Origin: Gallionella sp.
GTDB taxonomy: Bacteria; Pseudomonadota; Gammaproteobacteria; Burkholderiales; Gallionellaceae
Length of the DNA: 64,000 nt
NCBI GenBank assembly: GCA_017880865.1
Contig: JADGRL010000010.1
Location: 1-64,000 of the forward strand
Direction of reading: 5' to 3'
Under the pieces are notes generated by a model that was given only the letters and a program-made list of their open reading frames with translations, was not told the DNA's origin and ran no database searches. The number at the start of each line of letters is the position of its first letter. Position 1 is the first letter of the stretch. Positions 1-64,000 of this stretch are shown in pieces. The translations under genes and the position numbers were made by a program.

Positions 1-199
1 ATCTTCCATCATATGGCGTAGCTTTTTCGCCAGTGGATTGCTAAAGCAAAGTGCCAGAATTGGTTTCGTGCAAACCTGTGCCAAATACATTGCGCGATAC
101 CCAAGGATATGAGCTGGCAATAACTATATGGCATGAACTTTCCCATATGTGCTCTTTATTACGGAAACCAACACACGTACCGGTTCAAACTGATGAAGC

Positions 200-1531
200 C
201 TAATGAACTCCTACTTGAAGTTGCTTCACCTGATTGAGAAGTCCGACAAATATCTTTTCAGATACAACAGTCGGGAACCCGGCCGGAAGCCCCTTCGATA
301 CCGATTCGATCACTTCGGGTGTAATGGCAATAACCCGCTGGATAACCGCTTCAAAATCAGCCCCCACAGCATTAGCCTTGGCAACCTCATTCCAATGTCG
401 GCGTTGGATTTCAGCCATACGATAGTGGACGTTCTTAGTGCGAAGCGCCATGGCCATCTTCACTTTTTTCCACTGAAACTCACGTGCCCCTTTTCCGATT
501 ATTGGCCAAGCAGACATGACATCGTAGATCGGTGTCATCAAGAAATGATCCTGCTGTCCAATGAAGATACTGAAATTCTTGGCATGCCCATCAGGTGCCG
601 CGAGCATCCAGAAGATAAGCTGAGCTGTCATAAAGTTAGTGCGATCAACTTCTGCGGTATCACTGCCCCTTAATGCATCGAGGATAGCGGAGATCCCAGG
701 GCCTCCATTCTCTTCGTACTTTTGATCCGGTGACATTCCTGTCGCCTGGCAAAAGTCTTCCTGTGGCAGGCGAGCCCACCAACCATCGAGGAGACGCCGG
801 TCAAACCGCGTAACCACCAATGCCTTGTGGCGACCAAACATCCCGAAGGTTGAGTCTGCAACTGGAAGCCCGTAGGCGCGTAACAGCTTTGCACAAAGCC
901 ATTCGTTCTCTACAGAGGTGGAAAAATCGGCACGCATTCCTCCTACCTCGCCCAAGGGAAGCTTCAGGATGTGCGTTGTAGGAGTCGTGCCTCGCGGTCG
1001 GCACCATTGATCGTTGTGCCAGAGTAGCGCAGTTTTTTCCTGTGCGCCGGCAATTGAAATCCGTAGTTCGTCTTCTTCGGGCACGCCGATGCTTCGATTA
1101 CTTACTGTATCGTCGAGAATCCTCTCGATGGCGGATTCAGAGAGCGGCTCGGCATCAATTCTGCGAACGTCAGGCGCAGCACTCCCCTTGGGAAGAAGTT
1201 GAATGGCACCAACGCAATCGCGACCGATCTTTTCGAGGAGCTGAAATGCATGGGTCGATTCGGCGCCAAACTTGGATGCCAAACGTTTGCGAATGCCTAT
1301 GCTGTCGGGAAGCAGATTGTCGAAATAGAATTCAACGACTTTTCCTGAAAACGGTTCTGTCCCTCTGGAAAAGGGCAACGAAAGCGATAGTGAGCGTCTC
1401 TGCGGGTTTTCTAGCCAAGATGGATCGTAGGCGAACGAGTGTGCTCCGGCAGAAGAAAATATCCATTGCCCCACAAGCTCACCGTTCATCCAGACATCCA
1501 GCGCTCTTTTGGATGAGGGGCGCCCGGCCAT
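200..1531 (-). CDS. hipA: HipA-type serine/threonine kinase toxin
   Basis: Type II toxin kinase of the HipA family; HipA of E. coli phosphorylates glutamyl-tRNA synthetase and induces dormancy. About 443 aa, normal family length. Seen: an N-terminal HipA-N1 region with FYFDNLLPDS near residues 70-80, the nucleotide-binding stretch HILKLPLG, VTRFDR, the catalytic loop with DGHAKN, and the metal-binding TPIYDVMS. I chose the ATG at 1531 because it overlaps the hipB stop (TAATG); an upstream TTG at 1537 is a weaker choice. Second gene of a hipBA operon on the minus strand. The in vivo substrate cannot be read from sequence. Confidence 0.9.
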   Translation of the reverse strand: MAGRPSSKRALDVWMNGELVGQWIFSSAGAHSFAYDPSWLENPQRRSLSLSLPFSRGTEPFSGKVVEFYFDNLLPDSIGIRKRLASKFGAESTHAFQLLEKIGRDCVGAIQLLPKGSAAPDVRRIDAEPLSESAIERILDDTVSNRSIGVPEEDELRISIAGAQEKTALLWHNDQWCRPRGTTPTTHILKLPLGEVGGMRADFSTSVENEWLCAKLLRAYGLPVADSTFGMFGRHKALVVTRFDRRLLDGWWARLPQEDFCQATGMSPDQKYEENGGPGISAILDALRGSDTAEVDRTNFMTAQLIFWMLAAPDGHAKNFSIFIGQQDHFLMTPIYDVMSAWPIIGKGAREFQWKKVKMAMALRTKNVHYRMAEIQRRHWNEVAKANAVGADFEAVIQRVIAITPEVIESVSKGLPAGFPTVVSEKIFVGLLNQVKQLQVGVH

Positions 1532-1821
1532 TACCAAGACTCCCGAGGTATGTTTTTACGTTTACCAGTTGGCACAACGCTTAACGCTTCCTTATCAGAC
1601 AAAGACTGACGCAGCCCAACCTGAAGCTCAGCCTCAAGCGCCATCAAAACAGTAAGCAGTTGGTCGATAGATGTTTTCTCGGGATGATTTTCAATTGCCG
1701 ATATGCGTTCCTGAGACAAGCCAATTCTCTTGCCAAGCTCAATTTGCGACCAGCCTTTGGCTTTTCTAAGTTGCTTTAGAATTGGGCTGAGCTGCCCGGA
1801 AGTACGGATTTTGTTAACCAT
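1531..1821 (-). CDS. hipB: HipB-type XRE antitoxin
   Basis: 96-aa helix-turn-helix protein of the XRE/Cro family, antitoxin and autorepressor for the following hipA. The HTH is visible at about residues 17-50 (GWSQIELGKRIGLSQERIS). The stop codon overlaps the hipA start by one base, the usual translational coupling. Inverted repeats directly upstream (1832-1886) are the likely operators. Confidence 0.88.
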   Translation of the reverse strand: MVNKIRTSGQLSPILKQLRKAKGWSQIELGKRIGLSQERISAIENHPEKTSIDQLLTVLMALEAELQVGLRQSLSDKEALSVVPTGKRKNIPRESW

Positions 1822-1831
1822 GGCAAATATT

Positions 1832-1886
1832 CCTATTTACGAATAGGCTAACTATATTCTTCATAGCGAATATATGCAATATATTC
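1832..1886 (-). promoter_or_regulatory. Probable HipB operator pair
   Basis: Two palindromes lie just upstream of hipB: CCTATT-TACG-AATAGG at 1832-1847, and GAATATAT-GCA-ATATATTC at 1868-1886. The second is flanked by near-matching arms ATAGCGAA and TTCGTTAT. HipB-type regulators bind short inverted repeats in their own promoter, so autoregulation is inferred from position and symmetry. Confidence 0.55.
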
Positions 1887-2436
1887 CTGATTCGTTATAT
1901 CCAATTATTTTCCGGAATATGCCCCGTTTCCGGACAGTTCGAAATTTCAACCTTGAATGTATGTGGTTCTGGTGCCTGTCTCATAACGTCTTCCAAGCAC
2001 TGTAATCTAGATAGTTCAAAGTGCCATTTCGCCACCCAAAGCCAGTAATGACGAGCTTGTTGAGAGTACGATCAAATTTATTTTTCGGAAATATCATCTG
2101 AACACTCGCCTATCGATGCTCCATTATATTGTTGGGATTGTTGCAATCGGTCGATACCTTTTGAGAATCAATGGCAGGGAATGCAACAGAGGCCTTGCTT
2201 GCTGGCAAGTCTGAGCTTAGGCCTTTTGAAAATATGTACGTCGCAAATCCAGCGCTTTTGTCTGACTACACCCCAAGAAAGTACGAATTCATTTCACTGT
2301 AAGTTTGATCTTGCCTGACGAGATTGCATTTTCAAGATCGTCAGGCGAATTGCCTTTAGATGGCTCAATACACCGCCCCGACATTGGCTATTCCATTGGG
2401 CATGGGTTTACATAGTTCGTCGTTGCGTAGGTTTGA
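1887..2436. other. Non-coding, degraded island DNA
   Basis: No convincing gene in about 550 bases. A 43-codon ORF at 2171-2302 has no recognisable product. Near 2430-2452 there is a stretch resembling the T-arm and acceptor end of a tRNA (GGTTTGAATCC followed by CGCCACCA), but no tRNA body precedes it. Confidence 0.4.
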
Positions 2437-2766
2437 ATCCTCTCGCCACCACTAGAAAATCTTCCGGGCAGAGACTGCAATTCGCTCGTCGCGTATCCGG
2501 CAAGTGCCGGTGGTTTTAATGGTCTGGATTTCGCCGAACCCCCTCAATTACGATCCGCCTATGGTGCAAGGTGGGTTGTTTTAGAAGAGTATCTGATTGC
2601 AGCCGTTGAGAATGACGTGCCTATCATTGTCAATGGTGCCTTTGAGAGTACCGTGCTCAAGGGGCTCGTCGTCTTTAGCCCTGATCTAGAAGGTTCATTG
2701 AACGGCATCATCGATCGGTTGGTGAACCTGCAGCCATGGCTGGATTTGCATATAAGTATTCAATAA
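2437..2766 (+). pseudogene. Truncated ORF, C-terminal fragment of unknown protein
   Basis: An open frame of about 109 codons runs from after a TGA at 2434 to a TAA at 2764-2766, without an ATG, GTG or TTG near its beginning. The peptide has protein-like composition (for example YGARWVVLEEYLIAAVEND and FESTVLKGLVVFSPDLEG). It looks like the tail of a gene whose 5' part has been lost. No family recognised. Confidence 0.35.
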
Positions 2767-2779
2767 AGAGCGTTAATAC

Positions 2780-2796
2780 ATAACATCCGTTATAAT
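2780..2796 (+). promoter_or_regulatory. hipB promoter and operator, probably leaderless
   Basis: The palindrome ATAAC-ATCC-GTTAT (2780-2793) overlaps a perfect TATAAT (2791-2796), which sits 7 bp before the ATG at 2804. Transcription would start at or next to the start codon, and no Shine-Dalgarno sequence is visible. A repressor on the palindrome would cover the -10 box. Confidence 0.5.
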
Positions 2797-2803
2797 CGTT
2801 TAT

Positions 2804-3130
2804 ATGGGAACGTTTGACCTTTTAACACATCAGGAAATCTGCATCGAACTTGGCCAACGCTGTCGCCATCTGCGTCTGCAAGCCAATCTCAGTCAGTTTG
2901 AACTGGCGAAGCGTGCGGGGGCATCACTTTCCTCAATCAGGCGGCTGGAATCCTGCGGGCAAGCTACGCTGGAACTGCTGGTGCGGGTCGTCCAAGTGTT
3001 GCACCTCTCCCATCATTTGGAAAACCTGCTTGTTTTGCCCGTGCTCAGTATTGCCGATGCCGAGCGCGATGCCAATACCATCAAGCGCCAGCGGGCAGCA
3101 TCGCCGCGCCGTGCCCGGAAACCAGCATGA
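2804..3130 (+). CDS. XRE-family antitoxin (second HipB-like)
   Basis: 108-aa regulator with a helix-turn-helix at about residues 20-50 (RLQANLSQFELAKRAGASLS) and a basic C-terminal tail (KRQRAASPRRARKPA). It precedes and overlaps a hipA-like gene by 4 bp (ATGA at 3127-3130), so it is its antitoxin. It is not closely similar to the first HipB, so this is a separate module rather than a local duplication. Confidence 0.85.
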   Translation: MGTFDLLTHQEICIELGQRCRHLRLQANLSQFELAKRAGASLSSIRRLESCGQATLELLVRVVQVLHLSHHLENLLVLPVLSIADAERDANTIKRQRAASPRRARKPA

Positions 3131-4371
3131 AAAAACTTCAGGTTATCTACGCCGGTTGGGGCGAACTCTGGACACTCGGAATTCTGGCTGATACAGGGCA
3201 GCAAATACTTTTCGAATATTCTCCGCAAGCACTTCAACAGGGCTTGGAGCTTGCGCCATTGCGCGCACCGCTCGCACATGTCGGAGCCATCACCGGAGAG
3301 CAGTTTTTCATGGGGCTACCGGGTCTAATCGCCGATGCACTGCCCGATGGCTGGGGGCTGTTGCTGATGGATCGCGCCTTTCGCAAGGCAGGTCGCCAGC
3401 CGGAGAACATTTCTCCACTCGAACGTCTGGCCTTTATCGGCGATCGCGCCATGGGGGCGCTGGTTTTTGAGCCTGCTGACGATGTTGTCGGCGAGCAGAA
3501 TGACTTGGATTTGCAACAGCTGGCCAAGGATGCCGCCCTAGTGCTCAATAACGAAGATGCCGACGAAGCGTTGCGCCACCTTCTGTTGCTGGGCGGATCG
3601 CCGCAGGGCGCGCGCCCCAAAGTGCTGGTGAATTTCAATCCCGAAAGCGGTCGCATTAATTGCGGAACAAACCACGGGGATGGTGAACCTTGGCTGATAA
3701 AGTTTCCTGCCAGGGACGAGCATCGCGATGCCTGCGCCATCGAAGAACTCTACGCGCGTTTGGCCGCACATTGCGGGCTGGAGATGCCGGAGTCTCGCTT
3801 CTTCGATCTCGATGGCCATTACAGCGCTTTTGGCGTGCGCCGATTCGATCGCGAAAGCGGTCAGCGCATTCCGATGCAAAGCCTCTCGGCAGCCCTCCAT
3901 GTTGATTACCGCATGCCGTCGCTCGATTATGAAATGCTTCTGCGTCTTACCCGCCGTCTGACGGGCGACGAGCGCGAAGTCGGCAAAGCCTTCGAGCGCT
4001 GCGTGTTCAACGTGCTGACCCACAACCGAGACGACCACAGCCGTAACTTCGCTTTCCGCCTTGACCGCCAGCGGCGCTGGAAACTGGCGCCACCCTTCGA
4101 TCTGACCTTCAACGAAGGCCCTCGCGGCGAACATTTCACTACCATTGTCGGCGAAGGGCGCGCACCGGCACGCGGCCACCTGCTGGAACTTGCCCGTCGC
4201 GCCGGAATCAACGCCAGACAGGCAGAAGCGAGCATAGATCGAATGTGTGAGGGGGTGAGCGCGTTGCCGGAACTGGCGCAGGATCTGCCTATCCGCAAAA
4301 ACCGGCTTGCCACGCTACGGCGAGTGCTGGAGGAAGATAGGCAGCGGGTGACGCAATCTAAGAAAGGTTAG
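3127..4371 (+). CDS. HipA-family kinase toxin (second module)
   Basis: 414-aa HipA-like kinase. Seen: an N-terminal domain with LPGLIADALPDGWG, the substrate/ATP region WLIKFPARDEH, the catalytic loop NRDDHSRNFAF and the metal-binding PPFDLTFNEG. The layout is that of the shorter HipA clade, unlike the 443-aa toxin encoded at 200-1531. Overlaps its antitoxin by 4 bp. The two hipBA operons are transcribed away from each other across about 1 kb of debris. Confidence 0.88.
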   Translation: MKKLQVIYAGWGELWTLGILADTGQQILFEYSPQALQQGLELAPLRAPLAHVGAITGEQFFMGLPGLIADALPDGWGLLLMDRAFRKAGRQPENISPLERLAFIGDRAMGALVFEPADDVVGEQNDLDLQQLAKDAALVLNNEDADEALRHLLLLGGSPQGARPKVLVNFNPESGRINCGTNHGDGEPWLIKFPARDEHRDACAIEELYARLAAHCGLEMPESRFFDLDGHYSAFGVRRFDRESGQRIPMQSLSAALHVDYRMPSLDYEMLLRLTRRLTGDEREVGKAFERCVFNVLTHNRDDHSRNFAFRLDRQRRWKLAPPFDLTFNEGPRGEHFTTIVGEGRAPARGHLLELARRAGINARQAEASIDRMCEGVSALPELAQDLPIRKNRLATLRRVLEEDRQRVTQSKKG

Positions 4372-4557
4372 CAGCCATCTTTTAACCTAATCGTCATTTT
4401 TTGCCACAACGTCCAAACGTCTGTTGAGTGCGGCAGGGAAAGTAAGCTCAGCGCAGCGTCGTACTGCTCGGCATGTCTCTTTGCACGAATTCGGATATGC
4501 TTGCAGTTGCAAATACACACCGTCGTTTTTTATGTCGTAAACCCGGCACACAAAATA

Positions 4558-5013
4558 ATGATCCTCTTTCTCGATTTCGATGGAGTTCTGCACCCGCAAT
4601 ATGAAGGTGAACCGACGCCCGTCGACCGAGTGTTTTGTCATCTGCCGAGATTTGAAGCGATCATACGGGACTTCCCCAGCGTAGAAATCGTTATTAGCTC
4701 GACCTGGCGTTACCAATTCACACTCGACCAGATACGAGCGCGTTTTTCTTCCGACATCGCTGCTCGCATTATCGACATGACACCGCAAACAGAAAACATA
4801 GACAGCCAGTATTTTCCTGCTCGCAGGGAAGGGGAGATTCTTGGCTGGCTCCTCGCTGCTGGACGCGAATACGTGCCGTGGGTCGCCCTTGATGATGCTG
4901 CCTGGCAGTTTCAGCAGCACCGTGACCGACTCATTGCTTGCACTTGGTATGTTGGATTGGATGATAAGGTAGAGCTGAAACTAAGGGCTGCGTTGACCTC
5001 AATTGGTGGATAA
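4558..5013 (+). CDS. HAD-like phosphatase domain protein
   Basis: 151-aa protein beginning MILFLDFDGVLHP, which carries the HAD motif I DxDGV at residues 5-9. A motif II-like ISSTWR follows near residue 45, and VALDDAAW near 120 resembles the acidic motif IV. This is a small HAD domain protein of the type often found on mobile islands. The ATG at 4558 was chosen because an upstream start would add residues outside the fold. Substrate unknown. Confidence 0.6.
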   Translation: MILFLDFDGVLHPQYEGEPTPVDRVFCHLPRFEAIIRDFPSVEIVISSTWRYQFTLDQIRARFSSDIAARIIDMTPQTENIDSQYFPARREGEILGWLLAAGREYVPWVALDDAAWQFQQHRDRLIACTWYVGLDDKVELKLRAALTSIGG

Positions 5014-5418
5014 ATTAATGACATCCTCCTGAGCCACAGAATTATTAATGTCGCTCCTGACCAAGTCTAATTACAACATTCCCCAGTACCCTGACCAGAG
5101 CATCCATTCCAACAGTCATTAGCTGTAATTTCTCATCATTGAGTTCGGTCATGCCGATCATAGCAAGAGTTTCGTCTAAGGCTATGGCGGTGTCACTTTT
5201 CTGCATTAAGGCGCCACTGATTTTCGATGTAATGGCGCCACTTTGAAGTGTCAAATCAGGGGCTCAAACTGTATCCATAAATCTGTTGGCGCGAATTCAA
5301 AGCTGATCATTTTTAGGTCGTCATTATCCTCGAATTGGATTTGCCAGAATCGTGGATATGATTGGCAGGGCTAAAAAATTGCATCCAGTATAATGAGCCG
5401 TTTTTTGAGTATCCTGCC
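5014..5418. other. Intergenic island debris
   Basis: A 69-codon minus-strand ORF (5045-5254) is open, but its first third runs through a repeat-like sequence and I do not recognise a product. The only structured part is the repeat at 5191-5253. No promoter or terminator stands out. Confidence 0.35.
5191..5253. repeat. Possible transposon end remnant with internal repeats
   Basis: The segment is bounded by inverted TGTCACTT and AAGTGTCA and contains two copies of GGCGCCACT, 21 bp apart. Multiple short repeats inside a TG...CA terminus are typical of IS21-family ends. No istAB genes remain, so this is only a plausible remnant. Confidence 0.3.
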
Positions 5419-5835
5419 ATGTGGTTTAAAAACATCTTCATTTATCGTCTGCCCACTGACTCCGTCCTTACCTCTGCCGCACTACAAGAAAAATTGATAC
5501 TCAAGCCGCTACTATCATGTAGCGGGCTGGATAAACAAAGCCGGGGATGGGTTTCCTGCCGTGGCGATGACCGCCTTGTTCACGTAGCGAATCAACAAAT
5601 CCTGTTTGCACTAGGCGTAGAGCAAAAATTACTCCCTGCCACCATCATCAACCGATTTGCCAAAGAGCGCGTTGCCGACATTGAAGCACAGCAGGGCTAC
5701 AAAGTCGGTCATAAAGTGCTGAAGGATATCAAGGAAGTTGTTACCAAAGAACTGCTCCCCAGAGCCTTCGCACTTCAGCGCGCAACCTATGCATGGATAT
5801 ACCTCAGTTTGTTTACGATGAACCACCACTCATAA
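5419..5835 (+). pseudogene. rdgC: Truncated RdgC (recombination-associated protein)
   Basis: The 138-aa product starts MWFKNIFIYRLP, the canonical RdgC N-terminus. It continues through the LVHVANQQILFALGVEQKLLP region to LLPRAFALQRATYAWI, then ends after an unrelated tail (YLSLFTMNHHS). Full RdgC is about 300 aa, so more than half is missing. RdgC is a dsDNA-binding protein that limits RecA filaments. The remnant lies in the mobile island and is probably a relic of a plasmid or phage copy. Confidence 0.8.
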
Positions 5836-5905
5836 CGATACCTAACCCACCACCAATAACGATCACAAGTCCCCTTAAGTTGCTTGCAATCCAAATTAAA
5901 TGTGA

Positions 5906-5921
5906 TTATACTTTAATATAA
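5906..5921 (+). promoter_or_regulatory. AT-rich palindrome upstream of mazE
   Basis: TTATA-CTTTAA-TATAA lies 22 bp before the mazE start, in an AT-rich promoter. It is a candidate autoregulatory site for the MazE-MazF complex. Position and symmetry are the only evidence. Confidence 0.35.
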
Positions 5922-5943
5922 CTTTATTTGATTAGGTAACATC

Positions 5944-6201
5944 ATGCACACAACAAATCTGCGCAAGGTTGGAGGATCGGTCATGTTGGCTGTTCCGCCA
6001 GCATTCCTCGATCAACTGCACTTGCAAGCTGGGGCCACAGTGGGCGTGGTCGTCTCTGATGGTCGCTTGGTAGTTGATCCCAGGCCACGGACGCGCTACA
6101 CGCTCGCAGAGCTGCTTGCTACCTCTGACTATTCACAACCACAACCGGCTGAAGAACGTGAATGGGTCGATGCGCCCGCCGTGGGTGGTGAGTTGATATG
6201 A
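5944..6201 (+). CDS. mazE: MazE/PemI-type antitoxin (AbrB fold)
   Basis: 85-aa swapped-hairpin AbrB-family antitoxin. The N-terminus LRKVGGSVMLAVPPAFLDQLHL matches the MazE/ChpI DNA-binding domain, and the acidic tail from about residue 60 (TSDYSQPQPAEEREWVD) is the toxin-binding part. Its stop overlaps the toxin start by 4 bp. It should repress its own promoter and neutralise MazF. Confidence 0.85.
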   Translation: MHTTNLRKVGGSVMLAVPPAFLDQLHLQAGATVGVVVSDGRLVVDPRPRTRYTLAELLATSDYSQPQPAEEREWVDAPAVGGELI

Positions 6202-6524
6202 AGCGGGGAGACATTTATTTGGTCTCACTTGATCCAACCGAAGGGCGCGAACAGCGCGGAAGTCGCCCTGTCCTGATCGTATCTCCGAGCGAATTCAACG
6301 AAGCAACCAAGCTGCCAGTGATCTGCCCTATCACGAGCGGCGGTGACTTTGCCCGTCGCATTGGGTTCGCCGTCCCCATCACTGGTATAAAGACAATCGG
6401 TGTTGTTCGTTGCGATCAGCCTCGCGTCCTCGATCTTGGTGCTCGCAACGCGCGCAAGGTGGATACCTTGCCAAAATCCATTATGGACGAAGTGCTGGCG
6501 AGGCTCGCTCCGATTTTCGAGTGA
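6198..6524 (+). CDS. mazF: MazF/PemK-type mRNA interferase toxin
   Basis: 108-aa toxin of the MazF/PemK family, a ribosome-independent endoribonuclease. It starts MKRGDIYLVSLDPTEGREQRG and has the conserved RPVLIVSPSEFN and the ICPIT strand; both the catalytic-site arginine in GREQRGSRP and the ICPITSG threonine are present. It appears complete. Coupled with mazE through ATGA. Its cleavage site cannot be predicted from sequence. Confidence 0.88.
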   Translation: MKRGDIYLVSLDPTEGREQRGSRPVLIVSPSEFNEATKLPVICPITSGGDFARRIGFAVPITGIKTIGVVRCDQPRVLDLGARNARKVDTLPKSIMDEVLARLAPIFE

Positions 6525-6804
6525 ACTGACCATCAATATTTCTCAAGAATTTTTTGTGTCGCTTTTCAATTGGAATTGGTGGCGACCTTCTGACTCTCTG
6601 ATCGACTTCCTGAAGAGGCTGTAATTATGTGAAGTTCGGAATTTGCGCTAGTCACCGGCAATCAGCGATTGGAGCGGATTTCAATCTTCACTACATAAGG
6701 CCGAGGAGCAGACGGTTGAGTTGGCTAAGGCAAACAGGCAGAATAGTGCGCTGCGGTCAGTCAAGTCTTTCCTCTAAAAGACATGACAATTATGAGAGTG
6801 AAAT

Positions 6805-8481
6805 TTATTTGCAGGACAGTGAACTCTCTGCGCGAATAATGGTTGCTAGCATCAAGGCAAGGCGATGAGTGTCCCGGTAATCCCCCACCTTCGATTTGCG
6901 TTTCTGCATAACTCTAATGCCGAATTCAGAAACTCGAATCCCACCTAGCCCAGAACTGATACGGGTTGATTGAACTTTTATGCTGCTTGGTTGAAGATCG
7001 GCGAGTATTTTACGCAAACGTGAAGTATCAAAATTGCATTGGCAGAATTCGAGTTGGTTGTCCGCCACCCCGATTTCATTAAGCATGTTTTTTACTGATA
7101 AAACTTCGTTTTCGTTTTTCGCAACAAACCACGGATCAATAGGATTTGTCCGTTCAGCCCAATGTGACATGACAGTACTTAGGGTGTCAGCAAAAGATTC
7201 TGATAACTGTGCAAGTTTGTGAGCAGCAGTTAATCTGCTTTCTCGCTCTACAGCGCCACGTAAAACACCATCACTTCGTCTGTGTTTGGCTGATGAAATT
7301 TCTGAATTAGTAGGTTCGAAATCATCAAATCCAGTTGTTTCAACAATATCCCGATATGCCTTGATGAAAGTACTGGCAATCTTCTTTTTGAGTCCGAGCT
7401 CAGGTGCATAATCTTCCAGTTCCGCAAGCGAAAGACCATCGCTTAGTCGGCGACAGAGCAGGCGGTCATATACAACCCAAGTTATAGGAATGTCTTCGTA
7501 ATCGTTGGTGGAATTATTTTCTGGCATTTTGTTCTTTCTCTTTTTTTCCGCTTTAATATTTGGACCGCCCAATTCCTGTAAATCTGATATTGATACGTAA
7601 TGAGAAATGAGAGGTATATAGTTATTCGGATGTTCAGCACTAGGTCCGATTTTCTTGAGCAAGTCTAATCGCATGTGAACAATTGATGTCCTGTCGCGAC
7701 CGAGCATCAATGCAATTTGATCACCGGTAAAGGGAACATTTGTGGCCGCGTGCCAAGTATGTTCGGCGAGTCTCAAACTTGAAGTGTGCCAGTAGGTGTT
7801 AAGAAGTGTACTCACATCGGCGTGTCCTAGCAGCATCGCTATGCGGTCAATCCAAAATGGCCAAGAGTGGAAGCCGCCATAAAAGCAACTGAACAATTGT
7901 TTCGATTCCAATGATCCTTTTATGGATTGCTCGGCGTGCTTTGATAATGTTATCTGGCGTGGCGTCTCGAATGCAAAATGCGCAAGTCGAGTGGCGGCCA
8001 TGTGTCTCATGGAATGAGGAACTACATCGTAATTGCCAGTGGCTTTTCTGAGCGCATCACGAACAACGACCTCAATTTTTATAGTCGAATAAAGCTCGTT
8101 GCGTTGCTCAGGGTCTGCAAATATAAATTTCTTTTTGGCAGGAGAAGCTGTTGTTTGCGCAACAATCTTAATGAGGTGTTTACATTGTTGTTTTCCTGAT
8201 AGTAGGGATGGGATAAGACGAGTTGAAGAAGACGATTTTAGGTCGCGCACATTATTCGGTTTGACCTGTATTCCTTCTATCGATTCGTTTTTGGCAACAA
8301 AAAAATGCCCGGATTCTAACCCAAAGATTTCCTTGCGACGTAGCCCATAGTCATAGCCAATATCGACTGAGTATTCTTTGAATCCAATTACATCTAATAT
8401 TTCACGAAAATTGTCTACTACAGATTTTCCAGCATCAGTGTCTGTTAGGATATCAAGTTCGATGTCTTCGAGGGTGACCAA
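6805..8481 (-). pseudogene. Tyrosine recombinase, catalytic part with long C-terminal extension
   Basis: 558 codons. The first about 240 residues hold a tyrosine recombinase catalytic domain: GLRRKEIFGL (first Arg), HSMRHMAATR (HxxR), LGHADVSTLLNTYWH (third His and probable nucleophile Tyr). About 300 residues of unrecognised sequence follow. The usual core-binding domain is absent. The frame begins with TTG two codons after an in-frame TAA (8485-8487), and the same frame is open upstream of that TAA, so a longer gene was probably interrupted. It may once have mobilised the surrounding island. Confidence 0.6.
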
Positions 8482-8484
8482 GGG

Positions 8485-8706
8485 TTATTCCCTGAAAGTG
8501 TCAGTGAGCGAAACCAACTCTTTAAGTTTTGGTGGTGTGGGCGCGAAACTTAAGATTGCCTTGACCGAATCATTCAGCGTACAAATTACACGCCCAATGT
8601 CTGTGCATTCCGGAGGCGCATCGATTAGCTTCAAAAAATTAATAAGCTTTTTTACATCGACGCCCTCGTCTTTGAGCTCTTGAAGTGGGATTTTGAATGA
8701 GGCCAA
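8485..8706 (-). pseudogene. Upstream in-frame fragment of the recombinase gene
   Basis: 73 codons in the same frame as the recombinase fragment downstream, separated from it by a single TAA followed by CCC TTG. The peptide (QELKDEGVDVKKLINFLKLI) is not a recognised domain, and a further in-frame TGA lies just before its TTG. Either this is the 5' remnant of a decayed integrase or a small unrelated ORF. Confidence 0.35.
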
Positions 8707-8902
8707 TGGTCATTACTCGTGGTGGTTGCCCAGCATCGTACACAGGGGAAATATTTTCAAAAAGTGCAAATAACTGTTGTTGCCACAATGGGGTGCCAGT
8801 AATGCACCATGCTTCGAAGAAGTGAGACTGATCTGTCCTTGACCTCGCAGCCTAAATTGCACCTCAATGTAATGGTATCTGGCCAGCGCGTACATGCATC
8901 TT

Positions 8903-9772
8903 CTATCTATTCAGCAGGCCGGGATATTTCTTTGTCCGCAGCTCTTCGAGCACTTTGCCCGTCAGCTTCCACGCATCGCCATTGATGCGTGTGATCAGTT
9001 CCATCCATACTCGCTCGAAGGCCAGAACCGCGTCGTCGTCGTCGAAACGGACACCTGCTGGAAGCAGCGGGGCGATGTCCTCAGTCAGGCTGCGCGTGAG
9101 CTTTTCCAGCATGCGCTGCTCGGCCACGGCGCGAGTGATGGAATTGCCTTCGAGCGCCAGGTAATGATCGAAGCACGTGATGAGTTTATTCGGATCCAAC
9201 GACAGTTGTTCAAGCCCGTGATAAAGGTCGAACAAGTCGCGATTCTTTCGACGCTGTAGGAGTGCGCGCAGTTTGGTGCCGAACAATTCCTCAGGCTCGA
9301 AGGACGCGATCTGGGCCTTGCCCTGATACCAGTCGTTTTCCATCTCGAAGGGATACTGCTTGATGCCGAACAGGCTGCTGTGTTCGCGAGTGTTGATCTC
9401 GACCTTGAGCTTCAGCGTTGTTTGCGTATCGGCCTCGGGCGCAAACTTGAACACCAAATGCATAGAGTGCCCTGCCTGCTCCCGGTTGCATTTGCCGAGC
9501 CAAGACAAGGCATCGCGGATCGCATTGACTGTTGTGCCGATGGGCTCGGCTTGTGTCTGCACGAGGTCAATGTCTTCCGAATAGCGCAGCGATTGTTTGA
9601 ACAGCAGTTTGTTGATTGCTGTGCCGCCACGGAAAGCGATCTTGCCGTTCAGTGCTGGTGCATTGAACAGGTCGCACAGCGCTCGACAGATGATCAAGTC
9701 CTGTTCGACCTGCCGCAAGTCGGGCCATGGTGCCTTCGGACTCCAAGCCTGGATGTATGAGTTAGGAATCAA
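8903..9772 (-). CDS. abiEii: AbiEii-type nucleotidyltransferase toxin
   Basis: 289-aa member of the AbiEii/AbiGii (DUF1814) family, the toxin of type IV abortive-infection systems and a DNA polymerase beta-like nucleotidyltransferase. Seen: FRGGTAINKLLF followed by LRYSEDIDLV (the GG and DxD active-site motifs, residues about 47-72), and the helical motif FGTKLRALLQRRKNRDLFDLYH near 170. It overlaps the 3' end of the antitoxin gene by 4 bp. Likely role: phage defence by growth arrest. Confidence 0.88.
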   Translation of the reverse strand: MIPNSYIQAWSPKAPWPDLRQVEQDLIICRALCDLFNAPALNGKIAFRGGTAINKLLFKQSLRYSEDIDLVQTQAEPIGTTVNAIRDALSWLGKCNREQAGHSMHLVFKFAPEADTQTTLKLKVEINTREHSSLFGIKQYPFEMENDWYQGKAQIASFEPEELFGTKLRALLQRRKNRDLFDLYHGLEQLSLDPNKLITCFDHYLALEGNSITRAVAEQRMLEKLTRSLTEDIAPLLPAGVRFDDDDAVLAFERVWMELITRINGDAWKLTGKVLEELRTKKYPGLLNR

Positions 9773-10587
9773 AAGTCGATCTCCACGGGTTCATTGATTA
9801 TTATCTTCCACTTGGTATCTTTCTCGTAAAGTTCGGCAAAAGATTCGAGCAGAGGTTTAACGGAAGGATCCAGTGGCACAGCCGTTTTAGCCTTCTTGGC
9901 GAAAGGTTCCAGCGCATGGGCCTGGCGCACGTGGCCGGCACGGTCGAGCAAATAGCCGAGCCTGCGCACGGACGAGTTCTCGTAGGCAGAAGCCACATTC
10001 GCAAGGATGCGCGGATCAGCCTTGGCCCCGATATCCTTGGCGATCTGCGCGACACCATTGATTCCGGTCGCCTTGTGAAAGTAGCGGGCGCAGTCTAGCA
10101 GCGTCAGTTCGACGCCGGACACCTTGGCAAAGCCGGTATCGCTTTTCATTTCGTCGAGATAATCGGGCTGGTTGATCTGCGCGAAGGCCTTGGGTGCTTG
10201 GTAGAGGAACTGGAGGCGGTGGCGTCCGATCTCGAAGTCGCGCAACTGCTGGGGCGCGACCACCTGGAAGACCATGGCGGCCTGATGCGATGAGCCGTGG
10301 AATGCCGCCGCCCGCAGCAGTGAAATACGGTAGTCGAGTCCTTGGTGTTTCATCAAGGGATCAATCCAGCGCACAGGGTCGGGTGCGCCGGTAATTTGGT
10401 CTTCTGGACGCAAGATCAGATAGAAGCCGTGGCGGGGGTTCGCCAATTTGTTTTTTTTCATAAGCCGGGTAATGGCGGCGGCCAAGGCTTCCGGCTTTAA
10501 GTCGAGCGCGGCCAACGCCTCTTCGCGGGAGAAGTGGGCGCGACCTCGGATAAGTCGCTCATCGATGAATTGCTCTAGGGAAGTCAT
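9769..10587 (-). CDS. abiEi: AbiEi-type antitoxin and autorepressor
   Basis: 272-aa AbiEi family protein. The N-terminal winged-helix region (residues 1-55, SREEALAALDLKPEALAAAI) binds DNA and the remainder is the antitoxin domain. ATG 10587 was chosen over a TTG at 10614 because the inverted-repeat operator lies immediately upstream. First gene of the abiEi-abiEii operon; by homology it represses its own promoter. Confidence 0.85.
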   Translation of the reverse strand: MTSLEQFIDERLIRGRAHFSREEALAALDLKPEALAAAITRLMKKNKLANPRHGFYLILRPEDQITGAPDPVRWIDPLMKHQGLDYRISLLRAAAFHGSSHQAAMVFQVVAPQQLRDFEIGRHRLQFLYQAPKAFAQINQPDYLDEMKSDTGFAKVSGVELTLLDCARYFHKATGINGVAQIAKDIGAKADPRILANVASAYENSSVRRLGYLLDRAGHVRQAHALEPFAKKAKTAVPLDPSVKPLLESFAELYEKDTKWKIIINEPVEIDF

Positions 10588-10594
10588 TCCCAGA

Positions 10595-10637
10595 TCATAC
10601 GCAAAACTCGACAAAAAACCAATGTTTTAGCGTATGA
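10595..10637 (-). promoter_or_regulatory. AbiEi operator, inverted repeat
   Basis: Arms TCATACGCAAAAC (10595-10607) and GTTTTAGCGTATGA (10624-10637) form an inverted repeat with a 16-bp centre, ending 8 bp upstream of the abiEi start. AbiEi proteins are known to bind two inverted repeats in their promoter, so this is a strong operator candidate. Confidence 0.6.
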
Positions 10638-10719
10638 CTTGGGTGTGCCCGTGAATGTGTATACGATGGTCGGTATTCAATAGTGACTGCCTAGAAAGAA
10701 ACCCGCACGAACAATTTTC

Positions 10720-10959
10720 ATGACCATTCTCCGCAATAATGAAAGCAGCCTCCATAGCAATGCCATTTGTGCCCAGTGTTTTGCTGAAATTGGCAAAACG
10801 TTTGGGATCGAGTGTTGTGTCCAGTCACAAGAGTTTGCTATTGGGCTGCAGACCAAAGGTCATTATAGGGTCTTCTTATTAGATACTGAAAATGTGACAA
10901 TTAATAAACTTGATTTAAATAATAGGGGATATGAGTGGTTATTAGTGTCACAAAAATAA
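10720..10959 (+). CDS. Small hypothetical protein
   Basis: 79-aa ORF with AT-rich codon use typical of this island. It is cysteine-bearing (ICAQCF, IECCVQ), has no transmembrane segment and no family I recognise. It is followed by about 200 AT-rich bases without a gene, up to the border with the GC-rich core at about 11,150. Confidence 0.35.
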   Translation: MTILRNNESSLHSNAICAQCFAEIGKTFGIECCVQSQEFAIGLQTKGHYRVFLLDTENVTINKLDLNNRGYEWLLVSQK

Positions 10960-11158
10960 ATTTAGTGAAAGGCTTCAATCCGCCAATATAGTTGATTTGA
11001 CATATTAAAATATAATTACCGTCTCAGTACGCCAAATAATATACATGCGGTTTCAATGGATTCCGAAGCCAGATATTGCATCTGTCCATTTTTCATCTAG
11101 CGATGAAATATTTTTCAACGCAATCTTGGTCAAGCGTACTCGGGCACCCTAAACCAGG

Positions 11159-12010
11159 TCACGATCCGCCGCTGACCCGCTCGATACCCGACAAATCACA
11201 TGCGGATAATATTCCGATAAATCCGGCCTGCTGCAACAGCGCGCGTACCTGAGCCGCTTGGTCGTAGCCATGCTCGAACAACAGCCAGCCATTGGCATTG
11301 AGATGCGATTTTGCTTGTGCGCAGATGCGCCGGATGTCGTCCAGCCCGTCTGCGCCGGAGGCCAGGGCAGAGGGCGGTTCAAAGCGCACATCGCCCAGCG
11401 ACAGATGCGCATCGTCCGCGGCGATGTAGGGCGGATTGGAAACAATCATATCGAATCGCTGATTCTGCAGCGCGCTGAACCAGTCGCTTTGCAACAGGCG
11501 CACGTTATTCAGATTAAGTTGCTGTGCGTTGAATTGCGCCACTTCCAGCGCGGCGGGCGAGGCATCGACTGCCACCACCTGCGCATCGGGACGCGCATGG
11601 GCGATGCTCAACGCGATCGCGCCGCTGCCGGTGCCCAGATCCAGCACGCGGCGAGTACCTTTTTGCGGAATATTTTGCAACGCCAGCTCGACCAGCAATT
11701 CGGTATCAGGTCGAGGAATGAGCGTGGCGGGCGTAACCTTGAAAGTCAGCCCGTAGAATTCGCGCTCACCCAGCAGATAGGCGATCGGCTCGCCGCCCAG
11801 ACGGCGCTCGAATAAAGCGCTCAATCGAGCATTTTGTTCGTCGTTGAGCAGCTGTTCCGGGTGGGTGAGCAGATAGGCGCGGTTCACGCGCAGCACGGCT
11901 TGCAACAGGCATTGCACCTCGATACGCGCGCCGCTGTAATCCAGATTCAGCGCGGCTTCCAGCTGCTTGCTGCGGTGTTGCAGTATTGACTGGATGCTAA
12001 TTGAGGACAT
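11159..12010 (-). CDS. prmC: PrmC, release factor glutamine methyltransferase
   Basis: 283-aa SAM-dependent methyltransferase that methylates the GGQ glutamine of release factors. Seen: an N-terminal helical domain, the SAM motif [14 protein letters not shown], and the catalytic NPPYI ([14 protein letters not shown]). ATG 12010 gives the usual N-terminus and overlaps the prfA stop by 14 bp. Last gene of hemA-prfA-prmC, a conserved operon that puts the enzyme next to its substrate. Confidence 0.93.
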
Positions 12011-13085
12011 CTTCCGCCATCGCGGCAAGCTGTTCGGCCTGATGCTCGGCCATCAGCGCGCCGGTCAGCTCGTTGATGTCGCCGTCCATCATCTGATCCA
12101 TTTTGTACAAGGTCAGGTTGATGCGATGGTCGGTGATGCGGCCCTGCGGGAAATTGTAGGTGCGGATGCGTTCCGAGCGGTCGCCGCTGCCCACCAGGCT
12201 CTTGCGCGTCGCGGCGGTCGCAGCGTTCTGCTCGCGAACCTGAGCGTCCTTGATGCGGGCCGCCAGCACGCGCATCGCCTGCGCCTTGTTCTGATGCTGC
12301 GAGCGACCGTCCTGGCATTCCACCACGACGCCGGTCGGCAGGTGGGTGATGCGCACCGCCGAATCGGTCTTGTTGATGTGCTGACCGCCCGCACCCGAAG
12401 CGCGAAACGTGTCGATGCGCAAATCGGCGGAATTGAGCACCACGTCGTTGACTTCATCCACTTCCGGCATGATCGCGACGGTACACGCCGAGGTATGCAC
12501 GCGGCCCTGCGTCTCGGTGGTTGGGACGCGCTGCACGCGATGCGCGCCGGATTCGAATTTCAGCACCGAGTACGCGCCCTGACCTACGATGCGCGCGATG
12601 ATTTCCTTGTAGCCGCCCATTTCACCGGGGCTCTCCGAAATAATCTCCACCTGCCAGCGCTTTCGTTCGGCGTAACGCGAATACATCCGGAACAAATCGC
12701 CGGCAAACAGCGCGGCCTCGTCGCCGCCGGTTCCGGCGCGTATTTCCAGAAACACGCTGCGCTCGTCGTTGGGGTCTTTGGGCAATAACTGCTTTTGCAA
12801 TTCGCTGTCGAGTTGCACCAGGCGCGCCTCACCCTGCTTGATCTCGGCATCGGCGAATTCTTTCATCTCGGGATCGCATGCCATTTCCTGTGCGGTGGCT
12901 ATGTCGGACAGACAGCTCTGATAGGCGTGATACAGCTCCACGACCGGTTCCAGTTCGGCACGTTCGCGGTTCAGACGGCGAAACGTGTCCATGCTTTTGG
13001 TGGCTTCTTCGGTACTCAGCAGTTGATTGACTTCAAGCAGACGCTCGCTGAGTTGGGCGAGTTTGGCGCTAATACTGGGATTCAT
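11997..13085 (-). CDS. prfA: Peptide chain release factor 1
   Basis: 362-aa RF1, which reads UAA and UAG and releases the peptide. Seen: the GGQ motif in [20 protein letters not shown], the RF1 stretch [15 protein letters not shown], and the codon-recognition loop region RVPTTETQG. The length matches E. coli RF1. Lies 10 bp after hemA and overlaps prmC. Confidence 0.96.
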
Positions 13086-13095
13086 TCAGGGGTTG

Positions 13096-14349
13096 TTACT
13101 CGTCTGGGTGGAGGTGATACAGGCGATGGATCACATTGAGGAAAGCCTCGCGATCATCGCTATGCGCTTGATTCAGCGCGTGGGTGGGTGCGTGCAAAAA
13201 TTTATTGGTCAAGCCGCTGCTCATCGCTTCCAGCACTTTTTCCGGACTCTCGCCCTTTGCCAGCAGGCGCAGGGCTTTTTCGAGTTCATGGCGGCGATCC
13301 CGCTCGGCATGGTCGCGCAGCGCGCGTATCGTCGGCACCGCTTCGCGCGATTCCATCCAGTGCAGGAAATCGGATACGCCGGAATCGATGATGACTTCGG
13401 CTTCCTTGACCGCACCCTGACGCGCATCCAGCCCGTCTTTCACCACTTCGGCGATGTCGTCAACGGTATACAGGAACACATCGTTCAGTTTGGCGACTTC
13501 GGCTTCCACATCGCGCGGCACGGCCAGATCCACGATGAACAGCGGGCGATGCTTGCGCGCCTTGAGCGCGCTCTCCACCATGCCCTTGCCCAGAATCGGC
13601 AACTGGCTGGCGGTACAGGTGATGATGATGTCGTGCAGCGCCAGTTGTTCGGGCAGATCGGTCAGCGTGATCGCCGTGCCGTTGATGCGCCGCGCCAGCG
13701 TTTGCGCGCGTTCCAGCGTGCGGTTGGCGACGGTGATGTGCTTGGGGTTACGCGCCGCGAAGTGCACCGCGTTGAGTTCGATCATCTCGCCGGCGCCGAT
13801 GAACAGCACGCGCTGCTCGGAGATGCTCGGGAAAATTCGCTCGGCCATTTTTACCGCAGCGGCGGCCATCGACACCAGATTCGCGCCGATTTCGGTTTGG
13901 GTGCGCACATCTTTTGCGACCGAAAAAGTGCGCTGGAATAATTTGTGCAGCAAAAACCCCAACGTGCCCGCCTGCTCGGCCTGACGCACGGCCTGTTTCA
14001 TCTGTCCCAAGATCTGCGGCTCGCCCAACACCATTGAATCCAGCCCGCTTGCGACGCGGAACGAATGCTTGATCGCCTGTTCGCGCGGCAGCGTGTAGAG
14101 ATAAGGCTCGAGATCTTGGCGCGGCATGTGATGATATTGCGCCAGCCAGTCGATCGCGTGATCGGGGCTCGCGGCGTTGCAATACAGCTCCATGCGGTTG
14201 CAGGTGGACAGGATCGCCGCCTCTTTGACCGCGCCGTTTTCGACCAGGTCGCGCAACGCGCTCTCCATCCCGTCCGCATTGAACGCGACTTGCTCGCGCA
14301 CGGCAAGCGGCGCGGTCTGATGGTTGATGCCAAAGGTGAACAGCTGCAT
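13096..14349 (-). CDS. hemA: Glutamyl-tRNA reductase
   Basis: 417-aa enzyme that reduces glutamyl-tRNA(Glu) to glutamate-1-semialdehyde, the first step of C5 tetrapyrrole synthesis. Seen: [14 protein letters not shown] at the start, the catalytic cysteine in [12 protein letters not shown] (about residue 50), the NADPH-binding stretch [16 protein letters not shown], and the C-terminal dimerisation helix. First gene of the operon with prfA and prmC. Confidence 0.95.
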
Positions 14350-14498
14350 CTTTAGGGTATGTCGAACAGTAAGTCCAGAAAGTGCCGCGAATTATAGACG
14401 GAACGGCGGCGCAATACCATTCCGCCACAATGCCCTTCACCCTATTCATGTCAACTCGCATAGAATGCGCGGCTGCAATATTCCCACACTAACGACAC

Positions 14499-15050
14499 AT
14501 GGCTATCAAAGCTACCGTATTCAAAGCCGCCCTTCAGGTCGCCGACATGGACAGGCACTATTACGCCGATCACGCGCTGACGCTGGCGCGGCACCCATCG
14601 GAGACCGACGAGCGCATGATGGTGCGCCTGCTGGCCTTCGCGCTCTATGCCGATGAAGCCCTGACCTTCGGCCAACGCATGAGCAGCGACGACGAACCCG
14701 ACCTGTGGCACAAGGACCTCACCGGCGAGATCAAACTCTGGATAGAGGTCGGCCTGCCCGACGAGCGCGCGATCCGAAAAGCTAGCGGCCGCGCCGATCA
14801 GGTCGGGGTCATCAGCTACGGGCGCGCCGCGAATATCTGGTGGAATGAGAATAGCGACAAACTGCTGCGCCTGAAAAATCTCACCGTGCTCAATCTGGCC
14901 AGCGAAACCACGCTGGCTTTAGCCGCGTTGGCCAGCCGCACGATGCAACTGCAATGCTCGATACAGGAAGGCCACATCATGATGACCAGCGATGCCGGCA
15001 TGATAGAGGTCGAGCCGAAAGTATTGCAAGGAAGTTTTCGCTCCGATTAA
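14499..15050 (+). CDS. yaeQ: YaeQ family protein
   Basis: 183-aa YaeQ family protein, full length (MAIKATVFKAALQVADMDRH...). The family has a PD-(D/E)XK nuclease-like fold; the residues EIKLWIEVGLPDERAIRKAS match its conserved core. The cellular role is not established. Divergent from hemA and monocistronic, followed by a REP-like hairpin. Confidence 0.88.
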   Translation: MAIKATVFKAALQVADMDRHYYADHALTLARHPSETDERMMVRLLAFALYADEALTFGQRMSSDDEPDLWHKDLTGEIKLWIEVGLPDERAIRKASGRADQVGVISYGRAANIWWNENSDKLLRLKNLTVLNLASETTLALAALASRTMQLQCSIQEGHIMMTSDAGMIEVEPKVLQGSFRSD

Positions 15051-15081
15051 CCCGGATAATCCATTAAGACCAAAATGTTTT

Positions 15082-15145
15082 GTAGGAGCGCAATTCATTG
15101 CGCGATAGCTTGTCCACAGAATCGCCCGATGAATCGGGCTCCTAC
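15082..15145. repeat. GTAG-bounded REP-like double hairpin
   Basis: The segment starts GTAGGAGC and ends GGGCTCCTAC, and contains two perfect hairpins: GCGC-AATTCATT-GCGC (15089-15104) and GCCCGAT-GA-ATCGGGC (15124-15139). This matches the common proteobacterial REP type mobilised by RAYT transposases. No RAYT gene is in the window. Confidence 0.6.
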
Positions 15146-15224
15146 GGGTGCTTGGCCATAAGTTTTTCGGACATTGAATATCCAAGCTGTACAGACGTAT
15201 CAAACATGATTAAAACAAATCTAA

Positions 15225-15635
15225 ATGAATTATTTGGGATTAAAACAATGGCCGAAACCCATGCCTTGCCCCTGCGGCGGCGCTGACTACGCCGCTTGCT
15301 GTGGGCGTTATCACCACGGCGCACCGGCACCGGATGCCGCATCACTTATGCGTTCGCGCTACAGCGCCTACGTGCTCAAGCTGGAAGATTATCTGCTGGC
15401 CACCTGGCATCCCGGCACACGTCCCGCCGCGCTCGATCTCGCGGCGGACAACACGAAATGGCTGGGACTCGAAGTCAAAAAACATACCCCGGAATCAGAA
15501 GACAGCGCCACGGTGGAATTCGTCGCGCGCTACAAAACCGGTGGTCGCGCACATCGCCTGCACGAGATCAGCCGCTTCGTGCGCGAGCAGGGGCGGTGGT
15601 TCTATGTGGACGGCGAATTTATAGAGTCGGTTTAA
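15225..15635 (+). CDS. ychJ: YchJ-like SEC-C motif protein (UPF0225)
   Basis: 136-aa protein with an N-terminal zinc-binding SEC-C-like motif ([16 protein letters not shown]) and the conserved [11 protein letters not shown] typical of UPF0225, followed by an NTF2-like C-terminal half. An alternative ATG at 15261 directly before PCPCGG is equally possible and matches the family N-terminus better. Function not established. Confidence 0.82.
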
Positions 15636-15749
15636 TAGGAACTGATTAGCCAATAAAATGATCAAGCTGAAGCCCTTGCGGAGCGTGGGCACGATAAATT
15701 CTGTCTCTGAAAATAAATTTTTCGGATTACCTTCTGCTACAGTCGCGCC

Positions 15750-16478
15750 ATGAGCAAATTAACTTTAGACCGCATCCTGCAATCGCAGGGCTTTGGCACA
15801 CGCAAGTGGTGCAGTGAACTGGTCGCCGACGGCGAGGTGAGCATCGCGGGCGTGCCCGTGACCGACAGCCGTGTCGCGATCGAAACCGATGGTCTGGTAT
15901 TCACGATATTCGGCGATGACTGGGTTTACCGCGAGCACGTCTATATCGCGCTGAACAAGCCGGCCAATTTCGAATGCTCCAGAAAGGCCAGCCATCACCC
16001 CGGCGTGCTGACCCTGCTGCCCGAGCAATTCAAGCGGCGCGATGTGCAGCCGGTGGGACGGCTGGATCACGACACCACCGGCCTGTTGCTGATGTCGGAT
16101 GACGGGCCGTTCATCCACCAGCAATCCTCGCCCAAACGGCACATTCCAAAAATTTATGTCGCCACCACGCACGACCCGGTCACACCGGAGCTGGTCGCAA
16201 AACTGCTGGCCGGGGTGAAGCTGCACGATGAACCCGCGCCGCTGGCCGCGGTGACCTGCCGCATCGTCGATAGCCACCAGATCGAGATCGTGCTGGAGCA
16301 GGGCAAATATCACCAGGTCAAACGCATGCTGGCCGCCGCCGACAACCATTGCGTCGCGTTGCGGCGGACTCAGATCGGCAAACTGAAACTCGATGAGCTG
16401 GAACTGGCTGAGGGCGAATGGTGTTTTCTGTCCGATGCGCAACTGGCGCTGCTGGTGCCGGACAACAATGTTGCGTAG
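15750..16478 (+). CDS. rsuA: RsuA-type 16S rRNA pseudouridine synthase
   Basis: 242-aa pseudouridine synthase of the RsuA/RluB/E/F group. It has an N-terminal S4 RNA-binding domain (RILQSQGFGTRKWCSELVADGEV, given in family order) and a catalytic domain with GRLDHDTTGLLL, whose second aspartate is the nucleophile. YIALNKPANFECSRK and GKYHQVKRMLAA are further family motifs. The RsuA assignment (16S position 516) rests on overall length and domain order; a sister specificity is possible. Confidence 0.85.
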   Translation: MSKLTLDRILQSQGFGTRKWCSELVADGEVSIAGVPVTDSRVAIETDGLVFTIFGDDWVYREHVYIALNKPANFECSRKASHHPGVLTLLPEQFKRRDVQPVGRLDHDTTGLLLMSDDGPFIHQQSSPKRHIPKIYVATTHDPVTPELVAKLLAGVKLHDEPAPLAAVTCRIVDSHQIEIVLEQGKYHQVKRMLAAADNHCVALRRTQIGKLKLDELELAEGEWCFLSDAQLALLVPDNNVA

Positions 16479-16530
16479 CCCAACTTGAGATGAAAAAAGT
16501 TTTATATTCCCCTGAATTTTTATCCACCGG

Positions 16531-16563
16531 CCCCGATAAAAGATTAGGTTTTTTATCGGGGGC
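16531..16563. terminator. Strong hairpin after rsuA, at the cassette border
   Basis: Perfect 12-bp arms GCCCCGATAAAA and TTTTATCGGGGC around a 9-base loop, 53 bp after the rsuA stop. It may terminate rsuA, although no T-tract follows on the plus strand. It ends 9 bp before the GTT recombination point of the first gene cassette. Confidence 0.5.
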
Positions 16564-16572
16564 TATTTAACG

Positions 16573-17221
16573 TTCGGCCCCTTAATCTGCCATGCCTACC
16601 GTAGCTCGTGACGAAAGAACACATCAGGCCTTGCTTGAGTTTGCCGTTTGGGTGGACTCAGGTATGAACCCCTCGATTCAGAATGTTATTGAACTTAAGA
16701 AGATCAATCCTCCCGGGCTGAAGAACCCGGTTCTGCTTTTCATAGTTCCTCGCGCGATGAACTATGTTGTTGAGCGGTTCGCCGTAGAGGTCGTTCAAGC
16801 CTGGGAGCTTTTGAACAAAGAGCTAAAGCGCCAGGGCCGACGCACGCTGGGTGTCACAAACAAGGACTATCGCCATCTCAAGCGCATTCGTAACAAACTG
16901 GTCGCGCACAAGATTGAGAACTCTCTCGCCAGTTCAAGGCACGAGACTTGGTACCGAAAGACCTATGGGAATTTCGAAGGTGTCTTGGCGCTCATTGCTC
17001 GCGTCGCCGAAAGGCTTGCCGACAGAATCCGCCGCCTAGAATCAAGAGGGGAGCTTTGGGCGAAATCAGTGAGGGCGAAAGCCGTTACGCCCTTCATGCT
17101 CGCTGACGTTCAGGCACTCTTGGTCGCGGTCAAAGCTCATGGCATTTACTGAGCAAAGGGGCCGAACCCATCATTCCACCGGACCTGCGCGAAAGGCCGC
17201 GCAGGCCGGTGAATTCAAACG
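16573..17221 (+). mobile_element. Integron gene cassette 1
   Basis: The left border is the G|TT cleavage point of GTTCGGC (16572-16578), and the right border is the G|TT of GTTGGAG at 17221. The attC at the right end starts with GCCGAAC, which is complementary to the cassette's own first bases; extended, GGGGCCGAAC pairs with GTTCGGCCCC over 10 bp. That match is the signature of an excisable circular cassette. No integron integrase is visible, so this belongs to a CALIN. Confidence 0.75.
16592..17152 (+). CDS. Cassette-encoded HEPN-like protein
   Basis: 186-aa, mostly helical soluble protein of unknown family. RIRNKLVAHKIENS near residue 100 contains R-N-K-L-V-A-H, an RX5H motif like that of HEPN ribonuclease/toxin domains, preceded by a long helix (RFAVEVVQAWELLNKELKR). 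It is the only gene of cassette 1 and starts 19 bp after the recombination point. HEPN assignment is by motif only; many cassette genes are toxins or defence proteins. Confidence 0.55.
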   Translation: MPTVARDERTHQALLEFAVWVDSGMNPSIQNVIELKKINPPGLKNPVLLFIVPRAMNYVVERFAVEVVQAWELLNKELKRQGRRTLGVTNKDYRHLKRIRNKLVAHKIENSLASSRHETWYRKTYGNFEGVLALIARVAERLADRIRRLESRGELWAKSVRAKAVTPFMLADVQALLVAVKAHGIY

Positions 17222-17227
17222 TTGGAG
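17161..17227 (+). repeat. attC recombination site of cassette 1
   Basis: R'' GCCGAAC (17161-17167) and R' GTTGGAG (17221-17227) flank a hairpin: CACCGG and CCGGTG, then CCTGCGCG and CGCGCAGG, around a short loop, with one extrahelical A between the two stem segments. The order, the unpaired base and the 67-bp size are those of attC sites such as that of aadA cassettes. Confidence 0.75.
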
Positions 17228-17233
17228 GTATAT

Positions 17234-17560
17234 ATGGCATGGCTTCCCGCAGTAAAAGTAATTCTTCCCTACTTAACGCAAATTGTTGCTGCGGCTATTC
17301 CCGCTTTCACAAAGAAGACTGATAAAACCGGAGCAGACGATATTACCCGCAACCAGATATCAGAGCTTCAAGATGCCGTAACTCACAATGCAGAGTCATT
17401 AAAAATACTTGCGACACAATTGCAGCAGGTCATAAACGATATTGATTCTGGCTCGGCCAAAATTGAAAAGGAAACCCAAGTAGTTAAGCGGCTTGCAATA
17501 CTTGCAATTGGCCTCTCGATTATTGCAATTATTTTTGTACTTTCTTCGTGGGTACATTAA
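17234..17560 (+). CDS. Cassette-encoded small membrane protein
   Basis: 108-aa protein starting MAWLPAVKVILPYLTQIVAAAIPAF. It has an N-terminal hydrophobic helix, a central polar coiled-coil region (NQISELQDAVTHNAESLKIL) and a C-terminal transmembrane helix (LAILAIGLSIIAIIFVLSSW). It begins 12 bp after the recombination point, with GGAGG as ribosome binding site. The architecture recalls small phage or defence membrane proteins; function unknown. Confidence 0.55.
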   Translation: MAWLPAVKVILPYLTQIVAAAIPAFTKKTDKTGADDITRNQISELQDAVTHNAESLKILATQLQQVINDIDSGSAKIEKETQVVKRLAILAIGLSIIAIIFVLSSWVH

Positions 17561-17561
17561 C

Positions 17562-17615
17562 CTCTAACCCTGTGCTCAAGCGGGACTGCGCAAAAACGCA
17601 GCCCCTATCAACCTT
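17562..17615 (+). repeat. Degenerate attC site of cassette 2
   Basis: R''-like CTCTAAC (one mismatch to CTCCAAC, the complement of its own GTTGGAG) is followed by TGTGCTCAAG and the hairpin GGG-A-CTGCG / CGCAG-CCC with an extrahelical A, as in many chromosomal integron attC sites. The right end lacks a GTT core, so the site appears damaged. Confidence 0.6.
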
Positions 17616-17745
17616 AACATAGCGACAGAAATCGTAGCGAGCGGGCTGGCATTGGGGAAGCCCGGAGCACAGGCACCGGAATGTACATGAGTACATGAGG
17701 ATGCCGCGCACCGCGCGACCCCGATGCAGGTTCGCGCAGTAGATT
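17616..17745. other. Unexplained structured GC-rich segment
   Basis: About 130 bases between the damaged attC and the eamA stop, containing TGTAC-ATGA-GTACA and other short palindromes, with no ORF of interest. It may be a dispersed integron-associated repeat. Confidence 0.3.
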
Positions 17746-17751
17746 TATGCG

Positions 17752-18645
17752 CTATGTTCTACGCCGTACTGGCAAATACGCCAACCACACCACGCCCCAG
17801 CGGTGCATGCACAGCCCCAGCAAGATGAACGCGGTGCCGAACCACACGTGCGGCAGCACTTCTTCGTGGTTCAGGCCGTGGCCGAGCAGCAAGGCCATCA
17901 CCGGCGTGATCAGCGCGATCAAGGCAACGTGCCCCGCTTCCATGTGCTTGATCATGTAGTAATACAGCACGAATCCCAGCACCGAGCCGAACGTGGCCAG
18001 ATATAGGGTCGCTATGACAGCGCGCTCGGGCAGGGCTGCGGGCACGTGCCCGTCGGCCAGCCACCAGGCGATGAGGAAAAACGGCAGCGCAACGACCAAG
18101 GTGCCCAGCGTGGTCGCCAGCGGCGGGCTGTCATCATTGATCTTTTTAAGCAATACCAAGCCCAGCGATTGCAGCGCCACCGCGATGAACAGCGCGGCCA
18201 GCCCCATGGGCGCGCCATCACCCAGCCCGAGCCCGCCCTGAAACACCAGCGCCAACCCGGCAATGCCCAGCAACATGCCGGCCAGTTTGGCGGGCGTGAG
18301 CGTTTCTTCTTTGAGCCACAGCATCGCGCCGAAGCTGGTGAGTAACGGGGACAAACCGAACATCACCGAGATCATCCCGGAGCTGACGAATTGCGCCGAC
18401 CAGTAAGTCAGCGCCATCGCACCGAACATCGACAGGCCGCTGACCAGATAACTCAGGCGCGCCTTAGCGTGCAACGGAAATCGTTCGCGCAGCAACGCCA
18501 GCAGCACACCACACAGCAGCGTGCCGAGCGCCATGCGCGATAGCACCGCGAAACTCGACCCGACACCGAGCGAACTCCACTTGATCGCAAGCGGCGTGGT
18601 AGACCAAATCAGAATGACCGAAACGAACGCGGCGGGAAGCGACAT
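17752..18645 (-). CDS. EamA/DMT-family exporter
   Basis: 297-aa membrane protein with ten predicted helices in two EamA repeats (SVILIWSTTPLAIKWSS; the second begins about residue 150 with MGLAALFIAVALQ). EamA transporters export amino acids or other small metabolites; the substrate is not deducible. The ATG at 18645 follows a GGAGAAAT ribosome binding site; a longer frame upstream runs through a terminator hairpin and is rejected as start. Confidence 0.85.
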   Translation of the reverse strand: MSLPAAFVSVILIWSTTPLAIKWSSLGVGSSFAVLSRMALGTLLCGVLLALLRERFPLHAKARLSYLVSGLSMFGAMALTYWSAQFVSSGMISVMFGLSPLLTSFGAMLWLKEETLTPAKLAGMLLGIAGLALVFQGGLGLGDGAPMGLAALFIAVALQSLGLVLLKKINDDSPPLATTLGTLVVALPFFLIAWWLADGHVPAALPERAVIATLYLATFGSVLGFVLYYYMIKHMEAGHVALIALITPVMALLLGHGLNHEEVLPHVWFGTAFILLGLCMHRWGVVWLAYLPVRRRT

Positions 18646-18673
18646 ACGATTTCTCCAAATAAAAAACAAACGA

Positions 18674-18811
18674 CAAAAACAAAAAGGCCACAGATGGGTT
18701 CTGTGGCCTCGGGAAACAACTTGTATCAATTTAACTTGATCGCTAACTCTCCAGACCACCCCATGCGCTGCACATGACCGCGCAATGCCACACCGCGCGC
18801 AGATGCGCGCG
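18674..18811 (-). promoter_or_regulatory. Possible attenuator leader of the EamA gene
   Basis: On the minus strand, a hairpin with arms GGCCACAG and CTGTGGCC (18686-18708) is followed by TTTTTGTTTTTG, a typical intrinsic terminator, only 29 bp before the eamA ATG. Upstream lie a 12-codon ORF (18726-18764) and a second hairpin with arms CGCGCGC and GCGCGCG (18794-18811). A terminator just before the gene in its own direction suggests attenuation. Confidence 0.45.
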
Positions 18812-18954
18812 AGTGCTGACTCGAATGTGATTGAAGGTGTGCGAAGAATTCATGGACAGATTATCGGGCAGCCAGAGTGGTGATGTCAAATGTTACAAGC
18901 ATGCGCAGGCATCGCAGGGTAAAATCCGCTTTTGCACAATCAGCCCAGCACATA

Positions 18955-19863
18955 ATGAGCATACAGTGGTTTCCCGGTCACATGACCTCTGCGCGCCGAA
19001 AAGCCGCCGAGGCGATGGAATTTATCGATGTCATCATCGAGGTGCTGGACGCGCGTCTGCCGGAAGCAAGCTGCAACCCGATGATCCGTGAGCTACGCGA
19101 ACATCGCCAGCGCCCCTGCCTGAAGATACTCAACAAGGCCGATCTCGCCGATCCCGCCGCCACCCAGGCCTGGCTGAAGTTCTATAACAGGCAGCCGGGC
19201 GTCAAGGCGGTGGCGCTGAGCTGCAAGCATGCCGGCGATGCTGCCCGTGTGCCGAACCTGTGCCAGCCGTTAGCCCCGCATCGCGACAATAACCACAAGC
19301 CGCTGCGCATGATGATCATGGGCATCCCCAACGTCGGCAAATCCACGCTGATGAACATGCTGCTCAAACGCCGTGTCGCCAATGTCGGCGACGAACCCGC
19401 CGTGACCAAATCGCAGCAGAGCCACAACATCAACGAGCACATGACGCTGACCGATTCACCGGGTCTGCTGTGGCCGAAGATCGAAAACCCGGAAGATGGC
19501 CTCAAGCTGGCCACGATCCACGCGATCGGACGCAATGCCACGATCGACGAAGAGGTCGCCGAATATCTCGCCACTACACTGCTGGCGCGCTATCCTGGCC
19601 TGCTCGCCGCGCGTTTTGATTTTGTCGAACAGGGGCTCGATGGCGTGGGTGTGATCGAAGCCGTCGCGAAAAAACGCGGATGCCTGATCAAGGGCAGGGG
19701 CGGTGAACCGGATCTGGAAAAGGCGTCGATGATATTGCTGACCGAATACCGCAGCGGCAAACTGGGCCGCATCAGTCTGGAGACACCTCACTTGGAAACA
19801 CCTGCGCTGGAAACATCCGGCATTGTGTTGGAGCCTTCATGTGGGAAGCCGGACTCGAATTAA
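18955..19863 (+). CDS. YlqF/RbgA-type ribosome biogenesis GTPase
   Basis: 302-aa circularly permuted GTPase: the G4 motif LKILNKADL comes first (residues about 62-70), then G1 GIPNVGKST and G3 TDSPGLLWP. It starts MSIQWFPGHM, the canonical N-terminus of YlqF proteins that help mature the 50S subunit; longer frames upstream are rejected for that reason. The C-terminal tail repeats LETP.LET and is probably disordered. Confidence 0.88.
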   Translation: MSIQWFPGHMTSARRKAAEAMEFIDVIIEVLDARLPEASCNPMIRELREHRQRPCLKILNKADLADPAATQAWLKFYNRQPGVKAVALSCKHAGDAARVPNLCQPLAPHRDNNHKPLRMMIMGIPNVGKSTLMNMLLKRRVANVGDEPAVTKSQQSHNINEHMTLTDSPGLLWPKIENPEDGLKLATIHAIGRNATIDEEVAEYLATTLLARYPGLLAARFDFVEQGLDGVGVIEAVAKKRGCLIKGRGGEPDLEKASMILLTEYRSGKLGRISLETPHLETPALETSGIVLEPSCGKPDSN

Positions 19864-19957
19864 GCAAGCCGTCAAACCGAGTAGCGGATGAAAATTTTTC
19901 GTGCTTCATTGAAGCGTAAAAAATAACACACTGAAAAAAACACACAAAGACCCTCCA

Positions 19958-21226
19958 TTGACTTCAATACAAAGCGTGCTGGCCGCGTTCGCGATCATAC
20001 TGATCGATCTGTTGGGCAGAGCCGGGTTGGACAAGGTGCTGGCGCTGGCCGGTGGCCCCGCGATGGTCGCGTTGTGGGCGCAGTTGCAGTCGGTCGTGGA
20101 ATTGGTCAGCGCGGTGACCATGGCGGGTGTGTTGCAGGGGCTGACGGTGCTGATTGCCCAGGTGAATGAGAAACGCGACGAGCGCAGTCTGCTGCGTGAC
20201 GCGCTCAAGTTGGGTCTGATTACTTCGCTGGCCGTGGCGGTGATTGTCGTGCTGGCCGCGCCTGAACTGGCGGCTTGGCTCACCCAGAGAAAGATCGAGG
20301 CGGAGTTGTTCTGGCTGGCTGCATTGGCCGGCTGCATCACCGTCGTCCCCGCCACGCTCAACGCATACTGGTTGGGTAAACATCAGCAGCAGCGCATGCT
20401 GGGGCTGGCGCTGCTGACCAGCATGGTATGGCTGCTGGTCGCGGCGAGTGCTTGGTCCGGGCTGAACCTGCGCGGGCTGATCTGGGTGCAAAGCCTGGCT
20501 CTGGCGGCCATCGGCATCGCGATCTGGAGATATTTGCGCCAGCTGACGCGGCCTCGCGATGGGCAAGAAAAGCGCTCGGCCTATTTTCGCAAACTGGTGA
20601 AGTTCGTGCCGGTTGGTCTGGCGATCGGCATCATGAGTCCGGTATCGATGCTGCTGGTGCGCGGCATGTTGTCGGACACGCTTTCCTGGAGCGATGTGGG
20701 ATTTTTGCAGGCGCTGTGGCGTTCCACCGAGTGGGTGACCGCCACGGCGGCAGGCGTGCTGTCGCTGATCTTCTTGCCGCGCTTAAGCAAAACTTTCGGC
20801 TCGGCGCGATTCACGAAAGAGATGACGCGTGCCGGAGTGATCGTGCTGGTCCCGGCGGCGTGTTTGCTGCTGCTGATTTTCTTCAACCAGCGCGCGATGC
20901 TGGCGACGTTGTATGACGCGCGCTTCGTCGTGAGCGATCAGACTGCCGCGCTGATTCTGCTGGGCAGCTGGATACGCATCGCCTCGTGGCTGTTTCTGTT
21001 CGGCCTGTTCGCCGCGCACCGCACCTGGCTGATCGTGGCAGGAGAACTGTTGTCGCTGCCCTTGTTTGCGCTGCTGCTGTGGATGTTTGCCGACGACATG
21101 ACGCTGGAGCGGACCGCGTTGCTCTATTTTGTCAGCTATCTTGTTTATCTCGGCTTCAACGCCATAGCCTTGCTGTACTCATCGCGCAAGTCAAAAGACA
21201 GCGGGGGTGCAATAGCCCTTGTTTAA
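19958..21226 (+). CDS. Polysaccharide flippase-like membrane protein
   Basis: 422-aa integral membrane protein with about 12 helices, of the MOP/Wzx-like (O-antigen translocase, MATE-related) type. Seen: an N-terminal helix set with AFAIILIDLLGRAGLDKVLAL, and the central VGLAIGIMSPVSMLLVRGM, typical of lipid-linked sugar flippases. It probably starts with TTG, since no ATG fits. No glycosyltransferase neighbours are in view, so the substrate is unknown. Confidence 0.7.
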   Translation: MTSIQSVLAAFAIILIDLLGRAGLDKVLALAGGPAMVALWAQLQSVVELVSAVTMAGVLQGLTVLIAQVNEKRDERSLLRDALKLGLITSLAVAVIVVLAAPELAAWLTQRKIEAELFWLAALAGCITVVPATLNAYWLGKHQQQRMLGLALLTSMVWLLVAASAWSGLNLRGLIWVQSLALAAIGIAIWRYLRQLTRPRDGQEKRSAYFRKLVKFVPVGLAIGIMSPVSMLLVRGMLSDTLSWSDVGFLQALWRSTEWVTATAAGVLSLIFLPRLSKTFGSARFTKEMTRAGVIVLVPAACLLLLIFFNQRAMLATLYDARFVVSDQTAALILLGSWIRIASWLFLFGLFAAHRTWLIVAGELLSLPLFALLLWMFADDMTLERTALLYFVSYLVYLGFNAIALLYSSRKSKDSGGAIALV

Positions 21227-21248
21227 AGACTGCCGATACCAAATCGAC

Positions 21249-21265
21249 TGTACAAATTGTGTACA
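21249..21265 (+). promoter_or_regulatory. Paired TGTACA sites
   Basis: Two copies of the palindrome TGTACA start 11 bp apart, one helical turn, about 100 bp upstream of the lipoprotein gene. Candidate binding site for a dimeric regulator; nothing else supports it. Confidence 0.3.
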
Positions 21266-21368
21266 ATCGCATTCACAAAAAGTTTCGGTGTTATCTCAGG
21301 ACAGGTAGGGTCGCCTGAATGACAATCTTCAATCAAGGTTCTGCAAAATGAACGACAAGGAGCGAGTG

Positions 21369-22016
21369 ATGGCGAAGTTCACACAGACGGTGCGTGCGGT
21401 ATTGATGGTGGCCACAGTTGCCGGGCTGACCGGTTGCGATATGTTCGAAAAGGCACCCCCGCCACCCCCACCGCCCTCTCCACCACCGGCACCTCTCACC
21501 ATCGGCGGTTCGGTCGCAGGTCTTTCCGGCAGCGGGTTGGTACTTCAACTCAACGGGGCGAACGATCTGGCCGTCAGCGCCGCTGGAAAATTTAATTTCG
21601 CCAAGGCACAGGCCAAGGGCAGCGCTTACGCCGTCACCGTCAAATCCTCTCCAGCCACGCCGGTCAAACAAACTTGTACGGTCAGCCAGGGCAGTGGCAG
21701 CATCTCCGGCGTTCCCATCAACAACATCACGGTCACCTGTACCACCAATACTTTTGCAGTCGGTGGCACGGTCTCCAAACTTTCCGGCAAGGGACTGGTG
21801 CTCCAGCTCAATGGGGCCAACGACCTGGCGATCGCAAAAAACGGCAAATTCATTTTCTCTGGTATCCGTCTGCCCGATGGCAGCGACTACAACGTCGCGA
21901 TCAAATCATCGCCAGCCAAGCAGATGTGCGTAATCAAACCGATCAATGCCGCGTTTGACAACGACACCCTGAATATCGTCTCTGTCACCTGCGGCAAAAA
22001 AGGCCACCGCAAATAA
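21369..22016 (+). CDS. Repeat-containing lipoprotein
   Basis: 215-aa exported lipoprotein. It has a signal peptide ending in the lipobox LTGC (about residue 23), a proline-rich linker (APPPPPPPSPPPAP), then two about 75-residue repeats, each starting GG[ST]V..LSG.GLVLQLNGANDL and ending in a conserved cysteine. Such immunoglobulin-like repeats occur in surface proteins of soil and sediment bacteria. ATG 21369 was chosen because AAGGAG precedes it. Confidence 0.7.
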   Translation: MAKFTQTVRAVLMVATVAGLTGCDMFEKAPPPPPPPSPPPAPLTIGGSVAGLSGSGLVLQLNGANDLAVSAAGKFNFAKAQAKGSAYAVTVKSSPATPVKQTCTVSQGSGSISGVPINNITVTCTTNTFAVGGTVSKLSGKGLVLQLNGANDLAIAKNGKFIFSGIRLPDGSDYNVAIKSSPAKQMCVIKPINAAFDNDTLNIVSVTCGKKGHRK

Positions 22017-22098
22017 TCGGGGGCATCGCACCCGGCATAACCGAAGCTAACCGATTCGGCTAAGCGCTTTCATAAAATACTCAGCAAAAAAAGGCAAC

Positions 22099-22632
22099 AT
22101 GATAGAAGTCCTCATCCTGGCAGTCGCACTCAGCATGGATGCCTTTGCTGTTTCGATCGGCTTGGGCGCCAAGAAAAACACGCCCGGTTTGGCACTCAAA
22201 GCCGGGCTTTTCTTCGGCATCTTTCAGGCGCTGATGCCCTTCATCGGTTATCTGGGCGGCAAGGGCGTGCTGGGCTGGATAGACGCCTATGCCCACTGGA
22301 TCGCATTCGGATTGCTGGCGCTGATCGGCGCAAAAATGATTTACGAAGGTGTGCAGGAAGGCGTGGAAGAAGACATCTCGGCCACCACCAACAAGATGAT
22401 GCTGATTCTGGCCATCGCCACCAGTATCGACGCGATGGCGGCTGGCTTCAGCCTGACGCTATTGGATGCAAATCCCTATGTTGCCTGCCTGATTATCGGC
22501 GTCATCACCTTCGCCTTCAGCTGGGCCGGCGTGTTGATCGGCAAGAACAGCGGCACCTGGCTCGAAAGCAAAGCGGAGATTTTCGGCGGATCAGTTTTGA
22601 TCCTGATGGGTTTTAAAATACTGCTGTTCTGA
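22099..22632 (+). CDS. mntP: MntP manganese efflux pump
   Basis: 177-aa, six-helix MntP (YebN) family exporter of Mn(II). Seen: the paired motifs [14 protein letters not shown] (residues about 9-22) and [12 protein letters not shown] (about 107-118), whose aspartates form the transport site. No yybP-ykoY manganese riboswitch is recognisable in the short upstream gap. Confidence 0.92.
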
Positions 22633-22657
22633 ATAAATGGATTGAGCCGGGTTATTG

Positions 22658-23377
22658 CTAACTCCCGATTAACTGAATGCTCCAGAAAACCAGGAAGCCA
22701 CTGAACAATACCAGTGTCGAGATCGGTTTCTCTTCCACCTCATGCGCCTCCATCAATAATTCCTCGGTCACCAGGTAGAGCAGGGCCGCCGCACTGAATG
22801 CCAATGCCGCACCGATCACGGCATGGGAAGCCCCCGCTAGCAAAAAATTACCGATCAATGAAAAGGTCAGCACCGTGCCGCCGAGCGCGCCAGAGATCGC
22901 GATGATGCGCCATCCTGCGGTCGCCTCGGAGGCGAGTGCCAAACCTAGGAACAGCAACTCGACAGACAAACCCAGCGCCAGGATCATGCCCGTTTCGCTG
23001 CCCGCCGCGAATCCCGCTCCGATGATGAACCCATCGGTGGCGACATCGATGAAGGTCGCCAGCAACAGCCCTGTTCCGATGCCTTGCGCAACTCCAGCAG
23101 TCGAGGCCTGATGTTCCAGACGCATTGTCCACAGCTTCAGTCCATACATGAATAGGCTTCCCAGCGTAAAGGAGCCCACCAGAACCAGACCGGGCGCATG
23201 CTCACGCTCGATTCCCGGCAACAACTCGACCGCGATCGCCGCCAGCACCACCCCTGCGGCAAAGTGCTGGATGAGACTGCGCGTATGACGGCTCGGACTC
23301 CATACGTAGGCGAGCACCCCGCCGCCGAGTGCAACCAGCGCGGGGATGGACATGAGCAGCAGATTATTGATATTCAT
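22658..23377 (-). CDS. ZIP-family metal transporter
   Basis: 239-aa membrane protein with about eight helices. The ZIP signature HFAAGVVLAAIAVELLPGI lies near residues 38-57, and the metal-site helices TFIDVATDGFIIGAG and LSVELLFLGLALASEA follow. ZIP proteins move zinc, iron or manganese into the cytoplasm. Convergent with mntP, possibly reflecting divalent metal handling. Confidence 0.8.
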   Translation of the reverse strand: MNINNLLLMSIPALVALGGGVLAYVWSPSRHTRSLIQHFAAGVVLAAIAVELLPGIEREHAPGLVLVGSFTLGSLFMYGLKLWTMRLEHQASTAGVAQGIGTGLLLATFIDVATDGFIIGAGFAAGSETGMILALGLSVELLFLGLALASEATAGWRIIAISGALGGTVLTFSLIGNFLLAGASHAVIGAALAFSAAALLYLVTEELLMEAHEVEEKPISTLVLFSGFLVFWSIQLIGS

Positions 23378-23422
23378 AGTGTCGTTGATTCAAATTGTAA
23401 CTTTAGTTTTATACAGGTCAAG

Positions 23423-24379
23423 TTAACGCACTGAAAAAGATTCGGGTAGCAAAATTTCTACGACCCCGTAACGCACGGGTTTTTCCGCGCTGGATGAAGG
23501 AAAGTCTTCATGTCTGTTAGTGCCTGCGGTGTCGCTTATCGAGTCCAGAATAATCTCTTTCAGGTAATGCTCGCCGTCAATTTTTAGCAAATTTTCATAT
23601 TTAGCATAAGCCAGTTTTTCCGCTAACTTCCGGGTGATTAAGTCTCTGTTGCTATCAATATACCGGATGACTTTATCTGAATCGAATGCGCCCACTATAG
23701 CGCCAAGTTTTGGTATATATAAAACATGTACAGAGTCACCAGATGATTTACCCGAGTCCACCGACGATATGGCCGCGTCTCCCGGTGATGTTTCGGGGGC
23801 TTTTAAAGTGACAGTTAGATCTGTAATAAATATGGGGGTTGATCTTGTCGTGACTTCCCTCGACTTTTCGTTTTCTTCTTTTTTGAGCAATTCGGGATGC
23901 TCTCTAAAGATTTCATCTATACGCTGAAAGCTAGTTTGTTTCTGTTTGGGCGTTAACTGGTTCGCTTCGAATGACAAGCGTATTTCCTTCAACTCGGATT
24001 CGGGAGATTGCTTTTGTTTTGAAAGTGACAAAATCAGCCAGCCCGAAGAAATTGTCAATGTGATGAGTAGCCAGACAAACCAGTAGGATTTGCGGTCTTC
24101 AACAACTAAAGCAGGGGAAGCCTGAACATCCCAGCTCTTGTTCCGAATGCTATCTAAGTGTTCTGTTAATTGCTGTTTAAGCTTGATGTCGTAAGCTGCA
24201 CGAGTATCTGAGTCTGAAAGTACTTCATAAGCCTGAACTACCCGTGATGCATGCTCTGCAATTTTCGAATTGTCAGGATTTCTATCAGGATGATAACGCT
24301 GCATTAAGCTTTTATAAGCAGCCTTGATGACTTCTGGGCTAGCATTTTGACTAACTTCTAATATGTCGTAGTAATGCAT
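23423..24379 (-). CDS. J-domain membrane protein
   Basis: 318-aa protein with an N-terminal J domain (residues 1-65) with an intact HPD (RYHPDRNPD), a DnaK co-chaperone module. A linker is followed by one transmembrane helix (SYWFVWLLITLTISSGWLIL, about 100-120) and a C-terminal domain of unknown type. It is probably inner-membrane anchored with the J domain in the cytoplasm. Forms a putative operon with the two genes upstream, one of which encodes a second J-like protein. Confidence 0.75.
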   Translation of the reverse strand: MHYYDILEVSQNASPEVIKAAYKSLMQRYHPDRNPDNSKIAEHASRVVQAYEVLSDSDTRAAYDIKLKQQLTEHLDSIRNKSWDVQASPALVVEDRKSYWFVWLLITLTISSGWLILSLSKQKQSPESELKEIRLSFEANQLTPKQKQTSFQRIDEIFREHPELLKKEENEKSREVTTRSTPIFITDLTVTLKAPETSPGDAAISSVDSGKSSGDSVHVLYIPKLGAIVGAFDSDKVIRYIDSNRDLITRKLAEKLAYAKYENLLKIDGEHYLKEIILDSISDTAGTNRHEDFPSSSAEKPVRYGVVEILLPESFSVR

Positions 24380-24446
24380 TTAGCGTATTTAAATTACAAG
24401 CGAAAGTTTATGGGATGGAAAAGATAGCTTCAGAGTCTACCCCAGA

Positions 24447-24818
24447 TTAAATTTGATCCAGCCTTTTAAAAATTGTAATGGATCTGTCATTTTCCTGAAC
24501 CCGGAATTCCTGCGGTGTGGCAGATAAAACAGGATTTACATCGTGCAATATATGCGAATCAATTTGTTTAAAACTCCAGATTATTTTCTTATCCTTATAT
24601 TGCCAAACCCCGTATTGCAATATGGCCCCGTCGTCTAGCTTTATTTCCCAATCGCCGTTGGCATAAAGATAAACTGGCGTTACCAGTTTGGACGACTGCC
24701 ATTTACCAACAAAGTTTTTCTCGGTGATGGTTTCGCGACTTGAGCACCCGTAAAAAGCGAAAGCCACGACAAACAATAAAGTTAAAACCGGTTTAAAGCA
24801 GTCGACAAAATAATCCAT
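24447..24818 (-). CDS. Small lipoprotein
   Basis: 123-aa protein with a signal peptide and lipobox (VVAFAFYGC, Cys at about residue 25). A WQS-like strand-rich domain follows (FVGKWQSSKL, DWEIKLDDGAILQYGVWQYKD), resembling lipocalin-like small lipoproteins. ATG 24818 follows an AGGG ribosome binding site; the ATG at 24833 is an alternative. Lies between two J-domain-type genes on the same strand. Confidence 0.6.
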   Translation of the reverse strand: MDYFVDCFKPVLTLLFVVAFAFYGCSSRETITEKNFVGKWQSSKLVTPVYLYANGDWEIKLDDGAILQYGVWQYKDKKIIWSFKQIDSHILHDVNPVLSATPQEFRVQENDRSITIFKRLDQI

Positions 24819-24933
24819 TTTTTTACCCTGCATTGCAAAATTAAGGTGGTCATTGCAGCACGAATTAACTCTAGCCATCTACGGCTCTATTCCCTTGGTA
24901 ATTAATCCCGCTATTGTTTTTTAGAGGGATGGC

Positions 24934-25893
24934 CTAATTGAGTCCAAGTTTTCTTCTTGCCTCTTCAACTTGCCGGCGATCTTCTTCAATACGACGACGT
25001 TCGGCCTCTTCCTGGGCGAACTTTTCTTGTGCTAATTCTTGCTGTTTACGCTGTTCCTCATAGCGTGCAGCCTGCTCATCACGACGCAGATTATCAGACA
25101 CGGCTTCTCCTATGCGCCTGGACTCTTCAACAAACCGGCGATACTCCTCATCTTTTCTTTCCTGTTCATGTGCGGCTTCACGTTGCGCATTTTCTTTGCG
25201 CCGGTTTTCCACCTCAAGAAGATCGGCTTCTATCTTACTTCCCGGTCTCACCCCATACGTTTGGTAGTATTCCTGAAGCATCACTTTTTCTTCAGCCTTG
25301 GAAACTTCAGCCGTGGCATGTTCCTGTTGGTGATTAACCATCAGTATAAATGCGACTTGAATTGCCATGCCCGCCGCTATCAAGCTGCCGATAATCGTTA
25401 AAACTTTTGTTAACGGTGATCTTAAGCTGGTGATAAACGAAAAAATTGCTTTTGAGGTCGATTGGTGACCGCCCTCAATTTTAAGCGGCGCACCAGTCAA
25501 CCTGAGCGACATCGCGTCTGCTTTAAGCGACATGGCATCGGCCTTGAATGACATGGCGTCCGCCTTGAATGACACGGCATCAGCCTTAAGTGACATAACT
25601 TCAGGATGATGCGGCAAAGTAACCATATTGATTGGCGCAGCAACCGTGGCAGGCGCGTTGAGCATGGCCAATCGCGCATCGTAAGCGGCACGAGTCCTGT
25701 CGACGGTGAGTGTTTGAGACGCCACTTTAATCACCTTCAGCTTGAAATCAATTTCTTCGCGATTTGAGTAGGTTTTTTGAGACTGAATTATTTCAGTCAA
25801 GCGTTGATGCGCAGCTTGAATTTCAGAATTCGAAACATTCGGCGAGATTTCCAATAGCTCGTACAGCGTTTTCTTTTTAATCGTCACATTCAA
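24934..25893 (-). CDS. Degenerate J-like membrane protein with 7-residue repeats
   Basis: 319 aa. The N-terminus (YELLEISPNVSNSEIQAAH) follows the J-domain pattern, but the HPD tripeptide is missing, so it should not stimulate DnaK. Residues about 100-130 are five tandem copies of M-S-[LF]-K-A-D-A. A transmembrane helix follows (TIIGSLIAAGMAIQVAFILMV), then a long charged coiled coil to the C-terminus. First gene of a putative three-gene operon. Confidence 0.6.
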   Translation of the reverse strand: MNVTIKKKTLYELLEISPNVSNSEIQAAHQRLTEIIQSQKTYSNREEIDFKLKVIKVASQTLTVDRTRAAYDARLAMLNAPATVAAPINMVTLPHHPEVMSLKADAVSFKADAMSFKADAMSLKADAMSLRLTGAPLKIEGGHQSTSKAIFSFITSLRSPLTKVLTIIGSLIAAGMAIQVAFILMVNHQQEHATAEVSKAEEKVMLQEYYQTYGVRPGSKIEADLLEVENRRKENAQREAAHEQERKDEEYRRFVEESRRIGEAVSDNLRRDEQAARYEEQRKQQELAQEKFAQEEAERRRIEEDRRQVEEARRKLGLN

Positions 25894-26204
25894 TCCAGTT
25901 TGGCGGGTTGTGCAATTAGGGTATTAATCCGGAGCGGCAATTAAAGCGGAATAACAATGGCGCTATTAATGTTATACGATGAGAAGTGAATAGTCAGCAT
26001 ATTTTTGATAAGCTGCCTATGCTGTCCTCTGTGGCGTTGCAGAGGAGGCTCATCACCTTGCAACGCAGGCTGCTTTGCTTGGGGTCGAAGACACGAGAGT
26101 AGTGACCGCTTTTGCGGTGCGGCACCCGCGCGAACAGGATCATCAATAAACACGAGCCTCGACACCGAGGTCTCGCGTCTCGCACTTAATTCAAGGAGAA
26201 CAGC
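25894..26204. other. tpx upstream region
   Basis: 311 bases between divergent genes. They contain small hairpins (CCTCTGTGG...CAGAGG near 26030 and CCTCGACACCGAGG near 26157) and a strong AAGGAG ribosome binding site at 26193-26198 before tpx. No gene or clear promoter pair is seen. Confidence 0.4.
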
Positions 26205-26744
26205 ATGACCAAACACCTCACCAAAATACCGGCCACGATCCCGTCCACTACACTGGGCGGCGCACCGGTAAAACTGTATGGCGTATTTCCGCAGGTAGGC
26301 AATGTCGCACCCGCCTTCGCACTGGTGAACAAGGACTTGCAGAACATCACGCTGGACAACTACATCGGCAAGCGCAAGGTGCTCAACATCGTACCCAGCC
26401 TGGATACGCCGACCTGCCAGGCTTCTGCGCGCCGCTTCAACAAGGAAGCCGCAGGGCTGGACAATGTCGTCGTGATCAACATCTCGGCAGATTTGCCGTT
26501 TGCGATGGCGCGTTTTTGCAGCAGCGAAGGACTGGATAACGTGGCCAATCTCTCCGTGATGCGCGGCCGGGAATTCATGCGCGACTATGGCGTCAAGATC
26601 GCGGACAGCGTGCTGGCCGGACTCACCGCTCGCGCCGTGATCGTGCTCGATAGCAACAATGTAGTGCGCTATACCGAGCTGGTCAGCGCGATCGAGAACG
26701 AACCGGATTACGACGCGGCGCTGGCGGCATTGAAGGCTATTTAG
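26205..26744 (+). CDS. tpx: Thiol peroxidase Tpx
   Basis: 179-aa atypical 2-Cys peroxiredoxin. The peroxidatic cysteine is in SLDTPTCQASARRFN (about residue 67) and the resolving cysteine in ARFCSSEGLDN (about 101), the normal Tpx spacing. It reduces lipid hydroperoxides and H2O2 using thioredoxin. The ATG follows a strong AAGGAG. Confidence 0.95.
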   Translation: MTKHLTKIPATIPSTTLGGAPVKLYGVFPQVGNVAPAFALVNKDLQNITLDNYIGKRKVLNIVPSLDTPTCQASARRFNKEAAGLDNVVVINISADLPFAMARFCSSEGLDNVANLSVMRGREFMRDYGVKIADSVLAGLTARAVIVLDSNNVVRYTELVSAIENEPDYDAALAALKAI

Positions 26745-26807
26745 TTCGTTTTGAGGGAGAGGCGGTACCGACAGCTTTCGCAATGTAGCCAATACAGGAT
26801 TTGAAAA

Positions 26808-27488
26808 ATGCGCTCAGCAGAACATTTTGGCATATCAACCTGTCTGCGAAAATTGGGCGTTGACTCGATTCGACGCATCATTTTTTTGATGGCAGTCATC
26901 GTTCTGGTCGCCGCCTGTGGCAAAGCAAAAGAGGAGGCTCTTCTTCCTGGCAGCCAGGTTCTGGCGCTAGGCGACAGCCTGACCGAGGGGGCCGGCGTGA
27001 CACCAGATGAAGCTTGGCCCAATCTGCTGGCGAGTCGGACGGGGTGGGTTGTAATCAACGGCGGTGTAAGCGGCGACACGAGCGGCGCTGCCCTGCAGCG
27101 TTTGCCGGCACTTCTTGAGCAATACAATCCTGCTCTGGTATTGGTGGCGCTGGGAGGAAACGACATGCTGCGCCATATTCCCCAGGAAGAAACCATCACG
27201 AATCTGGGACTGATACTCACCCAGATAAAGGCACATGGAGCGAAAGCTGTTTTGCTGGGGACGCCGAAACCGAGCGTTGCACGTGCTGTTTTTCGAAATT
27301 TGTCTGCGCCCGATTTCTACCGAAGAGTGGCCGAAGAGCATCAGGTGCCCTTGATTGAAAACGCGGTGGCCGACGTTCTTTCTGATCCGCTGATGAAGGG
27401 CGATCCTCTGCACCCCAATGTTGCCGGGCACGCGCTATTGTCTAAAAAACTTTTCGATGCCCTGAAGTCAATTGGATATGCCCGCTAG
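26808..27488 (+). CDS. SGNH/GDSL arylesterase, lipoprotein (TesA-like)
   Basis: 226-aa secreted hydrolase with hydrophobic signal and lipobox LVAAC (about residue 37). SGNH motifs: GDSLTEG (Ser), VSGDTS (Gly), GGNDML (Asn), DPLHPNVAGH (Asp and His). Similar to TesA/arylesterase of E. coli and pseudomonads. Substrate specificity is not resolved by sequence. Confidence 0.87.
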   Translation: MRSAEHFGISTCLRKLGVDSIRRIIFLMAVIVLVAACGKAKEEALLPGSQVLALGDSLTEGAGVTPDEAWPNLLASRTGWVVINGGVSGDTSGAALQRLPALLEQYNPALVLVALGGNDMLRHIPQEETITNLGLILTQIKAHGAKAVLLGTPKPSVARAVFRNLSAPDFYRRVAEEHQVPLIENAVADVLSDPLMKGDPLHPNVAGHALLSKKLFDALKSIGYAR

Positions 27489-27536
27489 CTGACGGGATAC
27501 GCGCCCACATGGTTGATGTGACCGTAAATAATTCAG

Positions 27537-27893
27537 TCATAAGATCGCATCGGTTCTGCGCAAGCGTTCAGCGATCACGCGCATCACATGCAAAGCAAAA
27601 TGCGGTGTCTGCTGAATCAGGAAATTGAACCGTTTGCGGTCGATAGGCAAGAGCTTGCAGTCGCTCTTCGCGACGACTGTTGCCGAACGCGCGCCTTCAT
27701 CGATCATCCCCATCTCGCCGATGATCGCGCCCGCTTCCGCAGTCTCAACCGCCCTGTGGTTAACGAGGATCTCGGCCGTGCCCGACATCAGCACGTACAT
27801 CAATTCGCCCGTGTCGCCTTCCTTGAACAAAATCTGTCCCGCATCAAGCGTTTGTAAATCGGTCGCATGACGAAACAACTCTGTCAGATTCAT
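27537..27893 (-). CDS. Cyclic nucleotide-binding domain protein
   Basis: 118-aa protein consisting of a single cNMP-binding (Crp-N type) domain, with ILFKEGDTGELMYVLMSG and the phosphate-binding cassette-like AGAIIGEMGMIDEGARSATVVA. No HTH or effector domain follows. Possibly a regulatory subunit acting through partners. A second stand-alone CNB protein is encoded at 34967-35452. Confidence 0.75.
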   Translation of the reverse strand: MNLTELFRHATDLQTLDAGQILFKEGDTGELMYVLMSGTAEILVNHRAVETAEAGAIIGEMGMIDEGARSATVVAKSDCKLLPIDRKRFNFLIQQTPHFALHVMRVIAERLRRTDAIL

Positions 27894-28199
27894 ACATCAG
27901 CCCTCGTAATTGTTATCGACACCGAGATTCTAATCTGGAATTCGTCTAAACAATATTTTTACAGCGACTGTCAGTCAACACGCGCTATCTGACGGAACTC
28001 TGCGGTCGATTAAAACGTTGCGCTGGTTTCTCGAACAATCCGAACCATGAATTCTTAAATAAACAGGTCTATAGTTGCGCTATGTGCGTTGCCGTACAGT
28101 CACGCCGAAATCATAAGTTCACTATGCGAGACCATGGCAGAAATTTGCATGCGCAAACGACTGCTTTCGAAATACAACGGACTTCAATGGAGGAACATC

Positions 28200-28394
28200 A
28201 TGTCACTCATGGTACCCACAGCAAAGAAAATGCAGAAACCATCTGCCGTTAATCTCATGGCAGCCGGGCAACACGATCAAATTTCCGAGGCCGCCTATTT
28301 CCATGCCGAACATCGCGGTTTCAAGGGTGGTGATCCCGTGGCAGACTGGCTGGCTGCAGAGGCTGAAATCAACGCGGCTCACAAGAAAAGTTAA
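28200..28394 (+). CDS. DUF2934 protein
   Basis: 64-aa protein of the DUF2934 family (ISEAAYFHAEHRGFKGGDPV then DWLAAEAEI). A GGAGGA ribosome binding site precedes ATG 28200; a longer upstream frame is not supported. Function unknown; the same domain forms the C-terminus of the basic protein at 56159-56650. Confidence 0.7.
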   Translation: MSLMVPTAKKMQKPSAVNLMAAGQHDQISEAAYFHAEHRGFKGGDPVADWLAAEAEINAAHKKS

Positions 28395-28408
28395 TCGCTA
28401 CCCCTGAC

Positions 28409-28448
28409 ATCATCGAGACTGCACAACGCGCTGTGCAGTCTTGATGAT
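28409..28448. terminator. Hairpin after the DUF2934 gene
   Basis: Arms ATCATCGAGACTGCACA and TGTGCAGTCTTGATGAT (17 bp, one mismatch) around a 6-base loop, directly after the DUF2934 gene and before the next gene. No T-tract, so a stabilising or bidirectional hairpin is as likely as an intrinsic terminator. Confidence 0.5.
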
Positions 28449-28500
28449 GCTCGCTCCGTTATAAATATGGGCCACCCTCCAGGTACAGATCAAACCGTCC

Positions 28501-29604
28501 ATGAACGATTTTAATATCAAAGAAAAAGCGACCCCAGCCGCAAATGACTGGGGTTCACGCAACCACATCCATACGCTCTTGCTGATCGCGCTGACTGTCG
28601 CAGGGATTTATATCTGTTACCAGTTGACTGCACCATTCATCCCCGTGTTTACCTGGGCCCTGGCGCTAGCCGTTTTGTTTGCGCCACTGTACCGGTGGCT
28701 TGAGCTAAAAGTAAAACATCCCAACCTGACTGCCGCGATCTGCGTTCTGGCGGCCGTTTTGATCGTGGTTGTGCCATTGACATACGTGGCGGAGCGCATA
28801 ATGGGTGAAGCCGTCAGCGGCGCAGAAACCATCAAGACTCTGATCGAGTCGGGAGAATGGAATCGTGTCCTGGATGCCCATCCGCGCATCGCGCCTGTCG
28901 GCCATTGGATCGAACATCAGTTCGATCTGCCGGCAATGATCAATAACGCAGCCTCATGGCTGACCAGCAGCGCCGCTTCATTCGTCCACGGATCGGTGCT
29001 GCAGTTGATCGGCGTTGTGCTGACCTTTTACATGTTTTTTTATTTCCTGCGCGACCGCAGCGTGATGCTCGAGTCGCTTCGGTCCCTGTCGCCGCTCACC
29101 GTGCTAGACATGAATCGAATGTTTGACGGCGTCAGCGACACCGTACATGCGACCGTCTACGGCACGTTTGTCGTCTCTATCGTGCAGGGAACACTGGGCG
29201 GGCTGATGTTCTGGTGGCTGGATTTACCGGCGCCCTTTTTGTGGGGAATTGTGATGGCGCTGCTTGCCGTGGTGCCGGTGCTGGGTGCTTTTATCGTCTG
29301 GATTCCCGCCGCCATCTTTTTGTTTTTGGCTGGCAGCGAAGGCAAAGCCCTACTTCTCACGCTATGGGGCGCGATCGTGGTCGGCGGAATCGACAACCTG
29401 CTCTATCCGATCTTGGTTGGAAGCCGGTTAAAAATTCACACGGTTTTAGCGTTTGTTTCCATTGTCGGCGGGCTGATCGTATTCGGCGCATCCGGCCTGA
29501 TCCTGGGCCCGGTGATATTCACGATCACCCGAATACTTCTGGAAATCTGGAGCAGCCAGAATAAGGCCGAACAAGCAGCAGACAAGGCCGACAATAAATC
29601 ATAA
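28501..29604 (+). CDS. AI-2E family (PerM-like) membrane protein
   Basis: 367-aa protein of the AI-2E/UPF0118 family with eight helices. Seen: GIYICYQLTAPFIPVFTWA at the start, and the late helices LWGAIVVGGIDNLLYPILVG and VSIVGGLIVFGASGLILGPV that define the family. Members export autoinducer-2 or act as sodium/proton antiporters; the role here is open. Confidence 0.85.
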   Translation: MNDFNIKEKATPAANDWGSRNHIHTLLLIALTVAGIYICYQLTAPFIPVFTWALALAVLFAPLYRWLELKVKHPNLTAAICVLAAVLIVVVPLTYVAERIMGEAVSGAETIKTLIESGEWNRVLDAHPRIAPVGHWIEHQFDLPAMINNAASWLTSSAASFVHGSVLQLIGVVLTFYMFFYFLRDRSVMLESLRSLSPLTVLDMNRMFDGVSDTVHATVYGTFVVSIVQGTLGGLMFWWLDLPAPFLWGIVMALLAVVPVLGAFIVWIPAAIFLFLAGSEGKALLLTLWGAIVVGGIDNLLYPILVGSRLKIHTVLAFVSIVGGLIVFGASGLILGPVIFTITRILLEIWSSQNKAEQAADKADNKS

Positions 29605-29612
29605 GGCCGCAG

Positions 29613-31130
29613 TCAGATAGTTTTCGTATCCTGTGTAGACGCCAGCGCTTGCAACACCGCCTTGAGCAACTGCCAGCAACGCGCGACCGATTCTATTTCG
29701 ACGCTCTCGCCGGGCGCGTGCGCGCCGCGTATGTCGGGGCCGAACGAGATCATGTCCAGATGCGGATGGCTCGCTGCGAGCAACCCGCATTCCAGTCCGG
29801 CGTGAATCACCTGCAATCCGGCGGGGGACCCGAATTGCGTGGCATACACCCGCTGGCACAGCGCGAGCAAACCGGATGACGGGTTAGGCGTCCAGCCCGG
29901 ATATGCGCCGTCTTTCCAAGCCTGCAAACCGTGGGCTGCGGCATAAGAGACCAGCTTGTCGGCCAGCGCATCGGCGCGGGCATCCTGCAGCGAGCGCACC
30001 TTGAACGTCGCCTTGAAAACGCCGTGCTCAAGTGCTGCCACGCCGAGGTTGGATGAAGTGTCGGTCACGCCGGGAAAATCATCGCTGACGCGCGCGACAC
30101 CGTTCACGGTGCTGTCGAGAAAGGCGAGCAGACGCGGCTGTTCGGCGTGCGCAATGGCTGTATCCGGCATCGTGTCGTAATGCTGGCACGCGAACGACAC
30201 GTGAGCATCCGCCCCCGAAAATCTTTCCTGCCAGGCCTGATGCCGATGCCGCACCCACGCATCAATATTCGACGCCATATCAACGGGCAGCGCACACATT
30301 GCGTACGCCTCGCGCGGAATCGCGTTGCGCGCCGTGCCGCCATTCAATGCAATCAGGCGCACGTCGGTATGCGAACACAGATCGCGCAGCGCCTCTGCCA
30401 GCAGCTTGATCGCATTGCCGCGCCCGAGATGGATGTCGATGCCGGAATGGCCGCCTCTCAATCCGGACACATCGAAGCGCAGCAGCGCAAAGTTCGGCGG
30501 CAATTTTTCCTGCGCGAAATCGTGGCTCACCTCCACATCCACGCCACAGGCGCAGCCCAGATAGAAATGTCCCCACTCCTCGGTGTCCAGATTGATCAGC
30601 GTCTTGCCGTGCAACGTGCCGGGTGCCAGATGGCGTGCGCCGTCCATGCCGGATTCCTCGTTGACGGTCAGCAGCACTTCCAATGGCGGGTGGATCAGAT
30701 TGGGTTCTTCCAGCGCGGCCAGCGCGAGCGCGACGCCGATGCCGTTGTCCGCGCCCAGCGTGGTGTCCTCGGCGATGACCCAGCCGTCGCGCACTACAAC
30801 GCGGATAGCATCGCGCTCGAAATCGTGCGAGGTTCCGGTGTTGGCTTGGCACACCATGTCGAGATGGCCTTGCAGGATCACGCCAGGCTGCGCTTCGCAA
30901 CCCGCACTGGCGGGCTTGCTTAAAATCAGGTTGCCCGCGCCATCGACCACGGCAGCAATGCCGCGCGCTTGCGCCCACTCGATCAGATGTGCTATCAGCG
31001 CAGCTTCATGCCGAGAGGGGCGCGGGATTTCGCACAGCGTCTCGAAGTGCGCCCAGACGGATTGAGGTTGGAGATTTTTCAAAGGGGGGGAGTGATGGTA
31101 GCGGTTCAAGAAAAATTTGATGTTGACCAC
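29613..31130 (-). CDS. pepD: PepD, cytosolic dipeptidase (M20)
   Basis: 505-aa zinc aminoacyl-histidine dipeptidase, slightly longer than E. coli PepD. Metal and catalytic motifs: ILQGHLDMVCQ (His, Asp), GADNGIGVA (bridging Asp), VNEESGMDGA (Glu pair), NLDTEEWG (Asp) and VIHAGLECGLL near the C-terminus (His, Glu). GTG 31130 is the only early start; an internal TTG at 31082 is possible. Co-directional with the methyltransferase gene 8 bp upstream. Confidence 0.9.
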   Translation of the reverse strand: MVNIKFFLNRYHHSPPLKNLQPQSVWAHFETLCEIPRPSRHEAALIAHLIEWAQARGIAAVVDGAGNLILSKPASAGCEAQPGVILQGHLDMVCQANTGTSHDFERDAIRVVVRDGWVIAEDTTLGADNGIGVALALAALEEPNLIHPPLEVLLTVNEESGMDGARHLAPGTLHGKTLINLDTEEWGHFYLGCACGVDVEVSHDFAQEKLPPNFALLRFDVSGLRGGHSGIDIHLGRGNAIKLLAEALRDLCSHTDVRLIALNGGTARNAIPREAYAMCALPVDMASNIDAWVRHRHQAWQERFSGADAHVSFACQHYDTMPDTAIAHAEQPRLLAFLDSTVNGVARVSDDFPGVTDTSSNLGVAALEHGVFKATFKVRSLQDARADALADKLVSYAAAHGLQAWKDGAYPGWTPNPSSGLLALCQRVYATQFGSPAGLQVIHAGLECGLLAASHPHLDMISFGPDIRGAHAPGESVEIESVARCWQLLKAVLQALASTQDTKTI

Positions 31131-31138
31131 ATTAGCGG

Positions 31139-31945
31139 TCAGACCTTGATGGCCCGTGTCAGCAGGTACTCGTGACGGACGACATTGTCGTGCAGATACT
31201 CGCCCAGCACTTCATCCATTTCATTTCGCCACGCTGCAAGCCTTGCGGGGTCTTGCTGCAGCGCCTGCACAGTGCGGACGAAAGGGCCCGCCTTGGCTTC
31301 CTGAAACAGACGAAAATGTTTTGGGCTGAGCGCCGGGATAGCCATGATGCCCCGTTCCATGTGCAGGCCTTTCACGCTGCCTCCAAGCCGTTGCCGCACG
31401 ACGCCGACATCGCCCCACTGAATCGGCGAGGCAACGCCCGGCGGCGGCAGAACATACTTCGCGATCAGGCTGAACTGGCGGCCGATCAACTGCTCGCCGG
31501 GCCAGGTGGCGAAGGCGAGGGTGCCGCCGGGTTTGAGCACGCGCAGCATCTCAGCTACCGCAACCTCGGGCCGGGGCGCAAACATATGCCCAAACTGGCT
31601 CAAAACGACATCGAAACAGTCATCCGGGAAAGGCAGCGCTTCGGCATCTCCTTCATGCCAAGCAATATCGTTAAGATCGGCCAGCGCGGCGCTTGCCCGC
31701 GCCTGTGCGAGTAGCGCAGGAGTCAGGTCGAGTCCGGTCACCTTCGCGCCGATACGCCGCGCGGTGATCGCAACCACGCCGGTGCCCGTCCCTACATCCA
31801 GCACAGCCGATCCGCCCGTCACCCCGGCATAGCGCACCAGATGTCCGGCCACCGGTGTCGTGAACACGGCCATGTCGCCGAAATTCCCCAGCGTCCAGGT
31901 TTCACGTTGCCGGGCTTTGAATTGCTCAAATGGATCAGTGTTCAT
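31139..31945 (-). CDS. SAM-dependent class I methyltransferase
   Basis: 268-aa methyltransferase of the UbiE/type-11 group with SAM motif VLDVGTGTGVVAITARRIG, the acidic TGLDLTP, GDAEALPFPDDCFDVVLSQFGHMF and LRVLKPGGTLAFATW. Likely a small-molecule methylase, substrate unknown. Possibly in operon with pepD. Confidence 0.8.
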   Translation of the reverse strand: MNTDPFEQFKARQRETWTLGNFGDMAVFTTPVAGHLVRYAGVTGGSAVLDVGTGTGVVAITARRIGAKVTGLDLTPALLAQARASAALADLNDIAWHEGDAEALPFPDDCFDVVLSQFGHMFAPRPEVAVAEMLRVLKPGGTLAFATWPGEQLIGRQFSLIAKYVLPPPGVASPIQWGDVGVVRQRLGGSVKGLHMERGIMAIPALSPKHFRLFQEAKAGPFVRTVQALQQDPARLAAWRNEMDEVLGEYLHDNVVRHEYLLTRAIKV

Positions 31946-32045
31946 GTTTATCTCCCTGGAAGAGCAAATTAAAAAATCGGGCGAAGGACACGATATTTTG
32001 CAGCGGTAAAATTATCGCGATGCCATCATCCGATTACTCCGTTTG

Positions 32046-32894
32046 TTAATGAGTTGCGGCTTGTTGCGGCTTGCACATCGTATTGATTTCATCCAATGCA
32101 TTTTTCAGCCTTGCTGCATCGTCTGATGAATTGACGATCAGCAGTATCCTGATTTTATCCGTGGCCACCGTGCTCCATCCCGTATCTTTCGGATATCCAT
32201 ACTCATCGGCAATCCACAAATCATCACGAGGCGTACCCCAGTATGCAGACGGCCCATGGGATGTATATTTTGTATAGTTACCCCCTCTTAGATTAAGAAC
32301 CGATATCGAAATAGGATTGCCGCCCTTGCTCTTCGGCTCCTCAAAATAGACGGCTGCCGCACTCAGATCGCCCCCTTTGGAAGTTATTTTTCCCAATAAG
32401 CCGAATTCATCCCGATTGATATTCTGGAAATCAATCACGGCGTTGATCTTGAAGTCCTTCCATACGGAATAGGCATTGCCGTATTGGATGTGTAAATTCT
32501 CGTCAACAACCAACCGGCATCCGTCAAATTTTGCAGTTCTTTCTATGCCTTCAGGGTTCCTGTTCGATGGGGTCGCTGTTCCAACAGGCTTGGCCAACAA
32601 ATCAACGATCAATTGCTGGGTTGCTTCGAGTTTTGAATGGCCAGTAGCATCACTGGGGTGTGATTGATTTTCGGAAGACTTCACGTCAGCGGGCTTGAGC
32701 GAGGCGCCGGAAGCAGGAGCAGTCGCTGCGTTGACGGGCGCGCCCCCTTCAATCCTGCAAGCCTCGGCAGGGAGCTGAACCACCGTCCCGCCCTTGAGCC
32801 TGCAATCGATCACGATATCCGCCGCATGGGCTGCGCCGAGCGGCGCGAGGGCCAGCGCTATCCAGATAGCGGGGCGCAACATTTTCGTTATCAT
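32046..32894 (-). CDS. Hypothetical periplasmic protein
   Basis: 282-aa protein with a Sec signal peptide (MLRPAIWIALALAPLGAAHAA, cleavage after AHA) and a conserved-looking C-terminal domain rich in aromatic residues. An alanine/serine-rich linker lies at about 55-90. No family recognised. ATG 32894 overlaps nothing and is preceded by AAGGAG. Confidence 0.6.
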   Translation of the reverse strand: MITKMLRPAIWIALALAPLGAAHAADIVIDCRLKGGTVVQLPAEACRIEGGAPVNAATAPASGASLKPADVKSSENQSHPSDATGHSKLEATQQLIVDLLAKPVGTATPSNRNPEGIERTAKFDGCRLVVDENLHIQYGNAYSVWKDFKINAVIDFQNINRDEFGLLGKITSKGGDLSAAAVYFEEPKSKGGNPISISVLNLRGGNYTKYTSHGPSAYWGTPRDDLWIADEYGYPKDTGWSTVATDKIRILLIVNSSDDAARLKNALDEINTMCKPQQAATH

Positions 32895-33036
32895 GCTTGA
32901 TCTCCTTGAGTTGTTTTGAGTCTGGCTTCATCGATTCAGGCCGCACCCGAATTGGGCCTGCCGCATCCGGGCGCATCGTAGCAGATGGCAACCTGCCCGA
33001 ATTGATCCGCTTCATTTTTATCGTGGCATCCTGAAA

Positions 33037-33741
33037 TTATTTCGAACTAATCCCTTTTAATTCGGCTGCAACAAGGTGGCGAATCATGTAGACGAGATAG
33101 AGCGAGAGAGCGGCTGCGAAGAAGCACCAGACAGAGACATAGGCATAACTATAGGCCTCGGATGCCAACACCACGGACACGACGATCAGAGCCCCGAATA
33201 TCCTGATCAGCTTGTGGCTGGAGAAGAGCAGCGGCACCAGGATAGTCAGCGCATAGAGCGCAGCTGGCGTGATCGGTATGTGGATGGGGCTGCGATAGGG
33301 GACGGAAAATTGGTAGAGGATGGAATTTTCTCGCACCGCAACCGACATCCATTCGGGATTGAACAGCATGACAGAATAGACCAGCGTACCTGAGAAGGCG
33401 CCGAAAATGGCGCAGCCGGCAAAGACCCTCTTGCGTATCTTGCCTATCATGTTGGACTTCTCGGGCTCGACAAGGTAGCTGCACAGCGGGAACCACCACA
33501 ACCATAGAAAATGCGAGAAGAAGTGAAACCCCAGCGCAAAGGGCACCACGGCACTGGCATCACCCGCATCGAGCTCCTGCCATACCCGTCCCTCGAATGC
33601 CTGCTGGATGCCAAAGAAGATTGGTACCAGCGCCCACATCCAGTATGGGGGATGCAGCCGACGGGCCTGCTGGACGGCATACACACCAGCGCTCACCAGC
33701 ACGGCAGCGGCGCTATAGCTAACAGTTGCGGAAAAGCACAT
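33037..33741 (-). CDS. DUF6629-like membrane protein
   Basis: 234-aa protein with about seven helices, starting MCFSATVSYSAAAVLVSAGVY, the conserved start of a family of uncharacterised membrane proteins. FEGRVWQELD and FFSHFLWLWWFPL are further family-like stretches. Function unknown. Confidence 0.6.
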   Translation of the reverse strand: MCFSATVSYSAAAVLVSAGVYAVQQARRLHPPYWMWALVPIFFGIQQAFEGRVWQELDAGDASAVVPFALGFHFFSHFLWLWWFPLCSYLVEPEKSNMIGKIRKRVFAGCAIFGAFSGTLVYSVMLFNPEWMSVAVRENSILYQFSVPYRSPIHIPITPAALYALTILVPLLFSSHKLIRIFGALIVVSVVLASEAYSYAYVSVWCFFAAALSLYLVYMIRHLVAAELKGISSK

Positions 33742-33766
33742 TGAATAAAAGTGTCTCGTGTAATTA

Positions 33767-33883
33767 TTATGCGGGCAGGTTGGCTTTTGTCCTTAACAGC
33801 CTGACCAGTTCATCGAACAACGCCAGAGCCAATGCGACGACGAGTTCAATATAAGTCCATTGGGTAGCGTATTTGAATGTCAT
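33767..33883 (-). CDS. Small 38-aa membrane-type protein
   Basis: A 39-codon ORF starting MTFKYATQWTYIELVVALAL with a basic end (RLLRTKANLPA). It has one hydrophobic amphipathic helix and is preceded by a good ribosome binding site (GAGAGGA, 7 bp spacing). It lies just upstream of the DUF6629-like gene on the same strand, so it may be co-transcribed. Not recognised. Confidence 0.5.
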   Translation of the reverse strand: MTFKYATQWTYIELVVALALALFDELVRLLRTKANLPA

Positions 33884-34032
33884 ATACAGGTCCTCTCTCT
33901 ATACGGGTTAGCTCATGCCGCCCCCATTAATTGGATTGAATCAGGAAACCGTGGTCTGTCCCTGATGGTTCGATGGTTCAAGAAACGATTGCGATGCTGA
34001 CCTCCGCAGCTCCAGAGCGCCGCGCTCACACA

Positions 34033-34797
34033 TCAGGGCATCTCGTAACCGAAGCTGCGCATAATCACGGCCGCTTTCGGGCTCTTTAGAAAAACGAGGA
34101 ATGCCTGCGCCGCATCCCGATCTTTTGCACCGGACAGCAGCACCGCGCTCTGCCGGATAGGTTTGTGCAGTTCGGACGGCACCAGCCACCACGACCCCTG
34201 CGTCACACGACCGTCGCTCATGACCTGCGACAGCGCGATGAAAGCCAGGTCGGCTTGTTCTGTGGCCGCCAATTGATAGGTCAGCGCAACGTTCTCGCCC
34301 TTCACCAGCTTTTCCTGTATCGCATTCCACATCGTCAATTTTTCCAGCGTCTCCTTCGCCGCGATGCCATAGGGCGCGAATCTGGGATTGGCAATAGCCA
34401 GCTTGTTGTAACTGCCGTTGCGCAACACCGCACCCTTGTCATCCACCAGTCCGGGCTGCGCGCTCCACAACACCAGCGTGCCCACGGCATAGACAAAGCG
34501 TGAACCGCCGACCACCAGCCCTTCCTGCGTCATGCGCTTCGGAATCTCATCGTCCGCCGACAGGAACACATCGAACGGTGCCCCGCCTGCGATCTGCGTA
34601 TAAAACTTGCCGCTCGCCCCGAAGCTGGCTTTCACCGTATGCCCGCTCTGCTGCTGGAACAAGGCTGCGATGCGCTCCATCGGTGCCGCGAAATTGGACG
34701 CCACGGCAACGCGCACTTCACCGGCGCACACAGGCGCACTCATCAGACCGAACACCACGACGACTGCGACGACATGGCCGCGCAATGCTGGGATCAT
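34033..34797 (-). CDS. modA: Molybdate-binding protein ModA-like
   Basis: 254-aa periplasmic binding protein with signal peptide (VVAVVVVFGLMSAPVCA) and ModA motifs: AVASNFAAPMERIAALF, ASFGASGKFYTQIAGGAPFDVFLSADD (given in order), and VKGENVALTYQLAATEQADLAFI. ATG 34797 has GAGGTG upstream. No modB or modC adjoins, so it is an orphan whose permease lies elsewhere. Confidence 0.85.
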   Translation of the reverse strand: MIPALRGHVVAVVVVFGLMSAPVCAGEVRVAVASNFAAPMERIAALFQQQSGHTVKASFGASGKFYTQIAGGAPFDVFLSADDEIPKRMTQEGLVVGGSRFVYAVGTLVLWSAQPGLVDDKGAVLRNGSYNKLAIANPRFAPYGIAAKETLEKLTMWNAIQEKLVKGENVALTYQLAATEQADLAFIALSQVMSDGRVTQGSWWLVPSELHKPIRQSAVLLSGAKDRDAAQAFLVFLKSPKAAVIMRSFGYEMP

Positions 34798-34875
34798 CAA
34801 CAACACCTCACTGAAATAAGTGCAATGATAACAAGCTCGGCGAAGCACAAGGCAAATTATCCGGACAATCAGGTT

Positions 34876-34923
34876 TAGCCACTGCGCTAACGCACCAAAG
34901 AACGGCGCCTAGCGTCTGGTTAT
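34876..34923 (+). repeat. Palindromic element, copy 1
   Basis: Core from TAGCC to GGTTAT, in the gap between modA and the CNB gene. Middle stem GCGCT / AGCGT, upper part GCACC...GGCGC, A-rich loop (AAAGAA). The most diverged recognisable copy upstream of 37 kb. Confidence 0.55.
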
Positions 34924-34966
34924 CAGAGTGGAAAAAATCGTCGGGCTGACCCCATCGACCGTCTTT

Positions 34967-35452
34967 TCAATACCGCCCCTGCGTCTTGGTGATGTAATTG
35001 GTAAGCTGCTCGGTCTCCTGATTCATCCGCGACAGGTTGGCGTGCGTCACGCGGAACAGCGCGCGCATCACCTTGAAAGCCGCGCGCGGGTGGATCACCA
35101 GCAATGATTCGAAATCTTCCGGGGTCAGGGTGTAGACCGTGGCATCGCCCACCGCACGCAGCGTCGCCCTGCGCGGCAACTGCTCAACGAAAGCGCGGGT
35201 ACCGGCGCACTCACCCTCTTTCATCGTGTAAACCATTTGCTCCACGCCTTCGGAATTTTTGCTGATGACGGTAAGCTTGCCAGTGGCAAGAACGAACAGG
35301 GTCTGGTCGGCATCGCCTTCCTTCACGAGATATTCGCCGTCCTTCAAATGACGCACGCCCATTTTTGCGGCCAGAAGACGGGCCATCTCTTCGGTGAGCT
35401 CGGTTCCCACCGCTGAATTACGAACCAGTTTGTAGTCTGCGACTTCGCTCAT
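34967..35452 (-). CDS. Cyclic nucleotide-binding domain protein
   Basis: 161-aa protein built around one CNB domain (residues about 25-135: LKDGEYLVKEGDADQTLFVLA, then EGECAGTRAFVEQLPRRATLRAV) with N- and C-terminal helices. No DNA-binding or catalytic domain. Its neighbour downstream on the same strand context is a CheY-like regulator, so a signalling role is plausible. Confidence 0.75.
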   Translation of the reverse strand: MSEVADYKLVRNSAVGTELTEEMARLLAAKMGVRHLKDGEYLVKEGDADQTLFVLATGKLTVISKNSEGVEQMVYTMKEGECAGTRAFVEQLPRRATLRAVGDATVYTLTPEDFESLLVIHPRAAFKVMRALFRVTHANLSRMNQETEQLTNYITKTQGRY

Positions 35453-35600
35453 GATCCAACTTCTCCTATCAGTATTAATCGGTGAAACAGATGGTACGTC
35501 ATTTCAATATCCGTCAGAAAAACTATTGCGATGCTGAACACATTAGCTGCTGATCAATGGAGTCTGACCCCATCGATTCATGTATTTTTGATTGCGGAAA

Positions 35601-35969
35601 TTAATTTAACAGTTTCTTGACGACTTCGAGCAACCTGTCCGGATTGAACGGCTTGACCAGCCATCCGTTGGCCCCAGCCTCCTTGCCACGCATTTTCATT
35701 GAATCGCTGCCTTCCGTGGTCAACATCAGTATCGGCGTCGAGCCATACTTCGGGTGGCCGCGCAGCGTATTAACCAGAGTTAATCCATCCATGTTGGGCA
35801 TGTTCTGGTCGGACAGCACCAGATCAATATTATCGTGCGCATTCGCCTGGGCTAACCCCTCTATGCCATCGGCCGCCTCAATGACCACATAGCCTTCTGT
35901 TTGAAAGGTGTATGCAACCATTTGCCTGATGGAAGCAGAATCATCAACAACCAGAATAGTCTTCGTCAT
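35601..35969 (-). CDS. CheY-like response regulator
   Basis: 122-aa single receiver domain. Acidic pair VVDDSAS (residues 7-8), phosphoacceptor Asp in LVLSDQNMPNMDG (about 55), MLTTEG threonine, and WLVKPFNPD lysine (about 105) are all present. ATG 35969 follows GGAG. Related to chemotaxis-type CheY regulators, but no chemotaxis genes are nearby. Confidence 0.85.
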   Translation of the reverse strand: MTKTILVVDDSASIRQMVAYTFQTEGYVVIEAADGIEGLAQANAHDNIDLVLSDQNMPNMDGLTLVNTLRGHPKYGSTPILMLTTEGSDSMKMRGKEAGANGWLVKPFNPDRLLEVVKKLLN

Positions 35970-36173
35970 TCTCACACTCCGTTATAAAAGGGGTTGGTTC
36001 CGGCCCTATCCGTGAACAGATAAAGACAACGGCCGTCATTTAAATGGGAGCCCCATAAACCTGACCGGTACGCATAGTGAAACCAGGCACCATAAAATTC
36101 AACGGCACGCAGACAAGCGGAAGTGACAACTGACGAACGGCAGGATTGTGTTGTGATAAGGCAAGACTTGACT

Positions 36174-37304
36174 CTATGCTCCTTTACTAGCAAGTGCGGT
36201 AATGACAGCTCCAATTACCGCTCCAACAAGTGCCGAAATAGCAAGTAACGCCGTCTGCCAAATTTGCATAAATCTTTTTTCATGAAACTCCAAGAAATAT
36301 GAAATTTGCTTCGTCGGATAGCTTTCAGCTCTTTTTCTCCATTCTTTATCGATTACATCTTGAAGATAAGTTGGAAGTCCCTTCCTGTATACCGAATCAT
36401 AATCCGCATCCAAAATTTCGGATTGATTCACCATCAGTATCTCAAGCGATGTAAGTTTATATAAGAGTTGATGTGTTAGTTTTCCATGCGGAGTAAGTAT
36501 CAGTTGAATGCGCGACCACCAACTATAATTATCCGATGTCTCCACAAGCTGCTCATAAAGCTGATCGATTTCTTCCCATTTTCGAATTTTTTGAACCCTA
36601 ATTTTCGAAACCAAATAGAAGAAACCAAGCTCATTGCAGAGGCTATCAGACAATTCTTCAAATGCATCTTGAACGGATTTGTACTTATCCTGCGAATACC
36701 GAAAACATATATGGTCATATCCTCTACATGGAACCGTAGTAGACGAGAAGCCATTCTCATCTAACCCTGTGATATGTTCAGAACCCATTGCCGCAGTTAA
36801 CGAAAAATTTGCGTGGAATGGCGATGGGCCAATGAATTCAAAATATACAGATTTACTCTGAAAATGTTTTTCCAAATACTCTCGGACAAGTACCACAGCT
36901 GATGAAGCATCATCAATTGAATCCGATTCGAGCAGGACGAATGTTATTGGCCCATTAAATGTCTCTTCAATCTTTACTCGAATAGGTTTGTTTATTTCAA
37001 AGCTAAATTGATGTTCTTTATTAATCTCTTCCTGAACGTGTTTCGGGATGAGAATATCAAACTGAAGCTTGAAGAACATTGGCAAGGGGAAGCCGACACC
37101 ATCACCAAGCGATTCAATCAAGTCTTCCGTTTTTAATTCAAATTCAAAAGAATTGTCATATTCAAAGACGACCGAATCGCGCTTAATGTGATCGCTTTCA
37201 TACAATGCCTTTTCAATGTGCGAAACATATTGGGCGGCATTCACGCCACCTGTTTTGTTTAGATGCACTCCAAAATTAAAACAAGCTGCGCCAAAGACAA
37301 TCAT
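36174..37304 (-). CDS. Hypothetical membrane-anchored protein, AT-rich
   Basis: 376-aa protein, not recognised. A soluble N-terminal about 340 residues is followed by one C-terminal transmembrane helix (TALLAISALVGAVIGAVITAL). Base composition is clearly AT-richer than the neighbours, which points to acquisition. It borders the remnant copy of the ettA 3' end, so it may belong to the same inserted segment as vapBC. Confidence 0.55.
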   Translation of the reverse strand: MIVFGAACFNFGVHLNKTGGVNAAQYVSHIEKALYESDHIKRDSVVFEYDNSFEFELKTEDLIESLGDGVGFPLPMFFKLQFDILIPKHVQEEINKEHQFSFEINKPIRVKIEETFNGPITFVLLESDSIDDASSAVVLVREYLEKHFQSKSVYFEFIGPSPFHANFSLTAAMGSEHITGLDENGFSSTTVPCRGYDHICFRYSQDKYKSVQDAFEELSDSLCNELGFFYLVSKIRVQKIRKWEEIDQLYEQLVETSDNYSWWSRIQLILTPHGKLTHQLLYKLTSLEILMVNQSEILDADYDSVYRKGLPTYLQDVIDKEWRKRAESYPTKQISYFLEFHEKRFMQIWQTALLAISALVGAVIGAVITALASKGA

Positions 37305-37363
37305 TTAGCCCCCTTATCGTTACCTCTTACTAATCAAGGCCGCAAAAATTCAAAATTAGCGGG

Positions 37364-37562
37364 TAATCGGCTTATACCTGATCCGCTGGTACAACTACTA
37401 GCCATTTGACTAGGCCGCCACAAAGCGTTGCATAGCCATTCGGCTAAGTCACCAAAATACGGTGAGATAAGCCGCTGGTTAACGGCGACCAAGTCGCTGG
37501 TTATTCGGTGCAGCCGCTTCTTCTTATCGGCTTCATATTCCTGATCGTTGCCGTCGAAGAAA
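37364..37562 (-). pseudogene. Decayed second copy of the ettA 3' end
   Basis: Two blocks match the end of ettA: 37364-37386 matches the last codons (RIRYKPI), and 37514-37562 matches the FDGNYQEYEADKKKR region (about 43 of 49 bases). Between them sits a palindromic element instead of about 20 bp of ettA sequence. Together with the real ettA end at 38342, these duplications bracket vapBC. Confidence 0.65.
37399..37504 (+). repeat. Palindromic element copies 2 and 3, nested
   Basis: An outer copy (TAGCC at 37399, GGTTAT ending 37504; TGACT / AGTCG) is split by an inner copy at 37433-37482 with middle stem CGGCT / AGCCG and upper stem TCACC / GGTGA around AAAATAC. The inner copy therefore inserted into the older one. 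Confidence 0.7.
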
Positions 37563-37584
37563 GCGAGTGCGGTCAGCATTGCAA

Positions 37585-37995
37585 TCATTGACCAAATGGA
37601 TTGTGAATCGTCAGTGCGTCCTCGATGATCTGCCCATGCTGCATATCCTCGGTGGCCAATGTTTGGCATCCAGCCGACAAAGCTGCCGCCAGAATCAAGC
37701 TGTCGTAATAGGAGTATCGGTATCTTTGCGCCAAAGCCAGCGCTTGAGCGATGGTGTCTGGCATGACAGGAACGACGGTGCAAGCATCGCCGACTTCCGC
37801 AACCGCTTGCGCCACTACGTCAAACGATAAGCTAAACTTGCGGCTTAGCGTATTAGCAAGTTCGCTCAGGACTTGTGTGCTGACCACGATATTGTTTTGT
37901 TCGATGAGCGCGAGTGCGGCGGATCGCTTTTTCGGCTCGTCGCCGGAATAGAGATACACCACAATGTTGGTGTCGAGAAAAGTCTTACCGCTCAT
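37585..37995 (-). CDS. vapC: VapC-type PIN-domain toxin
   Basis: 136-aa PIN ribonuclease. Acidic residues: FLDTNIVVY (first Asp), LSELANTL (Glu), YYDSLILAAA (Asp), TEDMQHGQ (Asp). VapC toxins cleave tRNA or rRNA. The start at 37995 (MSGKTFLD) overlaps vapB by 11 bp; ATG 38004 is the alternative. Confidence 0.88.
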   Translation of the reverse strand: MSGKTFLDTNIVVYLYSGDEPKKRSAALALIEQNNIVVSTQVLSELANTLSRKFSLSFDVVAQAVAEVGDACTVVPVMPDTIAQALALAQRYRYSYYDSLILAAALSAGCQTLATEDMQHGQIIEDALTIHNPFGQ

Positions 37996-38194
37996 TGGCG
38001 GCATCGCGATTGAAGCGGTAGCCGCGTGTGGAAATGGTTGCAGCCTTAAACAAGGCCTTGCGTTTGCTTGCTTCTCGCACCGCTTCCAGCAGGATCACGC
38101 GCACTTCCTTGCCGTTCCAGCCTTGATACTCGCTAGGCAAGTCCACCACTCCGTCATGGGCCCTGCTGACAAATTCGATTGCTTGCATGGTCAA
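37985..38194 (-). CDS. vapB: VapB-like antitoxin
   Basis: 69-aa protein preceding and overlapping the PIN toxin. N-terminal strand region (MQAIEFVSRAHDGVVDLPSEYQGWNGKEV) resembles small antitoxins of the DUF2281/AbrB-like kind; the C-terminus is basic. Antitoxin role is assigned mainly from position. Confidence 0.75.
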   Translation of the reverse strand: MTMQAIEFVSRAHDGVVDLPSEYQGWNGKEVRVILLEAVREASKRKALFKAATISTRGYRFNRDAANER

Positions 38195-38341
38195 TCTCCG
38201 TTTTGAATGGGGTTATTCTAGTTCGCGGACAACAAGTTAGCCAGCCCTATCAACTTGCTGTCTTCTTTCATGGCTCGACAAGCCTGTCTTGAGCAAAATC
38301 GAAAAGCTTGCCACGAAAGGAAGCAGCAACATAACATCGGA

Positions 38342-40006
38342 TTATCGGCTAATCGGCTTATACCTGATCCGCTTAGGCGCAGCACCCGCCTCACCGAGAC
38401 GCTTCTTCTTGTCGGCTTCGTATTCCTGATAGTTGCCGTCGAAAAACGTCCATTTTGAATCGCCTTCCGCCGCGATGATGTGGGTCGCGATGCGATCCAA
38501 AAACCAGCGGTCATGGGAGATCACCGCGACGCAGCCGGCGAATTCGAGCAGCGCATCCTCCAATGCACGCAGCGTTTCCACGTCCAGGTCATTAGACGGT
38601 TCATCGAGCAGCAGCACATTGCCGCCTGAGATCAGCGTCTGCGCCAGATGCAAGCGGCCGCGCTCGCCGCCGGACAGGTTGCCGACCAGCTTGGCCTGAT
38701 CGCCGCCCTTGAAGTTGAAGCGGCCGATGTAGGCGCGTGCAGGGGTCTCGTATTTGCCGACGGTCAGGATTTCGTTGCCGCCCGAGATCGCATCGAACAC
38801 GGTCTTGTCGTTCTGCAGCGAATCGCGCGCCTGATCGACGTGCGCGATCTTGACGGTGCTGCCGATCTTGACGGTGCCGGAGTCGGGCTGCTCTTTTCCG
38901 GTGATCAGCTTGAACAGCGTGGACTTACCCGCACCGTTCGGGCCGATGATGCCGACGATCGCGCCCGCAGGCACCTTGAAGCTGAAGTTGTCGATCAGCA
39001 GCCGGTCGCCGTAGGCCTTGGACACGTTCTCGAACTCGATGACCTCGTTGCCCAGACGCTCCGCGACCGGGATGAAGATTTCCTGGGTCTCGTTGCGCTT
39101 CTGGTGTTCCTGCGAATTGAGTTCCTCGAAGCGGGCGATACGCGCCTTGGATTTCGCCTGGCGTCCTTTCGGATTCTGGCGCACCCATTCCAGCTCCTGC
39201 TTCATCGACTTGGCGTGAGCGTCGAGCTGCTTCTGCTCGGTCGCCAGACGCGCACCCTTCTGTTCCAGCCAGCTCGAATAATTGCCTTTCCACGGGATGC
39301 CGTGGCCGCGGTCCAGTTCCAGTATCCATTCGGCGGCGTTGTCCAGAAAGTAGCGATCATGCGTGACCGCGACCACGGTGCCGGGGAAGCGCAACAGGAA
39401 CTGTTCCAGCCAGTCGACCGATTCGGCATCCAGATGGTTGGTCGGCTCGTCGAGCAGCAGCATGTCGGGTTTTTCCAGCAGCAGCTTGCACAGCGCGACG
39501 CGGCGCTTTTCGCCGCCAGACAGGTTTTTGATTACCGCATCCCACTCCGGCAGACGCAGCGCGTCGGCGGCGATTTCCATTTGCTGCGTGGCGTCCGAAC
39601 CGCTGGTGGCGATGATCGCTTCCAAGCGCGCCTGCTCGGCGGCTAGCGCGTCGAAGTCGGCATTCTCATCGCCATACGCGTTGTACACCGCATCCAGCTT
39701 GGCTTGCGCGCCGAACACTTCGCCCAAGGCGGATTCCACTTCCTGACGCACGGTGTGCTCGGGGTTAAGCTGCGGCTCCTGCGCCAGATAGCCGATGCGG
39801 ATATTGGGTTCGCGCTGCACCTCGCCGTCGTATTCGTTGTCCACGCCGGCCATGATGCGCAGCACGGTGGATTTGCCCGAGCCGTTCAGACCCAGCAGGC
39901 CGATCTTCGCGCCGGGGAAGAAGCTGAGCGAAATATCCTTGATGATTTGACGCTTGGGGGGAACGATCTTGCTCACGCGGAGCATCGACATTACATATTG
40001 GGCCAT
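38342..40006 (-). CDS. ettA: EttA, energy-dependent translational throttle (ABC-F)
   Basis: 554-aa ABC-F ATPase that binds the ribosomal E site and gates entry of 70S into elongation according to ATP level. Two ABC domains: Walker A GLNGSGKST and GPNGAGKST, signatures LSGGEKRR and LSGGERGR, Walker B LLLDEPTNHLD and LLLDEPSNDLD, plus the arm/linker region. The C-terminus ends RIRYKPISR. No membrane segments. Confidence 0.95.
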   Translation of the reverse strand: MAQYVMSMLRVSKIVPPKRQIIKDISLSFFPGAKIGLLGLNGSGKSTVLRIMAGVDNEYDGEVQREPNIRIGYLAQEPQLNPEHTVRQEVESALGEVFGAQAKLDAVYNAYGDENADFDALAAEQARLEAIIATSGSDATQQMEIAADALRLPEWDAVIKNLSGGEKRRVALCKLLLEKPDMLLLDEPTNHLDAESVDWLEQFLLRFPGTVVAVTHDRYFLDNAAEWILELDRGHGIPWKGNYSSWLEQKGARLATEQKQLDAHAKSMKQELEWVRQNPKGRQAKSKARIARFEELNSQEHQKRNETQEIFIPVAERLGNEVIEFENVSKAYGDRLLIDNFSFKVPAGAIVGIIGPNGAGKSTLFKLITGKEQPDSGTVKIGSTVKIAHVDQARDSLQNDKTVFDAISGGNEILTVGKYETPARAYIGRFNFKGGDQAKLVGNLSGGERGRLHLAQTLISGGNVLLLDEPSNDLDVETLRALEDALLEFAGCVAVISHDRWFLDRIATHIIAAEGDSKWTFFDGNYQEYEADKKKRLGEAGAAPKRIRYKPISR

Positions 40007-40138
40007 GATTATTCTGTTGTGCGATTTTGGAAAGCGCGTAGCTTACCGCAAAGCCCGACAAGTAAAAATGGATAACTAAAAATAGCCCACTCAAACTCCG
40101 TCGTCATTCCGCTTTGATGAAACTACTGATGAAACTAC

Positions 40139-40234
40139 TAGCCAGACATTAAGCAACCCAAAGACGGTTGCCAAGTGGTTGGTTATAACCATTCGACTAA
40201 GCTGGAAAAATACTCCAGCAAAGTCGCTGGTTAT
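40139..40234 (+). repeat. Palindromic element copies 4 and 5, tandem
   Basis: Copy 4 (40139-40186; upper stem AACC / GGTT) is followed with one base shared by copy 5 (40186-40234; lower arms TAACC / GGTTA, middle CGACT / AGTCG, upper CTGGA / TCCAG). The last bases of copy 5 supply the TAA stop codon (40231-40233) of the P-type ATPase gene on the minus strand. Confidence 0.75.
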
Positions 40235-42000
40235 CGTGCAATGGACCTGCGCACCAGCGCCTTGCGCAATTCCTCTATCAGCAACATGGCGGGCATTAAG
40301 GAGATGATGAACAGCCACGCACCGGCTTCTAGCGGCGCGGTGCCGAACAGCGCGTTGCCCCACGGCGTGTAGGCGATCAGCGCCAGCAGCACCAGCTCGA
40401 AGACGATGCCGTACGCGATCAGGCGGTTGCGCCGGTGACCGCGACTGAACGCGGACATCGTGGGATGACGGCACAGAAAAATATTGACCATCTGCATCGC
40501 GACGATCGCCGACAGGCAGGCCGTGGTGCCTTGCAGATACAGGTTGTCGTGGAAGCCCAACTTGTTGCCGAACTGCCAGCCACCGCCTTGCAGCACGAAG
40601 AAGAATGCGGACATGCCCGCGGCCGCCTCAAGCGGCCCGAGGAACAGATAGGCGCGCATCAGCAGTCCCCAGTCGAGCATGCGTTCGCCACGCAGTCGCG
40701 GTGGCCGGAGCATGATGCCGGGATCGGGTTTCTCCGCGCCGAGCGCCAGCGCGGGCAGGGTGTCGGTGCCCAGATCGATCGCGAGTATCTGGATCACTGT
40801 CAGCGGCAGCGGGATGTGGAACAACGCGAAGGCCAGATAAGGCACCAGCTCAGCGACGTTGTGAGTGAGGATGTAGGTGAGGAACTTGCGCAGGTTGTCG
40901 TACACCGCGCGCCCTTCCTCGATCGCCGCGACGATGGTCGCGAAGTTGTCGTCGAGCAGTACGATGTCGGCCGCTTCCTTCGCGACATCGGTGCCGGACA
41001 GACCCATCGCGATGCCGACATCGGCGCACTTCAATGCCGGCGCGTCGTTGACGCCGTCGCCGGTCACCGCGACGATCTCGCCACGGCGCTGCAACGCCTG
41101 CACGATGCGCATCTTCTGGTCGGCGCTGGTGCGCGCAAACAGCAAGCCGGGTTCGTCGAGCAACAATTGCAGATCGGTATCCGACATCGTGCGCAGCTGG
41201 TCGCCGGTCACCGCCTGCGGGTTCTGTGTTAGCCCGATCTCGCGCGCCAGCGCACAGGCCGTGTGCGGATGGTCGCCGGTGATCATGATCACGCGTATAC
41301 CGGCGGCATGGCAGGTCTGGATCGCCGCGGGCACCGCTTCGCGCGGCGGATCGACCAGCCCGACCAGCCCGGCGAAGATCAGATCGCTCTCGTTTGAATA
41401 AAGTTCGCGTAGCGAGTCGTTTGCTTGGCTCTGCCCCCCTCGCTCCGCTCTCCCCGCATGCGGGAGATAACCAGCAACTTGCCCACTTGTGGGCTTAGTC
41501 GAATGGCTAGTAGTTGTATCAGGATTGAGGAGAGGGTGCGCAACATGGGGCGACAGGCTGCGATAAGCGAGCGCGATCACGCGCAAGCCTTGCTCGGTCA
41601 TTTGCTCATGCGCATTGAGCAGATTGCCCCGAGTGGATTTATCCAGCGGTACGGGCACGGGCACCCCTTGCTGCAGCATGGTGTTGCATAGCGGCAGCAC
41701 GCTTTCCGGCGCGCCCTTGCAGTACAGCATCTGTCCTTGAGGGGTCGCGCAAATCACCGACATGCGCTTGCGCTCGGTGTCGAACGGGATCTCATCAATA
41801 CGCGGGAACACGGTGCCGGTGGACGGCGCGCCTGCCAGCAACGCCACTTCCATCGCATCGCCCAGCCACACCGCCTGACCATCCTGTTCGACGCGGCGCA
41901 GGTCATGGCAATGACGCATCACCGCATACAGCGGCTCGGCGTCGGTCAGTTCGTTCAGCGTATGCAGCGCGCCGGAATAAAATACCTGCCGGATGCTCAT
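40231..42000 (-). pseudogene. P-type cation ATPase, C-terminal part
   Basis: Continues in the same frame as the N-terminal half after a single TAA. Seen: the nucleotide-binding KGAPESVLPLC, the hinge TGDGVNDAPALKCADVGIAMG, then transmembrane helices with IDLGTDTLPALALGAEKP, close to P2 (Na/K- or Ca-ATPase-like) pumps. The N-domain carries about 45 extra residues formed by a palindromic element and flanking repeat sequence. Alone this part lacks the phosphorylated aspartate and cannot pump. Confidence 0.85.
41467..41509 (-). repeat. Palindromic element copy 6, inside the ATPase gene
   Basis: Minus-strand copy inserted in frame in the N-domain; encodes TTSHSTKPTSGQVAGY. Middle stem CGACT / AGTTG, upper stem CCCAC / GTGGG. 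It is embedded in another repeat-like sequence (CTCTCCCCGCATGCGGGAGA on one side, GAGGAGAGGG on the other). Confidence 0.8.
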
Positions 42001-42006
42001 CTGGTT

Positions 42007-43017
42007 TTACGTCAGCGTGCCGGTCTTGTCGCTGCAGATCACGCTGGCCGCACCCAGCGTCTCCACCGCAGGCAGGTGACGCACCAGCGCGTTCTTCTTC
42101 GCCATGCGCTGGGTCGCCATCGCCAGCGACAGCGTGACCGTCGGCAGCAATCCTTCCGGCACATTCGCGACGATGATGCCGATCGTGAACACCAGATTGC
42201 TCCAGAACGACAGGCCGATCAAATGGCCGATCAGGAAGAACACCGCGCCGAGCACGATCGCGAACAGCGCTATCCATCTGGACAGGCGCGCGATCTCCTT
42301 TTGCAGCGGCGACGGCGGTTCGCGCAGGATTTGCGTCAGGCGCGCGATATTGCCGAACTCGGTGTGCATGCCGGTGGCATACACCATCGCCTTCGCCTCT
42401 CCCGAGATCAGCGAGGTGCCGGCATGCAGGATGTCGCGCCGCAAGGCGGCCAGCTCCTCGGATTCGGCGGATACAGCGCGCGCCTTCGGCTTCGATTCGC
42501 CGGTCAGATTGGCGGTGTTGACGCGCACGCCGAACGCCTCGATCAGCCGGCAATCGGCGGGCACATCGTCGCCCGCCGCGAGCAGCACCACATCGCCCGG
42601 CACCAGCTCGGCCACCAGCAATTGCACGGTCATGCCGTCACGCAGCGCGGTGGTGTGATGCGGCAGCAGGTTGCGCAACGCGACCAGCGCTTTTTCCGCG
42701 CGGTATTCCTGCCAGAACGAGAACAGCCCGTTGACCACGATCACGCCGAGCACGGCATAACCCAGCATCGCCATGCCCTGTCCGGGCTCGCGCCATTCGG
42801 CGACGAAGGCCAGCGCCGCGGCCAGCCACAGGATCAGCGCGAAGAAGTGGGTGAATTCACGGAGCAACCGGACGATGAAGGGCTGGCCGGTGATTTTTTC
42901 GATCTGATTGGCACCATACTTTGCCCGCCGTTTCAAGGCCTCGGTCTGCGATAGGCCCTGCGCGCTGCTGTGCAGATGCGCATAGAGTTTTTCGATCGCA
43001 TGACGGTGCGGGTTCAT
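42007..43017 (-). pseudogene. P-type cation ATPase, N-terminal part ending after DKTGTLT
   Basis: 336 codons: cation-ATPase N domain, helices M1-M2, actuator domain with NLTGESKPKARA, M3-M4 with IIVANVPEGLLPTVTLSLAMA, then ICSDKTGTLT and TAA. PEGLL and the flanking sequence resemble Na/K-ATPase-like P2C pumps. The codons after the stop are AAC CAG ATG, and families read DKTGTLTxNxM, so the stop stands in place of one residue. A single AAA to TAA change or a sequencing error explains it. Confidence 0.88.
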
Positions 43018-43126
43018 GGTATCCAGTCAGGAATATATTTTATAAAAAATACATCGGTCACGCGATTGTACTTAAAGATAGGTGGATGAGGCGCAAGAAA
43101 AAGCAACCTCGCCATGACCGGATATT

Positions 43127-43170
43127 TGACATTGGTTCTAGTTAGAACTAAACTGCTTCCAGTTAGAACC
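43127..43170 (+). promoter_or_regulatory. MarR-type operator and promoter
   Basis: TTGACA (43127-43132) is followed by GTTCTA-GT-TAGAAC (43135-43148) and a second half-related box TTCCAGTTAGAACC (43157-43170), about one and a half turns apart and 14 bp before the marR start. A typical autorepressor arrangement. Confidence 0.6.
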
Positions 43171-43183
43171 AATCTGCCAAGCT

Positions 43184-43630
43184 ATGTTGCCCTCGATTTT
43201 TTTACCGCTGTTGCGCGAGTTGTCCGGGACGTACCAGGCCTTTGAGGTCTATTCGTCGGCGCATGTGCGTTCGATAGGCCTGACTCCGGCGCAATTCGAT
43301 ATCGTCGCCACCCTGGGCAATACGCCCGGCATGTCAACCAAGGAGCTGGGCGATAAAACGCTGATCACCAAGGGCACGCTGACCGGCGTGGTGGATCGTC
43401 TGGCGGACAAGAAGCTGGTGCGGCGTATCGCCTCGCCCAGCGACGGGCGCAGCCAGATCGTACAGTTGACCGCTCAGGGCGAGAAATTATTTGCGCGCAT
43501 TTTTCCGGCGCATCTGGCGCACATGGAGCGCGCCTTCGCCCAACTGTCACAGAAGGAACTGATTGGTATGACCGAGAATCTACGCCGATTACGTGGCGTG
43601 TTCGCCGCCGCGCACAGCAGCAAAGAGTAG
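43184..43630 (+). CDS. MarR-family transcriptional regulator
   Basis: 148-aa winged-helix regulator. The recognition region STKELGDKTLITKGTLTGVVDRL and the wing RRIASPSDGRSQIVQLTAQG are typical of MarR. The upstream repeated palindrome suggests autoregulation. Effector and targets unknown; the CDGSH protein gene downstream may be in the same transcript. Confidence 0.87.
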   Translation: MLPSIFLPLLRELSGTYQAFEVYSSAHVRSIGLTPAQFDIVATLGNTPGMSTKELGDKTLITKGTLTGVVDRLADKKLVRRIASPSDGRSQIVQLTAQGEKLFARIFPAHLAHMERAFAQLSQKELIGMTENLRRLRGVFAAAHSSKE

Positions 43631-43718
43631 TAGCAAGGAAACATCGTTAGAAGTCGCGTCAAACCTCGCCCTTCGGGGATGAGGAAATTTTTGTAATTTT
43701 ATAAATAGGAGTTTCAAT

Positions 43719-43964
43719 ATGTCAGCCAAGCAACCCGTCATCGCCCAAAAATCTCCCTGTGCCGTTGAAGTAGAAGCCGGCAAGAGTTACTGGTGGTGTT
43801 CCTGCGGCAAAAGCGCCACTCAGCCGTTCTGCGATGGCGCCCACAAGGGCAGCGATTTTGTGCCGATAGAACACAAAGCCAAAGAAGCCGGAACCGTTTA
43901 TTTCTGCGGTTGCAAGCACAGTGGCAAAGGCGCACTGTGCGACGGCGCCCACCAGGCACTGTAA
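43719..43964 (+). CDS. Double CDGSH iron-sulfur protein
   Basis: 81-aa protein with two CDGSH-type [2Fe-2S] motifs: CSCGKSATQPFCDGAH and CGCKHSGKGALCDGAH, each with three Cys and one His ligand. Bacterial double-CDGSH proteins of this size are soluble, with roles in redox or iron-sulfur trafficking. Followed by an intrinsic terminator. Confidence 0.9.
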   Translation: MSAKQPVIAQKSPCAVEVEAGKSYWWCSCGKSATQPFCDGAHKGSDFVPIEHKAKEAGTVYFCGCKHSGKGALCDGAHQAL

Positions 43965-43972
43965 CGCTCAAT

Positions 43973-44030
43973 AGCTACCTCAGGTAGCTTGCGTGCAAGA
44001 TAAAAAAGGCCGGCCTGCCGGCCTTTTTTT
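43973..44030 (+). terminator. Terminator after the CDGSH gene
   Basis: A small palindrome AGCTACC-TCA-GGTAGCT (43973-43989) precedes a strong stem GGCCGGC-CT-GCCGGCC (44008-44023) with A6 before and T7 after it, an intrinsic terminator working in both directions. Confidence 0.85.
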
Positions 44031-44155
44031 CGTCCATGAAGAATCGTTTTGAATCCCTATTCATAGAAGTTACGTGAAACCCCGTTACGCGATTGCTTTA
44101 GAACGGGTGCAGGCGTAGAGTGCCGCCCCATTCTTCCAGGCGGAATGGACAAGCC

Positions 44156-46027
44156 ATGAGCGATACGCAAACGAAACAAAAATTACCGACCCTCGTGCTG
44201 GGCGCGCTGGGCGTCGTGTTTGGCGACATCGGCACCAGTCCGCTTTATGCGCTGAATGCTACCTTCTCCGGCCCGCATCCGCTGCCCGTCGTGGAAGCCA
44301 ATATCCTCGGGGTGTTGTCGGTGATGTTCTGGACCATCATGCTGTTGATCTCGCTCAAATACGTGATGATCGTCATGCGTGCGGACAATCACGGCGAAGG
44401 CGGCGTGCTGACGCTGCTGTCCATGGTGGGCGAACTCACCGCGCAACATCCGAAAACAAAATGGCTCATCACCGCGCTGGGACTGTTTGCCGCCGCGCTG
44501 TTTTATGGCGATGGCATGATCACCCCGGCGATCTCGGTGCTGTCGGCCGTCGAAGGTCTGGATATGATTTCACATCAATTCAAGAGCTACGTCATCCCGA
44601 TCACGCTGATCGTCATTACCATTTTATTTTTTGTCCAGAAACGCGGCACCGGAGTGGTCGGCATGGCATTTGGCCCGGTCATGATTATCTGGTTTGGTTG
44701 TCTGGCGGTATTCGGCCTGATGTCGATCGCGCAAAGCCCGCAGGTGTTGTTGGCGCTGAACCCGATCTATGCCTACCGGTTTTTGAGCGTGGACCCGCTG
44801 GTCTCCTTTTTGGCTCTCGGCGGCATCGTGCTCGCGATCACCGGTGGCGAAGCCTTGTACGCCGACATGGGGCATTTCGGTAAATTCCCGATTCGGCTGG
44901 CGTGGTTCTATCTCGTGCTGCCCGCGCTGGTGTTGAATTATTTCGGCCAGGGCGCGTTGCTGCTGCAACACCCTCAAGCGATCGAGAATCCGTTTTATTC
45001 GCTTGCTCCCGCCTGGGCGCTGGTGCCGATGGTGCTGCTCGCCACGATGGCGACGGTGATCGCCTCGCAAGCGGTGATATCCGGCGCCTTCTCGGTGGCC
45101 AACCAATCCGTGCAAATGGGTTTTTTGCCGCGCATGGAAATTCGCCAGACTTCCGACCGGGCGCAGGGGCAGATCTACGTGCCCTTCACCAACTGGACGC
45201 TGTATCTGGCGGTGGTGTTTCTGGTATTTTCGTTCGAGAGTTCCAGCAATCTGGGCGCGGCCTATGGCATCGCCGTCACCGGCACGATGACGATCACGAC
45301 GATCCTGATCGCCTTCGTGATCGTGATGTTCTGGCGTTGGCCGTTAGTCATTGCGATACCTCTAATCGCGATCCTGTTCATCGTGGACTTCACCTATTTT
45401 GCGGCCAACGCGATCAAGATCCCGCAAGGCGGCTGGTTCCCGCTCGGCATTGCGGTGCTCTCTTTCACCGTGATGACTACCTGGAAGCGGGGGAGAAAAT
45501 TGCTGGCCGAAGAAGTTGCGCGTCAGTCTGTCGCAGCACAAGTCATTATCGACGGCACGCATGACGTGCCGAGAGTGCAGGGCACGGCGGTATTTTTGAC
45601 CAGCGCGACCGAGGGTGCGCCATCGGCGATGATGCACAATCTCAAGCACAATCAGGTGCTGCACGAACGCAACATCCTGCTGACCGTCGTGGTCGAGGAC
45701 AAGCCTTATGTCACCAAAGGCAACCGGCTTCTGATCAAGGATATGGGCCAGGGCTTCCATCGCGTGAGGGTTTTCTACGGCTTTATGGAAACGCCTGATA
45801 TTCCGGCTGCGCTGGAGTTGTGCGCGACAAGAGGGTTGGTCTTCGACATGATGACCACGTCATTCTTCATTTCCCATGCCACGATCGTTTCCAGCACCCA
45901 TCCCGGCATGATGAAATGGCGCGAAGACCTGTTCCTCGCGTTATCCAAAAATGCGATGAACGCGGCGGACTTCTTCAAAATCCCGGTCAACCGCGTCATT
46001 GAGATGGGCACGCGCATCGAAATCTGA
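44156..46027 (+). CDS. kup: Kup potassium uptake protein
   Basis: 623-aa KUP/HAK family proton-coupled potassium transporter. Twelve helices, with [15 protein letters not shown] at the start, [32 protein letters not shown] and the glutamate/glycine motifs of helix 6-7 ([23 protein letters not shown] given in order). Soluble C-terminal domain from about residue 440. ATG 44156 is chosen over the upstream GTG. Confidence 0.95.
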
Positions 46028-46140
46028 GCAACCTTACTTTTTAGGAATATTCATATGCCGTTAATGCGGTTGAAGCGGCCTATGAATCGGGGGATAATCT
46101 GCGCCTGAATTACCGCGCCAGAAATATTTAAGGTATCGCA

Positions 46141-46716
46141 ATGACAGAATATCTGTTGATCCTGATCAGTACGGTGTTTGTGAACAACATCGTGATGGTC
46201 AAAATACTCGGGCTATGCCCGTTCATGGGAGTCTCCAAGAAACTGGAGGCCGCCATCGGCATGGGCGCGGCCACCACTTTCGTGCTGACGCTGGGCTCCG
46301 GTGCCAGTTACTTGATCAACCATTATCTGCTCGGCCCCGATTTGGCCTATCTCACGACGCTGTCGTTCATCGTCGTAATCGCGGGTATCGTGCAGTTCAC
46401 CGAAATGGTTGTGGAAAAAACCAGCCCGGCGCTGTACCAGACACTCGGCATCTATCTGCCACTGATCACCACCAACTGCGCGGTGCTGGGCATCCCGCTG
46501 CTCAACGTGCAGGCGAAACACAATTTCATGGAATCCATTTTCTTCGGCATGGGCGGCGCGCTGGGCTTCACGCTGGTGATGGTGTTGTTCGCGGGCATAC
46601 GCGAGCGCATGGAAGGCGCGGATGTGCCGGTAATCTTCAAGGGCTCGGCGATCGCGATGGTCACCGCCGGACTGATGAGCCTGTCGTTCATGGGGTTCTC
46701 CGGGTTGATCAAATAA
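46141..46716 (+). CDS. rnfA: RnfA, electron transport complex subunit A
   Basis: 191-aa six-helix subunit of the Rnf complex, which couples reduced ferredoxin:NAD oxidoreduction to ion transport. Seen: [25 protein letters not shown], in which the cysteine belongs to the inter-subunit FeS site shared with RnfE. In E. coli the homologous Rsx complex reduces SoxR. First gene of rnfABCDGE; its stop overlaps rnfB by one base. Confidence 0.95.
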
Positions 46717-47318
46717 TGTTGAGTGCTTTGCTGGTGATGGCAGGCATCGCCATCGCGCTGGGCGCGGTGCTGGGATATGCCGCGATCAAATTCCGCGTCG
46801 AAGGCAATCCGCTGGTGGACAAGATCGACGCGATCCTGCCGCAAACCCAGTGCGGGCAATGCGGCTTTCCCGGCTGCAAGCCTTATGCGACGGCCATCGC
46901 GGCCGGAGAGGCCGACATCAACAAATGCCCGCCGGGCGGCGAAGAGGGCATCCATAAGCTCGCCGAGCTGCTCGGTATGGAATTCAAGCCGCTAGGCGGC
47001 AATGCCGTCCCGAAACCCAAATCGGTCGCCTTCATCGACGAGGCCACCTGCATCGGCTGCACGCTGTGCATCCAGGCCTGTCCGGTGGATGCGATCGCCG
47101 GTGCGGCCAAGCAGATGCACACCATCATCGCCGCCGAGTGCACCGGTTGCGAGCTGTGTGTCGCGCCTTGCCCGGTGGACTGCATCAGCATGAAGGTCAT
47201 CGAAGAAAAGATCACCAACTGGAAATGGAAATACCCCGTTTACGCCCTGAACACCGTGGAAACAACTAATGTGGCAGGTGCGGCACTCCAAAAAACTAAT
47301 GGCCGGGCACCCGGATGA
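46716..47318 (+). CDS. rnfB: RnfB, iron-sulfur subunit
   Basis: 200-aa ferredoxin-like subunit: an N-terminal transmembrane helix ([19 protein letters not shown]), a 4Fe-4S motif [11 protein letters not shown] with the fourth Cys in INKCPPGG, then two ferredoxin 4Fe-4S motifs ([14 protein letters not shown] and [14 protein letters not shown]). ATG 46716 starts inside the rnfA stop. A longer frame upstream overlaps rnfA and is rejected. Confidence 0.95.
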
Positions 47319-48895
47319 GAAAGCTCAATCATTTTCACGGCGGCATCCATCCGCCCAGCAACAAGACGCAATCAACGCAGGTGGCGATCGCGCATGCGCC
47401 GCTGCCCTCCAAATTGATCGTCCCGTTCCACCAGCATGCAGGCGAAATCGCGAAGCCGGTCGTGCAAGTCGGCGATCATGTGCTCAAAGGCCAGCTGATA
47501 GGCATGCCGGACGGCTTCGTCTCCAGTGCGGTACACGCGCCCACGTCGGGCACGATCACCGCGATCGACCTGCAGTTGATCGCCCATCCTTCCGGCCTGC
47601 CGAATCTGTGCGCCACGCTGATACCGGATGGCAAGGATGAATGGGTTGAACGCAAAGCTGTCGATTACCGCGACCACAGTCAGCCTGAGCTGCAGCAACT
47701 GCTGCGCATGAATGGGGTGGTGGGTCTGGGCGGCGCGGCCTTCCCGAGCGACGTCAAGCTGCGCATCGGCAAACAAAAGATCAAAACGCTGATTTTGAAC
47801 GGCGCGGAGTGCGAGCCCTACATCACCTGCGACGACATGCTGATGCGCGAGCGCGCCAACGAGATCGTGCAGGGCGCACAAATGCTGCGTTTCATGCTGG
47901 ATGCGGACGAGGTGCTTTACGGCGTCGAGGACAATAAGCCGGAGGCAATCGCCGCGCTGCAACAGGCGATTAAAGAAAGCAATTTGAATCATGACGTGGT
48001 CGCGATTCCGACGGTTTATCCGGGCGGCAGCGCGAAACAGCTGATCCGCGTGCTCACCGGGCTGGAAGTGCCTTCCGGCAAGCTGCCCACCGACATCGGC
48101 GTGCAATGCTTCAACGTCGCTACCGCCTACAGCGTATGCCGCGCGCTGGCGCATGGCGAGCCGCTGCTGTCGCGCATCATCACGATCACCGGGAACGTGC
48201 GCCGCGCGCAAAATTTCGAGGCGCTGATCGGCACACCGATAGACTATTTGGTTGCGCTGGGCGAGGCCTTGTCCGACACCGACGGCTATATCATGGGCGG
48301 GCCGATGATGGGCATACCCCTGCCTTCGGTGCATGTCCCGGTCGTGAAGGCCACCAACTGCATCATCGCCACATCGGCAAAATTATTTCCGCAGCCGCAA
48401 CCCTCGATGCCGTGCATACGCTGCACGCGCTGCGTCGAGGCGTGCCCGGCGGATTTGCAGCCTCAGGATTTATATTGGTTCGCCCAATCCAAAGAGTTCG
48501 GCAAGGCGCAAAAATTCAGCCTGTTCGACTGCATCGAATGCGGCGCGTGCAGCTATGTCTGCCCCAGCCACATCCCGCTGGTGCAGTATTACCGTTTTGC
48601 CAAGAGCGAGATTCGTGCGCGCGAGCACGACAAGCAACTCGCGGATCAGGCAAGGGTACGCCATGAGTTCCGCGAACACCGCTTCGAACGCGAGAAGCAG
48701 GAGAAAGCAGACAAGCTGGCTGCCAGGGAAGCCGCCGCGCAAGCCGCCAAGCTTGCCAGCACTCAGCCACTGACACCGCAACAGCTCGCGGAACAAGCCG
48801 ATCTGGAAGCGCGCCGCGAACATATCCGCGAAGTCGCGCAATCTTCAGTCGAAAATACCGCAGTCGAGAACACAACCGAACGCACCGGGAACTGA
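47315..48895 (+). CDS. rnfC: RnfC, NADH-binding iron-sulfur subunit
   Basis: 526-aa subunit that binds NAD(H) and FMN and carries two 4Fe-4S clusters ([15 protein letters not shown] and [17 protein letters not shown], about residues 367-420). [11 protein letters not shown] and [16 protein letters not shown] are the NuoF-like core. The C-terminal about 90 residues are charged and alanine-rich, as in other RnfC. Overlaps rnfB by 4 bp. Confidence 0.95.
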
Positions 48896-48897
48896 CC

Positions 48898-49923
48898 ATG
48901 ATTTTCACACCCCTCATCAGCAAACCGGACAGCGTCTCGGCGATCATGCTCAAGGTGCTGCTGGCACTGCTGCCCGGCATCGCGATGTACGTCTGGTATT
49001 TCGGCCCGGCGATTCTGGTGTCGATCACGCTGGCCAGCATCACCGCGTTGTCTACCGAGGCGCTGATGCTCAAGCTGCGCCGCCGCCCAATCGCGCCGTT
49101 CCTCAAAGACAACAGCGCGTTGCTCACCGCCTGGCTGCTGGCGCTGTCGATCCCGCCGCTGGCACCGTGGTGGCTGGTCGTGGTCGGCACCGCGTTTGCG
49201 ATCGCGATCGCCAAACAGTTGTATGGCGGGCTGGGCAACAACCCGTTCAATCCGGCGATGGTCGGCTACGCGGTGCTGATCATTTCGTTCCCGATGCAGA
49301 TGACCCACTGGCTTGCGCCGCAGGGACTGGTGCTGACCGAACTCAGTTTCACGCAACAACTGGATTATATTTTTCAGGGCGTGCTGCCGCACAGCGTCAC
49401 GCTGGATGCGCTGACGATGGCGACGCCGCTGGACACGCTGAAGACGCACCTGCATCTCGATGAGTCGGTCCAGCAGATACTCAACATGACGATCTATGGC
49501 CAGATCGGCGGGCACGGCAGCGAGATGGCCGCGTGGGGATTTTTGTTCGGCGGACTGTATCTGCTCGCCGCGCGCATCATCAGCTGGCATATCCCGGTCG
49601 CCTATCTCGGCACGCTGTTCGTCATCGCCGGAATATTTCATCTGGTTGATCCCACACATTATGTCGCGCCGCTGTTCCACTGGTTCTCGGGTGCGGCGAT
49701 ACTGGGCGCGTTCTTCATTCTCACCGATCCGGTCAGCAGCCCGACCACCAACAAGGGACGCCTGATCTTCGCGGCGGGCGCCGCCTTCCTCACCTACATG
49801 ATTCGCACCTTCGGCGGCTTCCCCGACGGTGTCGCGTTCGCCACGCTGCTGATGAATATTTCCGTGCCGCTGATCGTGCTGTATACCCAGCCGAAAGTGT
49901 TTGGCAAGAAGGACAAATCATGA
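48898..49923 (+). CDS. rnfD: RnfD, membrane flavoprotein subunit
   Basis: 341-aa NqrB-like membrane subunit with about nine helices and covalently bound FMN. Seen: GLGNNPFNPAMVGYAVL, LDALTMATPLDTLK (the threonine of TMATPLD is the expected flavinylation site) and FFILTDPVSSPTTNKGRL. FPDGVAFATLLMN closes the domain. Two bases after rnfC. Confidence 0.94.
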   Translation: MIFTPLISKPDSVSAIMLKVLLALLPGIAMYVWYFGPAILVSITLASITALSTEALMLKLRRRPIAPFLKDNSALLTAWLLALSIPPLAPWWLVVVGTAFAIAIAKQLYGGLGNNPFNPAMVGYAVLIISFPMQMTHWLAPQGLVLTELSFTQQLDYIFQGVLPHSVTLDALTMATPLDTLKTHLHLDESVQQILNMTIYGQIGGHGSEMAAWGFLFGGLYLLAARIISWHIPVAYLGTLFVIAGIFHLVDPTHYVAPLFHWFSGAAILGAFFILTDPVSSPTTNKGRLIFAAGAAFLTYMIRTFGGFPDGVAFATLLMNISVPLIVLYTQPKVFGKKDKS

Positions 49924-50594
49924 GGCGCACGATCGCGAAGGCTTCGATGATCACCGCGCTGAATCTGCTGTTCTTTGCGGTGATCGGCACGGCACTGCTC
50001 GCGCTGACCTTCCAGCTGACGCACGAACCCATCGCGCGCAGCGAGCAAGCGGAAAAACTGAAGCTGGTCACGCAGATCGCCCCGTCTGAAACCTACGACA
50101 ACGACATCATCAAGGACAGCACGGAACTGACCGCCGATATATTGCTGGGCAACGATGACACGACGATCGCCTACCTCGGTCGCCTCAAAGGCGAACCCTC
50201 GATCGCGGTGATGCAGGTCATCGCGCCGGACGGCTACAGCGGCAAGATCAGCCTGATCATCTCGATCCACAGCGATGGCCGGATCGGCGGCGTGCGCGTC
50301 ATCTCCCACCGGGAAACCCCTGGGCTGGGCGATTACATCGAGATCGCGAAGAACAAATGGATCACCGGCTTCAACGATACGTCGCTTGCGAATCACAAGG
50401 ACGGCGACTGGAAAGTCAAAAAGGACGGCGGGTCGTTCGACTACATGGCAGGTGCCACCGTCACGCCGCGTGCGGTGATAAAAGCCGTGCACAAGGCGTT
50501 GCAGTATTACGCGCTGCATCGTGAGGAGTTGTTCAAACAGCCTGCCTCCCCGGATACAGGGAAAACCCCACAGAGTGAAGGAGATAAGAAATGA
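49920..50594 (+). CDS. rnfG: RnfG, periplasmic flavoprotein subunit
   Basis: 224-aa subunit with one N-terminal transmembrane helix and a periplasmic FMN-binding domain. The flavinylation threonine is in AGATVTPRAVIKAV (about residue 178), and VISHRETPGLGDYIE is the other family motif. Overlaps rnfD by 4 bp. Confidence 0.94.
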   Translation: MRRTIAKASMITALNLLFFAVIGTALLALTFQLTHEPIARSEQAEKLKLVTQIAPSETYDNDIIKDSTELTADILLGNDDTTIAYLGRLKGEPSIAVMQVIAPDGYSGKISLIISIHSDGRIGGVRVISHRETPGLGDYIEIAKNKWITGFNDTSLANHKDGDWKVKKDGGSFDYMAGATVTPRAVIKAVHKALQYYALHREELFKQPASPDTGKTPQSEGDKK

Positions 50595-51298
50595 CCTCTC
50601 AGGAATTCAAAGATATTCTTTACAACGGCGTGTGGAAGCAGAACACCGGGCTGGTGCAACTGCTGGGCATGTGTCCGATCCTCGCGGTGAGCAGCTCGGT
50701 GGTGAACGGCGTCAGCCTGGGGCTCGCGACAGCGACCGTGATGGCGCTGTCCGGCGCGGCGATCGCGCCGATACGCGAATTCGTCCCGAATGAAGCGCGG
50801 ATCCCGGTATTCATTTTAATCATCGCGGTGCTGGTCACCGTGATCCAGTTCGCGATGAACGCCTACATGTATTCGCTGTACGTGGTGCTGGGCATTTTCA
50901 TCCCGCTGATCGTCACCAACTGTATTGTTCTTGCCCGGATTGAAGCCTTTGCCTCGAAGAACCCCCCGCTTCAATCGGCGCTGGACGGCTTCGCGATGGG
51001 CCTTGGGTTGACCGCCGTGCTGGCGGTGCTCGGCGGCATACGCGAAATATTCGGCCACGGCACGCTGCTGTCCGGCATCGATCTGGTGTTCGGCGACGCG
51101 GCGAAATCCATGGTCATCACCGTGGTACCGAACTATCACGGCTTCCTGCTCGCGATCCTGCCGCCCGGCGCATTCATCACGCTGGGCATGCTGATCGCGA
51201 CCAAGAACTGGCTGAACCTGCGCGCCGAGCAAAAGCTGAAAGGCGCGAATGCAACGATCACGCCGGTGGATGGCGGGTGTGCGCCCGCCTCACACTGA
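50591..51298 (+). CDS. rnfE: RnfE, electron transport complex subunit E
   Basis: 235-aa six-helix subunit homologous to RnfA: NTGLVQLLGMCPILAVSSSV carries the FeS cysteine, and FIPLIVTNCIVLARIEAFA the second. Ends the complex genes, overlapping rnfG by 4 bp; nth follows after a REP-like repeat, the widespread rnf-nth order. Confidence 0.95.
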   Translation: MTSQEFKDILYNGVWKQNTGLVQLLGMCPILAVSSSVVNGVSLGLATATVMALSGAAIAPIREFVPNEARIPVFILIIAVLVTVIQFAMNAYMYSLYVVLGIFIPLIVTNCIVLARIEAFASKNPPLQSALDGFAMGLGLTAVLAVLGGIREIFGHGTLLSGIDLVFGDAAKSMVITVVPNYHGFLLAILPPGAFITLGMLIATKNWLNLRAEQKLKGANATITPVDGGCAPASH

Positions 51299-51351
51299 GT
51301 CGACGCAGGGTGCAATACCCGCAAGGCGTAGGCCGTGGTTGTAAAGTTCAC

Positions 51352-51433
51352 GTAGGATGGGTTGAGCGCAGCAATCCCCATCATCTTTTTAACAGGCCGT
51401 TCGTTGGGTATCGCTGCGCTCAACCCAACCTAC
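51352..51433. repeat. REP-like inverted repeat between rnfE and nth
   Basis: GTAGGATGGGTTGAGCGCAG at 51352 is mirrored by CTGCGCTCAACCCAACCTAC ending at 51433, an about 21-bp near-perfect inverted repeat around 40 bases. The GTAG end and the sequence are those of a dispersed repeat common in proteobacteria. Confidence 0.7.
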
Positions 51434-51447
51434 ATTGATAAATTTTC

Positions 51448-52086
51448 ATGAACCCCGCCAAACGCCGCGAGATATTTACGCGCTTCTGCGCAGCCAACCC
51501 GCACCCCACCACCGAGCTGGAACATGCCACGCCGTTCGAACTGCTGGTCGCGGTGATGCTCTCGGCGCAGGCCACCGATGTCAGCGTTAATTCCGCGACG
51601 CGGCAGCTGTATCCGGTCGCCAACACGCCCGAGAAAATCCTCGCGCTCGGCGAGGAAAAACTGATCGGCTATATCCAGCGAATCGGCCTGTACAAGACCA
51701 AGGCCAAACATGTGATGCAGACCTGCCGACTGCTGGTGGAGCAACACAACGGACAAGTACCGAAAACCCGCGAGGACCTGGAAGCCTTGCCCGGCGTGGG
51801 GCGCAAGACCGCCAACGTGATGCTTAACACCGCGTTCGGCCAACCTACCATCGCGGTGGACACGCACATCTTCCGTCTCGCGAACCGCATCGGGCTGGCG
51901 CCCGGCAAGAATGTGCTGGACGTCGAAAACAAATTGCTCAAGGTCATACCGGATGAATTCAAACACGACGCGCATCATTGGCTGATCCTGCATGGCCGTT
52001 ATGTCTGCCAGGCGCGCAAACCGAAATGCGGCGCGTGTATCATTTATGATTTGTGCGAGTACAAGGGGAAGAATGAAAACGTTTAA
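51448..52086 (+). CDS. nth: Endonuclease III
   Basis: 212-aa DNA glycosylase/AP lyase removing oxidised pyrimidines. Catalytic Lys in LPGVGRKTANVML (HhH motif), catalytic Asp in AVDTHIFRLANR, and the 4Fe-4S loop CQARKPKCGACIIYDLC. Full length. Probably transcribed with rnf. Confidence 0.96.
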   Translation: MNPAKRREIFTRFCAANPHPTTELEHATPFELLVAVMLSAQATDVSVNSATRQLYPVANTPEKILALGEEKLIGYIQRIGLYKTKAKHVMQTCRLLVEQHNGQVPKTREDLEALPGVGRKTANVMLNTAFGQPTIAVDTHIFRLANRIGLAPGKNVLDVENKLLKVIPDEFKHDAHHWLILHGRYVCQARKPKCGACIIYDLCEYKGKNENV

Positions 52087-52090
52087 TAAT

Positions 52091-52208
52091 CCGTCATTCC
52101 CGCGCAGGCGGGAATCCAGTCAATCTGAAGTTTCTGCGCAACGTGCAGACAAAACCCAACTGCCCATTAAATAAACCCACTGGATTCCCGCCTGCGCGGG
52201 AATGACGG
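52091..52208. repeat. MITE-like element with 29-bp perfect inverted repeats
   Basis: The left arm at 52091-52119 and the right arm at 52180-52208 are perfect reverse complements (29 bp), separated by 60 bp. Each arm contains the 20-bp palindrome ATTCCC-N8-GGGAAT, the pattern of dRS3 repeats described in Neisseria. The element spans the nth to DUF1841 gap. Confidence 0.75.
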
Positions 52209-52238
52209 CAGGTAGTTATCGAAATTGGAGTAGAAACT

Positions 52239-52664
52239 TTGCTATTCAATCCGTCGCGCGAAGAAGCGCGCAATTTTTTATTTGAATCCTGGCGCAAGCG
52301 CCGCGCAGGAGAATTGCTCACGCCTCTGGAAGACCTCGCCGCGCAGTTGATCGCCAAGCATCCCGAATATTTTGCGGTGCTGGAAAATCCCGAGCAGCAT
52401 CAGGACAAGGACTATTCGCCGGAGCAGGGCGCGACCAACCCCTTCCTGCACCTGATGATGCACCTGACCATAGAGGAGCAGATCTCGATCGACCAGCCGC
52501 AGGGCATACGCATGCAGTTCGTGCGCCTGACTCATAAGCTGGAATCGGAACACGAGGCGCAACATCGGATGATGGAGTGCCTGAGCGAGATGATCTGGCA
52601 GGCGCAGCGCAATCGCACCCAGCCGGATGCGGCGATATACTTCGCCTGTCTGAAACAGCAATAA
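52239..52664 (+). CDS. DUF1841 family protein
   Basis: 141-aa protein of the DUF1841 family found in beta- and gammaproteobacteria (LFNPSREEARNFLFESWRKR, then NPFLHLMMHLTIEEQISID, MECLSEMIWQAQR). Start codon is TTG with GGAGTAG 9 bp upstream. Function unknown; commonly next to nth. Confidence 0.85.
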   Translation: MLFNPSREEARNFLFESWRKRRAGELLTPLEDLAAQLIAKHPEYFAVLENPEQHQDKDYSPEQGATNPFLHLMMHLTIEEQISIDQPQGIRMQFVRLTHKLESEHEAQHRMMECLSEMIWQAQRNRTQPDAAIYFACLKQQ

Positions 52665-52678
52665 CAAAAGGCGATGCC

Positions 52679-53218
52679 ATGAGATTATCCAAGATCACCA
52701 CCCGCACCGGAGACAAGGGCACAACCGGCCTGGCCGACGGCTCACGCCTGGTCAAATCACATGCGAGGATCGCCGTGCTGGGCAGCACGGATGAGCTGAA
52801 CAGCCAGCTCGGCGTGCTGCTCACAGAAGAACTTCCGACCGACATTCGCGCGCTGTTGTTGCAAATCCAAAATGACTTGTTCGATCTGGGCGGTGCGATC
52901 GCAACGCCTGCGAAAGATGTGTTCGCAGAAAGCAAAGTCGTCTGGCTGGATGAGCAGATCGCGCACTACAACGCCGACCTGCCGCCGCTGCGCGAATTTA
53001 TTCTGCCGGGCGGCTCGCGCGCGGGCGCGCTGTGCCACGTGGCGCGCACCGTGACGCGCCGCGCCGAGCGCGATCTGGTCGTGCTGTCTCATGGCGATGC
53101 CGTACCGCAGCACGCGCTGCCTTATCTGAATCGCTTGTCGGATTTGTTGTTCGTGTTGAGCCGCTGCATCAACCGCGTACAGGCTGCGGATGAAACCTTG
53201 TGGCAACGCGACAACTAG
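52679..53218 (+). CDS. PduO-type ATP:cob(I)alamin adenosyltransferase
   Basis: 179-aa trimeric adenosyltransferase making adenosylcobalamin. ATP-binding N-terminus RTGDKGTTGLADGSR, the LGSTDELNSQLG helix, FILPGGSRAGALCHVARTVTRRAER and PYLNRLSDLLFVLSRCIN are all present. ATG 52679 places RTGDKG near the N-terminus, as usual. Lies 14 bp after the DUF1841 gene. Confidence 0.92.
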   Translation: MRLSKITTRTGDKGTTGLADGSRLVKSHARIAVLGSTDELNSQLGVLLTEELPTDIRALLLQIQNDLFDLGGAIATPAKDVFAESKVVWLDEQIAHYNADLPPLREFILPGGSRAGALCHVARTVTRRAERDLVVLSHGDAVPQHALPYLNRLSDLLFVLSRCINRVQAADETLWQRDN

Positions 53219-53273
53219 AGGATTGGCCGAACATCGGCTTCGAATGCAGGCGATCGAAAATCACCGAAGCATT

Positions 53274-53312
53274 AAGCCGATGAAATGAGCCGATGAAATG
53301 AGCCGATGAAAT
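53274..53312. repeat. 13-bp tandem repeat, three copies
   Basis: Three adjacent units (AAGCCGATGAAAT, GAGCCGATGAAAT, GAGCCGATGAAAT) in the gap downstream of the cytochrome c gene. Confidence 0.75.
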
Positions 53313-53321
53313 GGATAGAGA

Positions 53322-53624
53322 TCATTTGACGAGCTCGGGATAGTGGTAGTGGTGGGCATTCAGGTAACGCGCAACTTCCTCGATATCTTGGTCGCTCCAC
53401 ACCAGCCCCTCCGTCCCCTGCCAGCGGCGTACTTGCGCTTTCAGATCGTCCCAATTCTTCGCGATCTTCTTGACGCGCCAATGAATTTTTTCGTTGTGAC
53501 AGGCGATGCAATGCGTCGAATACAGCAATTCACCGCGCGGCGTGTCGCCCTTGGGTTGGGCATTCGCGGCAACGGGAATCCCCAGGCAGACCAGCAATAC
53601 GGCCCATATCCAGTTTTTAGTCAT
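53322..53624 (-). CDS. Periplasmic monohaem cytochrome c
   Basis: 100-aa exported protein with signal peptide (WIWAVLLVCLGIPVAANA) and one haem motif CIACH (about residue 40). The C-terminal sequence WSDQDIEEVARYLNAHHYHY resembles small class I cytochromes found in iron- and sulfur-oxidising betaproteobacteria. A methionine sixth ligand is not visible after processing; a histidine may serve. Start MTKNWIW chosen over ATG 53636. Confidence 0.8.
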   Translation of the reverse strand: MTKNWIWAVLLVCLGIPVAANAQPKGDTPRGELLYSTHCIACHNEKIHWRVKKIAKNWDDLKAQVRRWQGTEGLVWSDQDIEEVARYLNAHHYHYPELVK

Positions 53625-53708
53625 GTCGCTCTCCACAAGTAACCGAGGTTTTTCCTTCCAGACCTGCGTCCGAGTATAGACGCCCGGGGTTAATCAAACC
53701 AGGCGATT

Positions 53709-54611
53709 TCAACCGGCATCGGCAAGATGGCCTTCGTTAAAATCTTTGACGGCCTGATAGATTTCTTCTTTGGTGTTCATCACGAACGGCCCGTGTTGCA
53801 CGATAGGCTCGCCGAGCGGCTTGCCGGAAACCAGAATGGCTCGGGTCGGGCCGGATGCGATCAGCACCACACCATCGGCCCTTCGACCGGGCTCAGGACA
53901 GGCTTGCGGCGTGTTGGCGAGTATGCCCATGCGGCTCTCGCCCAACAGCGTGCCGCCCACCGTCAGCTCGCCGCGATAGACGTAGATAAAGGCGTTGTGA
54001 TTGGCCGGTAGCGTCGTCGAGAACAGACTGTCTGCCGGCATGTCGATGTCGAGATACAGCGGCTCGGTGTCCTCGCGGGTCATCGCACCGGAGACGCCGT
54101 TGCTGGTCCCCGCGATCACGCGCACCGTCACGCCCTCATCGGTCGTATATTCTGGAATCTCGGTCTTCGGGATGTCGCGGTACCAGGCCGGAATCATCTT
54201 GCGCCGTGCGGGCAGATTCAGCCACAGCTGGAAACCTTCCATGACCCCGTTCTCCTGCTCCGGCATCTCGGAGTGGATGATGCCGCGACCTGCGGTCATC
54301 CACTGCACGCCGCCGTTCTGCAGCAGCCCTTCATGCCCGGCACTGTCGCGATGGCGCATACGTCCGGCGATCAAATAAGTGACCGTCTCGAAACCGCGGT
54401 GCGGGTGGTCGGGAAATCCGGCGATGTATTCGTCGGGGTCGTTGCTGCGAAAGTTGTCGAGCATCAAAAACGGATCGAGCCGCTGCTGCAGATTCTGCGT
54501 GAGCACGCGCGTGAGCTTGACTCCGGCCCCGTCGCTGGTCGCAACGCCGGTGACGATGCGTTCTATCGTCCGCGGTTGCGTGACGGCTTCGAGTCGGGTT
54601 ATCGGTTTCAT
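53709..54611 (-). CDS. Pirin family protein with a repeat insertion
   Basis: 300-aa bicupin. Metal-binding motif HPHRGFETVTYL (His pair), then HSEMPEQENG (third His and Glu) in the N-terminal cupin; the C-terminal cupin follows. Pirins include quercetinase-like dioxygenases. Between LANTP and DGVVL there are about 9 extra residues (QACPEPGRRA) encoded by a dispersed repeat. Confidence 0.9.
   Translation of the reverse strand: MKPITRLEAVTQPRTIERIVTGVATSDGAGVKLTRVLTQNLQQRLDPFLMLDNFRSNDPDEYIAGFPDHPHRGFETVTYLIAGRMRHRDSAGHEGLLQNGGVQWMTAGRGIIHSEMPEQENGVMEGFQLWLNLPARRKMIPAWYRDIPKTEIPEYTTDEGVTVRVIAGTSNGVSGAMTREDTEPLYLDIDMPADSLFSTTLPANHNAFIYVYRGELTVGGTLLGESRMGILANTPQACPEPGRRADGVVLIASGPTRAILVSGKPLGEPIVQHGPFVMNTKEEIYQAVKDFNEGHLADAG
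53879..53905 (-). repeat. Dispersed repeat inside pirin
   Basis: On the minus strand the segment reads AAGCCTGTCCTGAGCCCGGT then CGAAGGG, the common genomic repeat related to CCTTCGACAGGCTCAGGACA. It sits in frame in the pirin gene and encodes ACPEPGRR. Confidence 0.65.
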
Positions 54612-54678
54612 CGAGATATTCCTTTATTAGTATGTCCTGCCTGATGGGTCTGCACGGATAATTTCAGTGACGCGAAGT

Positions 54679-55275
54679 TTAATTCCTTGCATCCACGGCG
54701 TGCAGAAATTCTTCATAGGGCTGCGCCCCGGAAAAGCGCTTGCCGGATGCAAAGATAAAGTACGGCACGCCACGGATGCCCAGACCAAGTGCATGCGCGG
54801 CTGCATCGTCGATTGCGGCCCGGTAACGTCCGGTGTGCAACACGTCGAGTATTTCGTCGCGGTCCATTCCCAGCTCCGTACCTATCTCGGCTAGCACCTG
54901 AGGCTCACCGATGTTCCGTGCCTGCGCAAAATAAGCCCTGAAAACCGCCTGGTGATAAGCATCGCCCAGACCTTTAGCTTCGGCAAGCTGGCCGATTTCG
55001 TGGGCCTGATGGGTGTTCGGCACCAGAGCAGGGCGGTTGAGCGGAAGACCTGCCGCCCGAGTGATCTCAAGAATGGTCGCTTCGGCGCGTGCCAATACTT
55101 CCGGCGGCAAGATCGCACTCAATGGAACGCCACCGGCAGGAATATCGGGGCGCAGCAAGTAAGGGTTCCAATGCAGGCGAACCGAACGCTCTTTTGCCAG
55201 CCGGGTCAGCCTGTCCAGACCGATGTAACACCAGGGGCAAATAAAATCGGAGTAAATTTCAATGGTCGTGGGCAT
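54679..55275 (-). CDS. DsbA-family oxidoreductase (FrnE-like)
   Basis: 198-aa thioredoxin-fold protein with CPWC (YSDFICPWCYIG, residues about 8-20), a helical insert, and the cis-proline GIRGVPYFIF. No signal peptide, so cytoplasmic. FrnE/2-hydroxychromene isomerase group. ATG 55275 (MPTTIEIYSD) is the family start; the upstream ATG adds an unrelated tail. Confidence 0.87.
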   Translation of the reverse strand: MPTTIEIYSDFICPWCYIGLDRLTRLAKERSVRLHWNPYLLRPDIPAGGVPLSAILPPEVLARAEATILEITRAAGLPLNRPALVPNTHQAHEIGQLAEAKGLGDAYHQAVFRAYFAQARNIGEPQVLAEIGTELGMDRDEILDVLHTGRYRAAIDDAAAHALGLGIRGVPYFIFASGKRFSGAQPYEEFLHAVDARN

Positions 55276-55563
55276 TATAAATTCCTGTTTAAAATTTTCG
55301 GGAACCGTCATGCATGATCCTCCGCATTTCGGGTGAATAAAGATAATCTCTTGTCATTAGAACAGTTTATATTAATGCGAAGGGCGATGCTTCATGGAAA
55401 TGAGCAGGGCTAAGCCCGTTTCACCGCAACCTTCGGTTGAGTAAAGTAGCAGGATATAGGGCGGAATAGCTATCCCGCCTGATGGAGAAGGGTTTCAAAC
55501 ACCATCGACTGATGCTAGACTTCTATTTACTGCATGTGCAGTAATCATAACTAAGGAAAAAAA
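55276..55563. promoter_or_regulatory. HU upstream region with palindrome
   Basis: About 290 bases between divergent genes. The 16-bp palindrome TACTGCA-TG-TGCAGTA (55528-55543) lies 20 bp before the HU start, followed by AAGGAAA as ribosome binding site. It may be an operator or mRNA 5' hairpin. No other feature seen. Confidence 0.5.
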
Positions 55564-55848
55564 ATGAACAGAAAAGAACTCATCGATGCCTTGGCCGAAA
55601 AGACAGGCAGCTCCAAAGCAGATGCTGACCGCAACATTGCAGCGCTGATCGAGATCATCACCAGCACACTGAAGAAGGGTGACAATGTTGCTCTGGTTGG
55701 TTTTGGTACATTTGAGGTACGCAAGCGTGCAGCACGCGCTGGCCGTAACCCTAGCACTGGCGAAGCGATCAAGATCAAAGCAGCCAAGGTTCCAGCATTC
55801 AAGGCTGGCGCTACGCTGAAGACCGCAGTCAACGGCCCAAAGAAGTAA
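55564..55848 (+). CDS. HU-family DNA-binding protein
   Basis: 94-aa nucleoid protein. Starts MNRKELIDALAEKTG and has the DNA-binding arm signature GFGTFEVRKRAARAGRNPST. Bends DNA and compacts the nucleoid. Could be called hupA or hupB, which cannot be told apart here. Confidence 0.95.
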   Translation: MNRKELIDALAEKTGSSKADADRNIAALIEIITSTLKKGDNVALVGFGTFEVRKRAARAGRNPSTGEAIKIKAAKVPAFKAGATLKTAVNGPKK

Positions 55849-55861
55849 TCATTTTTTGATA

Positions 55862-55886
55862 CACCAGCCTTCCACGAGGGCTGGTG
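55862..55886 (+). terminator. HU gene terminator
   Basis: Stem CACCAGCC / GGCTGGTG around a 9-base loop, 14 bp after the HU stop. Only a short ATTT follows, so a weak intrinsic terminator. Bases 55887-56158 hold no gene I can support. Confidence 0.55.
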
Positions 55887-56158
55887 ATTTCGTACCGGCG
55901 TCGCCACTCGCGACGGCCTTCCCAAAGCGACACCCATACCTTTTTTCAAGCTGTCACGTTGCAAGTGACTTTTTCGAACGCCATGTTATTGGCGGCGGTC
56001 AACATTACTGCGTGCGATGTTTGAACTCCACACTCACGGCAATGGCGAAAGTAAGGTTATGCGTCGCTCCGACGCACCGTTCTGGAATTGGCCAACTGAA
56101 TCCCTGCAAACACGGCGACTCAGGCTATGAAAAAACGCTGGGTAAAAAGTCAGCGCGA

Positions 56159-56650
56159 CTACTGATCCAGTTTTGCCGCAATCTGTCGCTCGGCATCCGC
56201 CCAATGCTCGTCCGAGCGCCCTTGAAAACCATGCTGCTCGGCGATGAAGTAAGCCGCCGTCTCCACCATGCGATAGCGTTCTTCGGGGGTGGGATTAGCG
56301 ACTGACTTGTTGGCCGCAGACGGCGCAGTAGGCTTGGCGGGCGCAGTTTTTGTTACTGGGTTTTTTGTCTGTAGAGCTCTCAACGCCGGAGCGGTTTTTT
56401 TCGCAACAGGGGTGGAAACTTTTTTTGCTGTGGGTGGTTTGGTCTTTTTTGCTGCATCCACAGCGGTTGAAGTTTTCTTTGTCGCCGGTTTTTTTTCGGC
56501 GGGGGAGGGCAACGCTGGCTTTTTCACCGCAGCTTTCTTCGTGGTTGTCGCAGCTTTTGCGGTCTTCGGCTTGCTGGCAATCGCGCTGCTGGTCTTGGCT
56601 TTAACTGCAGCCACTTTTTTTGCCGCCGGCTTTGTCTTTTGTTCAGTCAT
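56159..56650 (-). CDS. Histone-like basic tail protein with DUF2934 domain
   Basis: 163-aa protein. The first about 120 residues are Lys/Ala/Pro/Thr-rich (KPKTAKAATTTKKAAVKK), like histone H1 or AlgP tails, and should bind DNA loosely. The last about 40 residues form a DUF2934 domain (ERYRMVETAAYFIAEQHGF). Convergent with the HU gene. Length variation of the tail is expected from its repetitive codons. Confidence 0.7.
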   Translation of the reverse strand: MTEQKTKPAAKKVAAVKAKTSSAIASKPKTAKAATTTKKAAVKKPALPSPAEKKPATKKTSTAVDAAKKTKPPTAKKVSTPVAKKTAPALRALQTKNPVTKTAPAKPTAPSAANKSVANPTPEERYRMVETAAYFIAEQHGFQGRSDEHWADAERQIAAKLDQ

Positions 56651-56716
56651 GTCAATCACCTCGTTATGTGGGTTGAAATTCTGGGGTTAAAGATTTCGTG
56701 TTGTTTTAATAAAAAA

Positions 56717-56764
56717 TGGCCATTCGGCTAAGCCGATAAGCAGCATAGGTAAACCGCTAGTTAT
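56717..56764 (+). repeat. Palindromic element copy 7, degenerate
   Basis: TGGCC...AGTTAT core with middle stem CGGCT / AACCG; inner part no longer pairs well. Its right end overlaps the start of a 14-bp inverted repeat. Confidence 0.5.
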
Positions 56765-56835
56765 GCCTCACAAGGTTGCGTGATCCGCGTTGAGCATGTC
56801 AGGCGCATGTTAACCACCTGACTTGTGAGGCATAA
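56761..56835. repeat. 14-bp perfect inverted repeat upstream of parA
   Basis: TTATGCCTCACAAG (56761-56774) and CTTGTGAGGCATAA (56822-56835) flank 47 bp. Located about 330 bp before parA in a gene-free stretch (56651-57165) that otherwise holds only the degenerate palindromic element. Confidence 0.7.
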
Positions 56836-57165
56836 TAGACACACTGTCCTATGCTGGTCAACCGGTTAAGGTTAATATGTCAACCGTATCTAAATTTATT
56901 TCGGCCACTTTTGATGAACGAGATCGGCCTAATGGCTAGTTTGGTAACCCGTCACTGTTGGGTGATGGGGTGGCGGTGATTATTTGCCACTGGCATTCTT
57001 CGCATTCAGCTCCGAGCCGCGATACGAGCGCGACAACAAAAAAAGTCACGCTGGAGCTTTGGAGTTGGCGGCCTGCAATTTTAATAAAAAGCGATCAAGC
57101 ACACAGGTTGCGTAGCACCAAAAAGACAGAGCACTAGAAAGCCAGGGGAAAATGAAAGGGACATC

Positions 57166-57954
57166 ATGCTGACGATACTGGTCATCAATTCCAAAGGAGG
57201 GTCGGGGAAGACCACCCTGACCACCAATCTTGCCAGCTACTATGCCAGCAAGAAAAACAGAACTGCGATCATGGACTACGATCCACAGGGTTCGAGCATG
57301 CAGTGGCTGCGGACACGGCCCGGACATGTGGAAAAGATACACGGATCCAATGCCGCGCCAGCCAAGGGAAGCGTCACGCTGCACAGTTTGCATGCTTGGG
57401 TTCCTTTGGACACCGAAGTGGTGATCATCGATGCACCAGCTGGAGTGAAGGGTCTGCTGCTGCAGGAACTGGTGCGCAAGTCGAACTTTATCGTGATCCC
57501 GGTCGCGCCCTCGCCGATCGATATTCACGCCACCGCCGATTTTATCAAAGAGTTGTTCCTGTTCGGCGGCGCACGCACGTCCACGGCGAAAATCGCGGTG
57601 GTAGCCAACCGCGTGCGCAGCTCATCCTCTCCCGTCTATGGGGCGCTGGAGCGTTTCCTTAATTCGCTGAAGCTGCCATTTCTCACCAATATCCGCGATT
57701 CTGAAAACTATCTGTACGCCGTCGAAAAAGGACTGGGCGTGTTCGAAATGGACGAAGCCGTCACCGCAGCGGAAAGGCGGGAACTCATGCCGATCTTCAG
57801 ATGGCTGAACGGGCAATTTCCGAACCGATATGGCTCGCGCATCGAAGACAAAGTCCTGAGCCTGGAAGGATCAAGAAAGCTCGCGGCATTGCGCACGACT
57901 ACGCCGACCATCACCAACCTCAGCGCCACGGGCAGATTCAAGAGCTATCCCTGA
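57166..57954 (+). CDS. Orphan ParA-family ATPase
   Basis: 262-aa deviant Walker A ATPase (KGGSGKTT, residues 10-17), with DYDPQGSSMQW (Walker A') and VVIIDAPAGV (Walker B). No ParB follows; the next gene is a minus-strand tetR-type regulator. Such orphan ParA/MinD-like proteins position cellular cargo or act in partition of other structures. Frame ends after a Ser/Thr-rich tail. Confidence 0.85.
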   Translation: MLTILVINSKGGSGKTTLTTNLASYYASKKNRTAIMDYDPQGSSMQWLRTRPGHVEKIHGSNAAPAKGSVTLHSLHAWVPLDTEVVIIDAPAGVKGLLLQELVRKSNFIVIPVAPSPIDIHATADFIKELFLFGGARTSTAKIAVVANRVRSSSSPVYGALERFLNSLKLPFLTNIRDSENYLYAVEKGLGVFEMDEAVTAAERRELMPIFRWLNGQFPNRYGSRIEDKVLSLEGSRKLAALRTTTPTITNLSATGRFKSYP

Positions 57955-58074
57955 GCACGGCGCAACTCCACGCGCTTGAGATACGCCTCGCTCCTTCGAT
58001 ACCCGCAAAAGACGCGGCACTCAGGACGAAAGGAAAATGTATGTAACCGAATCTTAAGGCTCTTATAGGGGTTT

Positions 58075-58659
58075 TTAGTTTTTACGGTCCAGCAAAATCG
58101 CCCACTGTGCCGGCCACTGCGCCATCGGTTCGCGCGTAAAGCCGCTCTTGGCGAACAACACCCAGCGGCCGATCACGTAGCACACCAGTAAGTTGGCGTG
58201 CGCGCCGACGTCGACAGCGTCCCCCATTTCGCCCTGCGTGGCGGCCATGCGCAACGATTGCTTGAGCGTGGCTTCGATGCGATCAACCAGTTGATTGATG
58301 CGCTGCTGCAAACGCTCGTTTTCATTTACCAGTGCGTCGCCGATCAGCACCCGCGTCATGCCGCGATTTTTTTGCGCGAAACCGAGCAGTAGCGACACGA
58401 TTTCTTCGGCTTGCTTTACGCCGCTTTTTTCATCCTGAATGATCTTGTTGATCAGCCCGAACACGGTCTGTTCGATGAACTCGATTAAGCCTTCAAACAT
58501 CTGTGCCTTGCTGGCGAAGTGGCGATACAACGCCGCCTCGGAAATGTCCAGCCGCGCCGCCAAGGCAGCCGTGGTGATTTTTTCAACCACGGGCTGCTCG
58601 AGCATCTGCGCCACGGTTTGCAAAATCTGTAATTTTCTATCGCCCGGTTTTGCGGCCAT
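58075..58659 (-). CDS. slmA: SlmA nucleoid occlusion factor
   Basis: 194-aa TetR-family protein. HTH ITTAALAARLDISEAALYRHF near residues 28-50 and SlmA-typical sequence (FASKAQMFEGLIEFIEQTVF, RGMTRVLIGDALVNENERL). SlmA binds DNA sites across the chromosome and blocks FtsZ rings over the nucleoid. Context with a nucleotidase and argB is common in betaproteobacteria. Confidence 0.88.
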   Translation of the reverse strand: MAAKPGDRKLQILQTVAQMLEQPVVEKITTAALAARLDISEAALYRHFASKAQMFEGLIEFIEQTVFGLINKIIQDEKSGVKQAEEIVSLLLGFAQKNRGMTRVLIGDALVNENERLQQRINQLVDRIEATLKQSLRMAATQGEMGDAVDVGAHANLLVCYVIGRWVLFAKSGFTREPMAQWPAQWAILLDRKN

Positions 58660-58693
58660 GTTATTCCCCCATTAAATCAAAAACAGAAAACAC

Positions 58694-58810
58694 GCCACAG
58701 AGAACACAGAGGGCACAGAGAACGCGGTGGCAATCACCTGTTTTTCTGCTGCACCCAAAAGATGAGCAGCCTCCTGAATCAATTGCTGCCCTCTCTGTGA
58801 TCTCTGTGGC
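58694..58810. repeat. Inverted repeat pair between slmA and the nucleotidase gene
   Basis: GCCACAGAGAACACAGAGGG at 58694 is mirrored by CCCTCTCTGTGATCTCTGTGGC (given as two halves: CCCTCTCTGTGA, TCTCTGTGGC) ending at 58810, with one central CACAGAG copy as well. A known type of dispersed bacterial repeat. Confidence 0.6.
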
Positions 58811-58828
58811 AGTATGTTTTTCACCTGC

Positions 58829-59470
58829 TCAAATCAGCCGCGACAAAGCGTGCGGCAACTGCATCACATCACGAATCTTCACATCCACACAGGGCGAATT
58901 CTTACTGCTGGAATTTACCCACACCGTGCGCATCCCCAGCCGTTTCGCTGTGCGCAAATTCTCTAGGCTATCTTCAATCATCACACACTGAGTCGCCTTC
59001 ACGCCATGTCTTTTCAATAAACGCATGAAACCGAAATTGTCCGGCTTGGGGCGATAACGGGTGTGCTCCACCGCCATTACATCGTCGAATAAATCATCCA
59101 CACGCAACAGTCGCAGCACTTCATGCGCGTATTGTTGCGGTGCATTCGAGAAAACCACTTTCCTGCCCGGCAAGGCTTTTAATACATGGCGCAAACGCGG
59201 CTCACGCAGCACCATTCGATCTAAGTTCGCAAACTGGTGCGTGTGCCACAAAAAATGATCCGGGTCGGTGCCGTGATGGCGCATCAAACCACTTAACGTC
59301 GCGCCATAGCGCTGCCAGTAATCCACGCGCAATGCGTTCGCCGCTATCTCGTCCAGTTGCAAATGCCGCTGCAAATAGGCGGTCATGCTGCGGTTGATGT
59401 GCGGAAAGATGTGCGGCGTCGCATTATGCAACGTGTTATCCAAATCAAAAATCCAAAATTTCGTCGCCAT
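58829..59470 (-). CDS. HAD pyrimidine 5'-nucleotidase
   Basis: 213-aa HAD enzyme of the pyrimidine 5'-nucleotidase (SDT1-like) group: motif I FDLDNTLHNA (residues 8-17), motif II VVFSNAPQQYA, motif III KPDNFGF, motif IV MIEDSLENLRTA. Dephosphorylates UMP/CMP or related compounds. ATG 59470 is the family start. Confidence 0.88.
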   Translation of the reverse strand: MATKFWIFDLDNTLHNATPHIFPHINRSMTAYLQRHLQLDEIAANALRVDYWQRYGATLSGLMRHHGTDPDHFLWHTHQFANLDRMVLREPRLRHVLKALPGRKVVFSNAPQQYAHEVLRLLRVDDLFDDVMAVEHTRYRPKPDNFGFMRLLKRHGVKATQCVMIEDSLENLRTAKRLGMRTVWVNSSSKNSPCVDVKIRDVMQLPHALSRLI

Positions 59471-59553
59471 ACGTTGTTGCGCTCAAAAAAACTTGCTTAC
59501 ATATACCGCATATGCTGCGCTGCGATTTTTTTTCGCACGCCTAGTAAAACAAC

Positions 59554-59660
59554 TAGCCATCTGACTAAGCCAGTAAAAAACGCTGGCAAGTCATTGGTTA
59601 TAGTCTGGCTTATAACCAGCCACTTGGTTGTCGTCTTTTGACAGCCTAGTGGAATGGCTA
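59554..59660. repeat. Palindromic element copies 8 and 9, tail to tail
   Basis: Copy 8 is on the plus strand at 59554-59601 (middle stem TGACT / AGTCA, upper CCAG / CTGG). Copy 9 is on the minus strand at 59612-59660 (middle stem CCACT / AGTGG, upper TGTC / GACA around AAAAGAC). They lie between the nucleotidase gene and argB. Confidence 0.8.
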
Positions 59661-59706
59661 GTAGTTTCTTCAGAAATTTTGGATTTTCCGCACTCCGAAC
59701 TAAAAG

Positions 59707-60684
<978 letters not shown>

Positions 60685-60699
60685 TCAGTGATGATCATT

Positions 60700-61158
60700 T
60701 TAGTGCGGAGTGGTCAGCGGTTTTATTTCGGCCTGAATTTTTATTTTAACCACGTCTTGCTGGCCCAGCTTGATGTTCAGCGTCAACGGCACGGCCTCAC
60801 CTGCCTTGAGCGGAGCCTTTAGTCCGTTGAGCATCAGGTGAAACCCGCCATCGCGCAGATTCACGCGCTTGCCGGCGGGTAGTTCTATCGATTCCACTGA
60901 ACGCATTTTCATCATGCCGCCCTCGCTGGTCATGCTGTGCAGTTCCACAGTTAGGGCCGCCGGGCTGGACACTCCGACCAAAGTCGCCGTGCGTTTGCTG
61001 GTGATGGTCAGATCCATTCCTGCCGCCTCTTGCCCGGGGGCGGTGGCGCGAGTCCACGCTCCGGTGATCTCGATGTCCCCTGCATAATTGGCAGCATGGC
61101 TGGTGAAGCTGACCAACAAAGCTGCGCCCAAGCAGCCGAACCGAATTAATTTGATCAT
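60700..61158 (-). CDS. PCuAC periplasmic copper chaperone
   Basis: 152-aa exported protein with signal peptide (FGCLGAALLVSFTSHA) and the PCuAC domain: GAWTRATAPGQEAAGM, ELHSMTSEGGMMKMRSV, LRDGGFHLMLNGLK. The Met/His residues bind Cu(I), typically delivered to cytochrome oxidase CuA. ATG 61158 follows GGAAAG; the longer frame upstream is rejected. No oxidase gene is nearby. Confidence 0.85.
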   Translation of the reverse strand: MIKLIRFGCLGAALLVSFTSHAANYAGDIEITGAWTRATAPGQEAAGMDLTITSKRTATLVGVSSPAALTVELHSMTSEGGMMKMRSVESIELPAGKRVNLRDGGFHLMLNGLKAPLKAGEAVPLTLNIKLGQQDVVKIKIQAEIKPLTTPH

Positions 61159-61480
61159 GATTCTTTCCGTTAAAAAATAGACGGGATAATTCCACCTGGT
61201 GTGGAAAATCGTCGATTGCGATGAATGAGAGAACCCAATGCGCGGTATCTTACCCGGAGCTACATTAAATACCGCTCTAGGGAGGGGGATGAGGCAGTAT
61301 TCAAAAAATGTACGATGCAGCGATTGGGCGGGAGGGATTATTTCGTGAAAATTCGTGCTTGGGAATGTGACATGATGTCGCACCCCCCTGCAGCGCTGGT
61401 GCAATAAGCCCAGTTTTATAGCGCTATCTCTGACTTGCCCACGCGACTATAATTGCGGTCTCGAAATATCCCCGTGTATT
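61159..61480. promoter_or_regulatory. Intergenic region with dacC promoter
   Basis: 322 bases between divergent genes, without a supported ORF. A perfect TATAAT at 61448-61453 lies 28 bp before dacC; no good -35 box is visible at the usual distance. Nothing else recognised. Confidence 0.4.
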
Positions 61481-62614
61481 ATGAAGCCCATTTTTTTATC
61501 ACTCTTGCTGCTGCCTGTGATCGCATCTGCGCAGCCAGCCCCCTTGCCAATTGCACCCCAGCTGGCCGCCAAATCATACCTGTTGTATGACTACACCAGC
61601 AATCAGATTCTGGTGAATCAGAACGGGGATGCGCGCATGGAGCCCGCTTCGCTGACCAAGCTGATGACAGCCTATCTGGCTTTCGACGCGCTCAAGCATG
61701 GCACGTTGTCTCTGAAACAAAAGCTGAATGTTCCGGCTGCCGCAGTGCGCAGCAAAGGCGATGAATCGCGCATGTTGCTTAAAGCCGGACAAGAAGTCAC
61801 CGTGGACGAACTATTGCACGGACTAATCGTGCAGTCAGGCAATGATGCGGCGATCACGCTGGCGGTTAATATCGCCGGCAGCGAAGCGGGATTTGTCGAC
61901 ATGATGAACACAGAGGCGAAACGGCTGGGGATGAAAAACACTCATTTCACCAATGCGGTCGGCATGTCGGATGCGCAACATTACAGCAGCGCGACCGATC
62001 TGGCCGTGCTGGCCACCGCCATCTTGCACGATTATCCGCAGCACTACCCACTGTTTTCTTTGCGCAATTACACGTTTAACAACGTCGCACAAGCCAATCG
62101 AAACCGGCTGTTGTGGCTCGACCCTTATGCGGACGGCATGAAGACCGGGCACACCGAATCCGCCGGTTTTTGTCTGGTGGGCTCGGCCCAGCGTGATAAC
62201 CACAGGCTGATTTCGGTGATGTTCGGCGCAGATACCGACAGCCTGCGCGCCACAGAGAGCCAGAAGCTGATGAACTTCGGTTTTCAAAATTTTGATGCCG
62301 TGCGCTTGTATCAAAAGAACCAGCCTGTCACCCAGCTCCCTGTTTGGAAAGGTACCGCGAGTCATCTTGACGCCGGCTTCCGCCGGGATCTGTTTCTGAG
62401 CATTCCGAAAGGATTATTGCCCCAACTCAAGGCCACAATGGAAACGCATCAGCCCATCCTTGCCCCGATTGCTAGCGGGCAACAAATAGGGGTGCTCAAA
62501 CTGACGCTGGCCGGTAAACCTTATGCGGAATTTCCGTTGGTCGCACTGAACAGCGTGCCGTTGGCCAATGTGTTTTTGCGCGGTTGGGATAGCATCCGTC
62601 TGGTATTTCAATAA
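61481..62614 (+). CDS. dacC: D-alanyl-D-alanine carboxypeptidase (PBP5/6 type)
   Basis: 377-aa periplasmic enzyme that trims the terminal D-Ala of peptidoglycan. Signal peptide (FLSLLLLPVIASAQ), catalytic Ser and Lys in PASLTKLMT, SGN in VQSGNDAAI, KTG in DGMKTGHTESAG, then the PBP5 C-terminal domain and an amphipathic anchor (RGWDSIRLVFQ). First of the dacC-dat-ybeD-lipB run. Confidence 0.93.
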   Translation: MKPIFLSLLLLPVIASAQPAPLPIAPQLAAKSYLLYDYTSNQILVNQNGDARMEPASLTKLMTAYLAFDALKHGTLSLKQKLNVPAAAVRSKGDESRMLLKAGQEVTVDELLHGLIVQSGNDAAITLAVNIAGSEAGFVDMMNTEAKRLGMKNTHFTNAVGMSDAQHYSSATDLAVLATAILHDYPQHYPLFSLRNYTFNNVAQANRNRLLWLDPYADGMKTGHTESAGFCLVGSAQRDNHRLISVMFGADTDSLRATESQKLMNFGFQNFDAVRLYQKNQPVTQLPVWKGTASHLDAGFRRDLFLSIPKGLLPQLKATMETHQPILAPIASGQQIGVLKLTLAGKPYAEFPLVALNSVPLANVFLRGWDSIRLVFQ

Positions 62615-62644
62615 GAAGCAGGTCGTTTGAATAGGGAGCGGGTG

Positions 62645-63505
62645 ATGACGATATATTTAAATGGGGAGTTCATGCCCATAGCGGATGCGAAAATTTCCGT
62701 GCTGGATCGCGGCTTCATATTCGGCGACGGCGTGTACGAAGTCATTCCGGTGTATTCGCGGCGCGCGTTTCGCCTGGCGGAACATTTGAAACGTTTGCAG
62801 CACAGCCTGGACGGCATCAAGCTGGCCAACCCTCACAGCGACGATGAATGGACGAGGCTGATCGACGAACTCATCGCGCGCAATGAGGCTCAGGACCAGT
62901 ACCTGTATCTGCACATCACGCGCGGTGTGGCGAAGCGCGATCACGCCTTTCCGAATCCGCCGGTTGCACCTACGGTGTTCATGATGAGCAACCCGCTGCC
63001 CATCCCGCCCGCTGACTTGCTGAGCAGCGGAGTCGCCTGTATTACCGCGCCGGACAACCGCTGGCTGCGCTGCGACATCAAGGCCATCGCGCTGCTGCCC
63101 AATGTATTGCTGCGCCAGATGGCGGTCGACGCGGGTTGCGCCGAAACCATTTTGATCCGTGACAATGCGTTCATGACCGAGGGTGCGGCCAGCAACATCT
63201 TTTTGGTGAAGGACGGCAAGCTGCTCGCGCCGCCCAAAGACAACCTGATGCTGCCCGGCATCACCTACGACGTGATACTGGAAATCGCCGCTTTAAACGG
63301 CATCCCGCATGAAGTGCGCAAGATAAGCGTCACGGAAATATTTGCTGCGGATGAACTCCTGCTCACTTCATCCACCAAAGAGGTGCTGGCGATCACGCAA
63401 CTCGACGGCAAGCCGGTCGGCACCGGCAAGCCGGGCGCGATGTTCGCTAGATTGCACAAGCTCTACCAAAATTTTAAACACGACGTGATGCGCGGGAACG
63501 CATGA
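62645..63505 (+). CDS. dat: D-amino acid aminotransferase (class IV)
   Basis: 286-aa PLP enzyme of fold type IV. Start MTIYLNGEFMPIADAKISVL, catalytic Lys in CDIKAIALLPNVL (about residue 146), and EGAASNIFLVKDG. Synthesises or degrades D-alanine/D-glutamate, fitting beside a D-Ala carboxypeptidase. ATG 62645 has GGGAGCGG upstream. Confidence 0.88.
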   Translation: MTIYLNGEFMPIADAKISVLDRGFIFGDGVYEVIPVYSRRAFRLAEHLKRLQHSLDGIKLANPHSDDEWTRLIDELIARNEAQDQYLYLHITRGVAKRDHAFPNPPVAPTVFMMSNPLPIPPADLLSSGVACITAPDNRWLRCDIKAIALLPNVLLRQMAVDAGCAETILIRDNAFMTEGAASNIFLVKDGKLLAPPKDNLMLPGITYDVILEIAALNGIPHEVRKISVTEIFAADELLLTSSTKEVLAITQLDGKPVGTGKPGAMFARLHKLYQNFKHDVMRGNA

Positions 63506-63792
63506 CCATGAATGAATTACCGGCCAGCAAATTAACCGACAGCCTGATCGAATACCCTTGCGATTTTCCTTTGAAAATATTTGGGCAGCAGCAGGCGGGC
63601 TTCGCACAAGCGGTGCTGGAAGTGGTCAACAAACACGATCCCGGTTTTCTCGCCGCCAGCATGGAAATGCGCGCTAGCAAAACTGCCCGCTATATCAGCC
63701 TGACTTGCACCGTGCGCGCCACGTCGCGCGTGCAGCTCGATGCGCTGTATCAGGACTTGTGCGACCATCCTCTGATCGTAATGGTGCTATGA
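63502..63792 (+). CDS. ybeD: YbeD (DUF493) protein
   Basis: 96-aa DUF493/UPF0250 protein (LIEYPCDFPLKIFGQQQAGF, then YISLTCTVRATSRVQLDALYQDL). It overlaps dat by 4 bp and lipB by 4 bp (ATGA), the normal betaproteobacterial order. Role unknown. Confidence 0.9.
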   Translation: MTMNELPASKLTDSLIEYPCDFPLKIFGQQQAGFAQAVLEVVNKHDPGFLAASMEMRASKTARYISLTCTVRATSRVQLDALYQDLCDHPLIVMVL

Positions 63793-64000
63793 AAACCAAG
63801 GATTCAGGACTGAGGACTGAGGACTCAACACTCTCAACCCCGCACTCAGTCCCCAGTCCTGATGGAACTACTAGCCATTCGACTAGGCTGGGATCAAACA
63901 CCAGCCAAGTCGCTGGTTATCACCCCTCGTCGCCGGTCATTCACTCGCTGGGGCTGGTTGAATATCAACCCACCTGGGACGCGATGAAGCGCTTCACCGC
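63789..64000 (+). CDS. lipB: LipB octanoyltransferase, 5' part with repeat-derived N-terminus
   Basis: Start of lipB, cut by the window edge. The conserved part begins at VIHSLGLVEYQPTWDAMKRF (codon 50 on). LipB moves octanoyl groups from ACP to lipoyl domains. ATG 63789 overlaps the ybeD stop (ATGA). Codons 5-49 are made of two repeats: a GGACTGAG-type repeat and a palindromic element encoding TTSHSTRLGSNTSQVAGY. No in-frame ATG, GTG or TTG lies between the element and the conserved domain, so the extension must be translated. Confidence 0.85.
   Translation, partial: MKTKDSGLRTEDSTLSTPHSVPSPDGTTSHSTRLGSNTSQVAGYHPSSPVIHSLGLVEYQPTWDAMKRFT
63801..63862 (+). repeat. GGACTGAG-type repeat within lipB
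   Basis: GATTCAGGACTGAGGACTGA is mirrored by TCAGTCCCCAGTCCTGAT, giving an inverted repeat of about 18 bp with internal 7-bp tandem units (GGACTGA). It is in frame in lipB. Confidence 0.65.
63872..63920 (+). repeat. Palindromic element copy 10, inside lipB
   Basis: TAGCC to GGTTAT, middle stem CGACT / AGTCG, upper stem CTGG / CCAG. Read in the same frame as copy 6 in the ATPase. Directly follows the GGACTGAG repeat. Confidence 0.85.

Follow-up and report, generated by a model that had tools for sequence, protein, structure and literature searches.

The short palindromic repeat of the iron-oxidising Gallionella described here is probably a non-autonomous mobile DNA element of ~60 nt (about 56-61) that consists of one imperfect, REP-like hairpin preceded by a short leader on its 5' side and is transposable as a single strand in the HUH manner; at that size it may be among the smallest mobile elements known. 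The hairpin is ~48 nt long. Its outer stem pairs TAGCCA with TGGTTA and is followed by a TT/C internal loop; above this come a middle stem that covaries, an A/A mismatch, an upper stem whose sequence changes freely and a loop rich in A. The leader lies outside the hairpin, on one side only. Two leader types were recognised: type 1 (TGATGRAACNAC, 12-13 nt) and type 2 (GCTTTGCA, 8 nt). Insertion has exact ends, with the target neither duplicated nor lost, and the leader class tracks the target class, TGATGRAACNAC going with Y|T and GCTTTGCA with R|A. With dozens of matched empty sites, exact ends and two leader/target classes at hand, mobility, target choice and strand use are therefore directly testable.

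A first-pass annotation had counted ten copies of the repeat in a 64-kb window, by which we mean the whole stretch of DNA that was analysed (64,000 nt). That count was borne out: nine copies are covariance-model matches of 46 to 70 bits (cores at 34876, 37433, 40139, 40186, 41467(-), 56717, 59554, 59612(-) and 63872), and the tenth, at 37399, is split by the copy at 37433 into a 5' part (37399-37424) and a 3' part (37482-37504). The model found no further copies in the window at E<=1e-4 (Table 1). We read the tandem and nested copies as self-insertions. The inner copy of the split pair sits in the loop of the outer one, at ...CACAAA|ACGG..., and the first of the two tandem hairpins near 40 kb belongs to a copy inserted at CTAC|TA, splitting the leader from the hairpin of its neighbour; insertion of another copy at CTAC|TAGCC would explain why such tandem hairpins are preceded by two leaders. 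Older copies are broken by repeated insertion into their own leader/hairpin junction, loop and stem. The minus-strand copy at 41 kb lies in frame in a P-type cation ATPase gene, within a CCCTCTCC..GGGGAGAG palindrome. What the first-pass annotation had not described are the leader, the precise ends, the pairing of two leader classes with two target classes, and the self-insertion reading.

Table 1. Copies of the element, and parts of copies, in the 64-kb window.
Feature	Coordinates	Strand	Basis or remark
Decayed copy, hairpin only, no recognisable leader	34876..34922	+	Covariance model
Outer copy: leader TGGTACAACTAC and 5' part of hairpin	37387..37424	+	3' part at 37482-37504
Inner type-2 copy: leader GCGTTGCA (37425-37432), hairpin 37433-37481	37425..37481	+	Covariance model
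Outer copy, 3' part	37482..37504	+	Continues 37387..37424
Leader TGATGAAACTAC of the copy with hairpin 40186-40233	40115..40126	+	Nested-insertion reading
Type-1 copy: leader 40127-40138, hairpin 40139-40185	40127..40185	+	Covariance model
Hairpin of the interrupted copy	40186..40233	+	Covariance model
Type-1 copy: hairpin 41468-41509, leader 41510-41521	41468..41521	-	Covariance model; empty site matched in L304
Decayed copy, no recognisable leader	56717..56763	+	Covariance model
Type-1 copy, leader TAGTAAAACAAC	59542..59600	+	Covariance model
Type-1 copy in inverted orientation, 12 nt from the 59542..59600 copy	59613..59672	-	Covariance model
Type-1 copy, leader TGATGGAACTAC, 60 nt, flanks C|...|T	63860..63919	+	Covariance model

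The claim that these copies form a family was extended by a covariance-model search of the genome and its relatives, which found 126 copies in the 2.85-Mb genome of origin (E<=0.01). Of 76 genomes from the genus, 71 held at least one copy; 24 genomes from other families held none. Copy number across the genus ranges from 0 to over 100, a per-genome value of 79 in the survey standing for at least 79. The numbers in the genome of origin far exceed chance: the 5' arm TAGCCATTNNNNNARGC turns up there 44 times and the reversed pattern not once. Copies are mostly intergenic: in loci of at least 6 kb from this genome, ORFs of at least 200 aa take up 73% of the DNA, and 51 of the 64 copies there fall outside them. 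They are also mostly solitary, as 89 of the 126 have no neighbour within 200 bp, 31 have a nearest neighbour in the same orientation and 6 one in the opposite orientation. The genes that recur beside copies are ordinary ones, for example an ABC-type ATPase-like gene (recognised by eye) in six loci, a count over-sampled by the choice of loci.

Mobility, which had been suggested from the nested and inverted arrangement of copies, is now documented by exact empty sites. We extracted 125 of the 126 model matches from the genome of origin (one weak match at C67 was omitted) and excluded 24 of these for want of a recognised leader; the true flank joins of 44 of the 101 copies then matched uninterrupted DNA, compared with 2-5 of 101 for permuted joins. 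The match is sharply dependent on the position of the ends. When the type 1 boundary was moved by -2, -1, 0, +1 and +2 nt, matches among 85 copies numbered 1, 9, 35, 8 and 0 on the left and 1, 8, 35, 4 and 0 on the right, with none on either side at +4 and 1 (left) and 5 (right) at -4. For type 2, whose 8-nt boundary had been chosen from empty sites and for which a slightly looser span rule was used, the corresponding counts among 30 copies were 1, 7, 22, 6 and 1 on the left and 0, 7, 22, 7 and 2 on the right. Single empty sites align at 90-98% over 59-60 nt (C52:18809/L130, C35:12215/L298 and C17:43355/L267). These sites bear on the idea of a MITE belonging to an ordinary DDE insertion sequence, which the shortness, high copy number and mostly intergenic location of the repeat would fit. 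However, the empty sites are exact and lack a target duplication, the ends are not terminal inverted repeats, as the leader flanks the hairpin on one side only, and no longer, autonomous relative sharing both ends was found in the DNA examined, which covered part of the genomes; we consider a DDE origin extremely improbable.

For the leader and target classes we pooled 343 copies that had been picked out with a structure-aware pattern instead of the covariance model; a few of these resemble chance matches. Leaving aside 57 copies in neither leader class and removing flank duplicates gave 230 type 1 and 30 type 2 copies. The type 1 target is Y|T in 208 of 230 (C|T in 183, T|T in 25), a count slightly favoured by shifting the boundary by one base in 22 copies with 13-nt leaders under the left-base rule; before this shift it stood at 212 of 234. 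The type 2 target is R|A in 19 of 30. The base to the left of the insertion is Y in 227 of 230 type 1 copies and R in all 30 of type 2, and the right junction of the element reads A|T. Palindromic targets hold for type 2 and are weakly enriched for type 1 (5% vs 2.3%). The second foot base at first seemed to go with the target, but the 13-nt leaders accounted for most of this, and the effect shrank once they were corrected.

This association between leader and target raises the rather tentative idea, to which we give a low probability, of a self-contained unit of ~56-61 nt in which the same hairpin carries an exchangeable 5' leader that sets the target dinucleotide, the whole being moved by an unrecognised single-strand transferase. 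Leader positions 2-5 (GATG, CTTT) could pair, with G-T wobble allowed, with the two targets, and such pairing fits both classes. Within classes, leader and target did not covary (G/A at leader position 5 against C/T, p 0.12), and type 1 variation gives no support to guide pairing. If a new enzyme did move the element, the two together would make up a single-strand insertion system of very small size that might be programmable.

Changes in the stems compensate for each other, as the first-pass annotation had noted from the window copies, and they exceed shuffled and slid-structure controls on most measures, with statistics that ignore kinship. For the 10 seed copies, from which the structure was drawn by eye, 87.4% of cells pair and covariation is 0.322, compared with 0.157 when shuffled and at most 0.116 when slid; three of five measures beat 500 of 500 shuffles, and the other two, pairs with a double change and further pair types, were reached by 91 and 151 of 500. 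The signal persists in 119 distinct copies from the genome of origin, aligned by fitting to that same structure: 92.2% of cells pair and covariation is 0.353 (0.144 when shuffled and no more than 0.060 when slid). Both sides changed in 279 cells, compared with 103 in shuffles. Four of the five measures outdid every one of the 500 shuffles; the fifth, pairs with a double change, was reached by 95 of 500. A folded strand, either RNA or single-stranded DNA, is presumably what selection acts on. When folded as DNA, the complement strand is favoured in 233 of 270 cores, and wobble-type pairs point to both strands. Orientation relative to replication, counted by hand, showed no significant bias (19 to 9 in G064, for the 28 of its 33 copies that were listed, p 0.09; 29 to 18 pooled, p 0.14).

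Covariation could also stem from function in RNA, with the repeat being a terminator, stabiliser or regulator that spread by an unrelated route. The strong hairpin and mostly intergenic location agree with this, and REPs are described as often transcribed in one account (PMC3733652). Yet self-insertions break older copies, and nothing in the 64-kb window matches Rfam at the gathering score, so that we regard an RNA-level origin as improbable.

Movement as a folded single strand, the reading that we prefer, would proceed as follows. The enzyme acting in trans would be of the HUH (Y1-type) class and recognise the hairpin; it could be a RAYT or one not yet recognised. Its cuts would fall at the 5' end of the leader and at the 3' foot of the hairpin, and the excised piece would be joined to a nicked single-stranded target, as with TnpA of IS200/IS605 and TnpA_REP. 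Selection for recognition by the enzyme would keep the stems paired while their letters drift. The covarying hairpin and the absence of a target duplication bear on such a single-stranded intermediate indirectly. In the systems covered by one report, TnpA_REP of E. coli and Stenotrophomonas cuts at CT, a bulge in the stem is required for E. coli REPs, and in Marinomonas the cut dinucleotide follows the foot tetranucleotide (PMC8266576).

A narrower form of this reading, in which the repeat is a divergent REP family moved by a RAYT (TnpA_REP) of the genus, with the GTAG foot replaced by CNAC or TGCA, is possible but falls short of probable. The C|T target equals the TnpA_REP cleavage dinucleotide of that same report (PMC8266576). 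RAYT-family matches occur in 59 of 76 genomes, and the median copy number is 55 in genomes with a RAYT of at least 120 bits and 9 in those without (p 2.7e-5), the strongest link to copy number of the three enzyme families tried. Such a RAYT is present in 32 of the 40 copy-rich genomes (30 or more copies, among 76), and the eight lacking it are all 60-93% complete. The first-pass annotation had pointed to a RAYT as something to look for, and the genome of origin does hold a single one, adjoined by a type-2 copy.

On the other hand, three of those eight copy-rich genomes have weaker RAYT matches and five have none. Five genomes with 26 to at least 79 copies (G022, G078, G086, G077 and G097) lack any RAYT match, four of them being 81-93% complete and G097, with 26 copies, 95% complete; conversely, G023 and G071 have RAYTs but not the element. 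A copy lies within the flanks of 16 of 100 RAYT/Y1 loci, with some places counted twice, the RAYT of the genome of origin has ordinary GTAGGAGC repeats upstream, and the correlation between RAYT count and copy number is moderate (rho 0.43 over 76 genomes). Moreover, the RAYT correlation may be no more than a sign of genomes with much mobile DNA, because two unrelated mobile-DNA enzymes, integron integrase (median copies 55.5 with it vs 19 without; p 0.0005) and Y2 (p 0.015), correlate with copy number too. None of these three families is present in every copy-rich genome, and five of the 40 (G025, G032, G035, G077 and G078, all 60-83% complete) lack all three when RAYTs are counted at 120 bits or more. 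Short RAYTs beside copies were considered as a sign of a cognate enzyme and rejected: they were found at 4 of 4 places at first and at 4 of 20 short-type loci after wider sampling. The RAYT of G064, one of the first four places, is a broken long-type and not a short one.

The integron integrase leads to another explanation, that of an attC-like hairpin site. attC sites are folded single strands with conserved boxes (RYYYAAC ... GTTRRRY) and variable tips, an architecture that the conserved outer stem and variable tip of the element resemble, and their insertion point is G|TT. Besides the copy-number link, 38 of 76 genomes score above the family cut-off for the integrase, among them the genome of origin and some copy-rich genomes without a RAYT. 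Against this, the element inserts at C|T and lacks both boxes, in agreement with the first-pass annotation, which had set it apart from attC; the attC-like repeat of integron region L356 (TCTAAC...GTTAGA) is unrelated to it, and the own integron region (L352) has no attC-like family (repeats were listed for five of ten integron regions). Copies are not concentrated in the integron regions examined, where five clear model matches fall in three of ten regions, at about background density, and 15 of 40 copy-rich genomes have no integrase, including the complete genome G064 with 33 copies. An integron origin is accordingly highly improbable.

Another proposed route, movement by an IS110-type RNA-guided recombinase or an IS91/Helitron-type Y2 enzyme, we judge very improbable. 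An IS110 insertion would be expected to carry the core dinucleotide at each end, whereas the right junction here reads A|T. Y2_Tnp occurs in 25 of 76 genomes, with the weak copy-number link given above, but 24 of the 40 copy-rich genomes, G016, G078, G086 and G064 among them, lack it. A point in favour of IS110 is that IS621 has a CT core, as described in one report (PMC11208160).

Among the nearest known systems are GTAG/GTGG REPs and REPINs with their TnpA_REP (RAYT), which share the short imperfect hairpin with stem irregularity, the high copy number, the mostly intergenic location and C|T as target (element) or cut dinucleotide (enzyme), in a genus rich in RAYTs. REPs of the GTAG type are defined in one source by GTAG or GTGG 0-2 nt 5' of the hairpin (PMC6006769). 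As the first-pass annotation had held, the element does not conform: neither motif stands directly 5' of the hairpin in any of the 343 pooled copies, where the foot is mostly CNAC or TGCA (CTAC 121, CAAC 94, TGCA 30), and neither is contained in the leader consensus. In contrast to GTAG REPs, it has a hairpin of 48 nt and a mobile unit that includes a leader of 12-13 or 8 nt, and unlike REPINs or BIMEs it occurs mostly as single units and not as inverted pairs. One Pseudomonas study inferred that REP pairs, not single REPs, are the mobile unit (PMC3116915), and REP dissemination has been called poorly understood (PMC8266576). A family of single hairpins with exact ends and two leader and two target classes bears on this long-open problem of REP-like spread, and a limited literature search returned no earlier description of it.

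By analogy, the element also appears similar to IS200/IS605 and its non-autonomous derivatives in its hairpin end, in the lack of target duplication and in a target that goes with the hairpin-adjacent sequence. It differs in that it has a single hairpin where those elements have two and in that its target is two nucleotides long, not four or five, and no Y1 transposase relative sharing its ends was found in the DNA examined, covering part of the genomes. Finally, Rickettsia palindromic elements and intragenic REPs, compared here by description, are likewise palindromic inserts able to sit in frame in a gene (PMC3733652); unlike them, the Gallionella copies are mostly intergenic, with defined leaders and targets.

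The palindromic family consists of mobile units of about 56–61 nt with exact ends, shorter where a 43-nt hairpin variant is carried. When 125 copies of the genome were aligned with their flanks, conservation in the main class reached 12–13 nt 5' of the hairpin and ended at its 3' foot. The conserved leader is of type 1 (TGATGRAACNAC) in 85 of the 125 copies and of type 2 (GCTTTGCA) in 16, while 24 belong to neither class by the classification rules used. A recurrent subfamily with a 43-nt hairpin has a shortened loop (TAGCCATCTCACTAAGGCAGCAAGCTGCCAAGTGATTGGTTAT; for example C17:14638, C24:18244 and C79:6187 in the genome) and is often nested with full copies.

The first-pass annotation had taken the family to be mobile, and uninterrupted sites bear this out. 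For the 101 leader-bearing copies we joined the sequence left of the leader to that right of the hairpin and compared the joins with 1.75 Mb of DNA. Uninterrupted sequence was matched gap-free by 44 of the 101 true joins, several at 90–98% over 59–60 nt, and by 2, 2, 3, 3, 3 and 5 permuted joins; many targets are repeats, and some matches hit other repeat members or another element copy instead of the orthologous site. For type 1, 35 of 85 joins matched at the assigned boundary, 8–9 after a one-base shift on the left and 4–8 on the right, 0–1 after two bases and 0–5 after four. For type 2 the counts were 22 of 30, then 6–7 after one base and 0–2 after two. It is this peak at the assigned ends that defines the unit as exact, and the target bases are neither duplicated nor deleted on insertion.

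The two leader types also differ in target. Type 1 targets read C|T in 183 of 230 cases and T|T in 25, and are slightly enriched in junction hairpins (stem score of at least 8 in 5% versus 2.3% permuted). All 30 type 2 copies have a purine as left base, and 19 of them target R|A; here the enrichment in junction hairpins is stronger (17% versus 2.8%).

Nested and tandem copies, as originally described, are seen across the alignment of the genome's copies. Some leaderless hairpins abut a preceding hairpin (GGTTA|TAGCC), an arrangement explained by a complete type 1 unit entering CTAC|TAGCC of an older copy; since such an insertion falls between the older leader and its hairpin, two leaders followed by two hairpins result (Table). 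Older copies are also interrupted in the stem (C|TAAGG) or loop, and REPs within palindromes and within genes are already known (passages of PMC3733652). The copy at 41468-41521 lies in frame in a P-type cation ATPase gene. The gap between the conserved parts is 157 bp in this gene versus 16–29 bp at the related loci L082, L083, L085, L088, L091 and L093, whereas L099, from genus genome G013, aligns through the insert region and bears its own copy there. Three of the four relatives examined have a single open frame of about 880–940 aa starting in the same protein.

Table. Intragenic copy and nested arrangements of the element.
Feature	Position	Strand	Remark
In-frame element copy	window 41468-41521	-	within P-type cation ATPase gene
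P-type cation ATPase gene	window 40231-43017	-	stop right after DKTGTLT motif and in-frame element insert
Two leaders and two hairpins	window 40115-40233		nested-insertion reading
Two leaders and two hairpins	C1:26170		nested-insertion reading
Two leaders and two hairpins	C46:59189		nested-insertion reading

All ten copies first listed exist in the window. Nine match our covariance model R1, as expected given that these nine, with one copy adjoining the genome's own RAYT gene, were its seeds; the tenth, at 37399, is part of one copy that the copy at 37433 interrupts. The proposed covariation of the stems was recovered as well: with a structure traced by eye in the seed copies, and controls that take no account of phylogeny, overall covariation in the 10 seeds was higher than in any of 500 shuffles or any slid control, and likewise in 119 distinct copies of the genome. 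The number of double-changed pairs was not above that in shuffles (reached by 91 of 500 for the seeds and 95 of 500 for the 119 copies). Double changes are located in the middle and upper stems, and the outer stem is near-invariant.

The search of the whole genome and its relatives that had been proposed returned 126 copies in the genome itself (R1, E<=0.01; 150 of 1380 first-look candidates scored). Of the 76 genus genomes, 71 carry one copy or more (E<=1e-5; up to 79 candidates scored per genome). No copy was found at E<=0.001 in 24 genomes from other families of the order. By exact pattern, at least 119 stretches in the species collection carry the element; order- and phylum-level labels aside, those listed are named Gallionella, Gallionellaceae, Gallionellales, Ferrigenium, Sideroxydans or Sideroxyarcus. 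Four exceptions among the matches listed, all exact, come from bins named Sulfuricaulis, Thiobacillus, Accumulibacter and Gammaproteobacteria (L223, L271, L294 and L309), and one exact match lies on a viral-collection contig of 6.9 kb (L311). The window itself is very probably of Gallionellaceae origin. We found no description of this family in titles and abstract beginnings of the open-licence literature on Gallionella or Gallionellaceae repeats and small elements.

The element works like a REP or an IS200-type hairpin. The features tested rule out a GTAG REP and an attC site, both already rejected in the first-pass annotation, as well as a REPIN and a DDE MITE. HUH enzymes of the IS200/IS605 and TnpA_REP kind are suggested by resemblance, given the precise ends with no target duplication, a hairpin that covaries around fixed irregularities, the C|T target and a target-associated sequence beside the hairpin. 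Passages of PMC8266576 give CT as the cleavage site of TnpA_REP from both E. coli and Stenotrophomonas. According to the same passages, the Marinomonas enzyme cuts at CT as well as CA, where the dinucleotide cut follows the GTAG foot, and E. coli requires a bulge in the stem. In Pseudomonas, part of PMC3116915 judges single REPs to be non-functional remnants.

As for a RAYT, at which the early reading had hinted, RAYT-family matches occur in 59 of the 76 genus genomes and correlate moderately with copy number, but the element adjoins only 16 of the 100 Y1/RAYT loci examined. Copy number also correlates with integron integrase and, weakly, with Y2 transposase, and because all three enzyme families do so, the correlation may be a sign of genomes rich in mobile DNA. 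No enzyme could be tied to the element. Among the 40 genomes with at least 30 copies, 8 are without a RAYT of at least 120 bits, 15 without integrase, 24 without Y2 and 5 without all three. As those eight are all 60–93% complete, a RAYT could have been missed in them; loss of RAYT after spread is suspected in other genomes too (in part of PMC6006769).

Integron integrase passes the family cut-off in 38 of the 76 genomes, including the window's own (G000:C74:61723-62664). Repeats resembling attC are clear in integron region L356 and likely in L353 and L355; none were seen in the own region, L352. The RAYT-family matches are numerous and varied, with up to 10 per genome, and a short type of about 150 aa occurs alongside a long one of about 180 aa. 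At L068 (G013:C11, 5197-7683), a GGCGGGTT..AACCCGCC repeat that surrounds a RAYT gene holds three element copies in its loop; their hairpins are identical and their leaders type-2-like. This repeat appears to have acquired the element and to have spread with it as a composite. One of the three copies falls within the C-terminal part of the RAYT's open frame, and REPs inserted into RAYT genes are already known (passages of PMC6006769).
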